Positions 1 through 64,000 of a stretch of DNA of 64,000 nucleotides are shown here, in pieces; the first letter of the stretch is position 1, and each line of letters opens with the position of its first letter. The stretch is from Planctomycetaceae bacterium (GTDB lineage Bacteria; Planctomycetota; Planctomycetia; Planctomycetales; Planctomycetaceae), in contig JADZEF010000110.1 of the NCBI GenBank assembly GCA_020850695.1, positions 1 through 64,000 of the forward strand, given 5' to 3'. Position numbers and translations under genes: made by a program. The notes beneath the pieces were generated by a model, which made no database searches, was not told the origin of the DNA, and saw only the letters and a list, made by a program, of their open reading frames with translations.

Positions 1-678
1 GGGCAGGAAACTCTCGGGAAGCGCGAAGAAGTAACTGAGCGCCGAGACGACGTAGGGGCGCGGCTGAATTCTGCGGTTGGCATAGTCGAAGTAGGCGAGC
101 AGAGCCTGCATCACCTGCAAGGGAGGCGTCTGCCCGGCGGCGTCATTGGGGGGAAGAGGAACGAAGAGGTGCGAGCCGGCCGCGGCATCCTTCAATTCCG
201 CCACTCCCGCGGTTCCGGATGGCAGCGACTGAACGGCAAACGAACGGTCGGCGAGATACGCCAGCCTTCCCAGGAGAGTGAAGCGATTGGCCGCTGCGGC
301 GGCTCGTGCGAGATCGAGCAGGCGGGGCCAGAAGCCAGGTGATTGAGGCGTTCCCGCTCCCTTTTGCACAAGGTCGACGGCTTGCGGTCCGGCGGCGACG
401 ACGAACCGCCGCGCGATGCGAAGCGGGACGCGGTAGGACCCCGGAGACATCTTCTCGACCTGAGGATCAAGGAAAGGGCAGATCTGGTTGATGCCCGCCA
501 TGAGCTCATCGAGCGTCGGTTCAGGAGGCGGAGCCGGCGGCTGTTCCTGGCTCGCGACGGGGCCGTCTTCCGCCCCATTCGACGGCAATGCCACGGGATG
601 GGGCTCCGGGGGCGGCGGGAGCAGCGCGGCCATTTCGTCGAAGACCCGGTGAGGAGCCCTGTAGTCCGTCTCTTTCAT
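1..678 (-). CDS. Hypothetical protein, last visible gene of the large operon (C-terminus outside window)
   Basis: The frame opens with ATG at 678 and stays open for 226 codons to the window edge, so the protein is partial. A GAGG sequence sits about 8 nt before the ATG, and the gene starts 9 nt after the stop of the preceding gene, so it belongs to the same transcript. The first 60 residues are Pro/Glu-rich with a run of prolines and look like a disordered linker. The rest is mixed helix and strand, including a segment near residues 75-100 (RVPLRIARRFVVAAG). There is no signal peptide or membrane segment in the visible part. I do not recognise a family. Its position after a two-TM coiled-coil protein suggests a cytoplasmic partner of the membrane part of the system, which is inference only. 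Confidence 0.7.
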   Translation of the reverse strand, partial: MKETDYRAPHRVFDEMAALLPPPPEPHPVALPSNGAEDGPVASQEQPPAPPPEPTLDELMAGINQICPFLDPQVEKMSPGSYRVPLRIARRFVVAAGPQAVDLVQKGAGTPQSPGFWPRLLDLARAAAAANRFTLLGRLAYLADRSFAVQSLPSGTAGVAELKDAAAGSHLFVPLPPNDAAGQTPPLQVMQALLAYFDYANRRIQPRPYVVSALSYFFALPESFLP

Positions 679-687
679 TACAAATCC

Positions 688-2262
688 TCACGCTTGCGTC
701 TGTTCGTCGACGCCCACATCCTCGTCGCGATGCGGCGCGGATCGTTTTGCGGCCGATCCAAACCCCCGCACGGAATCGCGAAGCTCCGTTCCGACGTACT
801 CTTCAGCGACCTTGAGCAACTCCAGCGAACGCTCCTGGCACAGGTGAATACCGGCGGGGGCGTCCACTTCGCAGACGTCGCGAGATTCCCGCAGCGCCTC
901 GTCAAACGGAGAAACATCCTTGTCCGGGGCGGCGGCCAGCCGGAAGGCGAGTCCCGCAAGCAGCGCCGTCCCCAGGAGAGCCAGCATCCAGTCCGGACCC
1001 GAGAGCCCGAACGGTCTCGCGGTCAGCTCCGTCGCCACGGTCATCATCCGTTGCGATTCGCTCTCGAGGGCGTCAGCCCGAAGCATCAGCGTCCGCACCG
1101 GCTCCGAGTCGGCCTTCAGCACGGCAGCGCTTCCCGCGTCGCGGCTCGCCTGTTTCAGCAGAGCCGCGGCTTCGCTCAACAAGGCCTCGGCTTCGGCCCG
1201 CGGAAACCAGCTGGCCGAATGCGCGGAAACATCCCGTAGCTGAGCGTCGATCGCATCCCCCAGCTGCGCCAGGCCGCGACGCCGCTCGATCAATTCGGCG
1301 AGCGGCGGAACCTCCGCGGTCAGTGCTGTCGATGAGCCGGCCGCCGCTTCCGCCAGTTCCTGGCACCGTCCGACGAGCGGCCGCAGCGAGACCGCATCCG
1401 CTGCCTGCCGGCTCAGGCTTTCGGCCGTCTGACGCGCGGCATCCATGCGGCCGCGGAGCGGAGCCGGATCGTCGTCGTCCTCGAGCTTCGCCGCCTCCGT
1501 CGCGATATCGATGCATTTCGTGAGTAGGTCGTTCATGGCGGCTTGCGGAAACCACGCAGGATCATTTTCCGCGATCGTGGTCTTCAGCGACGCCAGCGAG
1601 GCCGACAGACGCGCGAGTTCCTTGCGGCGGTCGTCGGCCGTTCCGGGCCGCGACGTGCCGCCGCCGAAGAGTTCGAACTGAAGAAGCCGCACCAGCGTCC
1701 GCGCGTCGGCCGCCTGCGTCATTCCCGCTGAGAGGGATTGAAGCCGCATGTCCGCGGCGGCCGTCAGTCCCGGAATCGAGGCGACGGCCTCATTCAATTT
1801 CTGTCGGTTCTGCCCGCCGCCGAGGAGTGGCTGCATCCGCTGCAGAACGAGATCCGCCCGGTCGACCAGGGCGACGCATTCTCTCTTCGGGAACCAGGCG
1901 TCGGGCTGCTCGGCGAGCTTCGCCTTCATTGCACTCACCCCTGTCGCAAGGCGTTGCCAGGCACTCCGCCGTTCGGCGAGCACCGGCGATTCGACGACGG
2001 GCGCCGTGGCGGCAGTGGCCGCGGCCGCAGACATTCGTGCCAGCGCCACGCATTGCCCGACGCGAGACGCCCCCGTCACCACCAACGAGGGGGCGGTGGC
2101 GCGAATCCTGACGAACGCCCACGACACGACCCCGGTGACGAGGAGCGCGCCGAGCACCCACGGCGCCGACGCCAGAACGAGGACGCGGAGCAGCGACGGA
2201 ACGTTCTCTGCCGCGCCCGATTCCTGGATTCTCCCGGAATGGCTCCGGAGCTTGCTGGCCAT
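688..2262 (-). CDS. Two-TM protein with a long helical/coiled-coil core, function unknown
   Basis: This 524-residue protein starts at an ATG with GGAG 7 nt upstream, 27 nt after the stop of the giant propeller gene. A hydrophobic helix at about residues 28-51 and a second one near 420-442 bracket about 370 residues of Ala/Leu/Arg-rich helices with coiled-coil character and regularly placed Trp-Phe-Pro motifs (WFP at four places: AWFPKRE, AWFPQAA, SWFPRAE and similar). These repeats suggest three to four copies of a helical module of about 110 residues lying on one side of the membrane. The C-terminal 80 residues after the second helix are acidic. I do not recognise the family. The topology and location suggest a membrane scaffold working with the giant single-pass protein encoded just before it. 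Confidence 0.8.
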   Translation of the reverse strand: MASKLRSHSGRIQESGAAENVPSLLRVLVLASAPWVLGALLVTGVVSWAFVRIRATAPSLVVTGASRVGQCVALARMSAAAATAATAPVVESPVLAERRSAWQRLATGVSAMKAKLAEQPDAWFPKRECVALVDRADLVLQRMQPLLGGGQNRQKLNEAVASIPGLTAAADMRLQSLSAGMTQAADARTLVRLLQFELFGGGTSRPGTADDRRKELARLSASLASLKTTIAENDPAWFPQAAMNDLLTKCIDIATEAAKLEDDDDPAPLRGRMDAARQTAESLSRQAADAVSLRPLVGRCQELAEAAAGSSTALTAEVPPLAELIERRRGLAQLGDAIDAQLRDVSAHSASWFPRAEAEALLSEAAALLKQASRDAGSAAVLKADSEPVRTLMLRADALESESQRMMTVATELTARPFGLSGPDWMLALLGTALLAGLAFRLAAAPDKDVSPFDEALRESRDVCEVDAPAGIHLCQERSLELLKVAEEYVGTELRDSVRGFGSAAKRSAPHRDEDVGVDEQTQA

Positions 2263-2289
2263 ATCGAGGCTCCAAAGGGCATTCGAACA

Positions 2290-5200
2290 TCAGGGCCTGG
2301 ATCGCGAGCGAATCAGAGCGTGTGGCGTAATGATCCACGGAGAACCGTTCAGCCAGGCCGCGCCGACGATGTCGCCGTAGGGCACGCTCTGAAAGCCATC
2401 CATCCGACGAAGGACGTCCCCCTGCGACCGGACGACGACATCCAGTCCGCGAAGTGACGCCCGCGGGGCAAACGTGACTTGTGTAGCGCCCGCGTCCAAC
2501 ATCAGCACCTGAGATTCCGGCGAAGCCCGTACCCTCTCCCAGCGATCGTCGCGGCGCTCGAACCGGAAGTCGCCGCGGTAAAGGCGCAGGTCGGACCCCG
2601 GCAGAAAGCGGGCTGCGGTGTCCAGCGGAACTCCTTCGCCGGAAGTTCGATCGACCGCCTGCCGGTCCAGCGAAGCAAGTCGGAATCCCTCGGCCGCATC
2701 TCGCCGGGTCAGCCCCGCCGCAGTCGTCAGCCACACTTGTCCGCCGGCGCACTGGAAGTCGTCCGGGGCATCCCAGCTGAAACGGCCCTGATGAAACAGC
2801 GGCCAGTCCGCACCGGCCTCGATTCCGGCCACCTGCAATGCGACTTGGCTGTCCCAGACGTTCCATGTCCACGAGGAATCGCGATGGAGCGTGTTCGCCG
2901 TGGCGCGAAATTCCTCATCGACAGGCTGGGGCGCCCAGGCATTCTGCTTCGGATCGAGGGTGAATACTCCTTCGCCATCGCACAGGATGCAGACGCGCTG
3001 ATCGCGGTCGTGTCGGAAGACCCGGCGACACCCTGCGAGAGAGTCGCCGGCGGTCGACACGTTCCAGAAATGCTCGGTTCGTCCGTCCGGCGAGAGTTCG
3101 ACCACGCCGGCATCTGTTGCGGCGAAGATCCTCGCCCCGTCAAACGTGATGCCACGCACGACGTCGATGGCGAAGCGCCCGTTCTCCAGCGACAGGGGTG
3201 CAAAGTCGACCGTGTCGCCGGAGACACGGCGACCGTTCGCGGCATGCACGAACCGCGGGCCGTCCTCGGCATCGACAATTCCGATGGTCTCCGTGCGGGC
3301 CAGCCAGAGGCCGCCGGGGCCTTCCCAGAGACGCTTCTCCGCCGGTACCCAGGTCCCATTCGCGGTATCGAGTGTCCATGTTTCTCCTTCCTCGTTTCGG
3401 GCCGACGACAGCGCCTCCGTGGATGCCGCCCCGGTCAGATCACCGCGAAACGGCCTACCGTCCGCATGGAATCGGCCCATGCGTTCGATCGATCCGAATC
3501 GCGCGTCGACCGCGTCTCCCGATTGCCGCTGCCATTCAAACGTTGTATTCGCCAGCGAACGACGCACCAGCCCGTCTCGGCTTCCCAGCCAGACGGCGTT
3601 TCCCGAAGGCAGGGCGCAGGCGACATCGTCGAACGCGAATCGGCCGGACGCGGGGAGCACTTCCAGGGCGTCCGCGGCAACTGCATTCAGTGCGACCCGC
3701 AGCCCCTGGCTGTCGCGCGTCCAGCGCCATTGCGGCGTCGAAACGAGAACTCGCTCGGCCGGTGCGTCGGGCAGCGGCTTCCAGTCGCCTGATTCGGCAT
3801 CCCACCGATGGACGGCCCCGCCGTCGTCCGCCGAATCCAGAACGCCCCCCGTCGCACTCAGCAGGCGGAACGCGCCATCGGAATTCCATGCCAACGAACG
3901 CGTCCATCGAAGGCCGGCGGCCTCCCGATCGAACGCAATCGCCCCGGCGGGGGTCTCCAGCCAGAGGCGTTTGTCGTCCGGAAGCACGGCCCGGTAGAGG
4001 TCGTGCAGAAATCGTCCGTCGCTCAGATCCGACGGCAGCCCGCGCCATTGCATCGAACGCCGTTCTCCGGTCGTGAATCGCCACTCCTCGTTCGCATGCA
4101 TTGTCGACGCCAGAGCGGCCGCTTCTTCGGCGGGCACGGGATCGCCGGTGGACCACTCCGCACTCTCCGGATCCTTCACCAGCGGAGACATTGCGGGCGA
4201 CTCTCCGGCGGAAGCGATGAGCAGCCGCTGGCCGAGGCGATCGATCACGAAGTGATCCGACTGTCGGCGCGGACTGGGGACGAGGCCGATCGACTGGCGT
4301 GACGTCGCGTCGATCGAGATGACGCCCGCCGCCGTCGCCAGCAGGGGTCCGCGGTTGTCGTGAAACACGTCGGTGACTTCGTCCACGTCAAACCGGCCGA
4401 CGGTCGGATTCCAGGCGACCGGGAATTGTTTCTGGCCGAGCCGCCGCGCGAGGCGGGGTTCGCCGCCGTCGACGTGCTTCCATTCCCAGTCGGGCGAATC
4501 GAGCAAGGGACGCGTCGACGGCGCGGCAAGCCGTGGATCGGCGGGCGTCGCCATGCCTTTCGCATCGAGCGTGAAAGCGCGATCCATCGTCACGGCATGG
4601 AACGACCCGTCATGAACGAATGCGTTCAAGAAACGCTCGCCGTCATTGAGAGGGAAAGCGGTCGCGGGGGCGATCCAGTCCAGCGAACCCTTGTCGATGT
4701 TCCAGCCTGAGGCCGCCCGTTGCGAAACCGCGATCAGACGGACTCCATCCACGGCAATCTGTTCGGGCCGGTGGAATTCGAAATCGCCGTCCGGATGCAG
4801 CGGAAGTTCGTGCCATTCGCCGGCTGCGGCCGCGATCCGCAGCACCGCCGGCGAATCCGGGTCGGCGCGCGTGCATTTCCAACGCGCCGTCGAGGCCAGC
4901 ACGAGGTGCAGATCGGGAGGGGCGTCCGTGGTGCGCCACCGCCCTTCAAAGAATTCCTGCCAGGGGATGTCCTTTCCTCGCGTGAAGGCCGCCAGCGGCG
5001 CACGCTGCACCGCCAGTTCGTCGCATCCGGGGAGCAGGCCGGAATAGACGAGCCGCGTCCCTTTCCGCGTCCACGTCGTCACTCCCGCGGTCGAGAGCGT
5101 GTGGACGCGGCCGTCGGCGGGAATCGCCGCTCGAGCGGTCTGGAAGTCAAAGCACCCCGCTTCGGGAAGAAATGCCGCATCGTGCCATTCCCCTTCATGC

Positions 5201-8200
5201 GTCTTGATCTGGAGAACGCGCTGGGCGCCCCGGCCCGTCGCCCGCGCCGAGTTCGTCTCCCAGAGCGTGCGGGACGCCGTCCACGGGTCGTCGTCGCCGG
5301 TCACTTCGATCCATTCGTTCGCCTCGAGCCTTAACGCCTTCTGTGTCGTTCCCTTGATCACTCGAACGTGCCAGGCGCCGTTCCACTGCAGGAACTCGCC
5401 ATCTTCGGGCAGCAGCAGGAATGGGCGGTCGTCAAAGCGGACGATTTGCCGGCGGGCCGCGTCGAGCTGGCACAGGCCGCGGGCACACAGCAGCCACGCC
5501 GTGTCGCCCGACTCCATGGCGGCGCGGACCGGCTCGAAATCGAACTTCTTCCCCGCCGTCCATCGGACGACCAGCGGCGACTCGTTCCCGTTTTCCCCAC
5601 GACGCAGTTCCATCGAATCGCCCGCGGTGCGGGTCCAGGTCCAGGCGCCAGCATGCAGGACGGCCCGGGCCGCTTGTTCGCTGTCGGGGAGTTTGTCCCC
5701 GCGGGTCCATTGCCCGGCCTCCCGGTCGAGGCGGCGCCACAGTTCGTCATTGCCGAGAAGCCAGAGATCGCCCGCAGGGGATGTCCAGAGCCGCGAGACG
5801 AGTGGCTTCGAACCCGCGGGGAAGGGATTCGGAAGGCGTACTGCACCATCGAGGCCGGGCGACTTCGTGGAAACTCTCCAAAGTCCGATCGGCGTGTCCA
5901 CCACGATCCGTCCTTCGGCCTCGGCCGTCACCCGCTGAATGCGATCGGTCAGAAGCCCCGTGCGCGGCTGCAGCCCGACCGGCATCCATTCACGGCTTGA
6001 ACCGTCCTCTCCGTCCACGGGCCGGCTGGGGAAGCGGTACTCGAGCGCCGGCCTTCCTTCGTTCCGCCGCAACCGCCATCGACGACCCGCCAGACCGTCT
6101 CTCAGGGCAGCTTCCCAGCCGGAATCGGGCGGCTGGACCTTCGGGTGTTCGGGGTCGGTCAGATCCTGCACGGTGATTGCGGTGAGGCACAGCAAACGGC
6201 CGCCGACCGGGACGAGCCGCTCGACCGGAAGGAGCACAGGGAAGGTCTCGCCGGAAGTGGCGTCATCGAGGACGAAACGTTCGAGCCGCGCGCCCGCCGC
6301 CCCCCAGATCGAGTGGGATGCGGGATCGCCTCCGATCTTCCGGAACTGGTCGTGCAGAAAGCCCCGCTGCGACGGATCGAGCACCCATGGGTCGTCCGTG
6401 CCATCGGCGGGCGTCAGCCGGATCGGTCCGGCACCGTCGCGCTGCACCTGCCATGTGCGCTTGCCGAACGTGACCGCATTGTCCTCGTCGGGCCATGCCT
6501 TCGACGAGGGGCTCAGGACTCCGGCATGCCATTCGAGGACATCCCCCGCGGCACTCTTCCACAACAGCGTCGGCGACGAGTTGCCCGGCAGCCACGCGAA
6601 GTCCTGAACGCCTCCCCGCACCGGAGCGAAACGAATCCGATCGGCGCCTTTCGGCGTCTTCTCCAGCATGCCGACGCCCCAGGCATTGCCGTAGACGACC
6701 GTCTCGCCGGCCACAGTGAGGAGTGGCCCGCGGCCGCCGGGCATCGCTCGATCGAAGGGGGCGGGCTGGTCGATCGCGAGCCGGCCCGCGACGTAAGGCA
6801 TTTCGATCGGAGCCGCGTCGTCAGACGAACTCATCTGGAGCCTCACCGGCGTCTTGCGATCCTTCCGGTCGGCCAGAGCGCGCTCGGCAAGAGTCGCGTT
6901 CCAGAGCGTCTCGTTCGAATCGGTCCAACCGGTGCGGTCCAGCTTGCGGACGCCGGTGACATCGCGATGCAGGATCTGATCTCGTCGCGGAGAACGTGTC
7001 ACGAGCGTTCCCGAGCGCCGCGCAATGGTCGGAGTCTCTGCTGGATCTTTCGAGTACGAGACCTGAAACTCCCGCGTCGTGACCAGGAGCACACCATCGG
7101 AGAGGGCCAGGCTCGTCGGAACGTCGAAATCGAGCGTGCCAGGGTTCGAGAGGGTGACGGGGATCTCGTCGTCCATTCGTGATTTCCACGAAATCGACAC
7201 ACGCCCGGCAGGTTCTCGAACCGTCCATACGGAAGCCGGTGGTGCGAGGCGGGCCAGCCGCCAGGCTCCGTCTACGGTGGGTTCGAGCGACCAGCGCCGG
7301 CCCCCCCGAGAGAAGGCGAGCACCGGCTCCTCGGCGGAGAACTTCGCAAACCGGACTTCGGACGGCTCGTCCGCGGCTGCCATCGGCAGGAGCGCGAGGG
7401 GAAGGCCGGCCACGTCGACCCCGTAAACAGCGACGCCGGCGGCGGTGGCGACAAACGTGTGCCGTCCATCGTGCATCACGCGATACGCATCGTCCCACTT
7501 CAGGCGGACTCGTTCGGCGTCGATCGGGACGTCGACCCCGAGTCCGGCGACGTTCCACGTCAGCCGCCGCTTCCTCGAGGAGTCCGTGACAATCTTCCAG
7601 CCGGCCGACGATTGAAGGCGATCCGGGACGAGCGGGCGGGCCTCTTTCAGTCGCTGCTTTCTCTCTTCCCCTTCCAGGACGGCTCCGGTCGAAGCGACAA
7701 ACAGGGCCTCTCCCGAGTCGAGGACGATGTCCTCTCCGGACTCAAAGACCGACTTGATGGGGAAGGTCTCCGGAAGCGGGATCGGCTTCGTCTCGGCCGC
7801 GTCGTCGGACAATGGAATCAGGAGCTTTTCGCTCTCCCGCACGAACCACGCCCGGTCCCCCGCACGGACGATCCCCGTCGCGTCGGGAGCGTCCTTCTCA
7901 GGCCGCGACGCGACGGTCAGGCGGTGCGTCGTGAGGTCGTAGCGGCACAGGATGCTTCCCGCCAGTTCCAGCCAGGCGGTCGATTTCCCGGCATGGATGC
8001 GAACCGGTTCGACACTCGGCAACGGCCTGGCCGGCTCTGCGGATTCTGCTTTGCCTTTCGAGAATCCCCCGGCCGGATCGATCCGCCATTCGTCATCCCC
8101 GACATTCCACGACGTCGACGACGAAGCCGCCGCTGTCTCCCATTGAGTGTCGACGAGGCGGGCGATGCGTCCAGTGGCGTCGCCGAGATGCAGCTTCGAA

Positions 8201-11200
8201 TCGATGATCCAAAGGCGGTCCGCCACCCACGGCGGCGGAGGGGACCGCTTCCAGACGCGGGTGGCTGGAGAATAACGGGCCGAGTCGCCGCGGCTTCCGA
8301 GCACCGCGAGCGTCGGTCCGTCCCCGACGGCGGCGACGACCTTCTGCGGCGCGGCAGGCCAGGCGACGGGCGTTTCGAACCGCGCCAGCCGCTCGCGCTT
8401 TGGCAGCGAGAGGACGACGATCGCTTCGTCATCTGCGTAGGCCAGCTGCTCGTTGCGAAGGTCGAGAGCCGTGATGTTCTCCGCCAGACGATCGAAGCTC
8501 CAAGGAAGTGTGTCTTCCGTCCGATTTCCGAGCCAGAGTTGCCCCTTGCGATCGAGCAGCACGGGCACGGAACCGTGCAACAGAATCTCGCGGAACGGCG
8601 CGTCGCCGGGAGTGACGTCGATCCAGGCGTGCTTCGACGGGTCGTATTGGAAGAGCCGTCCCTTGTCATCGTGCAGGAAATGCCCGAGGGGGGTCGAGCG
8701 GGCGCCTTGGAGCGTTGCTTCGGCCGGACCGGGCGGAAGCAACATCACCGCCTTCGATTTCGGCGCTTCGGGAACGGCGGCTCCGTCCGCGGCTGGTGCG
8801 TTCGCCCCCCCTTTGGGGAAGAGGAGCGCGTCCGCATTGTTCAGCGTGGCGACGATTCCTGCGGGGGAGGGCCGCCAACCGACGAGTGCACCAGGAACTC
8901 GATGCAGGTTCCATTTCCCTTCGGCTTCTCGCCAGACGCCGAGCCGCGCCGTCCCGTTGATGCTTTCCTCAACCCAGGCTTCATCGGCGTGGACCGCCAG
9001 CTTGAGAAACTGGGAATGCTTCCCAAGGACCTGCCATTGGCGCGCGGCCGGGGAATAGGCCGCAATCTGTCCGTCGTTGTGGACGAAGAAGAACCGGTCC
9101 CCGTCTCCGCCGACGGCGAGCGGCCGCCCCTTCGGCAGGCCCGAGGGCAACTGCCGGCCCACGAGGGTCCGCGGCGGCGCATCGCCGTCCCGGACCGTCA
9201 GCCGGCCGTCGTCCCACAGTCCGGCGACGGCCGTCCCTTCTTTGCCGGCGACGGCGATTGCCACCGCTCCGTTCCACTCGTTCCGCGGGTCGAACTCCAG
9301 CCGGTCGTTCTTCCAGGAAATCCGCGCGACGGTTCCGTCGGCACGCCGCGCCACGAGTTGTCCGCCGGCAGGGATCATCTCGACAGTGCCCTTCGCCGCT
9401 TCCGTCCAGAGGCGCTGCGACGGGTCGTAGGCGGAGGTGACGCGACCGTCCGACACGACCAGCAACGTCCCTTTCCCCTCGACGTCCAGCTCCGCGCTCG
9501 CTGCCAGCGCGGTCAGGTCGAGTTGATCGGGCGGATTCGACCGCCAAAAGCCGTCGGAGCGTCCCGACGAATGAAACCTCGTGAGCGTGCCATCCGCGCT
9601 CGATGCCGCAATCAACTCGTCTCCCGCGAGCGCAATGTCGTTGACGTTGGTCTTCGCGATGAACCATGCAGGCGGAAGCTGCGCCCGCGCTCGGTAGAGC
9701 TTTCCATCCGCCGCGAGAAGCCACCACGTGCCCGGGTCTCCGGGAGTGGCGACCAACCGGTCCAGTTTGTCCGCCTTGGGGCCGACCGCGTTTTCCCACA
9801 CCAGTTGCTCGCGATCGCAGTGGCCCAGCTGACCGGTGCGGAAGGCACACAGAAAACCGGTCGGCGTCTCGACAACGCCGACGAGATCCGCCGGCGTTCC
9901 CGGAGCTCCTGCCGCCGTTCGCCAGACCGCGGCGCGGTCTGCATCCACGCGATACACCTCTCCCGCGGGCGTCGCGATGAACGCCGTCGTCCCATCCGCC
10001 CCGCACCCCGCCGTGAACGACACGATGCGATTCGTTCCATCGAGCGCCAGCGGCTCCCAGGTCGACTGGTTGCCCGCCTGCTTAAGGCGAGCGATGCGGT
10101 CATCGGCCAGCCGTCCCCAGACGGTCTTCCCATTCGAATACAGGCGGGACGCGGGCGTGTCCCCCACAACGGTCTGCCAATCCGACAGAGACTCGTGCAA
10201 CACCGCCGTGCGGCGGGCTGTGGTCAGCACGAGCCCGTCCGGAAGCGGGGCCATGTCCACGACTTTCTGGCCGCGGGGGTCGGAGAGCGGCGACGGACCG
10301 ACGAGGGGTTTCCAAGAGCCCCCCTGGTTCAACCAGGTTGCACTGGAGGAATCGATCGCCGCCACTTCTCCCCCGGTGGAAGTGATGGAAACGACCTTGG
10401 AAACCCCTTCCAGCCGCCCCTTGCCATCCGGCTCGTCGCCATGAGAGTAGAGTGTTCCGCCGGCGGCCAGTGCGTAGGTCCGGTTCAATCCGGTCGCGAA
10501 TTGTGAGATCCCCGTCAGGTCCGTCTCATCTGCTTTACGGACCGGGAACCAGCGGCTCTCCTTCCACGAGTAACGCCACCAGCGGCGATCGGCGCCGCCG
10601 GCGAGGTCGATGTGATCGGCATCCCCCGAGACGAGCAGCGGACGACCGGTCAGCATTGAGGCCGGTGGACCGACCGCGGCCGTCCGCACCGCTTTGGCGT
10701 CCTTGCTTCCGACCGTGAACTGCCAGAGAGAGTTGTCATCGAGGACGGCGACCAGTCGATCGGCGTCGCCGGCGAACGACTTTACGGGCCGGGCGAACTT
10801 TCGCTCGACCGGCGCCGGAGTGACTGGATCGAGGCTGAAGAGCCGCAGGTCGGACGTTCGGAGCCAGAGGAGTCCGGCCGCGGCGACCGCTTGTTCGACG
10901 GGGCCGACCGCTAAAGGCTTCCAGGAGCGGATTCGGTCGTCGTAGACATGAGGAGACTCGCCGCCGACGACAAGCGTCGGTCCGCTGAAGGCGACGGTGT
11001 AAACCGTGGACAACTGCAGGCCTAGGGCGGCGTCACCGACGACAAGCTGTGGCGCCGCGCCGGGCGTTTCGACCAAGTGAACCCGCCCGCCCCGCTCGAT
11101 CCAGAGGGCGCGGTCCGAGGCGACGTCGGCGAACAGGCGGACGAGCCCTTTCACGTTGCCCATTGGGGCCGCGTCGCGCTTCCCATAAGCCAGAAACCAG

Positions 11201-13023
11201 GGACGATCGTTGGAAGCAATCCACAATCCAGTCTTAGCGGCCGCCATCGAGCGGATCGGAGCTTCGAGCCGCAACACTCTTTCGCCCGCGTGGCGGAGAA
11301 CGTCATAGCGAAAGAGGTCGTTCCCCGCGGCCAGCCAGAGAGCCCCGTCGGCCGCCGTGGTGACCGCCGAGACATCGGACAGCCGGCGCGGAAGCTCTCC
11401 TCCGCCAAGCCACGTCTCCACGCCGGGCGCATCCGGGTTCCAGCGATGCACGCGATGATCGGCCCCGACGACGAGCACCTGGTCATCGAACATCGCCAGG
11501 TCAATCAAAGGCTGGCCTGCCAGGGCGTCATCCCCTGCACGCCACTCATGAGTCCTGATATCGAAGACGGAGAGCCCTCGTTCGCTTCCGACGTACAACT
11601 GCTGACGCCGGTCGTCGAAGGCGACCGCCAGAGCACCCCTGGGTCCGAGCGCCGCGGCGCCGGTCCCGACGATTCGCCGCCAGCCGGCCGCCGGGTCATA
11701 TGCCGAAACGACCGTTGCGTCTTCGTCCGGGCCGCGTGCGATCGAGACAAGCCGGCCCTCCGCCGCCGCCAGTCCCGTCACCGGTCCGTCGCCGGCGAAG
11801 AACAGCGACCACTCCGTCCCCTTCGGAGGCAGCCGCTTCACGCCGTCAACGGTCCCCGCGAACAGCGCACCCGATTCGAAAGGATCCAGGACGAGAGCGG
11901 TGGCCGCCGTCCCAAGCGAGGGCATCTCGGTCCAACTGCGCCGTTCGATGTCGTAACGCCCGACTGCTCCGTCCGACGCCACGCACCAGATCTGCCGGGA
12001 TGCATCCTCGTGGAGCACACGCACGATCTCGGCTCCCGACCGCTGTCCCCATCCCGACGGCCCTGCGACCGTTCGCCATGACCCGCCGCTCCGGACCGCG
12101 AGTCCGCCGTCGGTGCTTCGCGCCCACAGCCCCCCGGCCCCTTCCGACACCTGTGCGACGGACCGACCGACAAACTCCGGCGGCAGCGGCTCGACGCGCC
12201 ACTGGCCGTCGCGCAGGTTCTGCAAGCCCCCCGCATGTCCGACCCAGAGCGTGCCGTCCGCCGCACTGAGGAGGTCGTGCACCGCGCCGCTCGCCAGCCC
12301 CGAGTCCCCCTTGCGGAAGATGGTTTCCCAACCGTTCTGCCGTTGTGAATAGAGAGCGACGCCGAAATCCTTCGTGCCGACCGCAAGCCGGTCGCCCAGC
12401 GGAACGACGTCGGCGACCTGTTCCAGCGAAGCGAGTTCGGGGAACGAGTCGCCGCCGAGCAGGTGCTCCCATCGCCGCTCGGTGGCGTGAAAGCGGCAGA
12501 CATCTCGCGAGCGCCCATCCGGAGACGTCACGAGAAAGTAGATCCACGCATCGTCGCTTCGATCGAGCCGGTGGATTTCGTTCGAGGGAAGGGCTCCGCG
12601 CGTCGACTCGCGCGTGAAGTGCTCGAGAAACTCGGAGTCGGGCGAGACCGCATACGCGCCGTGCGAAGTCGTGCCGACGAACACCTCGCGCGACTCTGGA
12701 CTGGCCACGATGCCGTTGAGCGTCTGCTTCTGGTAGTCGACTCCGATGCGTCTCTCGGGAATGGTGCGATCGGTGGAGCGGCCCAGCCACCATGCCGCCA
12801 TGGCGGCGACAATCAGCGTCGTCCCCAGAAACCCGGCCGCGAGCCGATACCACTCGGGGGGCGGCTGAAGGGCCGGCGAAAGGTCGGGCGGTTTGAGGTC
12901 GGTCGGACTGCGGAGGTCGGAATGGCGCAGCTGAAGCTCGGTCGACAGTTGCACGCTGTTGCGGCGCAGGATCTCCAGCGATTCATCGCGTGGCGAGACG
13001 GCGTTGCGTCGAGATGTGCTCAT
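2290..13023 (-). CDS. Giant single-pass membrane protein made of beta-propeller-like repeats (3,577 aa)
   Basis: The start is placed at the ATG at 13023. A longer frame to 13212 exists but would run into the end of the upstream gene, and those 63 residues do not look like protein. About 60 cytoplasmic Ser/Thr/Arg-rich residues are followed by one TM helix (about 61-81, flanked by Trp and Arg). Then come some 3,480 residues dominated by short strand repeats ending in motifs such as DGTLWVG, DGALWLA, GGLWARS and DRLWIID. This resembles the Reg_prop/WD-like propeller repeats found in the sensor regions of hybrid two-component receptors, repeated enough for many propellers. No kinase, peptidase or calcium-binding cluster was seen. 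The likely arrangement is cytoplasmic tail, membrane helix, and a very large exported or periplasmic ligand-binding array. The Ser/Thr-rich tail could be a substrate for the operon's kinase. The ligand is unknown. Confidence 0.85.
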   Translation of the reverse strand: MSTSRRNAVSPRDESLEILRRNSVQLSTELQLRHSDLRSPTDLKPPDLSPALQPPPEWYRLAAGFLGTTLIVAAMAAWWLGRSTDRTIPERRIGVDYQKQTLNGIVASPESREVFVGTTSHGAYAVSPDSEFLEHFTRESTRGALPSNEIHRLDRSDDAWIYFLVTSPDGRSRDVCRFHATERRWEHLLGGDSFPELASLEQVADVVPLGDRLAVGTKDFGVALYSQRQNGWETIFRKGDSGLASGAVHDLLSAADGTLWVGHAGGLQNLRDGQWRVEPLPPEFVGRSVAQVSEGAGGLWARSTDGGLAVRSGGSWRTVAGPSGWGQRSGAEIVRVLHEDASRQIWCVASDGAVGRYDIERRSWTEMPSLGTAATALVLDPFESGALFAGTVDGVKRLPPKGTEWSLFFAGDGPVTGLAAAEGRLVSIARGPDEDATVVSAYDPAAGWRRIVGTGAAALGPRGALAVAFDDRRQQLYVGSERGLSVFDIRTHEWRAGDDALAGQPLIDLAMFDDQVLVVGADHRVHRWNPDAPGVETWLGGGELPRRLSDVSAVTTAADGALWLAAGNDLFRYDVLRHAGERVLRLEAPIRSMAAAKTGLWIASNDRPWFLAYGKRDAAPMGNVKGLVRLFADVASDRALWIERGGRVHLVETPGAAPQLVVGDAALGLQLSTVYTVAFSGPTLVVGGESPHVYDDRIRSWKPLAVGPVEQAVAAAGLLWLRTSDLRLFSLDPVTPAPVERKFARPVKSFAGDADRLVAVLDDNSLWQFTVGSKDAKAVRTAAVGPPASMLTGRPLLVSGDADHIDLAGGADRRWWRYSWKESRWFPVRKADETDLTGISQFATGLNRTYALAAGGTLYSHGDEPDGKGRLEGVSKVVSITSTGGEVAAIDSSSATWLNQGGSWKPLVGPSPLSDPRGQKVVDMAPLPDGLVLTTARRTAVLHESLSDWQTVVGDTPASRLYSNGKTVWGRLADDRIARLKQAGNQSTWEPLALDGTNRIVSFTAGCGADGTTAFIATPAGEVYRVDADRAAVWRTAAGAPGTPADLVGVVETPTGFLCAFRTGQLGHCDREQLVWENAVGPKADKLDRLVATPGDPGTWWLLAADGKLYRARAQLPPAWFIAKTNVNDIALAGDELIAASSADGTLTRFHSSGRSDGFWRSNPPDQLDLTALAASAELDVEGKGTLLVVSDGRVTSAYDPSQRLWTEAAKGTVEMIPAGGQLVARRADGTVARISWKNDRLEFDPRNEWNGAVAIAVAGKEGTAVAGLWDDGRLTVRDGDAPPRTLVGRQLPSGLPKGRPLAVGGDGDRFFFVHNDGQIAAYSPAARQWQVLGKHSQFLKLAVHADEAWVEESINGTARLGVWREAEGKWNLHRVPGALVGWRPSPAGIVATLNNADALLFPKGGANAPAADGAAVPEAPKSKAVMLLPPGPAEATLQGARSTPLGHFLHDDKGRLFQYDPSKHAWIDVTPGDAPFREILLHGSVPVLLDRKGQLWLGNRTEDTLPWSFDRLAENITALDLRNEQLAYADDEAIVVLSLPKRERLARFETPVAWPAAPQKVVAAVGDGPTLAVLGSRGDSARYSPATRVWKRSPPPPWVADRLWIIDSKLHLGDATGRIARLVDTQWETAAASSSTSWNVGDDEWRIDPAGGFSKGKAESAEPARPLPSVEPVRIHAGKSTAWLELAGSILCRYDLTTHRLTVASRPEKDAPDATGIVRAGDRAWFVRESEKLLIPLSDDAAETKPIPLPETFPIKSVFESGEDIVLDSGEALFVASTGAVLEGEERKQRLKEARPLVPDRLQSSAGWKIVTDSSRKRRLTWNVAGLGVDVPIDAERVRLKWDDAYRVMHDGRHTFVATAAGVAVYGVDVAGLPLALLPMAAADEPSEVRFAKFSAEEPVLAFSRGGRRWSLEPTVDGAWRLARLAPPASVWTVREPAGRVSISWKSRMDDEIPVTLSNPGTLDFDVPTSLALSDGVLLVTTREFQVSYSKDPAETPTIARRSGTLVTRSPRRDQILHRDVTGVRKLDRTGWTDSNETLWNATLAERALADRKDRKTPVRLQMSSSDDAAPIEMPYVAGRLAIDQPAPFDRAMPGGRGPLLTVAGETVVYGNAWGVGMLEKTPKGADRIRFAPVRGGVQDFAWLPGNSSPTLLWKSAAGDVLEWHAGVLSPSSKAWPDEDNAVTFGKRTWQVQRDGAGPIRLTPADGTDDPWVLDPSQRGFLHDQFRKIGGDPASHSIWGAAGARLERFVLDDATSGETFPVLLPVERLVPVGGRLLCLTAITVQDLTDPEHPKVQPPDSGWEAALRDGLAGRRWRLRRNEGRPALEYRFPSRPVDGEDGSSREWMPVGLQPRTGLLTDRIQRVTAEAEGRIVVDTPIGLWRVSTKSPGLDGAVRLPNPFPAGSKPLVSRLWTSPAGDLWLLGNDELWRRLDREAGQWTRGDKLPDSEQAARAVLHAGAWTWTRTAGDSMELRRGENGNESPLVVRWTAGKKFDFEPVRAAMESGDTAWLLCARGLCQLDAARRQIVRFDDRPFLLLPEDGEFLQWNGAWHVRVIKGTTQKALRLEANEWIEVTGDDDPWTASRTLWETNSARATGRGAQRVLQIKTHEGEWHDAAFLPEAGCFDFQTARAAIPADGRVHTLSTAGVTTWTRKGTRLVYSGLLPGCDELAVQRAPLAAFTRGKDIPWQEFFEGRWRTTDAPPDLHLVLASTARWKCTRADPDSPAVLRIAAAAGEWHELPLHPDGDFEFHRPEQIAVDGVRLIAVSQRAASGWNIDKGSLDWIAPATAFPLNDGERFLNAFVHDGSFHAVTMDRAFTLDAKGMATPADPRLAAPSTRPLLDSPDWEWKHVDGGEPRLARRLGQKQFPVAWNPTVGRFDVDEVTDVFHDNRGPLLATAAGVISIDATSRQSIGLVPSPRRQSDHFVIDRLGQRLLIASAGESPAMSPLVKDPESAEWSTGDPVPAEEAAALASTMHANEEWRFTTGERRSMQWRGLPSDLSDGRFLHDLYRAVLPDDKRLWLETPAGAIAFDREAAGLRWTRSLAWNSDGAFRLLSATGGVLDSADDGGAVHRWDAESGDWKPLPDAPAERVLVSTPQWRWTRDSQGLRVALNAVAADALEVLPASGRFAFDDVACALPSGNAVWLGSRDGLVRRSLANTTFEWQRQSGDAVDARFGSIERMGRFHADGRPFRGDLTGAASTEALSSARNEEGETWTLDTANGTWVPAEKRLWEGPGGLWLARTETIGIVDAEDGPRFVHAANGRRVSGDTVDFAPLSLENGRFAIDVVRGITFDGARIFAATDAGVVELSPDGRTEHFWNVSTAGDSLAGCRRVFRHDRDQRVCILCDGEGVFTLDPKQNAWAPQPVDEEFRATANTLHRDSSWTWNVWDSQVALQVAGIEAGADWPLFHQGRFSWDAPDDFQCAGGQVWLTTAAGLTRRDAAEGFRLASLDRQAVDRTSGEGVPLDTAARFLPGSDLRLYRGDFRFERRDDRWERVRASPESQVLMLDAGATQVTFAPRASLRGLDVVVRSQGDVLRRMDGFQSVPYGDIVGAAWLNGSPWIITPHALIRSRSRP

Positions 13024-13108
13024 GAGGCGACCGCCTGGCCGGAGGACAGAATGATGGAAGGGCGTCGTCACCGATCTCTTGGACCTGGCTGCGTGCCGAG
13101 ACCGGACT

Positions 13109-15571
13109 TCAGCCGGTGGCCGGTTCCACCGCGCCGATGTGAAGCGAAAAACGTCCGAACTGCATTTTGTTTCCCGGCGAAAGCGGGCAGGCCGAATCCG
13201 CGCGTCGACCATTGACGGAAAAGAGCGTCGGACGCCGGAGGGGTGTGGCCCACAAACGTCCCTGACGGACGGAGAACGCGACGAGGGGAAGCGATTCCGC
13301 CGGACCGTTGATGCGGAAATCCCCTTTGTCGGTGCATTCGGCGAGAGGGCCGATGCGGAACGGCGTCGAAAACCATTTCGACGCGTCCTTCTGTCCCGAG
13401 CGATAGCGGACCTCGACCAGCAATACCTGGTCTGTCGCCCTGGACGGAGTCACTTCCGAGAACCCGGTTTCGACGTTCGATGCGACTTCTTCCCCGGAGA
13501 TCTTCAGGGCTCCCGCGGCCCCCGCGGCGACTTCACCTTCCGCAAGGAGGCGGAGATAGTCGGACCGCGTTTCCGCCCCATCGATGAGCCGGCCTCCGAC
13601 TTCCCACGTCCAGAGTCCCGGATACTTCGCTTCGAAAAACAACCGGATGGCGTCGGCGCGATGCAGCTTTCGCAACTCGGGATTGCGGCGGAGCAACAGC
13701 GACAGTTCGAGGTGTGCTTCCGCCAGTTGCAGGACAGCCCAGCCGGGGAGCGCGATATGCTTGCGAAACCACTTGGCCAGGTCGAGGAATGCGTGGTGCT
13801 CCAGAAGGACGTCCGGAACGAGCGTCATCAGGAAGGTATCGAGTTCGGCCGTGCCGGCTTTCTTTGCTTCGGCCGAAGCGCGGGTCGCCTTGGCACGCTT
13901 GATCCAGGCCGGAAGCGCCGACTTGTTGCCAGTGGCCTTCCTCCCCCCTGAGTGGTGCATCCGGAGGCAGAACAGCGTGGCCAGCAGAAGAATCGCGGAC
14001 CGCCATGCGGGATGACGGCCGTAGAGCGACTCCAGCCGCACGTTGCGCAGCTCGAGGTCCGCATCCGGATTCTCGTCGTCGGCCGCATGCAGTTGCAGCG
14101 CTGCTTCGAGCAACCGCGACGCCCGCCGCACGTCGGACAGGCGTTCGCGTGTGCGGTCGTCGTGGCGGGCGTCGGGATCGACCGTGATCTTGCCGACGCT
14201 GTCCGGACGGGCGGATTTCCTCTTCGACTGACCGACGGTCGGGTCGGTTTCGCCCGCCTCGGTCAGATCGGCCACGGTATCCTCGAAAAGATCGAGGTCA
14301 TCCGCGAAAGCTTCAAGGTCCTCGTCCGAGTCGGCAAGTCCCGTGGCCACCCCGGCGGTTGAAGGGAATTCCCCGTCGGCCGCTTCCATGGATCGAGGGC
14401 GGCGCGTTTCAGAACGCCCCTCCCTGCGAGGGACATCATCGCGAGGCGCGGGCCATTCCGATTCCGAAGAGTCCGGGGGTTCCTCATCGGACTCCGCGTC
14501 GTCTTCGGGGTCCTGTGGCACATCGAGCGTTTCACCCTCCGTCGCACCGAGATCCGCTTCCCCAGTCCACCACAGCTGGTCGAACCGCCGGCGGTATTGC
14601 CAGGTCGCATATTCGAATTGCGCCGCACGCAGGAGAGCCAATTCGGCGAGTCGCGTCTGTTCATCCGGACTGGGGTGCCAGGCCGCATAAGGCTCATGGA
14701 ATGACAGAGTTTCCGCCCGGGCTTCACGGAGCAGCATCCAGCGACGTCCCTCGCTCGCAGCGGACTGCCGCAAGCGGCGGTGAACGGCGTCTGTCCGCTC
14801 CATGTAGCTCTGCAGAGTTCCTCCGGTCCAGTCCGCCAGCATCTTCTGATACGCCGCTTCGGCAGCGGATGCGACCGCGGTCTTCAACAGCCCGTCCCGC
14901 AGCTCCAGGCCGGCCGCGTCGGGACGCCAATAGCGGACGGCCCGTTGCAGCGCGTCCGACAGCACGCGCTTGGTCCGCCGGTCTGGCAGCGACTCGCTTC
15001 GCACAAGCCACCATCCTCTGATTCTTTCCCAGCGGCGACGCGCAGCGAGTTGCACCGCAAGGCGGAGTTCCACGATCCAGAACCAGACGCCCCAGAACGC
15101 GCGTCCGACGGGCGACGCGTCCTGCCAGCGAAGCCCGGCCCTCCGTTGCCGTCTCGTTCGCCGCACCGGGAGACCGAATTGCAGCCGGCGGCCGTCAAGC
15201 CAGTAGGCGGCGCGCGGATCGAGACGCAGATACGCGGCCACAGCACGTTCGAGCCACCTCGACGGCAGGGCCATCCGGCCGTCGACTTCGAACGAATCGA
15301 CCGCGCGCCACATCACCATCCGCACGACATGCCAGAGCGAGACGACGATCATCGACGTGGCCAGCGGGATCGAGACGTTCGCGACGTCGTAAGGAATGAA
15401 CGCCAGCAGACACAGGACCAGAGCCGGCGCCTGGAGGCCCCAGAAAACGAACCGGCGGTGGCATGGCAGGAGAAAGAAAATGACCCACAACGCCCCCGAG
15501 GCGAGCCACGGGTGGGCGAAGAGCCCCTGCTGAAGAAACCGCAACAGGATGTCGTTGTGGAAGCTGGCCAT
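13109..15571 (-). CDS. Membrane protein with C-terminal FHA-like domain
   Basis: This is an 820-residue protein. The N-terminal 100 residues hold about three hydrophobic helices (near 20-36, 43-61 and 66-90). A long Arg-rich helical region follows, then a strongly acidic Ser-rich stretch around 365-400, more helices, and about 100 C-terminal residues that read as a forkhead-associated fold. In that last part a strand pair is followed by GDFRINGP, later FSVNGRRA (the NG loop), and then LSPGNKMQFGRFSLHIG, which matches the usual 'L..GD.i..G...f.v' ending. The Arg/Ser/His phosphothreonine-contact residues are not clear, so binding may be degenerate. FHA domains read phosphothreonine, and a Ser/Thr kinase lies upstream in the same operon, so a membrane-anchored phospho-reader is a reasonable role. 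The start ATG lacks an obvious ribosome-binding site. Confidence 0.75.
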   Translation of the reverse strand: MASFHNDILLRFLQQGLFAHPWLASGALWVIFFLLPCHRRFVFWGLQAPALVLCLLAFIPYDVANVSIPLATSMIVVSLWHVVRMVMWRAVDSFEVDGRMALPSRWLERAVAAYLRLDPRAAYWLDGRRLQFGLPVRRTRRQRRAGLRWQDASPVGRAFWGVWFWIVELRLAVQLAARRRWERIRGWWLVRSESLPDRRTKRVLSDALQRAVRYWRPDAAGLELRDGLLKTAVASAAEAAYQKMLADWTGGTLQSYMERTDAVHRRLRQSAASEGRRWMLLREARAETLSFHEPYAAWHPSPDEQTRLAELALLRAAQFEYATWQYRRRFDQLWWTGEADLGATEGETLDVPQDPEDDAESDEEPPDSSESEWPAPRDDVPRREGRSETRRPRSMEAADGEFPSTAGVATGLADSDEDLEAFADDLDLFEDTVADLTEAGETDPTVGQSKRKSARPDSVGKITVDPDARHDDRTRERLSDVRRASRLLEAALQLHAADDENPDADLELRNVRLESLYGRHPAWRSAILLLATLFCLRMHHSGGRKATGNKSALPAWIKRAKATRASAEAKKAGTAELDTFLMTLVPDVLLEHHAFLDLAKWFRKHIALPGWAVLQLAEAHLELSLLLRRNPELRKLHRADAIRLFFEAKYPGLWTWEVGGRLIDGAETRSDYLRLLAEGEVAAGAAGALKISGEEVASNVETGFSEVTPSRATDQVLLVEVRYRSGQKDASKWFSTPFRIGPLAECTDKGDFRINGPAESLPLVAFSVRQGRLWATPLRRPTLFSVNGRRADSACPLSPGNKMQFGRFSLHIGAVEPATG

Positions 15572-15653
15572 GAACTGCAGATGCCATCGGAATCAGGAAT
15601 CGAAACTCCATGAGGATTGACGTCTGGTGCTGACATCCCGGCAGCGGGCCGGC

Positions 15654-16247
15654 TCAATGGTCCGGGCGCGTCCCGGACACTCCGGCCGTCGCCGAATCCA
15701 TTCCGCGGAGCCAACGTTCGGATTTGCCTTCCAGCCACGCGTGAAGCTCCGCCACGCGATCCCTCAGCCGGTCGCGATCGACAGTCAGCGTCTGGCTCCA
15801 GGCCTCCACCGGGGCCACCGTCTCCGCTTCCGCGACCAGCCAGAGATCCGCCCGCGCCGCCACTTGAGCGGCCATTCCCTCCACCGCCCCCGCCAACCCC
15901 TGGTCGATGCGACGAATCTCACTGTATCGCCGCAACGACTCGACGCGAGCCCTTTCCCTGAGCCCCCGGAGATCCTCACGCTCATCGTTCTCTATTTTCC
16001 GGCACTCCCGTCGCACGGCGAAAACCTCCGCAGCGTCCGCCTGCAACTGAATGGCCCGTCTCTCCGCATCTTCCGCCTGCGTGCGAAGCGACTTCAGCCG
16101 CAGCTGCAACTGGTCGCGTAAACGTTCCAGCGGTGTGCCCTCCAGTCCGACATCGGATTCTGTCCCCACCAGTGTCCCTTCATCACATGAGGGGACTTCA
16201 TCGTCAGCCTCTTTCAGAGCAATCGGGCGATTGTGTTCCGCCGTCAT
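15654..16247 (-). CDS. Small coiled-coil protein, function unknown
   Basis: The protein has 197 residues from the ATG at 16247, chosen over an in-frame TTG 18 nt upstream because GAGGG sits 7-11 nt before the ATG. Residues from about 35 to 100 form a charged heptad-like helix (long run of Glu/Arg/Gln/Leu), followed by a second helical segment with a Trp-containing C-terminus. There is no signal peptide and no cysteine pair. It follows directly after the large coiled-coil gene and precedes the FHA-like membrane protein, so it may be a small linker or adaptor of the same complex. No family is recognised. Confidence 0.65.
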   Translation of the reverse strand: MTAEHNRPIALKEADDEVPSCDEGTLVGTESDVGLEGTPLERLRDQLQLRLKSLRTQAEDAERRAIQLQADAAEVFAVRRECRKIENDEREDLRGLRERARVESLRRYSEIRRIDQGLAGAVEGMAAQVAARADLWLVAEAETVAPVEAWSQTLTVDRDRLRDRVAELHAWLEGKSERWLRGMDSATAGVSGTRPDH

Positions 16248-16309
16248 GATGACCCTCGCCAGCAAAGGGATGTCCGCAAGGTTTTGTCGATTTCCATCGA
16301 TTCATTTGC

Positions 16310-18811
16310 CTAACCCGGACCAGGGGGCGGCCGCTCGTCCTCCAGTTCCGACCGGCGCCGCTCCGTTTCGCTCGTGACATTCCCCAGCCGCTGAGCCGTG
16401 CTGGCCGCGTAGTCCCGGCGGCGCTCGTCCCATAGTTCGAGAACGGCCACCTGAGCTTCGATCTCGCCTGCCACTTCCGTCAGTCGCTCTGACTCGCGCT
16501 CGGCACGGCCATCGTCCTCCTTCAGGACGAGAAGGTTCCGCTCGATCGATGCGAGCTGCTTCGCAATCACGTCCAGCCGTGCGCGGTGCCTTTCCCTGCG
16601 GATCTCCAGTTCGGTCGACCTCCGTTCCAGCAGGCCCTCCCGTTCGGCCACCTCGCGTTCCTGACGGGCGAGGTTTTCCTGCTCGCGCTGCACGCGCTCC
16701 CAGGCCGGACGGATCCGCTCGAGGCGCTCGTCCGCCAATCGTCGCCGCGCTTCGTACTCGCTCACCTCGCGCTCCTGCGCATCGGCAATCGCTTCCTGGC
16801 GGGCGATCTCGGCCAGCAACGGCTCGAGCTGGGCGTACATCACGCCGATCTCGTGGATCACCCGGTTCACCTGCGGCGCCGCCGCTTCGAGATCGCGAGT
16901 TGATTCCATCGAGTCGCGGACCGCCTGGCGCGTCACCTCCAACTGGTGGTCGAGCCGCCGCTTCTGCTCTTCGGCCCGCGTCGCCAGCTGGCCGCCGCGG
17001 GCCGCCAGCACGCGCATGTCGGAACCCGAAATCCGGAATCGCTGGCGCACGGCGACGAATGCTTCGACCTCCTCGCCGACAACCCCTTTGTGAAAATCGA
17101 TGATCGTCGTGAGGAATTCCGCCCATTCCTGCGGAATGCGATTGAGACGGGCCGCGAGGTCTCTGGCGAACGGGCGGACGCGGTCGGTTACCTCGCGGGC
17201 CGCGGCCAGCTCGCCCTCCATCTGGCGATGATCGCGTTCAAGCTGATCCGTCCGCTCCGAGACATGGTCGTAGAGGGTCTGCGTCAGCTCGTCGATCTGG
17301 GCGTCGGTGCGGGCACGCTCGACCGCCAGTTCCTCGGCCAACTGCCTTCGGGTTCCGGCATCGACGTCCCGCGCCACCTCGAGACGGAACGAATTGAGCA
17401 GCCGGAACTGCTCGAGCAGCGGCTTCGTCTCTTCGATACGGGTCTCGACGATGTCGCCGAAGTCGTCGATGTCCCACAGGACATGGCTGCACGGTGCCTC
17501 CGACTCCGGAGACTGCTCGAGCAGTCGGCCCACGAACTCGACCGAGTCGCGGAAGTTCATTCGCGGCCGCAACTCGGTGCCCCACGGAAGGAACAGCGGC
17601 ACGGCCGCGCTGCGCCAGGCGGCCGGCTGGTAATAGACGCGGTCGGCGTGCTGCAGCAGGAACCCTTCGCGGCTTTGCGGGCGCTGCGACACGACCAGAT
17701 GCGAGCCGTCCGACTCGCAGCGTGCGTACGTGTATTGCCCCAGCACCGCCACGCGCTGCTGCATGAAAGAGGCAAAAGAAGGATTGAGCGTCCGCGGCCC
17801 GTCGGGTTCGTTGAAGCGGTAAGCGAAGTAGACGTCCTGCTGCTCGGAGTCGCTTCGCATCCGCAGGGCCGCGGTCAGTTCAGCGAGCTTCTGGTGCTGC
17901 CGCTCGATCTCCAGCCGGAGCGCATCGACGCCGGCGCTGGTCGTCTCTTCCCGCGGCGTGAGCGAGAGCCGGATCGTCGGGACGTCGGGCTCGGGATTCT
18001 CGTGCAGCTCGACAAGCCGCGAGCTGCGTCCGGAGAGTTCGAGCTTCGACTCCATTTCGGGATTGAGGCATTCGACCGCGCGGCGGAAGAAGGTCAGTTC
18101 TCCCCTGGGAAACGTGATCCATTCCTGCCCGCGGGCCGCATCCTCGGGATTCTGCGGGCGAATGAGAATGAGTTCCCGATCGGACGGGATCAGCTGTTCG
18201 ACGTCCGGCAGGGGAAACGTGAAACCCAGCTGCACGAAGCACCGCGGCTCGCGATGCCCCGACCGTACTGGGGCAAAGGCCTCGAATCGATCGACGAGTT
18301 CGTCCGGCGGAAACTGGAGTTCCTGGAGATCCCGCAGGCCCGAGACGCGCACGATGCTGCGGAATCGAGGCGTTTGCGGGCTGATGAAGGCGATGTCCGC
18401 CTGCCGCGCGCCGCGCTCCCACAGCCAGTCGATCAACGGCCCGGTCGCCTCCTCGTCGTTCAGGGCCAGCACGATGCGGCCCGGCCGGGGGGCGTGTGCG
18501 GACGTCAGAAGGCGGATCCCCTGCAATAGATCCATGATGGTTCTTGGAGACGTCCGTCCCGAGCCAAGGTCGGCGGGGGGCTTCGCGGCACTCCCTCCGT
18601 GGGCTCGTGCAATGCCTTCCAGCATCTGTATGTCGGCGTCGCCGGCATCGAGCTGGATCCAGTATTCCGGTCGACCCTCTTCCTTGCGCGTGCGAATCCG
18701 ATCGAGCTGATCGTGGATGGGAGACCCGGGGGCGAAGCGCGGCTCTTCCACGCAGGTCTGCAGGAAGCCGAACAGTTCGGCCGGCTTTGAAAAACGGAGC
18801 CACCGGATCAT
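16310..18811 (-). CDS. Large coiled-coil protein, putative third partner of the MoxR-vWA pair
   Basis: This 833-residue cytoplasmic protein starts 2 nt after the vWA stop codon, and its GAGG site lies inside the vWA gene, so translation is probably coupled. Residues 1 to about 300 are a globular alpha/beta region of unknown type with several hydrophobic strands (for example RIVLALNDEEATG). Residues 300-480 are mixed. From about 490 to the end the protein is almost continuous coiled coil (ERARTDAQIDELTQTLYDH and many Glu/Arg-rich heptads). In known MoxR-vWA systems a third gene next to the ATPase and vWA genes encodes the regulated partner (the VMAP class). The position fits such a partner, but I could not match a VMAP domain, so the assignment rests on neighbourhood alone. 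Confidence 0.7.
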   Translation of the reverse strand: MIRWLRFSKPAELFGFLQTCVEEPRFAPGSPIHDQLDRIRTRKEEGRPEYWIQLDAGDADIQMLEGIARAHGGSAAKPPADLGSGRTSPRTIMDLLQGIRLLTSAHAPRPGRIVLALNDEEATGPLIDWLWERGARQADIAFISPQTPRFRSIVRVSGLRDLQELQFPPDELVDRFEAFAPVRSGHREPRCFVQLGFTFPLPDVEQLIPSDRELILIRPQNPEDAARGQEWITFPRGELTFFRRAVECLNPEMESKLELSGRSSRLVELHENPEPDVPTIRLSLTPREETTSAGVDALRLEIERQHQKLAELTAALRMRSDSEQQDVYFAYRFNEPDGPRTLNPSFASFMQQRVAVLGQYTYARCESDGSHLVVSQRPQSREGFLLQHADRVYYQPAAWRSAAVPLFLPWGTELRPRMNFRDSVEFVGRLLEQSPESEAPCSHVLWDIDDFGDIVETRIEETKPLLEQFRLLNSFRLEVARDVDAGTRRQLAEELAVERARTDAQIDELTQTLYDHVSERTDQLERDHRQMEGELAAAREVTDRVRPFARDLAARLNRIPQEWAEFLTTIIDFHKGVVGEEVEAFVAVRQRFRISGSDMRVLAARGGQLATRAEEQKRRLDHQLEVTRQAVRDSMESTRDLEAAAPQVNRVIHEIGVMYAQLEPLLAEIARQEAIADAQEREVSEYEARRRLADERLERIRPAWERVQREQENLARQEREVAEREGLLERRSTELEIRRERHRARLDVIAKQLASIERNLLVLKEDDGRAERESERLTEVAGEIEAQVAVLELWDERRRDYAASTAQRLGNVTSETERRRSELEDERPPPGPG

Positions 18812-18813
18812 GA

Positions 18814-20550
18814 TCAGGCCTCGGCGATCTCAAGAGTGCGGGAACCGGGCGCTTCGCGGGCCGCGCGGGCCAGCACATGGTCGAGGAACAGACTGCGAAG
18901 GCCGACCGTCCCCATCCGCTGGCCTTCGACGACGGACTCCAGCAGTTCCTCCAGCCGGCCGGGGAAGGAGACCTTGAGCGTTTCGAGCGAGGGATCGAGG
19001 CTGGCGACAAGGCACATGTCGGACGCGCTGGCCGTCACGCCGTCGCACGGAAGCGAACCGAGCGTGTCGGGCAGCGCCCGCTCCGCCGAGAACAATACGA
19101 AATGACGGCAGTGATATTTCGCATTCCGCCGCTCCAGGAAGAATGAGGCCGGATCGGTCGCTTCTTCCAGTTCGTCGTCCGCCTTGAGGCCCGTCAGCGC
19201 GGCGCTGTGCAGGAAGAGTTGCGGCGCCAGCTTCGCCAGCGCTCCGGCGAACGCATACGCGTTGTCCGTCGTGCCGGGCGTGATCGCTTCGAGCGGACTT
19301 ATCACATGCAGATGCGAGGCGCCCCGCTCTCCGTCAAAGAGGCACAGCGCCACGTCCAGACGCGTGTGCTCGCGCGGGAAGTACCGCACCAGATCGGAAA
19401 GCATTCCGGCCGTCAGAATCCGCGCCCGCACGAACGGGGACGCGTGGTCGGAGCCGCGGATGTCGCAGAGCGAGGGGCTGGCGTCCATCACGAAGCAGAC
19501 CAGCACGCGGGTCTCCTCTTCGATGTGCTCGATCTGCTCGCGGACGAAATGCTGCACCCCCTCATTCAAGAGCCTCTGGTAGAAGAGCATCTCTTCGCCC
19601 GAGAGCCCGAATTCCGCCGGCACGATGTCGGCGGCGTTTCCCGAGAAGGGCTTGATCCGCGTGTCGATGTAGCCGGCCGTCGGGCCGTCGGTCTTGATGG
19701 TGTCGGTCGGCTTGATTTTCTCGACCAGCTCGGGGCGGAACTCGCGCTGGACCGGATCGGGGATCGGCTCGATTTTCAGCACGTTCGAGACGAAGTGCGC
19801 GTCGACGCTGTTCTCGGCGACGTCGCGCGCCGTCAGGTGCACGTAGAGCCGCTTTTCCATCGAGAGGATCTTGTCGAGCCTGGTTTCGAGATAGAACTTC
19901 GACAGCCACCGGACCAGTTCGACGAGCGGCCGGAATTCGTTCTCGCGCGCGCTCAGGAGGGCCGTCAGTTCAAGGGTGGCGGGAAGCGCCTCGCGCTTCG
20001 GCGGGTCGCCCGGGCTTCGTCCCGGCCGTTCGCAGCGCCCCCGGATCGATTTCAACCCGCGCGACGTCGTTTCGGCCGAAGTCAGCCTCAGCGTGCAGCG
20101 GTCGAAGGGATAGGACGTGCCGGCGCGCTCCAGCTCGACCAGCAGGAACTTGAGGAACTGGCGGCACGTTTCCAATTGCAGCTCGGGTTGCTCTTCGATT
20201 TCCTCCAGCAGCTTCGACACTTCCTCGAACTCCGGCTGCTCCCGGAGCCGGCGGAGCATTTTCTGATACTCGGGAAGGATCGCCGCGATCTCCGGAGTCA
20301 TGCGATGGCGCAACGTGCCGCCGAGCCCGCACTGAGGGCGGAGGAGAAAGTTCCCCACGTCGAGCAGGAAAGAGAGGGGCACCGGCGACCCGCCCGCGTT
20401 CATCCGCAGATACCATTGATTCACGACATCCGTGAACTGCCTGCCGCGCCAGGCCGAAAGGGGGGTGAGGCAGAAGCAGAGCGAGTCGCGCGTGAAGTGC
20501 CAGAGATCGATCGCCGGACGGGAGGCGCCGTCGCCGGTTGGTGATGTCAT
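18814..20550 (-). CDS. vWA-domain protein paired with MoxR ATPase
   Basis: The 578-residue protein is started at the ATG at 20550, which has AGGG 8 nt upstream; a GTG 18 nt earlier is less likely. The first 340 residues are mostly helical and unassigned. The C-terminal 230 residues are a von Willebrand factor A fold. The strand VLVCFVMDASPS carries the MIDAS DxSxS motif (D356, S358, S360), a later PGTTDN can supply the MIDAS threonine, and LRLDVALCLFD-like strands follow. The organisation (helical region then vWA) is typical of vWA proteins encoded beside MoxR ATPases, which act as metal-dependent adaptors delivering targets to the AAA+ ring. It lies 65 nt after the MoxR gene and is translationally linked to the coiled-coil gene downstream. 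Confidence 0.88.
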   Translation of the reverse strand: MTSPTGDGASRPAIDLWHFTRDSLCFCLTPLSAWRGRQFTDVVNQWYLRMNAGGSPVPLSFLLDVGNFLLRPQCGLGGTLRHRMTPEIAAILPEYQKMLRRLREQPEFEEVSKLLEEIEEQPELQLETCRQFLKFLLVELERAGTSYPFDRCTLRLTSAETTSRGLKSIRGRCERPGRSPGDPPKREALPATLELTALLSARENEFRPLVELVRWLSKFYLETRLDKILSMEKRLYVHLTARDVAENSVDAHFVSNVLKIEPIPDPVQREFRPELVEKIKPTDTIKTDGPTAGYIDTRIKPFSGNAADIVPAEFGLSGEEMLFYQRLLNEGVQHFVREQIEHIEEETRVLVCFVMDASPSLCDIRGSDHASPFVRARILTAGMLSDLVRYFPREHTRLDVALCLFDGERGASHLHVISPLEAITPGTTDNAYAFAGALAKLAPQLFLHSAALTGLKADDELEEATDPASFFLERRNAKYHCRHFVLFSAERALPDTLGSLPCDGVTASASDMCLVASLDPSLETLKVSFPGRLEELLESVVEGQRMGTVGLRSLFLDHVLARAAREAPGSRTLEIAEA

Positions 20551-20615
20551 CAAGGCCCTCCCTTTCACTCACAACGCGTTTTTCACTCCACGTTCGGCCA
20601 TTGCGCGACCATCGT

Positions 20616-21725
<1,110 letters not shown>

Positions 21726-21729
21726 GGTC

Positions 21730-23109
21730 TCACTCGTCTTCTGTCGTTAGGGAAATGCGAAATTCGGACCGGAGGTCGGCCGTGGCGGGGACATGCGTCC
21801 GAAGAAACTGGCGGTAGGCGTCGTACCCGATGAGGCAGTCGCGAATGCGGACGATGGGCTCGGCCAGTGGGGCGGCCCCTTCGTCGAATCGCTGTGATGC
21901 GTGCGACTCGAACTGGCGGATCGCCTGGACCAGCGGCTCGGCGGCCGCGCCCCGCGACGTCACCATTTGAAGGAGATGGCGAACCGCCGGCGGCGGCTTT
22001 GCAGCGCCACGGGAACTGCCGGCCTTTGACGACCGCCCGTCGCGACCCGCAGCCGCAGGTCTGGATTGCCTTGCCGGCATCAGCCAGTCGGACTCCAGCA
22101 GCTCCCACACGAGATGACCCACCAGGCGGCTTGCCGCCAGCCGCTGTTTGAGTTCGTCCAACGCATCGAGGGCCCGGAGAAGCGCCGCGAGAGCCGCCCC
22201 CTCTTCGGGCCGATCGGGATGCTTCGCGAGTCGATGAATCACTTCGGACGCGAGAAGCCGCCGCGCCGCCCCGCACCCCGAGCGTGTCGCGATGACGGGG
22301 ACGTCGGGCAGTTCCTGCATGTGGACCAGTTCGACAAGGGCGGGATGAATCCGCGGGGCGTCGACGAGCTTCATCAGCCCGCTGTGCCGGACGACTGCGG
22401 CCGCAGCGCGTCCGAAGGCGGTTACTGGATGAAGGCCCGCCTCCCCATTCTCCGACTCGGGGAGGCTGGCGGTTTCTTTCGCCGTCCGATGCATCAGGGC
22501 GTTGGCCGTGCGGGCCGCCAGCAGGGCGATCCAGATGTCTCCCGACGCCTGGGGAACCTGACATTCGGAGAGAAGCTTGAGCGGGCTCGCGACGAGCCGG
22601 ACATCATCAATGTCGCCCCGCCGCGTCTTCGTCAGCCGGGCGAGCAAGGCGAACAGGTTCGCGAGCGCAGTCGCCGTCAGCACGCCGTCGACCGTCACCT
22701 CGAACGTGTCCTCCGGGTCGATGAGGCACGAGCCGGCCGCGGCTTCGTTCGCCAGCTCGCACAGGCGCAACCGCAGGCCGCTGTCGAGCGAAACGACTCC
22801 CGACAGCAGGTGCAGACTTTGTCGGCGGACGGCAGGGCGGGGATCGGCCTGGGTGATCAAGCCGAGCGGCGAGTCCGGCAGCAGTGCTTCGAGCTCGAAC
22901 GGCTCGGCGAGAGCGGCCGACGGCTTCACGACGGCCCCCGGCCGGCCGTCGTCCCCGGCGCGGATTTCGCTCGAAGAACGCAACTGCCGGCACCACTCCT
23001 CGGCGATGGCCGTCAGCCGCCGCTGGAATCCGCGAATCGTCGGCGCTTCCGGCCGGGAGGCCGGGGCCGGTTCGACCGGGCGAGGGGGTTTGACGGGGCG
23101 GCGGGCCAT
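21730..23109 (-). CDS. Hypothetical helical protein upstream of moxR
   Basis: The protein has 459 residues, starts at ATG, and ends 4 nt before the MoxR start, so it is co-transcribed. The N-terminus is Pro/Arg-rich (residues 1-25) and probably disordered. The remainder is Ala/Leu-rich helix with a Gly/Ser-rich hinge around 345-370 (RDGRSSKAGSSRG), suggesting two helical lobes. There is no signal peptide, TM helix or catalytic motif. I do not recognise it. The tight linkage to the MoxR-vWA genes points to a subunit or regulator of that machine. Confidence 0.7.
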   Translation of the reverse strand: MARRPVKPPRPVEPAPASRPEAPTIRGFQRRLTAIAEEWCRQLRSSSEIRAGDDGRPGAVVKPSAALAEPFELEALLPDSPLGLITQADPRPAVRRQSLHLLSGVVSLDSGLRLRLCELANEAAAGSCLIDPEDTFEVTVDGVLTATALANLFALLARLTKTRRGDIDDVRLVASPLKLLSECQVPQASGDIWIALLAARTANALMHRTAKETASLPESENGEAGLHPVTAFGRAAAAVVRHSGLMKLVDAPRIHPALVELVHMQELPDVPVIATRSGCGAARRLLASEVIHRLAKHPDRPEEGAALAALLRALDALDELKQRLAASRLVGHLVWELLESDWLMPARQSRPAAAGRDGRSSKAGSSRGAAKPPPAVRHLLQMVTSRGAAAEPLVQAIRQFESHASQRFDEGAAPLAEPIVRIRDCLIGYDAYRQFLRTHVPATADLRSEFRISLTTEDE

Positions 23110-23137
23110 GAAGGAGTGTTCGATTCCAGGAGCGGAG

Positions 23138-23542
23138 TCAGCCTTCCGTCGATTCAGGAGTCGCGGGAGACATGTCTGTGGTGACTGGAGACTCTCGAAG
23201 TACGGCGAGATGGGCGAGTGCTTTCGTCGGACGCGCGTCGTTCGGGCAGAATTGCCGGACCAGGAGCCAGCATTCGGCGGCGGCGTCCCACTGCCGTCGC
23301 TGGCAGGCGGCCTGCCCCAACAGCAGCCAGGCTTCCGGATCGGCGGGGCGGACGCTGACCACCGCGTTCAGCAGGCTCTGCGCCTTCGCAGCGTCTCCGC
23401 GCCGCATCGCGGCCAGCGCGGAGTTGAACCAGGCGTCGGGAAGTTCTTCGAGCCGGGCGAGCAGTCGGACATTCGCATTGCACCCCGGGCAGCGCTCGGC
23501 GCCGGTGGAGCAACGTTGGGAACATTTCGGGCAACGGAACAT
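23138..23542 (-). CDS. Zinc-ribbon plus TPR protein
   Basis: The protein has 134 residues from the ATG at 23542; the frame extends to a TTG at 23623, but that overlaps the Hsp70 gene and is Arg/Cys-rich without protein character. The N-terminus MFRCPKCSQRCSTGAERCPGC holds two CxxC knuckles forming a small zinc ribbon. It is followed by about 2-3 TPR-like helical pairs (WFNSALAAMRRGDAAKAQSLL, DPEAWLLLGQAACQRRQWDAAAECWLL). TPR helices bind peptide segments such as chaperone tails. The gene follows Hsp70 in the operon, so an Hsp70 co-chaperone or adaptor is a reasonable but untested idea. Confidence 0.75.
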   Translation of the reverse strand: MFRCPKCSQRCSTGAERCPGCNANVRLLARLEELPDAWFNSALAAMRRGDAAKAQSLLNAVVSVRPADPEAWLLLGQAACQRRQWDAAAECWLLVRQFCPNDARPTKALAHLAVLRESPVTTDMSPATPESTEG

Positions 23543-23609
23543 CGGCGACTTGTCCGTCAAAGGCGGGAGGGAGCAAAGACAACGCAAACAGTCGCAACGC
23601 CGTCGTCGA

Positions 23610-26120
23610 TCAGAGCTCTTCAAGCACGCTCGTTCGTTTCCGCTCGCCAGGCCGCGCCAGTTGCTCGTTCGCGGGCTTCACGTACTTGTGATAGATCTCG
23701 CGAAACTGGTCGCGCGCCCGGTCTTCGTCCGTGAGGTTCACTCCCTGAACGACCCTTTCCGCCTCTTCCAGTTTGTTCCGCAAGTCGTTCTTCCGGTCCG
23801 CGGGCAGGTGCCGCGACGCGTCAACCTTCTCGATCGTCTCCTCGATCTCCCGCATCAGAAATTCCCGCATGAGATGCGGGGGGGGCGGCGGCAGGATGTT
23901 GATCGCTCCGAGGACGTGCTGCACCGTTCCATGCAGCTGCTTCCACTCGTCGACGTTCCCTTCCTGCTCGACGCGGGGAATCTCGGCTTCGACGGTCGCG
24001 AGAGTCCGGTCGTAGTGCTGGTCGGCCAGCTCCGGCCGGGTTCTCAGCGCCTCGGGAAGGAGACTCCGAGCGGCGGCGATCATCTCCAGCAGTTCGGACT
24101 TCGGCGGAGAGAGGGCCGCGCCGCGGGGGAGTTCGTACTGGAGGAGGTCGAGCTGGCGGATCTTGAGGTAGACGGGAAACGGCTCTGGGAACCTTTCGGC
24201 CAGGAGATGCTCGGCCTCGGCGACCAGCCGGTCTCCTTTCGTGCCGACTTCCGTCTTGCGCGGGCCGGCGGGCGCATTCTCCAGCGCGTCGCGGTACTCG
24301 CGGCAGACGCGGTCGAAATCGAGCCGCAGCCGGTCGATCGGCGGGATTGTGACCGGCTTCATTGGAATCTTCTCGATCTTCTCCGCGCCGGTGGCCGGGA
24401 CGCGGACGGTCGCCGTGAGCTCGTACTCGCGGCTCACGGCGATGTTCACGTCGACGCGCGTCCGCGACGGAATCGGGCGGTCGAAATCGGAAAGGACGAC
24501 GTCCGCGAGCTCGACGTTGTCCTGGTAAAGGGTAATCGGAAGCTCGGTCAGCTCCATCGCGGTGCGGAACGACTTCGTGCTGTCGCACGGCAGAAGCGAG
24601 CCTTCACCGGCCAGCTGGCTCAGCTTCTTCGTGGTCAGCACCGCGATCGACTGGGCCAGCATTTCCGGGATCCGTCCGCCGCTGTTCGTCCGCGTCCCTT
24701 CGATCTGGAATACCACGTAATCCCGCTCGAAGATCACGCGCCCGTCCGGCGCCGAGATGTTGAGATGCAGGGCGTTCTCGTCGTTTTCGTTCAAGGGGAC
24801 GTTCACGAGGAACCGGCCATCGGCCGCCGTTGCCGAGAGCGCGGGCGAATCCTTGCCTCCGGTGACGGTGACGACCAGTCCGCCCACGGCGGGACATTCG
24901 GGAGTCGCCGTCACGGTCCCGCTGATGGAGACCGAGGCCTCGCCGACGCTGTCGGGAACATACCCCACCGCGACGTTCCCCTCGCGCGTCTCCTGCGTGG
25001 ACGCGAGAACCGCCGCCCCGAGCGCGACGCTCAGGTCGAGCATGTTCTCATCGGGGTCGAGCGGCAGCCCGAATTCCTCGTGCAGCCTGTCCTGAAGGGC
25101 CTTCAGCCGGCACGAGCCTCCCACGAGGACGAGGTGGCCCAGATCCTGCGGGGTCAGGTTGGCCGCTGCAATGACGCGCTTCGTTTCATTGATGGTTTGA
25201 TCGATCTCCGGCTTGATCAGCTCGCGGAACGCGGACTGCGTCATCGAAAATCGCAACTGGACCGAACGCGGGGGGGTGCTGTCGTCTTCGAAGATGTTCG
25301 CCTCGACCGCATCCCCTTTCGGAGCGCCGTCGCCCAGTTTTTTCTTGAGCTTCTCCGCGTAGAACATCAGGGTTGTCCACCGCGTGTCGCGCTCCGGCCA
25401 CTCGCGATCGATGTGGATCTTGTATTTCTTCGCCTGCAGATCGGCCAGCATCAGCGCGGCGATCTTCTTATCGATGTTGTATCCGCCAAGCTCGCGGTTC
25501 CCTCCGCACTTCAGCCGCGTGTACGAATCGCCGACCTGCTCGAGGACGGTGACGTCGAACGTGCCGCCGCCGAGGTCAAATACGAGGATGTGGTTCTTCC
25601 CGGTCTCCACCGGCTCGCCGCACTTGTAGAAGGCGAGCGCCGCGGCGGTCGGCTCTTCAAGCAGCGCCACGACTTCCAGACCAGCCAGGCGTCCGGCCTC
25701 GCGGGTGTCCTTGATGGCGGGGACGTCGAAGTAGGCCGGGTGCGTGATGATGACGCGCCGGATGGGCGTCTCGGACTTCAGCGCCCGCTGGGCGACGTCG
25801 ACCATGTGCCGCAGGATGAGCGCCGACACCTCGACCGCGGTGAGCTCGCGGTCTCCCAGGCGGAAGGTCTTCGTCGTCCCCATGTACTTCTTGACGAAGC
25901 GGATCGGAGTGAGCCCCCGGCACGCGAGGTCGCGGGCGTCATCGCCGACGACGTCTTCCCCATCAAGCCGGCAAACCGCCGACGCCTGCGTCAGACGGGA
26001 GAACGCGTCCGCCAGCGCGGTGAACTCGCCGAAAGCGCTTCCAGCCTCATCAAAGACTCCAGGAACCGCGACGACGGAGTTCGTCGTCCCCAGATCGATG
26101 CCCACCACATAATCTGTCAT
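23610..26120 (-). CDS. Divergent Hsp70 chaperone with an inserted beta domain
   Basis: The protein has 836 residues from the ATG at 26120; the frame upstream of it is not protein-like. The nucleotide-binding domain is intact: VVGIDLGTTNSVVAV (phosphate-1), EEPTAAALAFYKCG, VFDLGGGTFDVTV (phosphate-2) and LVLVGGSCRLKALQ (adenosine). Unlike DnaK (about 640 residues), residues about 394-475 form an extra beta-sandwich-like segment (SVSISGTVTATPEC then TAADGRFLVNVP and DYVVFQIEG), resembling carboxypeptidase-regulatory-like folds. This sits between the ATPase and a recognisable substrate-binding beta region (IAVLTTKKLSQLAGEGSLLPCD onward). Residues 600-836 are a long helical lid that lacks the usual EEVD-type end. 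GrpE-like and J-like genes lie immediately upstream, so this looks like a dedicated chaperone set rather than the housekeeping dnaK operon. Confidence 0.93.
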   Translation of the reverse strand: MTDYVVGIDLGTTNSVVAVPGVFDEAGSAFGEFTALADAFSRLTQASAVCRLDGEDVVGDDARDLACRGLTPIRFVKKYMGTTKTFRLGDRELTAVEVSALILRHMVDVAQRALKSETPIRRVIITHPAYFDVPAIKDTREAGRLAGLEVVALLEEPTAAALAFYKCGEPVETGKNHILVFDLGGGTFDVTVLEQVGDSYTRLKCGGNRELGGYNIDKKIAALMLADLQAKKYKIHIDREWPERDTRWTTLMFYAEKLKKKLGDGAPKGDAVEANIFEDDSTPPRSVQLRFSMTQSAFRELIKPEIDQTINETKRVIAAANLTPQDLGHLVLVGGSCRLKALQDRLHEEFGLPLDPDENMLDLSVALGAAVLASTQETREGNVAVGYVPDSVGEASVSISGTVTATPECPAVGGLVVTVTGGKDSPALSATAADGRFLVNVPLNENDENALHLNISAPDGRVIFERDYVVFQIEGTRTNSGGRIPEMLAQSIAVLTTKKLSQLAGEGSLLPCDSTKSFRTAMELTELPITLYQDNVELADVVLSDFDRPIPSRTRVDVNIAVSREYELTATVRVPATGAEKIEKIPMKPVTIPPIDRLRLDFDRVCREYRDALENAPAGPRKTEVGTKGDRLVAEAEHLLAERFPEPFPVYLKIRQLDLLQYELPRGAALSPPKSELLEMIAAARSLLPEALRTRPELADQHYDRTLATVEAEIPRVEQEGNVDEWKQLHGTVQHVLGAINILPPPPPHLMREFLMREIEETIEKVDASRHLPADRKNDLRNKLEEAERVVQGVNLTDEDRARDQFREIYHKYVKPANEQLARPGERKRTSVLEEL

Positions 26121-26170
26121 CAGTCCTGTCTCCTCTCCGGCGCAGGATGGAATGGACTTGTCAGTGAATC

Positions 26171-26635
26171 TCAGTCGCGGGGCGGCCCCTCCAGATCGGC
26201 GATGCCTCGGGCGATCAGTCGCCCCGCCTGACGCACGACGGGACTCTGCTGGTAACTCACCACGGTCTCGGACCGAGACGTGTTCCGGCGGTACTGGCGA
26301 ATATCGATCTGGTCGCTCCACTCCTCGTTCCATGTCTGCCCCGTGCGGTCCTCGACCGTCACGGCATTTTGTTCAAGGAGCGCGTCCAACCTGCACGCGA
26401 GCGTTTCGACGGCGTCGGCGGTCATCTCGGCGTGCTCGCGCCGGGCCGTGTCGACAGAACGTCGCAGATGAAAGCGGACACGGGCCAGCTCGGCCAGCAG
26501 CCCCTCGACGCGCTCGTCGAATTCGCGGTAGATCGTCGCGAGTTCGGCGCCGGCGATCTCCAGGAGCGAGTCCGCCTCGGGGAAGCGCAATCGGCGCGGT
26601 TCCACCTCAAAGGGGAATGTATTCGTCATTGGCAT
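26171..26635 (-). CDS. Divergent GrpE-like nucleotide exchange factor
   Basis: The protein has 154 residues from the ATG at 26635 (an ATG six bases later at 26629 is equally possible; GGTGG lies upstream of both). Residues about 25-100 form a long helix with heptads (LLEIAGAELATIYREFDER and on), as in the GrpE dimer stalk. The last 60 residues follow the order of the GrpE beta domain: LLEQNAVTVEDRTGQTWNEE (compare 'l...Gv..i...G..FDP..HEA'), then ETVVSYQQSPVVRQAGRLI (compare 'gtVv.v...GY.l.dr.lRpA'). The gene ends 50 nt before the Hsp70 start. The similarity is structural in character and weak in sequence, but the location supports the call. Confidence 0.55.
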   Translation of the reverse strand: MPMTNTFPFEVEPRRLRFPEADSLLEIAGAELATIYREFDERVEGLLAELARVRFHLRRSVDTARREHAEMTADAVETLACRLDALLEQNAVTVEDRTGQTWNEEWSDQIDIRQYRRNTSRSETVVSYQQSPVVRQAGRLIARGIADLEGPPRD

Positions 26636-26759
26636 TGGCCCACCGGAGTCGCTGCACCGCCCACACGACGCGCTTGATTTGCCTGTCGAAATCCTCGACG
26701 CGGGCATCCAGACCGGAACGAATCTGCCAACGTTCCAGGCTCTGAAGTGATGGGAACGG

Positions 26760-26840
26760 ATGTCGACAACACTTTCCCATAACCCAACAGGCAACCTGAA
26801 ACAATCATTAACTCACGCATTTTTCTTAGAATCTTAATTC
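26760..26840. promoter_or_regulatory. AT-rich stretch in the gap before grpE-like/hsp70, possible internal promoter
   Basis: This part of the 272-bp gap between the J-like and GrpE-like genes is clearly richer in A and T than the surrounding sequence (for example a run containing cattttt and cttaattcat). In an otherwise tightly packed operon, this is the most likely place for an internal minus-strand promoter for the GrpE-like/Hsp70 section. I could not assign a convincing -35/-10 pair, so the call rests on composition and position only. Confidence 0.25.
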
Positions 26841-26907
26841 ATGCCTGATCGGATGGTTCGACGAACTCACGACCGGTCCTTAGACCATGATGTCCAGTCG
26901 GATCGAC

Positions 26908-27429
26908 TCAAATTCCCATTTCGTCCGCACGGTCTGGTAGCAGCGCGCTCTCGAACGCCTCCAGATCCGGATTCGCCGTGGGCCGGACGCCGGCATTGGC
27001 GTCCTGAGGAACCAGATCGACCAGGAACGCCGCATTGACGATCGGAAAGGGATCGAGCGATTCCGGAGCGGGGAACTCGATGGCCTCGATCGACTGAAGG
27101 GCGGAGTGGATTGCTGCACGATCCAGGCCGTGGACCGTGTGTGCCCACAGACGTTCCTCGAAATAGAACCTCTCGTTCGCCTTCAATCGCTCCGCCGTCG
27201 CCAGATCGGATTCGGTGAGGGTCCGGCCGCGGACAACCGGTGGCCGCCCCGCGTCGAGTTGCTGTCGAAGCTGATGGCAGGCCTGGTCGAAGGCGTCGTA
27301 CCCCGCATCGGGGTCGACTCCCAGAAGCGCGAATACGTTGTGGCGGTAGGCGTTGCGGTTCTCGAGCAGTTCCTGCACAAGCCGCAGCGTGCTCTCGGGC
27401 GCCGGACCGCCCGCAGAAAGCTCTGACAT
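26908..27429 (-). CDS. Degenerate J-domain-like protein lacking HPD
   Basis: This 173-residue protein starts at an ATG with AGGAAGAG just upstream. Residues about 26-75 read like a J-domain: NVFALLGVDPDAGYDAFDQA matches the 'yevLGv...as.eeik.ayr' opening, and helices continue to about residue 90 (TAERLKANERFYFEERLW). The HPD tripeptide that stimulates Hsp70 ATPase is absent; the equivalent loop reads LDAGRPP. The C-terminal 80 residues carry no known motif. With GrpE-like and Hsp70 genes following directly, a J-like client adaptor is plausible, but the missing HPD means it may recruit without stimulating ATP hydrolysis, or may be something else entirely. Confidence 0.5.
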   Translation of the reverse strand: MSELSAGGPAPESTLRLVQELLENRNAYRHNVFALLGVDPDAGYDAFDQACHQLRQQLDAGRPPVVRGRTLTESDLATAERLKANERFYFEERLWAHTVHGLDRAAIHSALQSIEAIEFPAPESLDPFPIVNAAFLVDLVPQDANAGVRPTANPDLEAFESALLPDRADEMGI

Positions 27430-27483
27430 GGCTCTTCCTCGCGGAGACCAACGTTTCGCTCTCGAACAGATCGATCCGTTCCC

Positions 27484-28863
27484 TCATCCGAGCATCGTGG
27501 AGAATTGTTCGACCAATTGGGCGCTGACCTCATCCCGTTCGGCATTCAGCTGCCGCCGCGCATTCTCCAGATGCTCGCGTCCCTTCCTCGCATTTCCCGA
27601 AGCGGCCAGCTGCAAGGCCCGCAGCGCATTCAGGGCGGCAAACTCCGGATCGTTGGGGAGCGCGCTGTCCAGGAATCCGCCGAGAAATTGAACTGAAGAG
27701 CCGCTGGCCTGAAACAGCTCGGAGACTCGATGGATGACGGCTCCGACCAACCCATCCGCCCGCGAGCGGTTTCCGAACCGCCGTGCGGTCCGGGCGGAGC
27801 GGAGGGCCTCACACAAAGCGGGGATCCGCGCCTGAGAGGAGTCGTCCTTCCGCGCGGCTTCGGAGCGCAGTGCGGCTTCGACGCACGTGGCGTGGTAGTC
27901 GTAAAGGCAGCCTTCGATCGCCAGATTGCCGGGCGCGGCCCCTTCCAGCACGGGATGGCGGGCTTCCCTGGAGACGGATGCCAAAGCGGACATGGCCTTG
28001 GCCGGCTGGTCGACGTCGGCGTTCAACCAGTGCTGCGCTTCGCCGTTGGCGCTGCGACAGAGTGCGTGAAGCGCCGGCAGATAACCTTCCTCAAGTTCGA
28101 GAAACCATCGGCACCGGTCGCGGTATTTCGGATGCTCTTCGGGGGGAGAGCCCGCGGACAATCGACCGACGATCTCGTCGAAGGTCTTCTTTCGCCAATG
28201 CTCGACCAGTGCGGCATCGAACGGAGCGTCGCGGAGGACGATCCAGTGCTCGCGCGCGGATGCGAGCTGTCCGACGTCCAGGAAATCGCTGACGATCCGC
28301 GAGTGAATCTCCAGCAGCTGACCGGGAATCGTCCGGCGGACTTCTCCCGGTTCGACGCGCAGGAGCCGGTCGAGCAGCGGATCGGCGACCGCGGCCCGCC
28401 GGCGGGTTTCCCACCGCCCCGCAAGGCCTTTCCAGAAGGTGTCCGATCCCACGAGCTCGGACCAATGCTGAAGCCCCTGCCGCCACTTCGTCATCGTCTC
28501 CGGCGAGACGCTGCGGGATTGCAGATGGTCCTGAATCGCTCCTCCATGCGAGAGAACCGCCAGGTGGTGCAGCGCGAAGTGCTGGCCGGGATGCATGCGG
28601 TGGAGTTCGTCGAACAGGCGGATGGTCTCGATGCCGGGTTGCTCGGATCCGCCGCCGATGTCGCGCTGCAGGGCGCGGTAGGCCGCCAGGCACGGGTCGT
28701 TCCGCCAGACATCCTCAAGCGAGCGATTGAGGCTCTGCACGGCGTCTTCGAACGGGATCTCGTCGCCACCCTTCGAGACCGTTTTCCGGGCACGCATTTT
28801 CGCCGCCTGGTCCAGAAGCGCCTGGCGGCGGTTCCCTTTTCCATCATTCGCTTTCAGGGCCAT
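27484..28863 (-). CDS. Hypothetical helical (TPR-like) protein linked to the kinase gene
   Basis: This protein has 459 residues. Its ATG at 28863 overlaps the last 10 nt of the kinase gene and GGGA precedes it, so translation is coupled to the kinase. The sequence is almost all alpha helix with irregular repeat spacing (ALQLAASGNARKGREHLENA near the C-terminus is TPR-like). Conserved-looking Trp and His pairs occur in the middle (HFALHHLAVLSHGG). No membrane segment, signal peptide or catalytic motif is visible. It may be a kinase adaptor or a scaffold, and the family is not recognised. Confidence 0.7.
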   Translation of the reverse strand: MALKANDGKGNRRQALLDQAAKMRARKTVSKGGDEIPFEDAVQSLNRSLEDVWRNDPCLAAYRALQRDIGGGSEQPGIETIRLFDELHRMHPGQHFALHHLAVLSHGGAIQDHLQSRSVSPETMTKWRQGLQHWSELVGSDTFWKGLAGRWETRRRAAVADPLLDRLLRVEPGEVRRTIPGQLLEIHSRIVSDFLDVGQLASAREHWIVLRDAPFDAALVEHWRKKTFDEIVGRLSAGSPPEEHPKYRDRCRWFLELEEGYLPALHALCRSANGEAQHWLNADVDQPAKAMSALASVSREARHPVLEGAAPGNLAIEGCLYDYHATCVEAALRSEAARKDDSSQARIPALCEALRSARTARRFGNRSRADGLVGAVIHRVSELFQASGSSVQFLGGFLDSALPNDPEFAALNALRALQLAASGNARKGREHLENARRQLNAERDEVSAQLVEQFSTMLG

Positions 28864-30152
28864 GGGATTCCCAGTTCTTTCATGACGCGTTCCAGCTCTT
28901 CGGAGAGTTGTCGAATGACTTGTGGGCTGGCCGTTCTCGCGAGTCCGTCCTGGAGGATGTTGGCGGCCTTCTTCAGGAAGGCGGACCGGGGCGCGCCGGA
29001 AAAACTCTCCGCCTGGGCGCGTTTGAGCCTTGCCTCGAAGAGAGGCCGCAGCCCCGCCGCCTCGGGATTCTTCGCCAGGTCCTCGATCAGCTTTTCCGCG
29101 CCGGGCCAGTCCCGAGTTCGGAGCGCGAAATCAAACTCCCGCTGCGCGAGCGACGTGCCATTCGTCGGCGGCCGTTCTCTGGGTTGAGAGGCGGTGCTGG
29201 TCTGGAGGGTCGGCGGCAACCCCTCTGACAGAAGTTCGAGATCCACCAGCAGCGGCACGGCCGATTCATACCGCTGGGACAGGTCCGGCGCGATCATGCA
29301 TTCGATCACCTTGAGGAACGCCGCGCCGCACTTCGCGTCCGTCCCGGAACCGCGAAGCTCCGGAAACTCGGACCGTTCGATGGGGATGGCGTTGCGGCGC
29401 GCGTCCCGGTGCATCGCCGTGAGCCGCTGAGTGAGCGCGGGGTCGTCCTTGTCCAACATCGCACCGACACCGTCAAACGGCCCTTCCCCACGCAGCATCG
29501 CGAGCGCCATCAGGCCCATCGCATAGACGTCGCAGGCCTTCGCCGTCGCGAAACCATCCAGCTGTTCCGGCGACGAATACGCCAGCGTTCCCCCGCACGG
29601 ACCCTCCTGATCGAGGCGGCCCCGGAAGACTCCGGCCAGCCCGAAGTCCCCCACCTTGATCTGATCGTGCCCCTCGCTTTGAAACAACAGGATGTTGTCG
29701 GGCTTCAGGTCGCTGTGGACGAAACCTCGCGCATGCATGTAGGCAATCGCGCGAGCGATCTGCGTCAGGTAGTGGAGCGTTCCGGCCGGAGTGAAGCGTT
29801 TGAGTTGCCTGAGCCGGCTGCTCAGGCTTCCCCCCGGCGCCAGCTCCATCGCGATGAAAGCCGCCGGAGGCGACCCGCGCGTCACGCCGAGATCGAACAC
29901 CGTGAGGAAATGCTGCCGGATCCGCCAGTCGTTCAGGTCCGAGAGGAGTTTCAGGAGCTGGATCGCTTCATTCATCCGCGCGCCGACGTTGTCCGGAGTG
30001 ATCTCCGCTCCGAACAGCACCTTCAGGGCGACCTCGCGCAGCGGATGCCCACAGACGACCTGCTCGGCGCGGTAGACGCAGCCGAAGGCCCCGCGGCCCA
30101 GCTCGGTGACGCAGCGATAGCGGCCGTCGAAGAGATCGATCGAGGGGATCAT
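28854..30152 (-). CDS. Soluble Ser/Thr protein kinase (Hanks type)
   Basis: The 432-residue protein starts by an ATGA overlap with the Clp-like gene. The kinase domain spans about residues 10-310: GRGAFG glycine loop (19-24), VALKV with the ATP-binding Lys44, catalytic loop HSDLKPDN (146-153, Asp148), DFG (169-171) and the P+1 SPEQ motif (194-197). The usual HRD is HSD, so this is a non-RD kinase and need not be controlled by activation-loop phosphorylation. Unlike PknB-type receptors there is no membrane helix; the C-terminal 110 residues are helical with short TPR-like pairs. Likely partners are the SpoIIE-like phosphatase at the head of the operon, the FHA-like membrane protein, and the Ser/Thr-rich tail of the giant propeller protein. 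Confidence 0.95.
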   Translation of the reverse strand: MIPSIDLFDGRYRCVTELGRGAFGCVYRAEQVVCGHPLREVALKVLFGAEITPDNVGARMNEAIQLLKLLSDLNDWRIRQHFLTVFDLGVTRGSPPAAFIAMELAPGGSLSSRLRQLKRFTPAGTLHYLTQIARAIAYMHARGFVHSDLKPDNILLFQSEGHDQIKVGDFGLAGVFRGRLDQEGPCGGTLAYSSPEQLDGFATAKACDVYAMGLMALAMLRGEGPFDGVGAMLDKDDPALTQRLTAMHRDARRNAIPIERSEFPELRGSGTDAKCGAAFLKVIECMIAPDLSQRYESAVPLLVDLELLSEGLPPTLQTSTASQPRERPPTNGTSLAQREFDFALRTRDWPGAEKLIEDLAKNPEAAGLRPLFEARLKRAQAESFSGAPRSAFLKKAANILQDGLARTASPQVIRQLSEELERVMKELGIPWP

Positions 30153-32080
30153 GCGTCGCTCCCGGCCGCCGTCACCAGCATCGATTCGTCGGAGCCGGCC
30201 GCGACCCGCGCCGACCGCACGCCCCGATTGGCGTCGTCGACGAAGAAGTCGATGATCGCCGGAACGACCAGCGTCGAAATGAGGTTGCCGCAGAGCCGCG
30301 CCCCTTCGTCGTGACGCTTCGCGCAGATCTTCGCGAGCCCTTCCACGACGGACGGATCGAACGTGACCGTCACGTTCTTCTCTTCCAGCAGCCGCCGCGT
30401 TTCGGATTCCAGCTCGAGGGCAAGGATGGTGCGGAACGCTGATTCGCCGAGGGAATTGAACAGCACCAGTTCGTCCATCCGGTTGACGAACTCGGGACGG
30501 AAAAGTTTCGACCGGACCAGCTCGTTGCGGATGTCCGACCGCACCCTCTCGCGCATCGCCCCGTTGCCGCGGGCCGCCTGCGACTGCATCCGGATCAGTT
30601 CGGACAGCTTCTCCACGCTGTGGTTCGACGTGAGGATGATGAAGCAGCGGCGGCCGTCCCGGACGGGGCCGGCCGGGTCGGCGATGACCCCTTCATCCAG
30701 AAACCGCAGCAGGACGTCGAACACGGAACGATGCGCTTTCTCGACCTCGTCGAACAGCACCACCGATTCGGGATTGTTCTTCAGCCCATTCGTCAGCAGC
30801 CCTTCGCCATATCCGACGTACCCCTGCGGGGCGCCGACGAACACATTCTTCGATTGCTCGGTCCCGAACTGTCCCATTTCAAAGAAAAGGAGGCGGTCTT
30901 CCGATCCGTAGACTTCGCGGGCGATCTCGCGGGCCAGCTGCGTCTTGCCGGTCCCGCTGGCGCCCAGAAACAGCAGGACCCCCAACGGTCGCCGCTTGCG
31001 CGTGTAGCCGAACCAGATCCTTTTGAGGAACGGGATGAGAGTATCGATGACGTGATCCTGTCCGACGATATTGCGACGCAGGCGGACTTCGACCTCGGCG
31101 AGCGGCGGCAGCTTGCGAACTTCCTCGTCCGGCGTCTCCGCCTCGGGCCGGCGGCCCGCGAGGAAGCCCGAGAGACGGCCGACGTCGACCGACCGGCTTT
31201 CGAGAAAGCCCCGCACGAAGCTGTCTTCTTCATTCAGCAGCGCCGCCCCGATGTCGGCTTCGCTCGCCAGCGGCGGGTCGCGGTCGGCAGCCGTCCGCAC
31301 CGCCCGCTCGAATGTCCGCACAACGACCGGCTGCATCTGGTCGCGTATCAGGCTCAGCTCATCGTTAAATCGTCCCTTGCTCAGCCCGCGCAGGTGGGTC
31401 CGCAGGCTCTCCAGAAGGTCGTGGAAGCGGACGGCGGGCTGCAATCGCAGTCCCTTTTCAAGCTCGCTGCCGGGCTGCGATGCAAGGGCGAACAACAGCA
31501 GCGGCGTGCCGACGCGGACCAGTCCGTTCTCCTTACCCTCCTGCTCGATTGTGTGGAGGACCGCACGCCCCGACTTGGAGAACAGAGCCGGATTGAGCTT
31601 CCCGGCCGCGTTGAACGTCGGCTGCGGTCCGTCCGCGGCCGGAGGAAGTCGAAGTGCGGCGATGAGCCGGTCGAGGGGGATTCCGGCGTATCCGAAGGAG
31701 TTCGCGATGCGGGGAGGGAGTTTCTCCAGGGCGGCGGCCGCGATGAAACGATCGGCCAGGCCATCGTTCCACTCGGGACTGCGGACCGCCTCGTCGAGCA
31801 ATTTCCGCGAGGCAACCGTCAGGAGCGTGTCGCTCCACGAGGACGAGGGAGGGGCGGCGATGCGAAGGCTTCTTGCGGACTGCCGAAACGACTCCAGAAA
31901 CGCGTCCGGGTTTATCGTGGGAGCCAGTCGCCGGCACTCTCGGCGCAGACTGCCGTCGGCCGGCTCGAGAAGCGTGAGCACGAAGTGCTCGGGCTCGACC
32001 TGCGCGTGAGCCGTCTGGCGGCACGCTTCCAGCAGAAGTCCACAGTACTCATCGGTCAATCGGCCGTCTTTCCAGATCAC
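30149..32080 (-). CDS. Single-ring Clp/Hsp100-type AAA+ unfoldase with Clp-N repeats
   Basis: The 643-residue protein starts at GTG, supported by GAGG 8 nt upstream. Residues 1-145 and 160-310 each resemble a Clp-N double repeat (EPEHFVLTLLEP, VGTPLLLFALASQ, ASEADIGAALLNEED). A single AAA+ module of the second-ring (D2/ClpX-ClpB C-terminal) class follows: GASGTGKT Walker A (373-380), the pore region EMGQFGTEQSKNVFVGAPQGYVGYGEG, Walker B VVLFDEVEKAH (440-450), sensor ILTSNHS (about 482-488) and the arginine-finger segment FRPEFVNRMDEL (527-538). The first ring of ClpB/ClpA and the ClpB middle domain are missing. No IGF/ClpP loop is evident, so it probably does not pair with ClpP. The CHAT protease in the same operon carries matching Clp-N-like repeats and may be its partner. 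Confidence 0.9.
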   Translation of the reverse strand: MIWKDGRLTDEYCGLLLEACRQTAHAQVEPEHFVLTLLEPADGSLRRECRRLAPTINPDAFLESFRQSARSLRIAAPPSSSWSDTLLTVASRKLLDEAVRSPEWNDGLADRFIAAAALEKLPPRIANSFGYAGIPLDRLIAALRLPPAADGPQPTFNAAGKLNPALFSKSGRAVLHTIEQEGKENGLVRVGTPLLLFALASQPGSELEKGLRLQPAVRFHDLLESLRTHLRGLSKGRFNDELSLIRDQMQPVVVRTFERAVRTAADRDPPLASEADIGAALLNEEDSFVRGFLESRSVDVGRLSGFLAGRRPEAETPDEEVRKLPPLAEVEVRLRRNIVGQDHVIDTLIPFLKRIWFGYTRKRRPLGVLLFLGASGTGKTQLAREIAREVYGSEDRLLFFEMGQFGTEQSKNVFVGAPQGYVGYGEGLLTNGLKNNPESVVLFDEVEKAHRSVFDVLLRFLDEGVIADPAGPVRDGRRCFIILTSNHSVEKLSELIRMQSQAARGNGAMRERVRSDIRNELVRSKLFRPEFVNRMDELVLFNSLGESAFRTILALELESETRRLLEEKNVTVTFDPSVVEGLAKICAKRHDEGARLCGNLISTLVVPAIIDFFVDDANRGVRSARVAAGSDESMLVTAAGSDA

Positions 32081-32110
32081 TGCCCACCTCGCAATCGATG
32101 CCGTTGTCGT

Positions 32111-35100
32111 TCATACGTCCGAGCCGGTCAGAAATCTCATGGCTTGCCCCAGAGATTCTCGGGCCTGCTCGAGTTCGTCCCCCTTCAGCTCGGCAGCCGC
32201 CCGGCGTGCCCAGAGCCGGCTCAACAGATCGTTGATTGGCTTTGCGTCGCCGTTCCGGCCGTGGCCGTTTTGCGCGACAGCAGCCCGCTTCCACGCGGCG
32301 AGACGTTCCATCGCCTGCGATTCCTTCTTCGCGGCGATCTCGTGCAGCGCTGCGAGCCGCACGAGATCGTGCGCGGCGAAGGGAAGTCGCGACGCGTCCG
32401 CGAGTCCCTCTTCCGTCTGCAACGCATCGGCCGCGTCCAGCAAGGGCTGCAGCTGCCGCAATCGATTCGCCTGAAGCAGCCGGACCGCGTGTTGAACATC
32501 CGGCGATGCGTCGTCGCGCGCCGCATCGGCGTTCGTTTCGACAGGGGCCTCGTCGCTCAGCCAGTTCTCGCGGATCAGTCGGACGAACAGCTTCACCTGA
32601 GGATTGTCCCCTCCAAGGGACGCGAGCTGGTCGATCCGGGCACGGAGGTCGGTGGGAAGTTCATCGCCGGCGACGAGAATCCGGCACACCACTCCGACGG
32701 CCAAGGCTTGCCTGTGGGCGGGCCGCCGCCCCGCGATTTCGTCGGTTTGAACCCGCAACTCCTCCACTACATCGTCCGTCAACGGGCCGCGCCGCAACCG
32801 CGCCACCACCGCCTGGATCTGGCAGGCGTCACGGCGTTCGATCAGTTCATCACGGCGTTCCGGTCCGGACTCATCGATCAGAATGTCCAGAGCGCGGGCG
32901 GCCGGATCGAACAACTTTTCCTGAAACAGGAAGGCCGCGGCCCATTCGAGAATCGCGGGCCTCGCGCTCGCGGGAAGCGCCGGGAACTGCGGCGATTCGA
33001 GGAGAGCACGGACGGCCTCCGCGGCTTCGCGGAACTTTCGCTGCTTCCAGGCCAGCACGGCGCGCGCCAGCTCCACCTGCACCGGTTGCGGCCCCCCCTC
33101 TTCCCGCAGCAGATCGGAAGCCTGGTCCAGCAATGTCCTGTCTTCCGTCGTGCGAACAAGCAACATGGCCAGCCGTTGCCGCGGCAATCTCCAGCTCGCG
33201 TCGAGGCCTGCGGCTTTCTCGTACCAGTCGCGAGCGACCTCCCACTCCCGATCGGCTTCGGCAATTCGACCGAGTGCGAGCGCCGCGTGGCCGCGTTCGC
33301 GCAGTTCGACGCCGGTAGATGTCTGCCGCCAGACGTCCTCATACTGCCGCCGCACCACATCCCCCACACTTCGCGAATCCCTTTCGCCGGCCGCCTCGGC
33401 ATCTAATTCCAGCAGTCCGGCTTTCGCCAGAGCGGCCTGGGGATGGGCGGGTTCAATCCGGACGACTTCGGCGATTCGACGCTGGGCCTCCGTGAGATTT
33501 CCCGTCCGCAATGCGATCTGGGCGAGCAGTCCCAGCGCGTCGACATGAGTGGGGTCGCGCTCGATGAGTGCGTTGAGGCGCTCCGTTGCCCCCTCCCAGT
33601 CCCGCTGCTGCGCGCAGTCGCGGGCGGCCACGAACAGGGCGGCGTCGCGACTGATTTCCGGTCCGTCGAAGTCCCGCGGGTCGTCAGCGAGTCGCTCGCC
33701 AGCGGACAGGGCGACATGGCCCGAAAGCCATCGGCGTTCGGCCTCCAGAAAACGTCCGAGAGGGCGGAGGACAATCCGATCCGGGGCGGCGGAATCGAAG
33801 CGTGTGGTGGAATCCAGGACTCGGCGGGCTCGTTCCAGCTTCCCCTCGAATGCGGCGACGAATGCCTGGCACAGTTCCCACGCGGGATGTTCGATGCCGA
33901 GCCGCACCAGGCCGTCGAACCGTTGCAGTGCCGCCGCTCGATGTGCCCGGCCGGCCCGCCGGAGTGCGAACCAGAGTTGCAGCGCCTGCTCGTCGTTCCC
34001 GGCTGCGTCGTCCAGCTGCATCGCTCTTCCGTAATCGCGGCGCTGCGCTTGGGCCAGCCGCAGCAGGGCCCGGGCGCGCGCCCGATGGTCGTCGTCCTCG
34101 ACCTTCGAAAGAGGATCGATGGCCTCGGCCTCGCGCCCCGCGGCAATCAGCACGCTTCCATACCAGACGCGGGCCAGGTTGAGCGATTCGGCGGGGGCCG
34201 CGACCGGGTGCAGGTCGTCCAGCAGTTGCTCGAGATCGGCCGCGGCCGGCCATTGGCCGAGGCGGACTGTCTCGCTGTATTGCGTCGCCGCTTCGGCCAT
34301 CGCCTTCCAGAACAGGATCTCGGCATTGTCGGGCGCGCCTTCCGCCGCCTGACGGAACTCATCCCGCGCACGGACGAAGTCGCCTTCTTCCCACCAGATC
34401 TGGCCGCGGAGCCGGAAGTCGTCGGGACGGGGGTCCTTCAGCTGCTTCAGGTATTCGAGAGCGTCAAGTCCGCGCCCCTGCCGTCGCCGGGCCCGCGCCA
34501 GGTTGCGTCTCGGCCAGTCCCACTCCGGCCGCGCTCTGGCAAGGTCCTCGCACCGCGCCGCACGCCGCTCGACTTCCGCCAGCGAGCTGTCGGCTCGCTC
34601 GTCCACTCGGAGAAACCGCTCGAGCGCCCGCACCACCGGGCTCTGCGGCATGTCCCCGGCGGGTTGCTTCGACAGCCATTCCGACCAGACGTCGAGCGCT
34701 TCGTCAGGGGCGCTCGCCTCGGACTGCGGCGAATCGAAGAGCGAGCGAGCGAGCGCCTCGGGAAACGCTCCTCTGTCATCGTCACAATCGGGGGTGCGGC
34801 GATGGACTTCGCACGCTTCCGGGATCTTTCCCTGTCCGAAGAGAAGGAGGGCGGCCTTTCGCATGCGGGCGGCCAGCCACGGATCGCACACGGGAGCACG
34901 GTCTCCCAGCTGGCCGCGGATGCGGTCGATCAGTGCGATGGCTTCCGCAGGGTGGCGGGCCTTCAGCAGTTCGTCGGCGGCGAACAGCATGTCGGCGACG
35001 CGGTGAGGAGAAAGCGGAAGAGGCTGGCTCCACACGTCGGTCGGCAAAAGAGCGAACCAGGGACGGAAGAGAGTGGAGAGCGGGGCCGACTCCCATGCGA

Positions 35101-37075
35101 CGCTATCAAGCGAAGGAATCGCCAGCGGAGCGTTGGGATCCGACTCCGCCGCCGTCGATTCGAGCGCTGCGGCCACATGCAGCGAGAAATCCGCAAGGCG
35201 GGCTTCGAGACAGTCCGGGCGTTCGGCCAGAACCTCGGCCAGTCCCTCGCGCGCGGACATGGGCTCGCGCGACGATGTCCAGAGCACGCGGGCGAGACGA
35301 TGCTCCGGAACGGCCGCAGGATGCGACGCGGCGGCGGCAAAGAGCCGGCCCGCCTCTTCCGGCTCCAGATGCTGGAGCGAGAGCTCCACCGCGCAGAGGT
35401 GATCCAGTTCTTCGTCGGGAACGAATCTTTGGTTGGCAGAGGCCCGCAGCGCGGCAACCTGTCCGAATTCTCCGCGAACCACGGCACGCCGCGCGAGGAG
35501 ACGGTCGCGCCAGGCGGCGACGGGCGCGGAAACCGCGTCGTCGGATGGCGGCACGTCCGGCTCGGCAGCGGACGCCGTCGGGCTGCGCTGCGCCAGTTCC
35601 GTCTGGAGGCACCATTCCGCGAGCGCCAGGTCCGGATCGCGGCCGGACTCGGGGGTGCGAAGGGTTCCCGCCAGAACGAGAAATCGCCGCGCGTCACTCT
35701 CCCGGTCTCTGCGAAGGTGGAGTCGCGCCGTCGCGAGCGCGGCGGCCGCGGCCGCTTCCGCATCGAGCGGATTGTCGTCCGTCGCCGTCGCGAGCGGTTC
35801 CAGTCGCAGCAGAAGGTCCGCTTCCGCGCCGAGCTGCGTGTAGGCCTTCAACTCCAGTTCGGCGAATCGCCAGGCGCGGAATGCGGGCGGCGCGGACTGG
35901 AATGCGCGGACGGCTTCACGATCGCGACCCAGCTGAACCTGGCCCGCGCCGATGAGCCAGCGGCCGTCGACCGCATGAGCATCCGCCGGCAGCAGCGACT
36001 CGAGCGTCTCGACCGTCTCGTCCAGTGCGGTCCAATCGGGAGCCTGGTCGCCGTAGAGCGTTTCGTTGACGGCCAGCATGGCGCGGAGCGGACCGCGAAG
36101 GCTCGACCAGGCTGAATCGGGGTTCGTCCGTCCCTCCTCGTGCGCCCGTGCCGCGCCGTCGAGCAACGCATTGGACCGCGCCCACTGCCGTCGCCGGTAC
36201 GCCGCCAGTGCAAAGCACGTCCAGGTGGCGACGTCGCTCCCGGCGTCGGGCGCGTATTGCTCCGTCAGCGCGAGGGCTCGGGCGAGTTGTCCCGCACGCA
36301 AGTCGCATCCGACTTCCACGGCCGCGCACCAGTCGCGCGGAACAATTTTGAGCAGGCGGCGGCCCAGCTCGCGCACCAGAGGCAGCTGGTCGGCGGCGGG
36401 CCGCACCAGGTCGACCCGCAACCCGCGACGGAGCAATGCCTCGACCGACTCTTTCAGCGCGGCATCGACCGGCCGGGTTTCCAGAAAGCTGAGATAAAGA
36501 TCGGCTGTTTCCAGGTCGGAACGGTCCAGGGCCGCCGCGGCCCGCGCCATTTCCGCGATCAACGCGTCGTCCTGCGGGGCCAGGCGGCGGGCGCGGCCGA
36601 ACAGATTGATCGCCTCGTTTTCGTCTCCCCGCCGCCGCTCGAACTCGACCATCTGCAGGTACTGCCGGGCGGCGCGCCGTCCCGCGTCTTGCCAGTGGGG
36701 ATCGTTGCGGAGGCGGCTAATCGCCGTCCCGATCGGTTCGAGCGCTCCGTCGAGTTCGTCGCGGGCGACCGACGAGGAGACAAGGGCCGAGGCGACGCCG
36801 AATGTGAGTGCAGGATCCGCGTCGACGCTTTCATCCGACGTGAGTTGCTCCATCGCGTGCCGTAATGACAGGAGTGCGACGTCCGGCCGCGACTTCTGCA
36901 GCTCCTCCAACTCGCGGAGGCGAGCGTGCTTCTTCGCCGCACGCAGTCGCGAACCGGAACGTCGCGGGCGCGCCGCCGGTTCGCGCGGCATGGAATCCGA
37001 TTCCACCGGCGGCGTGGCCACAGACCGGAGCGGCGCCGGGGCGGGGATTCTGAGTTCACTGAGAGGCTGATTCAT
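32111..37075 (-). CDS. Very large TPR-like repeat protein (1,654 aa)
   Basis: The ATG start lacks a clear ribosome-binding site. After an N-terminal Pro/Arg-rich region (1-50) nearly the whole protein consists of paired helices of 30-40 residues with TPR character (for example RARDEFRQAAEGAPDNAEIL, LNALIERDPTHVDALGLLAQ, DWYEKAAGLDASWRLPRQRL), which would give several tens of repeats forming an extended solenoid. There is no signal peptide or TM segment, so it is probably cytoplasmic. It sits between the CHAT protease and the Clp-like unfoldase. Large TPR proteins next to CHAT proteases are known to control them, for example the TPR-CHAT (Csx29) protease of type III-E CRISPR systems. A sensor or inhibitor role for the CHAT gene is inferred from that precedent. 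Confidence 0.85.
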   Translation of the reverse strand: MNQPLSELRIPAPAPLRSVATPPVESDSMPREPAARPRRSGSRLRAAKKHARLRELEELQKSRPDVALLSLRHAMEQLTSDESVDADPALTFGVASALVSSSVARDELDGALEPIGTAISRLRNDPHWQDAGRRAARQYLQMVEFERRRGDENEAINLFGRARRLAPQDDALIAEMARAAAALDRSDLETADLYLSFLETRPVDAALKESVEALLRRGLRVDLVRPAADQLPLVRELGRRLLKIVPRDWCAAVEVGCDLRAGQLARALALTEQYAPDAGSDVATWTCFALAAYRRRQWARSNALLDGAARAHEEGRTNPDSAWSSLRGPLRAMLAVNETLYGDQAPDWTALDETVETLESLLPADAHAVDGRWLIGAGQVQLGRDREAVRAFQSAPPAFRAWRFAELELKAYTQLGAEADLLLRLEPLATATDDNPLDAEAAAAAALATARLHLRRDRESDARRFLVLAGTLRTPESGRDPDLALAEWCLQTELAQRSPTASAAEPDVPPSDDAVSAPVAAWRDRLLARRAVVRGEFGQVAALRASANQRFVPDEELDHLCAVELSLQHLEPEEAGRLFAAAASHPAAVPEHRLARVLWTSSREPMSAREGLAEVLAERPDCLEARLADFSLHVAAALESTAAESDPNAPLAIPSLDSVAWESAPLSTLFRPWFALLPTDVWSQPLPLSPHRVADMLFAADELLKARHPAEAIALIDRIRGQLGDRAPVCDPWLAARMRKAALLLFGQGKIPEACEVHRRTPDCDDDRGAFPEALARSLFDSPQSEASAPDEALDVWSEWLSKQPAGDMPQSPVVRALERFLRVDERADSSLAEVERRAARCEDLARARPEWDWPRRNLARARRRQGRGLDALEYLKQLKDPRPDDFRLRGQIWWEEGDFVRARDEFRQAAEGAPDNAEILFWKAMAEAATQYSETVRLGQWPAAADLEQLLDDLHPVAAPAESLNLARVWYGSVLIAAGREAEAIDPLSKVEDDDHRARARALLRLAQAQRRDYGRAMQLDDAAGNDEQALQLWFALRRAGRAHRAAALQRFDGLVRLGIEHPAWELCQAFVAAFEGKLERARRVLDSTTRFDSAAPDRIVLRPLGRFLEAERRWLSGHVALSAGERLADDPRDFDGPEISRDAALFVAARDCAQQRDWEGATERLNALIERDPTHVDALGLLAQIALRTGNLTEAQRRIAEVVRIEPAHPQAALAKAGLLELDAEAAGERDSRSVGDVVRRQYEDVWRQTSTGVELRERGHAALALGRIAEADREWEVARDWYEKAAGLDASWRLPRQRLAMLLVRTTEDRTLLDQASDLLREEGGPQPVQVELARAVLAWKQRKFREAAEAVRALLESPQFPALPASARPAILEWAAAFLFQEKLFDPAARALDILIDESGPERRDELIERRDACQIQAVVARLRRGPLTDDVVEELRVQTDEIAGRRPAHRQALAVGVVCRILVAGDELPTDLRARIDQLASLGGDNPQVKLFVRLIRENWLSDEAPVETNADAARDDASPDVQHAVRLLQANRLRQLQPLLDAADALQTEEGLADASRLPFAAHDLVRLAALHEIAAKKESQAMERLAAWKRAAVAQNGHGRNGDAKPINDLLSRLWARRAAAELKGDELEQARESLGQAMRFLTGSDV

Positions 37076-37160
37076 GAGTCGGTCGTCGAATGCACGCTTC
37101 GGATCGGGCGGCCTGCTCCTTCCTACGTTTCATAGTCCGGTCGCGTTCCACGCGACGGCG

Positions 37161-40013
37161 TCATGGGGCGGATTCGCCCGAGTCATCTTTCCCTTGTCCG
37201 TTTGTCCGGTCGCGGCGTCGGGAAGGGTTCGAGCCGCCGCCTTCCAGCGATTGGAAGATCTGACGAACGACCGGCGGCGGATTCCGCAGCAACGCGGCAA
37301 CGACGTGTGTTTCGGCGAGCGTCGATCCCTCCAGCGAGTGCGCGGCTGACGCCATGGAACCCGCAGAGAGTCGCCGCGCCGCGGCGAGGACGGTTTCCAC
37401 GTTGGCGCTCAGGCGGATCGCAGCGCGCTCGCCCGGCGTATTCGCTGTGGGGCTTGAGGGAACAACGAGCAGGAGGGCTGTCCGCAGCGCGTCCCACGGC
37501 GAGATTCCCTTCGACTTAAGTGATTCCGTCAGCGCCCCGTCCTGAACGGTCAGCAGGCCGGCCACGAGGTGCGGGCTGCGAATCTCGGCGTGTCCCTGGC
37601 AGCGCGCGAAGTCGCCCGCGGCCTGAAGAGCGCTCTGCAGCTTCTCGTCGAAGGGGGCAGGCTTCGGACCACGCTCCTTCCGGAGACGCCTCGCGACACC
37701 ATCGAGATCGACCCCCAGCCCCTCCTTCAGGTCGCGGAACATCCGCTTCACTTCGGCATTGAGGATTCCGCAGAAGCCCTGAAACAACTCCGACTCATTG
37801 ATCCGCTCCGGATCGTCGCCGTCGGCTCGCTCTCCGGCACGCGCATGGATCCGCTGGGCCTGCTCGATCATTGGCAGCACGAGCCGTTCCGCGCTGTCGC
37901 AGCCGAGGGCAAAGGTCGTCGGCGCGCGGCCGTCAGTCGACTCGATGAGGAACGCCCGGAGCCGATCGGTGTCGACGTCCGACTCTTTGAACGACGTCGC
38001 GACGGGTCCGTTCGGGTCGTGCAGGAACGACGCCAGCAGGAGCCGCGTGCCGACGTCGCTCTGGCCGCGCTGCTGCGCATGTTCGTGGGCCCGCTCGATC
38101 ACCAGCCGGGCCCCCGCCGTCAGGCCCGTGAGAATGAGATTCCCGTTGGAGTCGATTCGTTCGTTCTGACGGAGGGTCGCCAGACCGTTGCGGAAGGCGG
38201 CGGCGGTGGGAAGAGACGCATCGGTTTCCACCTGCCATCCCGAGTCGTCCAGGTATGCGCCGAGCAGGTCGGTCTCGTGAATTCTGCCATCGCCGCTGGC
38301 CCGGCCGGCGCGGGCTGCTGACCGCGCGGCGCGGTCGAACAGCTCCAGCGCCGAGTCCGAAAACTCCTGCTTGAGCCGGATGACCCAACGGTCCAGAAAC
38401 GCAAGGAGCACGCGGTTGCGCGCCTCGGGCGTATCGTCCCCGGGATCAATCTCGGGGAGATCGGCCTGCGGCTCGGACGGCTCTTTCTCGGGGGTGGTGC
38501 GAAGTTCCTCGTAGACGGCGTCGGGGTCCCAATGGAGCGAGCGGGCGCACTTCCGGGTCAGCTGGCAGACGCGGAACATCCCCGCCAGCAGGTCGACCGC
38601 CGTGACGCGTTGCCGATGCTGGCCGTTGCGTCTCCGGGCTGCACGCAGCAGGACGCTTCGCATGTCGAAGCCGTACTGATCGGGAGACATCCGTCCGTCG
38701 TCGTCGAAGAGGCTCGCGGGGACGGGTTCCATGGACGTCGTCGCGAGGCCCCCGGCGGGCGGAGTCGCTGGGTCGGCCGTCGTCGCATCCGTCGGCGTGA
38801 TGACCACGGGGGGCGCCGGGACGGGCGGTTCGGGAAACCGCTCGTTGGGATCGCCAAAGTAGCGATAGGCGAGCCAGCCGATGTCGGGCTGGTTCGAATC
38901 GTATCTTGCGAGGCTCTCACGGCGTGCCTCCTGCAAGGCTTCCGCCAGGGAACGCTCACCGTCCAGCGCGGCCCGGAAGCAGGTGACGGCAGCGGCGGCG
39001 GCCTGCGAATTGACGAGAGGGAAGAGCGACGCGATGACGACCTTCCTCGGGCCGCGGGCGAAAGCCTCGGCGACGGAATTGCAGCGGCTTTCGAACGTCC
39101 CGCCGCCTCCCCCCGCGCCTCCCCAGCACGCATTCAGGAACACAAATCGCGGCGTCGCCCCCAACAGTTCCGGATCGGATGCTTCCAGTTTTCCGTCCGC
39201 CAACAGCAGTGAGCCGGGGTTTCCTCCGTCGGGAGGAGTTCCATGACCGAAGTAGTACATGCCGGCCAGCTCGGGGCTTCGAACCGCTTGAAGAACCGCT
39301 TCAATCGTGGCGAAACCACGTTTCAGCTCGACCACGCGAAACCCGCGCTGCGTGACGAGTTGCTTCAGCTCGGCGCAGCTGTCGCGACAGACCCGCTGCG
39401 AGTCGAACTCGGCGCTGAGGAGGTCGTTCCGCGGGTCGATGACGAACAGAAAGTCGCGGCCGCGGCCGGATGTGGCCCCCTGACTGCGGACGCGGTAGGT
39501 GAGGTGGCGCTGGAGCGACAGCTTTCCACCGCCGCGCGTCATCGGTTCGCGACAGCGGCGACAACTTTCCTCGGCTGCTCCCGGGGCCAGGATCTCGTAG
39601 CGCCGCGGCTGGCACCGCTCGCAGAAGACGTAACACTCTTCCAGCGCTTCCCAGGGGATCTGAGCGACGCGGTCGTCCAGGACGTCGAGGTGCGGGTGAA
39701 TCTCCGGCTCGACGACCGAAACGAAGCCTTCGTCGGGCAGGACATGCCGCGACCGCGAGTGGGCCGCCTCTTCGACACGGGTGGCGTCGCGCGTCCGGCC
39801 CATGCAGGCCAGCGTCGTGAGTTCACGCACCCTGTCGGTCAGCCGCGTGACTTCGAGGCGGATGCGATCCCAGTTGACCGGCTTCTTGACGGCCGGCGGC
39901 GCGCCGCCGTCGAGTTCGCCGAGTTCTCCCGGGGCGAACAGGATCTCGTCCCGGCGGTCGCGGCCGCCGAGAGGCGAGATTCCCAACAGCTGCCTGATGA
40001 TTTTCCCGGCCAT
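37161..40013 (-). CDS. CHAT caspase-like protease with zinc ribbon and C-terminal Clp-N-like repeats
   Basis: The protein has 950 residues from the first ATG (40013); a TTG at 40097 would add 28 residues but neither start has a strong site. The CHAT fold covers about residues 100-400: IPWEALE, then a zinc ribbon (Cys131/134 and Cys151/154), strand FLFVIDP, catalytic His257 in YYFGHG, catalytic Cys296 in FLNACWGG, and the closing YRYFGDP. Both catalytic residues are intact. A Pro/Thr linker (about 405-440) leads to 500 residues carrying five Clp-N-like half-repeats, each with a hydrophobic 'H/D-LL-A' signature (TAVDLLAGMF, HETDLLGAYL, GTRLLLASFL, SPHLVAGLL, ETHVVAALL). Clp-N repeats normally sit on unfoldases; here they are fused to a protease in the same operon as a Clp-type unfoldase. 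The cleavage target is unknown. Confidence 0.92.
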   Translation of the reverse strand: MAGKIIRQLLGISPLGGRDRRDEILFAPGELGELDGGAPPAVKKPVNWDRIRLEVTRLTDRVRELTTLACMGRTRDATRVEEAAHSRSRHVLPDEGFVSVVEPEIHPHLDVLDDRVAQIPWEALEECYVFCERCQPRRYEILAPGAAEESCRRCREPMTRGGGKLSLQRHLTYRVRSQGATSGRGRDFLFVIDPRNDLLSAEFDSQRVCRDSCAELKQLVTQRGFRVVELKRGFATIEAVLQAVRSPELAGMYYFGHGTPPDGGNPGSLLLADGKLEASDPELLGATPRFVFLNACWGGAGGGGGTFESRCNSVAEAFARGPRKVVIASLFPLVNSQAAAAAVTCFRAALDGERSLAEALQEARRESLARYDSNQPDIGWLAYRYFGDPNERFPEPPVPAPPVVITPTDATTADPATPPAGGLATTSMEPVPASLFDDDGRMSPDQYGFDMRSVLLRAARRRNGQHRQRVTAVDLLAGMFRVCQLTRKCARSLHWDPDAVYEELRTTPEKEPSEPQADLPEIDPGDDTPEARNRVLLAFLDRWVIRLKQEFSDSALELFDRAARSAARAGRASGDGRIHETDLLGAYLDDSGWQVETDASLPTAAAFRNGLATLRQNERIDSNGNLILTGLTAGARLVIERAHEHAQQRGQSDVGTRLLLASFLHDPNGPVATSFKESDVDTDRLRAFLIESTDGRAPTTFALGCDSAERLVLPMIEQAQRIHARAGERADGDDPERINESELFQGFCGILNAEVKRMFRDLKEGLGVDLDGVARRLRKERGPKPAPFDEKLQSALQAAGDFARCQGHAEIRSPHLVAGLLTVQDGALTESLKSKGISPWDALRTALLLVVPSSPTANTPGERAAIRLSANVETVLAAARRLSAGSMASAAHSLEGSTLAETHVVAALLRNPPPVVRQIFQSLEGGGSNPSRRRDRTNGQGKDDSGESAP

Positions 40014-40140
40014 CGAATCGGTTTCCGGAGCACTCGGAGGACGCGGTTCGGCGAAGGTCAATTGAAGGAAGGAGTCAAGGCATGCGATGGCATCCAAGGA
40101 GTGAAGTCAACGCGAGATGCTCGTGGCGTGGGAGAGGAGA

Positions 40141-40310
40141 AGTCCCATCGCGGCAGAGCCGCAACCAAAGCAAAGGCATTTGACGCCAAGGCGCAAAGTC
40201 CGCAAAGGAATGCACGCAAAGAGAACGCCAGAGACGAGCATGTGTCAGCGCATATCTATCCCGTCCGAAAAGACAAAGCCGCAAAGGAACGCTTCGCAAG
40301 ACGCAACGAT
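40141..40310. repeat. Degenerate intergenic repeat (CGCAAAG units) between CHAT and anti-sigma-like genes
   Basis: This gap contains at least three imperfect copies of an A/G-rich unit (gcgcaaagtccgcaaaggaa, acgcaaagagaac, ccgcaaaggaacgcttcgca). Six-frame reading gives low-complexity peptides such as AKAQSPQRNARKE, which are typical artefacts of dispersed intergenic repeats in planctomycete and related genomes. No gene is seen. It interrupts the otherwise compact operon. Confidence 0.45.
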
Positions 40311-40339
40311 TCTGGACGTTAGTAGTACAGCGTGTCGAA

Positions 40340-41086
40340 CTATGGTTTCGGTCCTTCCTCGATCAAAAGGGGGATGATCCAACGGCGTCCTTCGTCTTCG
40401 AGCAGCAGCTCCCAGTGGCCGCCTTCGAGGGGAATGGGCCGATTCAGCCAGTCCGAAAGGCGGACCGAGAAGTCGGGATCGTCGTCGGGTCGCGCCAGAG
40501 ATAGCATGGCCTCGCTGGAAATCCCGCGCACTTCTTCGACGGTCAGCGTCCAGGAGTGCCGTCGCCCGGGCGTGTGAAGACGCAGCGAACACTCGACATC
40601 CGGGTCCGAGAGTTCAAGCCGCCAGCGGCGTTCCTGCGGGGCTTCGTCCATCACTCCGAAAACGGCCGTGGACGACGTCGGCGCGATCGTCTGGGTGACG
40701 TCGTCGAACTGAACCACCAGGTTGGTCCGGAGCTGGAGGACGCCTTCGCGGACTTTGTTCCAGAGTTTCTCCGTTCCGCCGCCCGGCAGCGGAGTCGGCT
40801 TCGCGTAGTTTTCCGGGGTCGCCGCTTCGCGGACCTTGGCGGGGGCGGCGACATTCTTCGACGCCAGCGAGGGGTCGAGAAAAGTCACGAGTTCACGGAC
40901 GGCGGCAAAGTCATTCATCCAGCGGTGCACCTGTTCGCGTTCTTCGGCCGTGCAGACCCCCGCCAGGAACCGCGCGATGGTGACATCGTCGCAGGGGCCC
41001 CATCGCCGCTGCTCCTCGTCGCGGCAGGCTTTCAACGTCGATGCGATGCGTTCCCAGTCCTTTTGTTCGAAGCCGGGTGTTCCCAT
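40340..41086 (-). CDS. Putative anti-sigma-like regulator without TM segment
   Basis: The protein has 248 residues from the ATG at 41086, which has GGGAAGG about 9 nt upstream; in-frame starts at 41152 and 41164 are possible. Residues about 20-70 (WGPCDDVTIARFLAGVCTAEEREQVHRWM) resemble the N-terminal helices of zinc anti-sigma domains, in which 'l..yldGel...er..v..hl' is seen, but the HxxxCxxC zinc set is incomplete. The C-terminal 150 residues are beta-rich (RWRLELSDPDVECSLRLH). No TM helix is present, unlike most anti-sigma proteins. It lies directly downstream of the sigma-phosphatase fusion, which is where anti-sigma genes usually sit. The function is proposed from location plus weak similarity. 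Confidence 0.5.
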   Translation of the reverse strand: MGTPGFEQKDWERIASTLKACRDEEQRRWGPCDDVTIARFLAGVCTAEEREQVHRWMNDFAAVRELVTFLDPSLASKNVAAPAKVREAATPENYAKPTPLPGGGTEKLWNKVREGVLQLRTNLVVQFDDVTQTIAPTSSTAVFGVMDEAPQERRWRLELSDPDVECSLRLHTPGRRHSWTLTVEEVRGISSEAMLSLARPDDDPDFSVRLSDWLNRPIPLEGGHWELLLEDEGRRWIIPLLIEEGPKP

Positions 41087-41345
41087 CGAGTTCGCCTTCC
41101 CGCTCACCTCGGAGCATGCCCGCACGACCGCCGAACGATCGTGCATGTCCATCCGCTTTTTCAATTTCCGTGGTTTTCAAATCTGCCGGCGTCCTTCGCC
41201 ACGCGAAATCCTTCGAGTACCGCCTCCGGGCGCCATCAAAGTCCCCATCCATTCCATTGGCCATGACGGGCATCGCCTGGCATCGTCCGGCTTCGAATGT
41301 CCGCGTCCCCGGCTCAATCTGGTGCAAGCGATCCATGGCCAATTC

Positions 41346-42917
41346 TTAGCCGACACAATCGCGGAACACCTCCCGCATCCGCGCCAACCACGTCTGGATC
41401 GTCGCTCGCGACCGGATGCCCAGCGCCTTGGCAATCTGGTCGTGAGGGACTCCGTCGAGCTTCATCCGCAACACTTCCCTCCATGCCACCGGGAAGCTGC
41501 GGGCCTTCGTCTCCAGGCATTCCCGCAACTCGAGCGAAACCGCTCCGCCTCCTGCGACTTCAAACCGGTCGTCCAACTCGACCGTCCGCCGGTTCCGCTG
41601 GGATTCGCGGACCCTCAACGCCTCCCGCACGGCAATCACCCGGAAGAACAGGCAGAGCGGACAGTCGTGCTTCCATTGGTGAAGCTTGCGGATCAGCCGG
41701 AAAAAAGCAATCTGCAATACGTCGTCGGCGTCCGCGTCGTTCGGCACGATCTGCAGGACGGAACGCCGGACCTTGTCGCAAAGTAGCCGATAAAGACTCT
41801 CCGCGGCGGGGGATTCCTTGAGATGAGCGGACAAGAGTTGCCGTTCCGCCAGGTCGGGGCAGAGATGCTCCGGGCATTCGTCGCAGGTCGGGGGACGGCG
41901 GCGGACCGACAGGAGCGTCGCGTCATCCTTCGGAGGGCATTCCTCGGCGGCCGATTCATACAGACCCCAGACAAGGTCGTGCAGCGAAGTGCCTGCCGGC
42001 AGGGGAGTCGTTGCGAGCTCGTCGAGGTGCGAGGCCAGCATTCTTCCATCGGGGGTCAGTTGCTCGAAGACCCCGTCCGAGCCCAGAACCAGCTCGTCAC
42101 CGTCGTCCATTTGGCACTCGCAAGCCTCAAAGGAATCTTCCGACCAGTCGACGTTCAACCCGACGAACAGGCCTCCCAGGCGATCGACGTTCAACGTTCT
42201 GTCCGCCTGGCGGCAATGCAGTCGCCAGCAACGACCGGAAAAGGCCGAGTGAGCGGTTCCATTCCGTTCGATCAACGTGATGGAGATTTCCACGTACAGG
42301 CCCTCCGGCAGGACCGGACGCAGTTCGGCATGCAGGCGTTCGAGCACCGCTTCGGGGCGGGTCGTCTCCCGCGCCACAGCGCCGATCAGCCGGCGACATC
42401 CTTCGGCAACGAGGAATGCCAGCCAGCCATGTCCGGCGACGTCCCCGACGACCACCCTCAATGGATCTTCGTCAGTACTGACGTCGAAGAAGTCGCCCCC
42501 CACGTCCTCCAGCGGTTTGAATGAGAGCTCGACCCGGAAACGCGGCACCGTTCCGACGAGGGATGTCGATGAGACCTCACGGGATGAGTCTGATGGATAC
42601 TCCTCCAGGATCTTCTGGGCGCGATGGGGCGAAAAGTATCTCGCGAGGGCGACCTGGACGGCCGCGCGAACCGCGTCCACCGGCCTCGGCGTATCGTCGA
42701 GGCGTCCCAGTTCAACGGGCGTGAGGTGATACAGCCAAAGGCGGCAGAAGATCAGGCCACGTTGAATGAAAGAAGCGTCGGACGCTCGCTCGGCGTTGGG
42801 ATCGGCGTATCGAGCCGCGAGGCGCTCCAGCGGCGAAATCGCCATGCGCCGGAGTTCGTCGAGGGCGCCTGGGTCCGATGCGCGCAATTGCCGTATGAAA
42901 CTGCTGGCATTGAACAA
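41346..42917 (-). CDS. SpoIIE-type phosphatase fused to an ECF-like sigma factor
   Basis: This 523-residue protein starts at TTG, supported by AAGGGG 8 nt upstream and by similarity running to the N-terminus. Residues 120-345 are a PP2C/SpoIIE phosphatase: GGDFFDV (140-146), VGDVAGHG (157-164), LGSDGVFEQ (278-286) and DDATLL (331-336), with the metal-binding Asp residues in place. Residues about 360-440 match sigma region 2 (DADDVLQIAFFRLIRKLHQW, then FFRVIAVREALRVRESQ), and 470-523 match region 4 with an HTH (WREVLRMKLDGVPHDQIAKALG). Residues 5-40 (FIRQLRASDPGALDELRR) also look like the beginning of a region 2, suggesting a partial duplication or insertion. It heads the operon, so it probably regulates it. 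Phosphatase activity could reverse the operon's kinase or switch the downstream anti-sigma-like protein. Confidence 0.88.
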   Translation of the reverse strand: MFNASSFIRQLRASDPGALDELRRMAISPLERLAARYADPNAERASDASFIQRGLIFCRLWLYHLTPVELGRLDDTPRPVDAVRAAVQVALARYFSPHRAQKILEEYPSDSSREVSSTSLVGTVPRFRVELSFKPLEDVGGDFFDVSTDEDPLRVVVGDVAGHGWLAFLVAEGCRRLIGAVARETTRPEAVLERLHAELRPVLPEGLYVEISITLIERNGTAHSAFSGRCWRLHCRQADRTLNVDRLGGLFVGLNVDWSEDSFEACECQMDDGDELVLGSDGVFEQLTPDGRMLASHLDELATTPLPAGTSLHDLVWGLYESAAEECPPKDDATLLSVRRRPPTCDECPEHLCPDLAERQLLSAHLKESPAAESLYRLLCDKVRRSVLQIVPNDADADDVLQIAFFRLIRKLHQWKHDCPLCLFFRVIAVREALRVRESQRNRRTVELDDRFEVAGGGAVSLELRECLETKARSFPVAWREVLRMKLDGVPHDQIAKALGIRSRATIQTWLARMREVFRDCVG

Positions 42918-42938
42918 TGCGCAGGCCCCTTCAGTTCT

Positions 42939-42958
42939 GATTCCTTCTGGAAGGAATC
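42939..42958. promoter_or_regulatory. Near-perfect 20-bp palindrome before the sigma-phosphatase gene
   Basis: The sequence GATTCCTTCTGGAAGGAATC has two 9-bp arms around a 2-base centre. It lies 21 bp upstream of the TTG start at 42917, between the presumed promoter and the start of the first gene of the large operon. It may be an operator dyad or an RNA hairpin in the leader; no T-run follows, so a terminator is unlikely. Confidence 0.5.
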
Positions 42959-43129
42959 ATGGACCGAATTCCCCAACACACGACCAGAAGAAGCGGGGAC
43001 GCAACAGGACATTCAGGAAGTTACCGGATAATGGGCCAAGGTGTATCAAGATTCCGATGACTGTTGCAGACATTCGCGAAGAGACTGTTGCGGCAAAACG
43101 GACGTCTTTCAGACTGCGACCCGGGGCGC

Positions 43130-43150
43130 AACACTCCCGTACGGAGTGTT
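43130..43150. promoter_or_regulatory. Inverted repeat AACACTCC/GGAGTGTT with 5-nt loop
   Basis: Two perfect 8-bp arms flank the loop CGTAC, followed on the plus strand by TTTTGC. It could form a short hairpin or be a dyad operator. The T-run is short, and no gene ends just before it on the plus strand, so a terminator role is doubtful. Confidence 0.35.
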
Positions 43151-43603
43151 TTGCTGTCGAAAGTCATGCTGCCTGCGGCCGAAAGTCGTGACACAGGACA
43201 TCGCCGCAGACTCCGCGGCATGCGACGGCCCGTCGACCAATGGCCGAGCCCGCTTCCCAATTCCCGGCAGAACATGATGGAGCAAAGCGGACGCCGGCAT
43301 GGCGCGTCCGCTGCGAGGCCGAGACCACTCGCAGTCGATGCGGGAGTCACCGTCCAACGCCTCACAGAGGTCCACATTGCGCTCGGGCCGAGATGCTCGG
43401 ACGCAACGACGAGTTGGTCCGGTGCGCGGGCAAAGGTAAGGGGCTTCCGTCCCGGCGACTGGCCCTGCGGTGTGCAGCAGCAGCGGGGACTCATCGCCGG
43501 CCGGAGCCGTAGGGAATGTTCCGTCTATGCTGTTTTTTCCGTGCTCCAGGACGCGAATATGCCCAACGGAGGCCGAACTGGCCAATTGAACAAGCAGGAA
43601 TAT

Positions 43604-43648
43604 TGCATGAAAATGCACGCTTCGTGCACGGGTTGCACTTTTTGTGCA
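43604..43648. promoter_or_regulatory. Ladder of TGCAC/GTGCA half-sites at exact 10-bp spacing
   Basis: Half-sites occur at 43604 (TGCAT, one mismatch), 43614 (TGCAC), 43624 (GTGCA), 43634 (TGCAC) and 43644 (GTGCA). Each is separated by exactly 10 bp, so all lie on one face of the helix, and the last four form two inverted pairs each with a 5-nt spacer. This lies about 140 bp upstream of the receiver gene start. It looks like a cooperative binding array for a dimeric regulator; two stacked 5-bp hairpins in RNA are the alternative. Confidence 0.5.
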
Positions 43649-43786
43649 CTACGCTTGATTGGCTTGTCGGCGACCGTTCCAACTCATGGGCGTTGAATAG
43701 AACTCAACCTGCAATTCGGCGACCTTGATCGACTCTCGGTGAGTGCGCGATCGAGTGCCGCGCTTCGCAACAACGGGGACACCATC

Positions 43787-44362
43787 ATGAAAGTGCTCGT
43801 TGTCGACGACGTTGGTCTGATTCGCCACCGCATTTGCCGCACGCTCTCCGAACTGGGGATTGACGCGGTATCCGCCAGATCCGGAACGGAAGCGCTTGCG
43901 GCCATCCGGGCCGACCATTCCATCGATACGGTCGTCACCGACCTGATGATGCCCGGGATGTCGGGAATTGAACTGTTCAGGACGTCGCAGTTGATCGAGC
44001 GATGTGACGACCAGGGGACGGTCCCGCCTCCGGGTTTCGTCCTGTTAACAGCCATCCGGCCCTCGGAGGGGGGATGGGCGAATGCCGATCTTAAGACGGC
44101 AACGGAAATCGGGTTCGCGGCGATCCTCCACAAGCCGATTCTGAAGAGCGAACTTGAACAGGCCCTGAACTCGTTGCAGCAGAAGCGAGCCAGCGAGCGG
44201 AGCGGCAAATCCGATCACTTCGCATCACTGTTGCTGCGCATCGAGCAGGCCGGAAACGAAATCCGCGCCTCCGGCAACCCTCAATGGATTGAACAGCTGG
44301 GCAAACTGCTTCAGACTCAATTGGCGGCCTCCGCAACATTGGCCGGCGCGACCACGGCGTAG
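43787..44362 (+). CDS. Stand-alone response-regulator receiver protein
   Basis: The protein has 191 residues from the ATG at 43787, preceded by GGGGA; a longer frame from 43739 adds 16 residues that do not belong to the fold. Residues 1 to about 130 are a CheY-like receiver: acidic pocket Asp7/Asp8 (VVDDVGL), phospho-acceptor Asp52 (TDLMMPGMSG), a Thr in VLLTA and the conserved Lys in LHKPI. The C-terminal 60 residues are helical, with no DNA-binding or enzyme domain. No histidine kinase lies in the window, so the partner is encoded elsewhere. It could act by protein contact, and its gene is divergent from the sigma-phosphatase gene, with which it shares the control region. Confidence 0.9.
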   Translation: MKVLVVDDVGLIRHRICRTLSELGIDAVSARSGTEALAAIRADHSIDTVVTDLMMPGMSGIELFRTSQLIERCDDQGTVPPPGFVLLTAIRPSEGGWANADLKTATEIGFAAILHKPILKSELEQALNSLQQKRASERSGKSDHFASLLLRIEQAGNEIRASGNPQWIEQLGKLLQTQLAASATLAGATTA

Positions 44363-44526
44363 CGCTCGTCCTTCTGAGGGACGTGGCAATCGCAAGCGGC
44401 CCCTGCGCTCTCCGTGATCAGGTGCCCCATGCACACGTCGAGAATCGCTCTACTTGAATCGGCGCGACAACTTTCGGAGCCCTTCCGAAGGGCCGGTCAT
44501 TCGACTTCCGATCACCGAGTGACCGG

Positions 44527-44543
44527 GATACCTTCTTGGTATC
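44527..44543. promoter_or_regulatory. Short inverted repeat GATACC/GGTATC upstream of the uvrA-like gene
   Basis: Two 6-bp arms surround TTCTT, 30 bp before the ATG at 44573. It is a candidate operator or leader hairpin for the UvrA-like gene. The match is perfect but short. Confidence 0.3.
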
Positions 44544-44572
44544 GGAACGCCGGCTGAAGCGTCACGGATTCG

Positions 44573-47494
44573 ATGGAGCGTCTCGTCATCTCGAATTCAT
44601 CCACTGCCGAAACCGCGGGGAAGCGCGCCATCGAACTGCGCGACGTGCGAGTTCATAATCTGAAGGGCGTCGACCTCTCGATTCCCCTCGGCGGCATGAC
44701 GGTCGTCACCGGAGTGAGCGGTTCCGGAAAGAGCAGCCTCGCTTTCGACACGCTCTTCACCGAGGGACAGCGGCGCTACATCGAAAGCTTTCCCGCAGAC
44801 GCCCGTCGCGTGATGGCGCGGCTGGAACGTCCCGATGCCGACCGCATCGACCATGTGCCTCCGGCGATCGCGTTCCGTCAGGATGCGGGCCGACATGCGG
44901 GACCGCGGACCACCGTGGCGACGATCACGGAAGTGCACGATTCGCTGCGCCTGTTGTTCGCCCGGTTCGGAAAGATTGTCTGCCCCGATTGCGGGGCCGT
45001 CATCCGGCATGAGAATGCAGGGACGGTTCGCGAAGCGGTCGCGTCGCTACCGGAAGGGACCCGCTGGCAAATCACTTTTCCGCGCCGCGTCGCTTCGAAC
45101 GACGTTGCCGCGCAGGAGCAGGCGCTGCGGGAACGGGGTTTCGTCCGCATCATCCGCGATGGCCGCACGCAGACGCTGGGCGCCGCGACCGTCCCCACTG
45201 TGCAACCCGTTCCCAAGCGGTCGAAGAGAGCGTCAAAGTCCGCGGCGAATGAGCCGACTTCGTTCAGCGAATGGCTGGTCGTCGTGGACCGCCTTACGGC
45301 CGGCAAGGTCGACGAGGCACGCTGCCTCGAATCACTGGAGACCGCCTTTTCGCAGGGGGACGGCACGTGCGTCACTCTTGTCGAGGCGGGTTCAGTCACC
45401 CCTGGGGAGACGCGGCAGATCGCTGCTCGTGACTGGGGGGGGCATCGCTTTTCCGAAGAATTGCGCTGTGGACACTGTGGAATCGAATTCATAGACCCCG
45501 AGCCGCGACTCTTCAGCTTTCATTCGCCGCTGGGAGCCTGCCGCACATGTCATGGAACGGGAACCACCGCATCCCTGGCGGCCGAAGGGTTGTTCGACTC
45601 GGAGGCGCCGCCGCAGCAGGCGCTCCTCACCTTTCCTTCCGGATCTTCCAGCGACCGGGTGGTTCAGGAGTTTCTGTCAGACGCTGCCGCTGCAGGCGTG
45701 CCGGTCGATCGTTCGCTGTCCACATGGACCGACGCTGAAAAGTCACTCTTCCTGGAAGGGCTCCGGACGACGTCCAATCCCCGAAAGCGGGCTGCAAATG
45801 ACAAGTCGGCATTTGCGGGACTTCGCGTCTGGCTTCGCGAGCTTGAGGAGAGTACGCATCAGCCGGGAGTTCGGGGCATTCTGCGGGCATGGCGAGTGCC
45901 GCAAACCTGTCCTGCCTGCCATGGAGACAGGCTGCAGCCCGCGGCCCTCGCCGTGCGGCTCGGTGCATTCCATATTGCAGAGCTCTGTCGGAAAACGGCT
46001 ACGGAACTCATGACGTTTCTGACCGACGCCGAGCAATCCGGGGCTCACGCGTTGCTTCCTCCCGCAGCCGCTCCGGTGCGAGAGGAAGCCTGCAAGCGAC
46101 TGCGGGCGTTGATTGATCTGGGCGTCGGCGACATCCCGCTCGATCGCTCGCTACGGACGCTCTCCGGCGGAGAGACGCGACGGACGGCGCTCGCGGCCAC
46201 ACTGAGCACCGCACTTGTGCGGGCGCTCTATGTGCTTGACGAGCCGGCGGGGGGAATGCATCCCGTGGATGCCGCCCGCATCCTCGCCGCGACGCGCGCG
46301 TTGCGGGATCGAGGCAACACGGTTGTCGTCGTGGAACATGACGAGACGTTCTTCGCCGCCGCTGACCATCTTGTCGAGATCGGCCCCGGGGCGGGGCTCG
46401 ACGGAGGACGAGTGACGTTTTCCGGAGCGCCCGCTGATCTCGCGGCGGCCCCTGGCACGACGACCGGACCATGGCTTTCGGGAGAACGGCAACCCGCGCC
46501 TCGCACATCGCGGCGCAATCCAGAAGAAGGGCCGCGGCTGCGAGTCACCGGTTGTCGCACGAACAACCTTCAGGGGATCGACGTCGAGGTTCCCCTTGGC
46601 TCGCTGTGCGTCGTCTCGGGAGTGAGCGGGGCGGGGAAGACGTCGCTCGTCGCCGGGTCGGTCATGGGAGCGGCGGCTCGCCTGATCGGCCGCCCGGTCG
46701 CCAGGCCGGCCGATGACGCCCGCGCCGAGTTGATCCCGCCCAGACGCGGCCAGATCCCCGGGCTCCCATTTGAGGACATTGCGCTCGTCGATCAGAGCCC
46801 GCTCCCAGGCTCGCTCCGCAGCACGCCCGTCACCAGCCTCAAGGCCTTCGATCCCATCCGGTCGCTGTTTGCTCAGACGCAGGACGCACAGATTCGCAAC
46901 TACGGGCCGTCCCATTTCGCGTTCAACGCTTCGGAAGGGCGCTGCCCGAAGTGCGAAGGGACCGGACGCCTGACGATCGACATGCAGTTCCTGGCGGACG
47001 TCTCGATGACCTGTCCGGAATGCGACGGGACGCGCTACCAGAGCGAGGTGCTTCAGGTGAAGTATCGCGGACTCAACATCGCCGAGGTGCTGGCGATGAC
47101 GGTTCGCGAGGCGTGGAGCTTCTTCTCCCGTCACCCCAAGGTGGTGAAGCGATTGCAGACGTTGCGGGACGTCGGGCTGGACTACCTCCCGCTGGGCCAG
47201 TCGCTTTCGACTCTCTCGGGGGGTGAACGTCAGCGGCTTAAGCTGGCGATGCAGCTGGCGTCGCGCCGTCGCGTCCGCACGCTCTTCCTGCTCGACGAGC
47301 CGACGACCGGACTGCACCGCAGCGACGTGGCGACGCTCATCGCGTGCTTCGACGGGCTGCTGGCCCTCGGCCACTCGCTCGTGGTGATCGAGAACGACGC
47401 GGATGTGTTGAGGGCGGCGGATTGGATTATCGAACTCGGCCCTGGGGGCGGGACCCACGGCGGCCGCGTCGTCCGTCAGGGGCCGCGGGAGTAG
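44573..47494 (+). CDS. UvrA-family excinuclease ATPase, divergent paralog
   Basis: This 973-residue protein has the full UvrA layout: Walker A GVSGSGKSSL near residue 50, first zinc-binding pair CPDC (about 137), second set CGHC...CRTCHGTG, ABC signature LSGGETRRTALA, Walker B LYVLDEPAGGMH, then a second half with GVSGAGKTSLV, zinc module CPKCEGTG...CPECDGT, signature LSGGERQRLKLA and LFLLDEPTTGLH. The first signature departs from the usual LSGGEAQRIRLA, and DEPSIGLH is DEPAGGMH, while the second half is canonical. UvrA dimers find bulky DNA lesions and load UvrB; divergent UvrA paralogs also serve in drug resistance. The altered first half and the lack of neighbouring repair genes suggest a paralog rather than the housekeeping copy. 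Confidence 0.9.
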   Translation: MERLVISNSSTAETAGKRAIELRDVRVHNLKGVDLSIPLGGMTVVTGVSGSGKSSLAFDTLFTEGQRRYIESFPADARRVMARLERPDADRIDHVPPAIAFRQDAGRHAGPRTTVATITEVHDSLRLLFARFGKIVCPDCGAVIRHENAGTVREAVASLPEGTRWQITFPRRVASNDVAAQEQALRERGFVRIIRDGRTQTLGAATVPTVQPVPKRSKRASKSAANEPTSFSEWLVVVDRLTAGKVDEARCLESLETAFSQGDGTCVTLVEAGSVTPGETRQIAARDWGGHRFSEELRCGHCGIEFIDPEPRLFSFHSPLGACRTCHGTGTTASLAAEGLFDSEAPPQQALLTFPSGSSSDRVVQEFLSDAAAAGVPVDRSLSTWTDAEKSLFLEGLRTTSNPRKRAANDKSAFAGLRVWLRELEESTHQPGVRGILRAWRVPQTCPACHGDRLQPAALAVRLGAFHIAELCRKTATELMTFLTDAEQSGAHALLPPAAAPVREEACKRLRALIDLGVGDIPLDRSLRTLSGGETRRTALAATLSTALVRALYVLDEPAGGMHPVDAARILAATRALRDRGNTVVVVEHDETFFAAADHLVEIGPGAGLDGGRVTFSGAPADLAAAPGTTTGPWLSGERQPAPRTSRRNPEEGPRLRVTGCRTNNLQGIDVEVPLGSLCVVSGVSGAGKTSLVAGSVMGAAARLIGRPVARPADDARAELIPPRRGQIPGLPFEDIALVDQSPLPGSLRSTPVTSLKAFDPIRSLFAQTQDAQIRNYGPSHFAFNASEGRCPKCEGTGRLTIDMQFLADVSMTCPECDGTRYQSEVLQVKYRGLNIAEVLAMTVREAWSFFSRHPKVVKRLQTLRDVGLDYLPLGQSLSTLSGGERQRLKLAMQLASRRRVRTLFLLDEPTTGLHRSDVATLIACFDGLLALGHSLVVIENDADVLRAADWIIELGPGGGTHGGRVVRQGPRE

Positions 47495-47604
47495 CGGAAG
47501 ACCCCCGCGGCGGCATCGTCGCTCCGCAAGTGGATCAGAGCGCGCGACGAAGTATACTGGCCGCGAACGTTGCTCGCTCGACCTGCTTCCCGGAGCCTCT
47601 TTCC

Positions 47605-48510
47605 ATGATCCGCTCGTGTCCTGGCCTGACCTTGCTGCTTGGTGTTGTCTTCGGTGCGTCGTCATGGGCGTGCGCCGAGGAGCTTTTTGAATCGAAACCT
47701 CTCACGCAGCCGAAGGAGTTCACGCCGGGCATCGAAGGACCCGCGTGCGACAAGGAAGGGAACATCTACGCGGTCAACTTCAAGGACCAGGGAACGATCG
47801 GCAAGGTGACGCCGGAGGGAAAGGGAGAAGTGTGGGTGACTCTTCCCGAGGGGAGCGTCGGGAACGGCATTCGGTTTGACCGTGCGGGGATGATGTACGT
47901 CGCCGACTACGCCAAGCACAACGTGCTCCAGATCAACCCGAAGACGAAGGAAGTGAAGGTGTTCGCCCACGAGCCGAAGATGAGCCAGCCCAACGACCTG
48001 GCCATCGCCCCGGACGACACGCTCTACGCCAGCGATCCGAATTGGGAAAAAGGAACCGGGCGCATCTGGAAGATCGACACCAAGGGCCAGGTGTCGCTGG
48101 TCGCTGACGGGCTCGGGACGTCGAACGGCATCGAGGTCAGTCCCGACGGCAGAACGCTCTATCTCAACGAGAGCGTCCAGCGGAACGTCTGGGCGTTCGA
48201 CATCACGAAGGATGGAACGCTTGCGAACAAACGGCTGGTCAAGCGCTTCCCCGATCACGGCTTTGACGGAATGCGGTGCGACATCGACGGCAATCTTTAC
48301 ATCACCCGGTACGGCGAGGGAACCGTGGTGAAGATGTCTCCCAAGGGCGAAATCCTCAAGTCGATCAACGTCCTCGGCAAGAGCCCCAGCAACCTGTGCA
48401 TGGGGGGGCCGGATGGCAAGACGGTCTACGTCACCGAGGTCGACAACACTCGGCTCGTTGCGTTCCGCATTGATCGGCCTGGCCTGGAATGGCAGCGGTG
48501 GCAGAAGTAG
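47605..48510 (+). CDS. Secreted SMP-30/gluconolactonase-like beta-propeller protein
   Basis: The protein has 301 residues from the ATG at 47605, with GGAG upstream. A Sec signal peptide (residues 1-23, ending SSWACA-EE) is followed by a six-bladed propeller. Likely metal ligands are Glu in GIEGPA, Asn in QPNDLAIA and TSNGIEV, and Asp in HGFDGMRCD, matching the divalent-metal site of SMP-30 lactonases. The probable role is hydrolysis of a sugar lactone in the periplasm, although many secreted planctomycete members of this family have no tested substrate. A terminator-like hairpin lies 60 bp after the stop. Confidence 0.88.
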   Translation: MIRSCPGLTLLLGVVFGASSWACAEELFESKPLTQPKEFTPGIEGPACDKEGNIYAVNFKDQGTIGKVTPEGKGEVWVTLPEGSVGNGIRFDRAGMMYVADYAKHNVLQINPKTKEVKVFAHEPKMSQPNDLAIAPDDTLYASDPNWEKGTGRIWKIDTKGQVSLVADGLGTSNGIEVSPDGRTLYLNESVQRNVWAFDITKDGTLANKRLVKRFPDHGFDGMRCDIDGNLYITRYGEGTVVKMSPKGEILKSINVLGKSPSNLCMGGPDGKTVYVTEVDNTRLVAFRIDRPGLEWQRWQK

Positions 48511-48570
48511 GGTGCCGACGTTTCAGCGGGTCGCGGATTCCTGGAACTCATCAGCCGATCGAATAGCCGG

Positions 48571-48613
48571 GGTCCTCGGGGTGATGAACGGCCCCGAGGA
48601 CCTCTCTGTTTCT
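48571..48613 (+). terminator. Rho-independent terminator after the SMP-30 gene
   Basis: A perfect 11-bp stem (GGTCCTCGGGG at 48571-48581 and its complement at 48592-48602) with a 10-nt loop is followed by TCTCTGTTTCT. It lies 60 bp after the stop codon at 48510. Confidence 0.65.
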
Positions 48614-48678
48614 GGGCGTGGGAGTGGATTTCTACGTTGCTTGTTCTGGCGGACTTGAGAGACGCCGCGAGCATCAGT

Positions 48679-48900
48679 ACGCCTTCGGCGTACCATCAGA
48701 TAGCCCAGCGTCGCGAGGCTTGGCGAGCGCACGCTGGGTGGGGCATCGATCTCATCAGGCACCCCAACGCGGATCCATAACGAGCGTCTGGCACATTCGG
48801 ATGGAACCCCGTTGGGGTACCTGAAAGCCTTCCGGCCATTCCCAGCGTGCGCTCACTCCGTTCGCGACGCTGGGCTATCGGATGCAACGCCTTCGGCGTA
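48679..48900. repeat. 222-bp nested inverted repeat element
   Basis: The outer arms (48679-48739 and 48841-48900) are complementary over about 60 bp with a few mismatches and both end in TACGCC..GGCGT. Within them TCAGGCACCCCAACG and CGTTGGGGTACCTGA form a second inverted pair, so most of the element can fold into a long stem. No frame in it resembles a protein. The layout matches dispersed palindromic intergenic elements (REP/MITE-like), but no target-site duplication could be confirmed. Confidence 0.7.
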
Positions 48901-49005
48901 GAGAGCATTCGCGTTCCCCCTCGCGTCTCTACACAGAAACTGCGCAATTCCTGCAACCGAAACTGACTACGCCCCTGTTTCTTTGACCAAAAGTGCGACG
49001 CGTGC

Positions 49006-52000
49006 TTACTGCGGCGTCGAGTCCAGCGGGACGGCCGACTTCCTGGCGGTCGAAGGGAGATTGGCCGAAGGGAGCGGAGCGTCGGTGGGGCGGACCTCGA
49101 AGCCGTGGCTGGTCCCCAGGAAATCGATCCCGATGGTCTTGTCGGCGAGGCTGACGCGGAAGCGGTGCGGCACGAGGCTTGAGGTAAACTTCTCTTCGAA
49201 GATCTTCTGGCCGTTGCGGGCGTCAATCAGGTTGACCGTCATGAACTGCCCGACCATTCCCGCGCCCACTCCCTGGGGAGAGTACGAATAGGCGGCGAAG
49301 GTGAGAACGGGAAGGTCCTCGGGCTGGGACATGTCGAAGGACTGCCCTTCGACGCGGGCCGCCCACAGCGCCTTCCCCGTGTGGCGGTCGAATGCCCAGA
49401 CAGGACCGTTCGCCGTTTGCGGGCGGGACCACTGGTTGCCGGTGAACTGGTTTCTCCGGATCGCTCCAGGGGTTGGAGCATTGGTGATCAGGACGTACCG
49501 ATCGGCCGAACGGACGACGCCGATGCTTTCGAGCGGCTCGATGCGTCCCACGTCCGCGTCAATCCGCGGCGAGCCGTCGAGCGCGCCCAGGACGACGAAG
49601 CGGCCGGAAGGATCGAGGAGCGCGATCTCCGAGGCGTCGATGAGACTGGTGCGGGCTTCCCCTTTGAACTCGTGCGACCAGACGCGATCGCCCGTCAGCG
49701 GATCAATCGCGAAGAGTTCGCCCCCTTCCCCGCCGCGCCGTTCCCAGGCCACGATGCGGCGGCCGTCCATCAGCAGTCGATTGGATGCGAGCGGAATCGC
49801 CTTCGAACCGGCGGGCTCTCCGTCGAGGGTGCGGAAGGCGCTGACCTGATTCGAATTGGGAGCCACCACGAAAATGTAATCGCGGTCGCCGAAGACTTCG
49901 CTGCCGCGGGGCGCGTTGCGGCGTTCCCAGAGGATGTCTCCGGTCAGCGGGTCGGCGGCGACGAGCTTCGCCCCCGTCTGATAGCAGAGGTAATCTCCGG
50001 TGATGGAGCCAAGCGATCCGATCGGCCGGCCCATGTTGTCGCTCAGCCGCTGCCGGACCATCCCCCCCGCAACGAAGCTGTCGATGCGGGTCTGCGCTCC
50101 GTCGCTCAGATCCCGCATCCAGAGGTCTTGCGGAGTGGCCCCGGAGGCCAGTCCGTCGAGGACCGCCAACGCGCTTCCGACACGGATGGCGAAAAGGTGC
50201 CCGCACATGCGGGCCGAAGTATCGTTGATGTTCTGCACCCCGCGCAACGGGTTGTTGGAATTCTTCCCGTCCCGGATTGAATCGAGCGTCCGAGTCCATC
50301 GTTCCTGGCCGTTTCCATCCTTGGCGCGCAGGCCCAGCCGGGAATTGTCGATGACGAACCGCCAGCGGTCATAGGCGCTGCGCGGTCCCTGAACGTCGAC
50401 CGGAAACTCGTATTGAATGTTGCCGGTCGCGGGACGGCGCGGCTTCGCTTCGAGCTTTCGATCGGGCCAGATGGACGAGGCGGCGAACAATTGCAGCACG
50501 GTGTCGTCGGACTTCCATTCTTCGGCCAGCGTGGCCCCGGTCTTGCCGTGGAGGCATTTCACGTCGGCGAACCGCCGCGAGAGTTCGACGACGAGCGGCG
50601 GCAGCAACGCGGTCCGCTCGCGGTCGTAGTAGAGCTGAGCCAGTCGTTGTGTGGCATAGCCGGCCGTCTCCGCATCCGCCGACTCGCGCATTCGCGTCAG
50701 CAGCAATTCGAGAGCCAGCGAGTCCTTCGTCGGGTCGAGCGCGTCGCTCAGCCGGCGTCGGACGGAATCGGCGAGAGGGAGGTCGCCGAACACTCCCAGA
50801 AATCCACGGAAAACCGACGGCTCGTTCTGCTTGAGGATCTCCTCCGCGGTCGCCCGCACCATCTCGTCGTAGGCAGTCCGTTCGGCATCGGTGCTGGCTT
50901 CGATGATCTCGGCCAGGCGGGCACGAACCCAGCGGTCGGTGCGCACGTTGAGCTCCTCGCTCATCTTTTCCAGCGTGTTCGCGGCCTGCCCGTTTCCCGC
51001 CAGCTTCAGGTACTCGGCGAAAGCCGCCTTCCGCTCGCCCACGCGCAGCAATCCAGCGCCGGTCAGCCGCAGGTAGTCGGCGCGCTGCTGCGGATCGTCG
51101 ATCAGCTTTTCGATCTCGGGTCCCAGGTTGCGATGCCCGGCGAAGTCATGACGGAACCTCTCGAGAAGGGCTGCCGCGAGGATGGGCCGGGCGGGGGATT
51201 TTGGATCGGCCTCGACCGATTTGCGGAGATCCGCCAGCGCCTCGGCTTCCTGGCCGCGATGCAGTCGCAGCTCGCCGCGCAACGCCATGGCGACCGCATC
51301 GTTGGCGTCCTGCTCGAGCGCCTGGGCGATCTGCGCTTCGACATTTTCCAGACCGTCGAGCGCCGTCACCGAATCGATCGTCTGAGAGACGATTGCACCG
51401 CGAACGGCAATCAAGTTGCCGGGCACGGCGCCGTCCCGTGACTTGGAACGGGCCACCAGTTGTCCGGTTTTGAGGTCGAGCGTCGCGATCTCGCCGGTGG
51501 ACAGCGGAATGAGGTAGCGGCTTCCGCAACGCACGCCTCGACCCGAGGGTGTCGGAATGGGGGTCGGGTCGCGCCAGGCCGATTTCCCTTGCGGGACGGT
51601 GCCGGCCGTCGACTTCTCGGGGTCCTTCAGGCGGATGGCTTCGACCTGGTTCCGGCCGACGACAATGACGTTGCCGTCGTGAATTGCAGCGACAGTCAGC
51701 GACGTCCCGCGGGCTCGGCGCCAGATCACCTCGCCGTCGTGAAGCCGCAGGCAATGAATCTCTTCGGAGTCGCGCGGCGTCACGACGACGTGTCCGTCGC
51801 CGATGACCGGCGTGGAATCGATCCACCGCGATTCGTCATCCTGCGCCCCGATCATCCCCGCGACGCCGCCCATCTGGAAGTTGACGCGCGACCTCGCCCG
51901 CGTCACCGGCGTATTGACCGTGTACCGCGTTCCCCAGAGCAGCTTTCGCGCGGCCGGGTCGACGCCGACGACGATCCCGGAATCGGTCGGGCACACCAGA

Positions 52001-53694
52001 ATTCCGTTCGACATGGCCGGTGAGATGCCGACCATGCGACGACGTCCAACGAGATCGAGGCTCCCTTCGGGAATTCCCAGGCTTTGCGACCACTCCAGAG
52101 TTCCCGTCAGCGCATCGAGCACATGCAGCGAGACTTCCCCGCTGTTTTCTCCAAGGATGTAGAGATGGCCGTCGACGGCGAGCGGCGGGCCGAGGAAGAA
52201 CGTCCCGGCGAGCGTCAGTTCCTGCCCTTTTCCCAGTCGTGGGCCGCCGACTTCCCACTGCAGACGCCCCGTGGAAAGCTCGATCGAAATCAGGCGATTG
52301 AAATCGTTCGCGGTCAGCGGATTCGGGATTCCGCGGAAAGCGAACGTCGCCTGCGGGTAGCTGCTGACGAAGCCGACATCCTCGACCGAATAGACGCGGG
52401 TCCCATCGGTGCTCAGGGTGCCGGCCGTCAGGTCGCGCCAGGCCCGTTGCGTCAGCAGGGTCTGCAAGGGGGGCTGCATCTGACCGTTCTGCACGACGTT
52501 GGGCGTGTCGCTTTCGACCAGGCGTTCGTAGGCGGGGTCGGAAAGAATCGATTCCCACAGGGTGCGTCCCGTCGACAGGTGGACGGCCCGAATGTTGGCG
52601 AGCGTGCGGAACACGACCACGTCGAGAGTCGAGCCCTGGCCTTCGAGACCTTTGGGCATGGAAGGAGGAACGACATCGACGGCCCCCACGGGAACTGCCG
52701 CGGGAATTGTGAGGAAGCTCGTCCCCTGCTGTCGCGTGCGGATGCCTTCGAGTTCGGCCTGAACCTTCTTCGTCCGATCGTCGTCGGCCGTTTCCTCGCG
52801 CGAGAGTGTGGCCGTGCGCCAGAGCGGGCGCCAGAGCGGCGAGACGTCGGCGGCGGATCCGTTGCGCGACGAGGAACCGCGCGGCAGCATCCAGCCCTCT
52901 TCGTCCATTCCCCGCGACGGACGCGGCGAGGGAACTCGCACGGCCTGATCGAGCCACGCGAGAGCACCGTCGTCGCGGTCAAACCATCCGGTCGTTCGAT
53001 CGCCCAGCGCAAAGCGGGCTTGCGGACTGCGCTTCCTGGCTTCGACCAGGACGGCTTTCGCCTTCTCCGACGCTCCCGAATTCCGCCAGGCGATGGCCTG
53101 CTTGAGCGTGAGGGCCGGTTCCCACCGGCCGCGGAATTCGGGCTCAATAGCGTCAAACTGCAGCGCGGCTTGAAGCGGTCGTCCCTGGTCGAGGTGGGCG
53201 GACCCCAGCAGGTAGGCGGCTTCGGCGCCGGGCTCGGTGAGGAAGTATCGCCTGGCCACCTCGGCCAGAACCTCGAAATCCTGATCCGACTTCGCGGTGG
53301 CCAGCAACTGGCGTGCGGCCTCGCCGTACCTCAGTTCGTATTGCCGGCGCTGCTCGCTCGACAGACCGACCAGGACCTTTCGGGCTTCTGCCTTCAGGGT
53401 GCTCTTCAGGTCCTGGTCGACGAAATAGTCTTCCGGCTTGTCGAGGATCCGTTCCTGGAAGAACTCGATGGCGGCGCCGAACTCGGCAGTGCCGAGAGCA
53501 TCCCGGGCCCGCGCGAAAGACGCCGCGAGCTTCCGGTTGGTGTCGACCTGAGCGTCGGCCGTTGCCGGCGATTCAGCCGTGGTTGCGGCGCCCCCGAGCG
53601 GCAGTCGGAACTGAGATTCGGTCGTGCCCGGAAGTCCCAAGGTCATCCCGACCGAGAGGACTGCCAGGATCGAATTGCGTGCCTTCAATCCCAT
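49006..53694 (-). CDS. Secreted PQQ-like propeller/TPR protein (1,562 aa)
   Basis: The ATG start is followed by a signal peptide (about residues 1-26). Residues about 40-280 contain TPR-like helices. Residues about 330-760 form a PQQ/BamB-type propeller with blades ending in Trp-docking motifs (SGRLQWEVGGP, TGTLEWSQSLG, ARKLLWGTRY, DGEVIWRRARG). Residues 780-1080 are again TPR-like (ALRGELRLHRGQEAEALADLRK). A second propeller follows to the end (TGDILWERRN, TGDRVWSHEF, TGKALWAARV). Dehydrogenase-type PQQ cofactor ligands are not apparent, so this is probably a structural or binding propeller rather than a quinoprotein enzyme. Two propellers flanking a TPR solenoid suggest an envelope scaffold. 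It is a single-gene unit. Confidence 0.85.
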   Translation of the reverse strand: MGLKARNSILAVLSVGMTLGLPGTTESQFRLPLGGAATTAESPATADAQVDTNRKLAASFARARDALGTAEFGAAIEFFQERILDKPEDYFVDQDLKSTLKAEARKVLVGLSSEQRRQYELRYGEAARQLLATAKSDQDFEVLAEVARRYFLTEPGAEAAYLLGSAHLDQGRPLQAALQFDAIEPEFRGRWEPALTLKQAIAWRNSGASEKAKAVLVEARKRSPQARFALGDRTTGWFDRDDGALAWLDQAVRVPSPRPSRGMDEEGWMLPRGSSSRNGSAADVSPLWRPLWRTATLSREETADDDRTKKVQAELEGIRTRQQGTSFLTIPAAVPVGAVDVVPPSMPKGLEGQGSTLDVVVFRTLANIRAVHLSTGRTLWESILSDPAYERLVESDTPNVVQNGQMQPPLQTLLTQRAWRDLTAGTLSTDGTRVYSVEDVGFVSSYPQATFAFRGIPNPLTANDFNRLISIELSTGRLQWEVGGPRLGKGQELTLAGTFFLGPPLAVDGHLYILGENSGEVSLHVLDALTGTLEWSQSLGIPEGSLDLVGRRRMVGISPAMSNGILVCPTDSGIVVGVDPAARKLLWGTRYTVNTPVTRARSRVNFQMGGVAGMIGAQDDESRWIDSTPVIGDGHVVVTPRDSEEIHCLRLHDGEVIWRRARGTSLTVAAIHDGNVIVVGRNQVEAIRLKDPEKSTAGTVPQGKSAWRDPTPIPTPSGRGVRCGSRYLIPLSTGEIATLDLKTGQLVARSKSRDGAVPGNLIAVRGAIVSQTIDSVTALDGLENVEAQIAQALEQDANDAVAMALRGELRLHRGQEAEALADLRKSVEADPKSPARPILAAALLERFRHDFAGHRNLGPEIEKLIDDPQQRADYLRLTGAGLLRVGERKAAFAEYLKLAGNGQAANTLEKMSEELNVRTDRWVRARLAEIIEASTDAERTAYDEMVRATAEEILKQNEPSVFRGFLGVFGDLPLADSVRRRLSDALDPTKDSLALELLLTRMRESADAETAGYATQRLAQLYYDRERTALLPPLVVELSRRFADVKCLHGKTGATLAEEWKSDDTVLQLFAASSIWPDRKLEAKPRRPATGNIQYEFPVDVQGPRSAYDRWRFVIDNSRLGLRAKDGNGQERWTRTLDSIRDGKNSNNPLRGVQNINDTSARMCGHLFAIRVGSALAVLDGLASGATPQDLWMRDLSDGAQTRIDSFVAGGMVRQRLSDNMGRPIGSLGSITGDYLCYQTGAKLVAADPLTGDILWERRNAPRGSEVFGDRDYIFVVAPNSNQVSAFRTLDGEPAGSKAIPLASNRLLMDGRRIVAWERRGGEGGELFAIDPLTGDRVWSHEFKGEARTSLIDASEIALLDPSGRFVVLGALDGSPRIDADVGRIEPLESIGVVRSADRYVLITNAPTPGAIRRNQFTGNQWSRPQTANGPVWAFDRHTGKALWAARVEGQSFDMSQPEDLPVLTFAAYSYSPQGVGAGMVGQFMTVNLIDARNGQKIFEEKFTSSLVPHRFRVSLADKTIGIDFLGTSHGFEVRPTDAPLPSANLPSTARKSAVPLDSTPQ

Positions 53695-53905
53695 GAGGCG
53701 ACTCCTGACTCTCGTGCCGACGCTTCAGACCGGCGAAAAACGGCTCACGGCCGGCGCCATGGATCGTGGATTCATTGTAAGGGTAACTTCGGCGGAAGTG
53801 GTCCGAAAGGTCTGTCCGGCGATGGCGACCATTCGAGAACCCTCGCGTCCGCCTTCCAAGTTCTCGGGCAACAGGCGATCGATGGGCCTTCCTTAATGCG
53901 ACGCG

Positions 53906-53928
53906 ACCGGCGATCCAGGGGATCGCCG
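53906..53928 (-). terminator. GC-rich hairpin downstream of the Fe-S carrier gene
   Basis: A perfect 10-bp stem (CCGGCGATCC and its complement) closes on a 3-nt loop about 50 bp past the stop of the minus-strand Fe-S carrier gene. There is no clear T-run on that strand, so termination may be weak or factor-dependent. Confidence 0.4.
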
Positions 53929-53978
53929 GCCGGTCAGCGTCACATCGAATGGGACTCAAGTCTCTTGCTTCAGGCAGA

Positions 53979-54353
53979 TCAAGCGGAGAAGCTGCTGCCG
54001 CATCCGCAACTCTTCACCACATTCGGGTTGTTGAACGTGAAGCCGCGGCGCTCGAGACCTTCGTAGAAGTCGATCACGGTCCCTTCCAGGTACAGGGCAC
54101 TCTTCTTATCGACGGCGACCTTCAGGCCGTGTTGCTCGCCCATGTGGTCCTTCGCGGCGTCGAACTTGTCGTCGAAGCCGAGCGAATACTGGAATCCGCT
54201 GCAGCCGCCCGCCGCAATGCCGATGCGCAGAAACGTCGTTTCGGGCATGGCCTGTTCACCCATCACGCGACGGATTTCCTTGACCGCCCCTTCCGTGACG
54301 GTGATCAGCCAGGCCCCGGCGGCCACAGGCGTGTTTTCGAGAGCGGTGGACAT
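53979..54353 (-). CDS. A-type iron-sulfur cluster carrier (IscA/ErpA/HesB family)
   Basis: The protein has 124 residues from the ATG at 54353, with AGGAGA 11 nt upstream; the frame continues upstream without protein character. The three cluster cysteines are present in the usual spacing: Cys51 in [10 protein letters not shown] and Cys116/Cys118 in SCGCGSSF at the C-terminus. A-type carriers accept Fe-S clusters from the scaffold and pass them to apo-enzymes in the cytoplasm. No isc or suf genes are next to it. A strong-looking promoter lies 65 nt upstream. The exact subgroup (IscA, ErpA or SufA) cannot be told from the motifs. Confidence 0.95.
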
Positions 54354-54417
54354 GACGGAAATTTCTCCTGGTCGGATGGTCGGTTCCGCGAAACAAAGCG
54401 AGGCGGATGCTTCCGGA

Positions 54418-54444
54418 ATTATAGCAGGCAAGAGCCAATGTCAC
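54418..54444 (-). promoter_or_regulatory. Candidate sigma-70 promoter for the Fe-S carrier gene
   Basis: On the minus strand a perfect TATAAT (54423 to 54418) is preceded at 15 bp by GTGACA (54444 to 54439). It lies about 65 nt before the ATG at 54353, in the divergent gap shared with dapF. The spacer is short of the ideal 17 bp. Confidence 0.5.
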
Positions 54445-54680
54445 GAGACGGAAGCCGTGATCGACTTTCGGCAAGGCGGCATTGACCCCGCATTCGCACG
54501 GCGTTCGTCTGTCATTATCGGCGGAAGGGGCTGTCTGTCCATTGGAAACACCGTTCCTGCGCGTCCGTATTTCCGCTCTTCCGGCCGTGGGGAGGCGGCT
54601 ATATCCTCCTGACAGTAACGGATTTCGGCCAGACCATGGCTTGGCCGACGCACGAACTCTCGCAATTCCCGGGAGGGGGG

Positions 54681-55562
54681 ATGCGCTTTACCAAAATGCA
54701 CGGAGCGGGAAACGACTACGTCTACGTCAGCCTGTGGGATGAGTCTCTGCCGGAGGACATCCCCGCCCTGGCACGTCGGGTCAGCCACCGTCACTTCGGC
54801 ATCGGAAGCGACGGCCTGATCCTGATCGGCCCGTCGAACATCGCCGACGCACGCATGCAGATGTTCAATGCCGATGGCAGCCCCGGACTCATGTGCGGGA
54901 ACGGGTTGCGGTGCGTCGCGCGGTGGCTGCACGACCACCGAGGCTTACACGGGAATCCTCTGCGCATCGAAACGGCGCGGGGAGTGGTCGAGGCGACGCT
55001 CGAATGGGACGGAACCCGCGTGAAAAGCGTTCGGGTGAATATGGGCCGGCCGGGGCTCGCACCGGCCGACATTCCGGTGATCCTGAACGGCAATGATGCC
55101 AGGGAGCCGCTGGTCGACGTGCCGTTGGAAATCGAGGGACAAGACGTTCGCGTCACGCTGGTCTCGATGGGGAACCCGCACGCGATCGTGTTTGTGGAAT
55201 CGTGTGATGAGGGTGAATTGGTCCGGACACTCGGCCCGCGGATCGAACGGCACCCGGCTTTTCCCGATCGAACCAATGTGGAATTCGTTCAAGTGATCAG
55301 CCGGTCCGAGCTTCGTATGCGGGTGTGGGAGCGGGGAGCGGGAGAAACGCTGGCCTGCGGGACCGGGGCCTGCGCGGCCGTCGTCGGCGGGACACTGAGG
55401 GGCCTCCTGGAACGTCGCGCGGCGGTCCATCTCCCCGGGGGAACGCTGGAAATCGAGTGGACCTCTGCCGGAGACGTGCTGATGGCGGGGCCGGCCGTCG
55501 AAGTGTTCCGAGGGGACTTTCCGTTGATGGACGTTGATCCCATGTTGGCGGGAACACTGTGA
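54681..55562 (+). CDS. dapF: Diaminopimelate epimerase
   Basis: The protein has 293 residues from the ATG at 54681, which has a GGAGGGGGG site directly upstream; the 15-residue longer frame is not needed. It interconverts LL- and meso-diaminopimelate in lysine and peptidoglycan precursor synthesis. Both active-site cysteines are in place: Cys72 in MCGNGLRCVARW and Cys226 in LACGTGACAAVV, together with the N-terminal KMHGAGNDYV motif and HFGIGSDGLI. The length is typical. It is divergent from the Fe-S carrier gene with a 327-bp gap, and no other lysine genes are adjacent, although a DapA-family gene lies 3 kb downstream. Confidence 0.97.
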   Translation: MRFTKMHGAGNDYVYVSLWDESLPEDIPALARRVSHRHFGIGSDGLILIGPSNIADARMQMFNADGSPGLMCGNGLRCVARWLHDHRGLHGNPLRIETARGVVEATLEWDGTRVKSVRVNMGRPGLAPADIPVILNGNDAREPLVDVPLEIEGQDVRVTLVSMGNPHAIVFVESCDEGELVRTLGPRIERHPAFPDRTNVEFVQVISRSELRMRVWERGAGETLACGTGACAAVVGGTLRGLLERRAAVHLPGGTLEIEWTSAGDVLMAGPAVEVFRGDFPLMDVDPMLAGTL

Positions 55563-55771
55563 TCGGTTCCAGACACATCGCGATCACTGGGGACCCATAC
55601 GTCCACAGGACCCAGCGACCGACCCCGTGATGGGCTTCTGCGACCTGGCCGCCGTGGCGCTATTTGACCATCGTCTCACTCGCGGAGGCCCACGGAGTTC
55701 GACTGCTGGAATGACCAGCGTGCGTCGCTCGGACGCTCCGCGATACGATCCTGCGACCAGCGGCGGCGGAC

Positions 55772-56578
55772 GTGGCGACGCGCGGCAGCCGCGATTATGA
55801 TCGGTCGAACGAAACGAATTCCGCATTCACTGGTGGGAGAGTTGGGATCGGCTCCAAACCCAAGGCCGGCTCGAAGGCGCGCACGTCCCGGCTGAACGAG
55901 ACCTACGAGTATATTCACGAGAAGCTCATCCGGGGCGAACTCGAACCGGGACGCAAACTCTCGCGCCGGAAGCTGGCGGAGGAGATCGGCGTCAGTTCGG
56001 CTCTCGTGCAGCATGCACTCAATCAACTCGAGAAGATGCGGCTTGTCGAGTGTCGCCCGCAAAGTGGCACCTACGTCCGCCAGTTGTCGGCGGAAGAGTA
56101 CGACAATCTGTGCGATCTCCGCGAACTGATCGAACCCTACGCCGCCGCACGGGCGGCCGCGCGCATCACTCCCGCCCAGATCAAGATCCTCGAAAGCTCA
56201 TGCCGGCGGTTCCGCGAGGCCAACGAACCGATTCCCCCGGACACCTCGCCCAGCGAAGTGTGGCGGATCTGGGGCGAACTGATCGATGAGGAGAGGGTCT
56301 TTCACGGCACGATCCTGAGTGCGGCAGGGAATGACCTACTCACCTCGCTGGTGCAATCACTCGGCGTCCTGGCCCACGTGCGATACGAGATCGCCCAGAC
56401 GTCTCTCGCCGAGAATGCCAACCAGATGGCGACCGAAGAGCATCTCGAAATCCTCGAAGCGCTCCGCGCGCACGACGCCGACGCCGCGCGCCGCTGCATG
56501 CAGCGGCATCTTCAGAATGGGCGCGAAAGTTTCAAGAAGCGCCTCGACTCCGCGTCCGATGAGCGAACCGACGCTTAA
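55772..56578 (+). CDS. GntR-family regulator with FCD effector domain
   Basis: This 268-residue protein probably starts at GTG 55772, since no in-frame ATG precedes the DNA-binding domain. Residues about 40-105 form the winged helix (YIHEKLIRGELEPGRKLSRRKLAEEIGVSS... QSGTYV). Residues 115-255 form the all-helical FCD domain, with the expected opening LCDLRELIEPYAA, a helix carrying EERVFHGTIL (metal-ligand Glu/His) and the closing EHLEILEALRAHDADAARRCMQRHL. FCD regulators bind small organic acids or sugar acids and usually repress neighbouring catabolic genes. The palindrome CTGGATATCCAG occurs 155 bp downstream of this gene and again at 61794, so the following genes may form its regulon. Confidence 0.92.
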   Translation: MATRGSRDYDRSNETNSAFTGGRVGIGSKPKAGSKARTSRLNETYEYIHEKLIRGELEPGRKLSRRKLAEEIGVSSALVQHALNQLEKMRLVECRPQSGTYVRQLSAEEYDNLCDLRELIEPYAAARAAARITPAQIKILESSCRRFREANEPIPPDTSPSEVWRIWGELIDEERVFHGTILSAAGNDLLTSLVQSLGVLAHVRYEIAQTSLAENANQMATEEHLEILEALRAHDADAARRCMQRHLQNGRESFKKRLDSASDERTDA

Positions 56579-57022
56579 TCGGTCGGGTTCTCGTGCCTCA
56601 TGCCGGCCCAATGGCGCGAAACAAGTCGGCGTTACCGTCATTGGCCGCGACTCACGGCCACGCCTTTTTCGAAAGTGAAATTTAACGCTTGATGCGTTGA
56701 CCACGCCCCGATATCGTCATCGACAGATCGCGCTGGATATCCAGTGTGTTCGCCACTGGTTCCGCCGCGTCGGAGTTCTGCGCTCCCGTCCTGGTTCCGG
56801 CTTCGCTGGCTGATCGATTCTCGAAACGGTGCGCTCGCACCCGGCCATTTCTCATTCGCACCCCTCTCGTTCCTTTTCCGGGTCCATCGAGATCGATGGT
56901 CGCTGGTTCGTGGGTTGTTGGCGCGCGGTGATTTCGGCGCGTCGTGACGTCGCGGAGCATTTCCCTCTGCGATGACATCGTTGCCGACAGGTCCTTCGTC
57001 TCATTTCGTCGGGAGAGTCGTC
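56579..57022. other. Intergenic region with promoter and long leader for the DUF1559 gene
   Basis: These 444 bp hold no gene. A palindrome sits at 56733-56744, with TTGACC about 36 bp before it (a possible -35) but no good -10. The remaining 280 bp before the ATG would be a long untranslated leader with several C/T-rich stretches. Confidence 0.4.
56733..56744. promoter_or_regulatory. Perfect palindrome CTGGATATCCAG, candidate GntR operator (copy 1)
   Basis: The 12-bp perfect dyad lies between the GntR gene and the DUF1559 gene, 279 bp before the latter's ATG. An identical core with the same following T is found at 61794-61805. Size, symmetry and position fit a FadR/FCD-type operator. Confidence 0.6.
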
Positions 57023-57985
<963 letters not shown>

Positions 57986-58065
57986 AGTCGATGGCGGCAA
58001 CCGCCGCCACACCCTTCGCTGACGTCGTTTCATTTCCACGTCTCTTCTTTTCCACGGGGTTCCCG

Positions 58066-58479
58066 ATGAAGGGTCGCTCTCCGTTCCTCATTGCCCTTGC
58101 TGGTTTATGCCTTGCGGGCTGCAGCAAGTCCGCCGAGCGCAATCTGCCCAAGGCGCCCGTCAGCGGCACCGTCAGCTATTCCAAGCCGCTTCCGCAGGGC
58201 GAGGTCGTCTTCCAGCATTCGTCCGGCGAACTCGTCGTCGCCAAGTTCGGACCAGACGGAAAATACAAGCAGGACGTTCCGATCGGACCGAACAAGGTCA
58301 TGGTCCGCTCGCAGACCTCTTCGACTCAGGAGAATCAGCAGCGGGCCGGGATGCAGATGGAGATCTTCACCAATCATGCCCCGCTGAAGTACGCCAACTT
58401 CGGAACGTCGAATCTCGAATACACCGTCAAGGAAGGCAAGGAAGGGGACAACACGTTCGACGTGAAGATGGTGGACTGA
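58066..58479 (+). CDS. Small lipoprotein following the DUF1559 gene
   Basis: The protein has 137 residues from the ATG at 58066. The signal sequence ends in the lipobox LAGC (Cys19), so the mature protein is probably lipid-anchored. The remainder is beta-rich and matches the small secreted proteins (transthyretin/carboxypeptidase-regulatory-like) often encoded after DUF1559 genes: VSGTVSYSKPLPQGEVVF followed by FGPDGKYKQDVPIGPNKVMV. The function is unknown. The conserved pairing suggests that the two work together at the cell surface. Confidence 0.85.
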   Translation: MKGRSPFLIALAGLCLAGCSKSAERNLPKAPVSGTVSYSKPLPQGEVVFQHSSGELVVAKFGPDGKYKQDVPIGPNKVMVRSQTSSTQENQQRAGMQMEIFTNHAPLKYANFGTSNLEYTVKEGKEGDNTFDVKMVD

Positions 58480-58581
58480 AGCACGGACGACGCAACAGCC
58501 GGTTCGACCGTCTTCCCTTCGGGAAGGAACGACCGCTCATCTTCTGCACATTCCGACGCCACGCCGAGAGAGGCTTGTCTG

Positions 58582-59511
58582 ATGGCTCGTTTCCCCGCCG
58601 CAATCATGGCCGGTTGCGTCGTCCCCTGGAGTGAAAAGCACGAACTCCAGGAAGATCTGTTCCGCGATCAGGTCCGCGGCCTGCTGAGGGACGGAACTCA
58701 GTATCTCTACATCTTCGGCACCGCCGGTGAGGGTTACGCCGTCACCGAGCGGCAGTACATGGAGATCGCGCGCGTCTTCACGGACGAGATGCGCCGCGGC
58801 GGCGCCGAACCGATGGTGGGCGTGATCGGTCAGTCGCTCGGGACGATCATCGAGCGCATCGAGAAGGTGCGCGAGCTGGGAGTCCGGCGCTATCAGATTT
58901 CGCTACCCAACTGGGGGGCGCTGGCCGACAACGAATTGTTCGACTTTTTCCGTGAGACGGTGGGACGATTCGGCGACTGCCAATTCCTGCATTACAACCT
59001 GTTGCGGACCAAGCGGCTCGTCACCGCGCCGGAATACGCCCGGCTGGCCGAGGAGTATCCAAACCTCGTCGCGACCAAGAACAGCACCGACTCGATGGAC
59101 CGCATCGCGGCGCTGCAGAGACAGGTTCCGCAGCTGCAGCACTTCCTGACAGAAACCGGATTCCTGTGGGGTTCGCTCCTCGGAGAGTGCGGGCTGCTGA
59201 TTTCACTCGCTTCGACCAACTGGAAATCGGGGCACGCCTATTTCAATGCGGGACTGCGGAAAGACGTCGAGATGCTCGTCTCCTGCCAGAAGGAGTTGAA
59301 CGGCATTCTCCAGCTGCTGATCGCGGAAGGCGGGGCGGGCGAGCACATCGACGGCACCTACGACAAGATGCTGTGGAAGCTGCACGATCGCCGCTTCCCG
59401 CTGCGGCTGCTGCCGCCCTACCACGGAGCGACCGACGACGGCTTCGAACGCTTCGCCGCACGCCTGGCTGACCACTACCCGCGCTGGGCGCCGCAACAGC
59501 CATCGCACTGA
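58582..59511 (+). CDS. Dihydrodipicolinate synthase/N-acetylneuraminate lyase-family protein
   Basis: This 309-residue protein starts at an ATG with GAGAGAGG upstream. The TIM-barrel signature residues are present: GTAGEGYAVT (substrate carboxylate loop, equivalent to GTTGE), Tyr138 in LHYN and the Schiff-base Lys166 in NLVATKNSTD. The family covers DapA and several class I aldolases or lyases of keto acids. The altered GTAGE loop and the setting beside a GntR/FCD regulator and an amidohydrolase favour a sugar-acid or keto-acid lyase over lysine synthesis, but dapF is 3 kb away, so a DapA role is not excluded. Confidence 0.85.
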   Translation: MARFPAAIMAGCVVPWSEKHELQEDLFRDQVRGLLRDGTQYLYIFGTAGEGYAVTERQYMEIARVFTDEMRRGGAEPMVGVIGQSLGTIIERIEKVRELGVRRYQISLPNWGALADNELFDFFRETVGRFGDCQFLHYNLLRTKRLVTAPEYARLAEEYPNLVATKNSTDSMDRIAALQRQVPQLQHFLTETGFLWGSLLGECGLLISLASTNWKSGHAYFNAGLRKDVEMLVSCQKELNGILQLLIAEGGAGEHIDGTYDKMLWKLHDRRFPLRLLPPYHGATDDGFERFAARLADHYPRWAPQQPSH

Positions 59512-59773
59512 GCATGACGGGGCTTTCCGCGCTGGCGAGCGAGCCGCTGCATAACGAGTGAGCGAGTCGTTGCGAGGCATTCCTTTCGCATAGGTTTCGC
59601 AGGCCGAACCAGCGGGTCGACACGTCCTCGTCGAGAAGCCGACGGCCCGAAGCCGGTGACTTCAAGAGACACCGCGTGACGAAGGCGAACAGATGGCTCC
59701 GCGATAGAATCCGACGTGTGAGCACTTTCCGAATCTCCCCCTTGGGCCAAGGGCTTCCGCCGGGAGCATGATC

Positions 59774-60580
59774 ATGTCGACCGAATCGATCCGCGCCATT
59801 GATGTTCACGGGCATTACGGACGCTACATCAAAAGTGACCAGCCGCAGGACATCGCCGACTTCATGACGGGGGACGCACAGGTAGTGGCCGACCGGGCGC
59901 GGCGGGCGAACATCGAATGGACGATCGTCTCGCCGCTCCAGGCTCTGCTGCCGCGGTTCGGCGGCGACCCCGTGGGCGGGAACGAGCACGCGGCGCGCAT
60001 CGTTCACGAGGTCGATGGCCTGCTGCAGTATGTCGTCATCGATCCCAAGACCCCGGCCACCTACGAGCAGGCCGACCGGATGCTGAAGAATCCGAAGTGC
60101 GTCGGCATCAAGATTCATCCCGAAGAGCACGGCTATCCGATCCCCGACCACGGACGCAAGATCTTCGAGTTCGCCGCGGCCCGCAAGGCGATCATCCTCA
60201 CGCACAGCAGCGAGCAGAACAGTCTCGCGGCCGACTTCGTGCCGTTCGCGAACGACTTCCCGGAAGTGCGGCTGATCCTCGCGCACATCGGGTGCGGGTG
60301 GGATGGCGACCTGACGCACCAGGTGCGGGCGATCCAGAAATGCCGCCACGGAAACGTCTTCGCCGACACGTCGAGCGCCCGGTCGATCACGCCGAAGCTC
60401 ATCGAGTGGGCGGTGAAGGAAATCGGTGTCGAGCGGGTCCTGTTCGGAACCGACACGCCCCTCTATCACACTTCGATGCACCGCGTCCGTATCGACCATG
60501 CGGAGCTTTCAGACGCGGAGAAGACGCAGATCCTGCGCGACAACGCGGTGCGTCTCTTCAACCTCGCGGAGCGATTCTGA
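59774..60580 (+). CDS. Amidohydrolase-family (amidohydrolase 2) metal-dependent hydrolase
   Basis: The protein has 268 residues from the ATG at 59774; the ATG at 59768 is only 1 nt from the GGGAG site, while 59774 is 7 nt away. The TIM-barrel hydrolase signatures are DVHGHYG (His-x-His metal ligands), GIKIHPEEHGY, ILTHSSEQN, LILAHIGCGWDGD and the final Asp in LFGTDTPLYH. Members act on cyclic amides, lactones or as decarboxylases. It lies 262 bp after the DapA-like gene on the same strand and probably belongs to the same catabolic set. Confidence 0.9.
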   Translation: MSTESIRAIDVHGHYGRYIKSDQPQDIADFMTGDAQVVADRARRANIEWTIVSPLQALLPRFGGDPVGGNEHAARIVHEVDGLLQYVVIDPKTPATYEQADRMLKNPKCVGIKIHPEEHGYPIPDHGRKIFEFAAARKAIILTHSSEQNSLAADFVPFANDFPEVRLILAHIGCGWDGDLTHQVRAIQKCRHGNVFADTSSARSITPKLIEWAVKEIGVERVLFGTDTPLYHTSMHRVRIDHAELSDAEKTQILRDNAVRLFNLAERF

Positions 60581-60623
60581 GGGGAGTTCGAACGCACTTC
60601 GCGACGAGTCCAGGATTCAGAAC

Positions 60624-60744
60624 AGGAACCACGGAATACACGAAATACACGGAAGAAGAGAAGAGGCAAAGGAAAGTTTTGCGAACCCGTGCGGCTCCAT
60701 GGATCTCGTCTTTTTCCGTGTATTTCGTGTATTCCGTGGTTCCT
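60624..60744. repeat. Perfect 31-bp inverted repeat around a 59-bp loop
   Basis: The arms 60624-60654 and 60714-60744 are exactly complementary. Each arm contains a 9-bp period (ACGGAATAC, ACGAAATAC, ACGGAA). Six-frame reading gives peptides such as TTEYTKYTE and FRVFRVFRG, familiar from mis-annotated dispersed repeats in planctomycete-like genomes. It lies between the amidohydrolase and the alpha/beta hydrolase genes and could act as a terminator-like hairpin. Confidence 0.8.
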
Positions 60745-60830
60745 TCTTGAGCTTTTGACTTTCGCCGGTTTCCCTCGCGACAGCAGTCCACCGCCGCGAT
60801 GAACGCGCCCTCCTATCTGAGACGGACTAC

Positions 60831-61730
60831 ATGATCTCTCGCCTGTTCCTGCTCTCTGTGGTTTCGAGTTCTCTCATCGTGAGCGGCGCGCGGGCGGAGG
60901 AGAAAGCGCTCGACAAGCTCCCTGAGGTGAAGTTCCTCAAGACCGACAAGGGAGTCCCCTTTGCCATCCTCGGCGAGAAGCCTGCCGCACCGGCCCCGAC
61001 GCTGTTCGTCTTCGGAGCCGACATGCGGAACAGTCTCATCGGCGAGGACGTCAACCACATGGGGCGGCTGCTCCTCCGGCACGGTTACCTCTGTGCCTCG
61101 ATCGACATGCCCTGCCACGGCTTCGACACCCGCCCGGGCGAAAAGGGGGGTGACCTCACCGGCTGGAAGGATCGCATCGTGAAAGGGGAGAACATCGCCG
61201 AGGTGTTCAACAAGCAGTTCTCACACGTCCTCGATTACCTCGTGGCGGAGAAGTACACCGATCCCGCCGAGGTCGCGGTCTCGGGGACGTCGCGCGGCGG
61301 CTTCTTTGCCTTACACGTCGGCGCGGCCGACACACGCGTGAAGCAGGTCATTGCCTACGCTCCGGTGACTCACCTGCCCGCCCTCGCGGAGTTTGCGGGA
61401 GCCGAGAAGAACGAACTCGCCCTGGCTCTCTCTCCGGTCCACGTCGCCGACAAGCTCGTCGGAAAGCCCCTCTGGATCACGATTGGAAACGACGACGCCC
61501 GCGTGAGCACACAGAACTGCATCGACCTCAGCCTGGAGGTCATCAGGAAGTCGAAGGGGAAGCGGAACCCGATTCCCGTCGAGCTGCGGGTCGTCGGCAC
61601 GATCGCCCACCGCCTGCACGCGGTGCCAACCCCTCAGTACGGCCAACTCTGCGCCCCCCACGAGGAAGCGACCCGTTGGCTGCTCCTGCAACGCCCGCAG
61701 AAGGCCACGCAAACCGAATCGACAAAATAG
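60831..61730 (+). CDS. Secreted alpha/beta hydrolase
   Basis: The protein has 299 residues with a Sec signal peptide (about 1-22, ending SGARA-EE). The alpha/beta-hydrolase triad is visible: nucleophile Ser154 in the elbow SGTSRGGFF, an Asp in IGNDDARV (221-222) and a His in GTIAHRLHAVP. The oxyanion region reads LFVFGADMRN, and CASIDMPCHGFDTRP is a typical strand-loop before the elbow. The likely substrate is an ester in the periplasm (dienelactone-hydrolase-like or acetyl-esterase-like); the specific substrate cannot be told. Confidence 0.88.
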   Translation: MISRLFLLSVVSSSLIVSGARAEEKALDKLPEVKFLKTDKGVPFAILGEKPAAPAPTLFVFGADMRNSLIGEDVNHMGRLLLRHGYLCASIDMPCHGFDTRPGEKGGDLTGWKDRIVKGENIAEVFNKQFSHVLDYLVAEKYTDPAEVAVSGTSRGGFFALHVGAADTRVKQVIAYAPVTHLPALAEFAGAEKNELALALSPVHVADKLVGKPLWITIGNDDARVSTQNCIDLSLEVIRKSKGKRNPIPVELRVVGTIAHRLHAVPTPQYGQLCAPHEEATRWLLLQRPQKATQTESTK

Positions 61731-61793
61731 GTTCGAACGATTCGTCCGGTTTCCCATCAAAGCTGGCTGGCAAACGTTCTGACGTCCGATATA

Positions 61794-61805
61794 CTGGATA
61801 TCCAG
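61794..61805. promoter_or_regulatory. Perfect palindrome CTGGATATCCAG, candidate GntR operator (copy 2)
   Basis: This is identical to the site at 56733, here extended to a 14-bp dyad (ACTGGATATCCAGT, 61793-61806). It is 106 bp before the ATG of the VCBS protein gene and 64 bp after the hydrolase stop. Confidence 0.6.
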
Positions 61806-61818
61806 TTTTACGCGTAGG

Positions 61819-61888
61819 GTGGGCACGGCCCACCATGTCTTTCACGCCGTGTGATTACGCCAAGCCAATGGTGGTGGGCAATGCCCAC
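61819..61888. repeat. Paired GTGGGC/GCCCAC inverted repeats, dispersed-repeat type
   Basis: Two small dyads, 61819-61833 and 61874-61888, share GTGGGC/GCCCAC arms. Similar GTGGGC-rich intergenic elements are frequent in planctomycete genomes (from memory). They sit in the leader of the VCBS gene. Confidence 0.4.
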
Positions 61889-61910
61889 TCGACAAGACTG
61901 GAGTCGCATC

Positions 61911-63155
61911 ATGAGCCTCTGCACGCGGTGGGCGGTGAGTTTGGCCGGGCTCCTGGCGGTGGGCGTCTGCTGCGTTCCCGCAGCCCGCTCCGATTCGAAA
62001 GAGCCAGTCCTGGTCAACAGCGGCGGGCTGCAGTTCGAAGAACGCCTCGTCTGGGGCGATGGCCGCTACGTCTACGGCGTGACGGCGGTCGATGTGGACA
62101 ACGATGGCGATCTCGACCTGTCGACGGCGGGCGTTCACACCGATGTGCTCCTGTGGCACGAGAGCGACGGCAAGGGAAACCTCAAGAAGCATCTCATCTG
62201 CGACGGCGAAGAGGGCTACCTCGAGCGGCACGCCTGGGGCGATCTCAACGGCGACAAGCGGCTCGACGTGGTGATCGTGAAGAACCGCATCGGTCACCTC
62301 ATCTGGTTCGAGAGCAGCAAGCCGACCGAGGAGAAGGGCTGGACGCGGCATGTCATCTCGACCGACTTCATGCGGGCGTACGACGTCGACCTGGCCGACC
62401 TCGACGGCGACGGCGACCTCGACATCGCGGCCTCCGCCTATACCGGCGACTGCTTCTCGTGGTTCGAGAACCCGGGCAAGGAGAAGGTGAACGAACCCTG
62501 GCCGCAGCACCGCTTCGACAAGGCCCCCGAGATCGCCAACACGCGGACAATCGTCGCGGTCGACATCAACAAGGACGGCAAGCTGGACCTCCTCGGCAGC
62601 GGGACCTACGGCCATCACATCGTGTGGTATGAGAACACGGGCGAGCCCGGCATCAAGAAGTTCAGCAAGCGGCACATCATCGACGACAACACGCTGATGC
62701 CGACGCACGGCCACCCGGTCGACATGGATGGTGATGGCGATATCGACGTCGTGATGGCCTTCGGCATCCGCGGCGGCCCTCAGAATTCGCATCAGGCGGC
62801 GTGGTACGAGAACGTCGGCAAGGATGGCAAAGGGGCCGAGTGGAGGAAGCACATGCTGGGCGATGTGCCGTGGGGCTTCGAAGCGGTCGTCGGCGACCTC
62901 GATGGCGATGGTGACCTCGACGTGGTCGCGTCCGGTTGCTCCGGGGGGATCAAGGGAAAGGGTGAGATCTGCTGGTTCGAGAACTCCGGCGACCCGAAGG
63001 CCGCGTGGAAACGGCATGCGTTCAAGCAGTACCCCGAGGCCTGCACGATCATCGTGACGGACCTCGACGCGGACGGCCGGCTCGACATCGCGTGCGGGTC
63101 TGAATCGGGGACGTGCCACTGGTGGCGGAACCTGACCGCGAAGCCGAAGCGGTAG
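61911..63155 (+). CDS. Secreted FG-GAP/VCBS seven-bladed propeller protein
   Basis: The protein has 414 residues from the ATG at 61911, with GGAG 9 nt upstream; the longer frame crosses the repeat and is unlikely. It has a Sec signal peptide of about 27 residues. Seven calcium-loop motifs of the FG-GAP/VCBS type follow at about 50-residue intervals: DVDNDGDLDL, DLNGDKRLDV, DLDGDGDLDI, DINKDGKLDL, DMDGDGDIDV, DLDGDGDLDV and DLDADGRLDI. Each blade also carries a W-F/Y-E-N motif (WFENPG, WYENTG, WFENSG). It is a probable calcium-stabilised surface propeller for binding; no enzyme motif is seen. Confidence 0.93.
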   Translation: MSLCTRWAVSLAGLLAVGVCCVPAARSDSKEPVLVNSGGLQFEERLVWGDGRYVYGVTAVDVDNDGDLDLSTAGVHTDVLLWHESDGKGNLKKHLICDGEEGYLERHAWGDLNGDKRLDVVIVKNRIGHLIWFESSKPTEEKGWTRHVISTDFMRAYDVDLADLDGDGDLDIAASAYTGDCFSWFENPGKEKVNEPWPQHRFDKAPEIANTRTIVAVDINKDGKLDLLGSGTYGHHIVWYENTGEPGIKKFSKRHIIDDNTLMPTHGHPVDMDGDGDIDVVMAFGIRGGPQNSHQAAWYENVGKDGKGAEWRKHMLGDVPWGFEAVVGDLDGDGDLDVVASGCSGGIKGKGEICWFENSGDPKAAWKRHAFKQYPEACTIIVTDLDADGRLDIACGSESGTCHWWRNLTAKPKR

Positions 63156-63212
63156 GCGTCGGCCAGCGTCTCCCATTGTCCGGCATGGTTGTTCGACGAA
63201 GCCGTTGAGCGG

Positions 63213-63737
63213 TCATGCCAGGTCAACGACGACCGGCGGAACGGGCATGTCGGGCAGTCGGAGAATCTGGGCCGAGAGGGGCTTTGTCTCGACAATCGCG
63301 ATCGACGGCTGGCGGAAGAACCATCCGCTCAACTCGCCCGGGTTGACGAACAACCGCCCGCGGGCGTCGTTGACCACGGACGCCCGGTGGGAGTGCGCGG
63401 TGACGATCAGGTCGGCGTCGTCGACCAGCCCTTTGATGGAATCGGGAAGGTGGGTGATGAGCACCCGCGTTCCGTCCTTCGTGCGGAATCCGAAGGGCGG
63501 CTAGCCGATCGGGCCGACGATGCGCATCCCCCCCTCGATGCCGATGCGGTTCCCGTCGTTGTCTCCCCAGCAGGCAATGACTTTGCACGTCAGCTTGCGC
63601 AGCGGCGGCACGATGATGGGAGAGCAGAAGTCTCCCGCGAACAGGACGAGGTCGCACCTCGCCTGGTTGAACATTCCGACGGCGACACGGACATGGTCCA
63701 CATGATCGTGAGCGTCTGCAAAGATGCCGATGCGCAT
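63213..63737 (-). pseudogene. Metallophosphoesterase (YfcE/MJ0936-type) interrupted by an in-frame TAG
   Basis: From the ATG at 63737 the frame reads through a typical small phosphodiesterase except for one TAG at 63501-63503, after which the same frame continues to a TGA at 63213. All metal-site motifs are present on both sides of the stop: ADAHDH (DxH), FAGDF (GD), WGDNDGN (equivalent of GNHD), then beyond the stop ITHLPDS and TAHSHRA (GHxH). The frame is kept, no bases are lost, and the total of about 174 codons matches the family length. This is either a recent nonsense mutation, a sequencing error, or readthrough. Without readthrough the first part (78 residues) would lack the last metal ligands. 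Confidence 0.85.
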
Positions 63738-63908
63738 GGCTGTCGCGGGGAGCGGTTGTGAACGAGCGGCGTGGTTGAGAGGTCTGCCGGTCATGATAGC
63801 AGGGATGAGTCCGGCCGCTCAGGGAGCGGCGCGGCCCGGCAGGCGGATGCAGAGCCCGCCTGGTGCGCCGTGCGGGACGCTGCGGCGGCCGTTACAATTC
63901 GGCACAGA

Positions 63909-64000
63909 ATGGAGACCGGGGACGGCCATCAACTGGACTCGTTGCAGGATCTGGTCCCTCTCCTGCAGCGCGCGGACGGTTTCGCCGACATTGTCGCGGT
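63909..64000 (+). CDS. N-terminal fragment of a gene running off the window, possibly mfd
   Basis: An ATG at 63909 opens a frame of 30 codons to the window end (starting METGDGHQLDSLQDLVPLLQ). The LXXLVPLLQ..GFADIVA pattern is reminiscent of the first helix of the transcription-repair coupling factor Mfd, but the fragment is too short to be sure, and no clear ribosome-binding site is seen. Confidence 0.35.
   Translation, partial: METGDGHQLDSLQDLVPLLQRADGFADIVA

What the first reader, a model, noticed from the sequence alone, without database searches (positions are those of the whole stretch)
1..42917. Forty-three-kilobase one-strand operon combining sigma-phosphatase, kinase, FHA, MoxR-vWA, Clp-like unfoldase, CHAT protease, a dedicated Hsp70 set and a giant propeller protein
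Twenty consecutive genes face the same way with overlaps or very short gaps in most places. Several parts are known from NTP-dependent bacterial conflict systems (MoxR-vWA with a partner protein, CHAT proteases, Ser/Thr kinases). Here they are joined by a chaperone triad, a Clp-N-bearing unfoldase/protease pair and at least three membrane proteins, one with about 3,480 extracytoplasmic residues. A working model is that the giant protein senses something at the envelope, the kinase, FHA-like protein and phosphatase relay the signal, MoxR-vWA and the chaperones remodel the complex, and the CHAT protease, fed by the Clp-type ring, is the output. I do not know this combination as a named system.
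Basis: partly seen in the sequence, partly recalled or inferred. Interest (0 to 1): 0.92.

Follow-up and report, generated by a model that had tools for sequence, protein, structure and literature searches.

The report
Membrane-anchored MoxR-vWA plus CHAT protease system
A 43-kb run of genes in a planctomycete-type bacterium joins two rare, separately conserved gene sets: one centred on an ATPase, its partner protein and an enormous membrane-anchored propeller protein, the other on a caspase-like protease with its own chaperones; it looks like an undescribed branch of a known class of predicted bacterial conflict or signalling machines.

Summary
The one-strand run is real: 21 genes, 17 of 20 gaps at most 100 bp. 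Most named domains check out; FHA, DnaJ and GrpE do not. The run is two modules. Module B (g13-MoxR-vWA-g16-g17-g18-giant, 23109-2290) recurs in the same order in four other genomes (three Planctomycetota, one Victivallales). Their MoxR proteins form one clade (100/98) and their giants align with this one at both ends; in one genome g18 and the giant are fused. Module A (sigma, g02, CHAT-ClpN, TPR, ClpN-AAA, kinase, g07, g08, Hsp70) recurs in one genome, G402, on other contigs; G402 also has module B. Module B belongs to the MoxR-vWA 'ternary' class of Kaur et al. 2020, but lacks FtsH, detectable bpX families and a propeller on the vWA protein. The window is cut by the contig start; the run probably continues about 8.6 kb on contig C221. 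Best reading: an unreported envelope-anchored MoxR-vWA subsystem joined to a sigma/kinase-controlled CHAT protease module. Gene identities are well supported; function (conflict or stress response) and co-transcription are inferred.

The parts
41346..42887 (-). g01: SpoIIE/PP2C-type phosphatase fused to ECF-type sigma-70 region 2/4; first gene of the run
   Evidence: Pfam SpoIIE 6e-23, Sigma70_r2 8e-6; TIGR02937 2e-12; sigma homologue P91|2 in G402 E 1.6e-6
40340..41152 (-). g02: unknown, anti-sigma-like position
   Evidence: homologue P91|1 in G402, 26% E 1e-14, next to its sigma gene; position matches the zf-HC2 protein of L052
37161..40097 (-). g03: zinc-ribbon-like insert + CHAT protease (His and Cys present) + Clp_N repeats
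   Evidence: Pfam CHAT 8e-10, Clp_N 5e-12; G402 homologue 39% E 9e-103 with conserved YYFGHG and FLNAC
32111..37075 (-). g04: 1654-aa TPR protein
   Evidence: Pfam TPR_19 2e-9; same position held by a 1529-aa protein in G402 (position only)
30149..32080 (-). g05: Clp_N + single AAA_2 Clp-type unfoldase
   Evidence: Pfam AAA_2 1e-34, Clp_N 5e-5; only other phylum hit at E<=1e-60 among 391 genomes is G402
28854..30152 (-). g06: Ser/Thr protein kinase
   Evidence: Pfam Pkinase 7e-35; G402 homologue in same order E 7e-29
27484..28863 (-). g07: unknown helical
   Evidence: G402 homologue in same order E 1e-17
26908..27429 (-). g08: J-like look but no HPD; identity not supported
   Evidence: no Pfam or PDB hit; a 157-aa protein holds the same slot in G402
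26607..26780 (-). g09: 57-aa ORF overlapping g10
   Evidence: open frame, overlap 23 bp
26171..26629 (-). g10: small protein; GrpE not supported
   Evidence: no credible Pfam or PDB hit
23610..26120 (-). g11: Hsp70 with extended C-terminus
   Evidence: Pfam HSP70 1e-50; two tandem G402 homologues E 6e-66, 3e-60
23138..23542 (-). g12: zinc-ribbon-like + TPR
   Evidence: Pfam TPR_2 1e-8
21730..23109 (-). g13: unknown, directly before MoxR in all five loci
   Evidence: position only; not profile-detectable
20616..21725 (-). g14: MoxR AAA+ ATPase, P-loop GPPGTAKS
   Evidence: Pfam bpMoxR 9e-56; 37-40% identical to the other four; clade 100/98
18814..20550 (-). g15: helical N-terminus + divergent vWA
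   Evidence: hhalign 97.6% to the four relatives; AF2 model matches vWA folds, Z up to 10.8, region 346-569
16310..18811 (-). g16: alpha+beta N-terminus and long coiled coil, found only in this family
   Evidence: hhalign 99.1% to the four relatives; no Pfam family beyond coiled-coil noise
15654..16247 (-). g17: small coiled-coil protein
   Evidence: position only
13109..15571 (-). g18: membrane protein with large soluble C-terminus
   Evidence: N-terminal motif shared with relatives (hhalign 47%, best of 13); fused to the giant in G402
2290..13023 (-). g19: 3577-aa single-pass propeller/kelch protein
   Evidence: Pfam Kelch_6 and Reg_prop; hhalign to relatives 98.2% (N-terminus) and 98.9% (C-terminus)
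688..2262 (-). g20: membrane protein, two hydrophobic segments
   Evidence: hydropathy; no Pfam
1..678 (-). g21: truncated by contig end; continues in frame on C221
   Evidence: 67-bp 96% end match to C221 and continuing frame

Best explanation
The run joins two conserved modules. Module B (g13-g19) is an envelope-anchored MoxR-vWA machine: the AAA+ ring and its vWA partner act, by analogy with known MoxR-vWA pairs, on a complex of g16/g17 held at the membrane by g18 and the giant propeller protein. Module A (g01-g11) is a sigma-controlled proteolytic module: an ECF sigma fused to a SpoIIE phosphatase, a likely anti-sigma (g02), a Ser/Thr kinase, Hsp70, a Clp_N unfoldase, and a CHAT protease carrying Clp_N domains as the likely output. 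Most likely the giant complex detects an envelope or intruder signal, MoxR-vWA remodels it, and the CHAT protease is released or activated in a threshold response; phosphorylation and sigma control set expression. Shown: gene order, homology, vWA fold, g18-giant fusion, CHAT dyad, presence of both modules in G402. Inferred: physical coupling of the modules, signal, topology, output, co-transcription.
For: Same core order in five loci. MoxR clade 100/98. Profile matches for vWA, g16 and both ends of the giant, with no cross-hits to other window proteins. vWA fold. g18-giant fusion in the 4208-aa G402 protein: L052's membrane protein matches residues 142-359 (E 6e-18) and its giant matches 784-4174. 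Module A order conserved in G402. Of 391 other phylum genomes, the only one with a close g05 is one of the two with g16; chance 2/391. ECF sigma at the head of a module A unit and of module B in G402 and a weak sigma match in L052 (E 0.018).
Against: Module B occurs without close module A homologues in G238, G463 and G465, so the link rests on two genomes, and large genomes carry more of everything. g13 and g17 are equated by position only. No FHA, DnaJ or GrpE. The giant keeps its length and aligns end to end, unlike the hypervariable effector expected of a conflict system. No promoter motif or transcript evidence. Several contigs are from draft metagenome assemblies.
Confidence: 0.55

Rival explanations
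1. Module B is an assembly or quality-control machine for a giant surface protein and an RHS/YD-repeat partner (a maturation chaperone, as RavA-ViaA is for enzyme complexes), and module A is a separate stress module that lies next to it by chance.
For: RHS-repeat or DUF1598 proteins lie next to the giant or the core in G402, L052, G238 and L054. The giant is colinear and length-conserved. Close module A homologues are absent from three module-B genomes. Maturation is the established role of some MoxR-vWA pairs (PMC3893208 abstract; PMC7159879).
Against: The single non-window genome with a close g05 also has module B. An active-looking CHAT protease and sigma/kinase control do not suit pure maturation.
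Confidence: 0.3
2. It is an ordinary beta-propeller ternary system (subsystem 4 of Kaur et al. 2020), the giant being the variable third component.
For: MoxR scores PF20030 at 9e-56; GXXXTAKS P-loop; a membrane protein with propellers is present.
Against: PF20030 also scores over its cut-off in 12 of 14 control genomes, so it is not specific. No bpX family is found in scanned module-B proteins, whereas the same genome has a bpX4-bpMoxR-bpX2 locus. The vWA region ends near the C-terminus, leaving no room for a propeller. The MoxR tree separates the two (long branches).
Confidence: 0.1
3. The run is a chance string of co-directional genes with several independent units.
For: Gaps of 193 and 242 bp after g01 and g02; in G402 the sigma-g02-CHAT unit is divergent from the rest of module A.
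Against: Same order of core genes in five genomes and of module A genes in two.
Confidence: 0.05

Closest known systems
MoxR-vWA FtsH ternary systems (Kaur et al. 2020, PMC7159879; Pfam ivWA PF19997, fvmX5 PF20003)
   Same: MoxR with TAKS P-loop beside a divergent vWA protein with an N-terminal helical region; L058 shows MoxR directly followed by ivWA; weak vWA-profile match E 5e-4
   Different: No FtsH, no Ubl-ligase genes found; g16 and a giant membrane protein instead
MoxR-vWA beta-propeller ternary systems (Kaur et al. 2020; Pfam bpMoxR, bpX families)
   Same: bpMoxR score, membrane plus propeller component
   Different: No bpX families detected, no propeller on the vWA protein; the propeller protein is 3.2-3.6 kaa and aligns end to end
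VMAP, iSTAND, iSTAND2 and TERNS3 ternary systems (PMC7159879, PMC8195603)
   Same: MoxR-vWA pair plus a third component and linked peptidase or kinase genes
   Different: None of their third components found by Pfam in the scanned proteins; whether Pfam holds a model for each was not checked
GAP1-N2 GTPase systems with Hsp70-GrpE (PMC7159879)
   Same: Dedicated Hsp70 in a predicted conflict operon
   Different: No GTPase found; GrpE not supported

Membership tests
MoxR-vWA ternary systems (class) | adjacent MoxR AAA+ and vWA genes | tested here: met
   g14-g15 in five loci; vWA by structure
MoxR-vWA ternary systems (class) | at least one conserved third component gene | tested here: met
   g16 and the giant in all five
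MoxR-vWA ternary systems (class) | function in biological conflict | not testable with these tools
   no phenotype data; a prediction in the original paper too
[quoted passage not shown]
   vWA spans 346-569 of 578 residues
beta-propeller subsystem | bpX partner domains | tested here: inconclusive
   none by Pfam in the scanned proteins; distant homology not excluded
FtsH subsystem | double FtsH-type AAA+ protein | tested here: not met
   no FtsH-type AAA among scanned genes beside the core in the window or the four relatives; the upstream end in G238 is cut
CHAT protease | CHAT domain with His-Cys dyad | tested here: met
   Pfam and alignment
DnaK-DnaJ-GrpE triad | DnaJ with HPD and a GrpE | tested here: not met
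   no HPD in g08, no family hit for g08 or g10
FHA protein (g18) | FHA domain | tested here: inconclusive
   no Pfam hit at E<=5, none in PDB sequences; distant FHA not excluded

The most novel reading that the evidence does not exclude
A distinct, undescribed class of MoxR-vWA machine whose third components are a coiled-coil protein and a 3-4 kaa membrane-anchored propeller receptor, coupled to a sigma/kinase/Hsp70-controlled CHAT protease: an envelope-to-protease signalling relay.
Probability: 0.4. Interest if true: 0.8.

Novelty: new variant of a known kind. Interest (0 to 1): 0.62.

Why it matters
It would add a membrane-receptor branch to the MoxR-vWA ternary systems, a large predicted bacterial conflict class with little experimental work, and it offers a defined gene set and a natural fusion (g18-giant) from which complexes can be tested. 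It would also tie Hsp70 and Clp-type chaperones to a caspase-like protease in bacteria.

Tried and rejected
Rfam and tRNA: nothing. g16 structure: low confidence, no PDB match at E<=0.001. CHAT profile against the C-termini of the G402 860-aa and G238 476-aa proteins and the L054 971-aa protein: no support, though the first two look CHAT-like by eye. Clp_N in the L052 598-aa protein: too weak (blastp E 0.008; hhalign 8%). Profile homology of g13 and g17: none. Shared promoter motif in the 5' gaps: no more than shuffles. PADLOC: only generic kinase and AAA matches. The vWA protein of C221 as part of the core: no match in G402, G463, G465 and only a weak one in G238. The window vWA query alone found no relatives among 98 genomes. 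The first gene caller, by length, failed and was replaced by codon scoring.

Full report
What is there. The window is the first 64 kb of an 84.3-kb contig, C112, of an 8.6-Mb genome in 440 contigs. From 42917 to 1 every gene is on the minus strand. There are 21 genes, median gap 52 bp, 17 of 20 gaps at most 100 bp. Upstream, plus-strand genes with ordinary functions begin (UvrA-like, SMP-30, DAP epimerase). GC is mostly 65-67% in the run and 61-64% just upstream of it. Because the window starts at a contig end, I looked for the missing end. Contig C221 matches the first 67 bases at 96%, and the reading frame of g21 continues across. There the run goes on for about 8.6 kb with a membrane protein, an NrdG-like radical SAM protein, a coiled-coil protein, a Clp-type AAA protein, a beta-helix protein and a vWA protein. 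This join is likely, not proven.

Domains. Pfam confirms SpoIIE + sigma, CHAT + Clp_N, TPR, Clp_N + AAA_2, kinase, Hsp70, TPR, bpMoxR and propeller repeats. The vWA protein has no Pfam match, but the listed best matches of its predicted structure are vWA-type domains: Foldseek best E 1.5e-4, VIA-align Z up to 10.8 over residues 346-569, with mean pLDDT only 47. FHA, DnaJ and GrpE are not supported.

Module B is a conserved unit. A search of 391 other genomes of the phylum with MoxR gave two strong relatives, G402 and G238. A scan of 84,980 species genomes added L052 (Victivallales) and L054 (Thermoguttaceae); only the best 80 of 415 hits were kept, so more members may exist. All five loci have g13-MoxR-vWA-g16 and then small protein(s), membrane protein and giant in one direction. 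In G238 the two halves come from contigs whose ends overlap by about 150 bp. hhalign with the four relatives finds the window's vWA (97.6%), g16 (99.1%) and both ends of the giant (98.2%, 98.9%), and no other window protein tested scores comparably. The N-terminus of g18 is the best of 13 at 47%; g13 and g17 are equated by position. In G402 one 4208-aa protein carries the g18-type membrane region (residues 142-359) and the whole giant (784-4174), which argues that g18 and the giant act together. The MoxR proteins form one clade, 100/98, and within it the Victivallales row pairs with a planctomycete, as horizontal transfer would give. A g16 profile found only the window genome, G238 and G402 among 392 genomes of the window's phylum, and only G463, plus two weak hits confined to the coiled-coil range, among 388 genomes of the Victivallales phylum.

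Module A is a second unit. g05 at E<=1e-60 occurs in one other genome of 391, G402, which is also one of the two other genomes with g16. There the order TPR-size protein, ClpN-AAA, kinase, g07, small protein, Hsp70, Hsp70 is kept, and sigma, g02 and CHAT-ClpN form a divergent unit completed on contig C680, whose end overlaps C91. The CHAT His and Cys motifs are conserved. G238, G463 and G465 lack close g05 and g03 matches. The chance that the one A-positive genome falls among the two B-positive ones is 2/391; this is a single event and open to genome-size bias.

Mechanism. From the published logic of MoxR-vWA pairs (PMC7159879) the ATPase remodels a complex bound by the vWA. Here the complex would include g16/g17 and the membrane pair g18-giant. 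The hydrophobic segment of the giant lies at residues 62-80 and equivalents are stronger in the relatives; which side the propellers face is not shown. The CHAT protease is the obvious effector; Clp_N on both CHAT and the AAA protein may bring them together. ECF sigma genes lead a module A unit and module B in G402, with a weak sigma match in L052, so expression is probably autoregulated. All of this paragraph is inference.

Known or new. The class is known; the subsystem is not in the papers I found. It fails a defining feature of the beta-propeller subsystem (no propeller on vWA) and of the FtsH subsystem (no FtsH). PF20030 alone is no test, since it scores in 12 of 14 control genomes. Reference libraries and held papers are limited, so absence of a name is not proof.

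Noticed in passing
G000:C221 (L163) 1-8618: Probable continuation of the run: NrdG-like radical SAM, Clp-type AAA without detected Clp_N, beta-helix, vWA protein with an FHA-like end by eye.
   Followed up: partly
G000:C164 (L047) 14496-17056: A canonical bpX4-bpMoxR-bpX2 locus in the same genome.
   Followed up: partly
L058 5122-14989: Candidatus Uabimicrobium amorphum carries an FtsH ternary-type locus (FtsH, MoxR, ivWA, fvmX5).
   Followed up: no
L133 3509-10188 and L031 3621-10106: RHS-repeat proteins lie downstream of the giant in L052's genome and in G402, followed by a transglutaminase-like protein in the former.
   Followed up: partly
window 49006-53694: 1562-aa PQQ/BamB-type propeller protein on the minus strand, outside the run.
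   Followed up: no
window 40098-40339: Gap between g02 and g03 holds repeated CCTTTGCGG-type short motifs.
   Followed up: no
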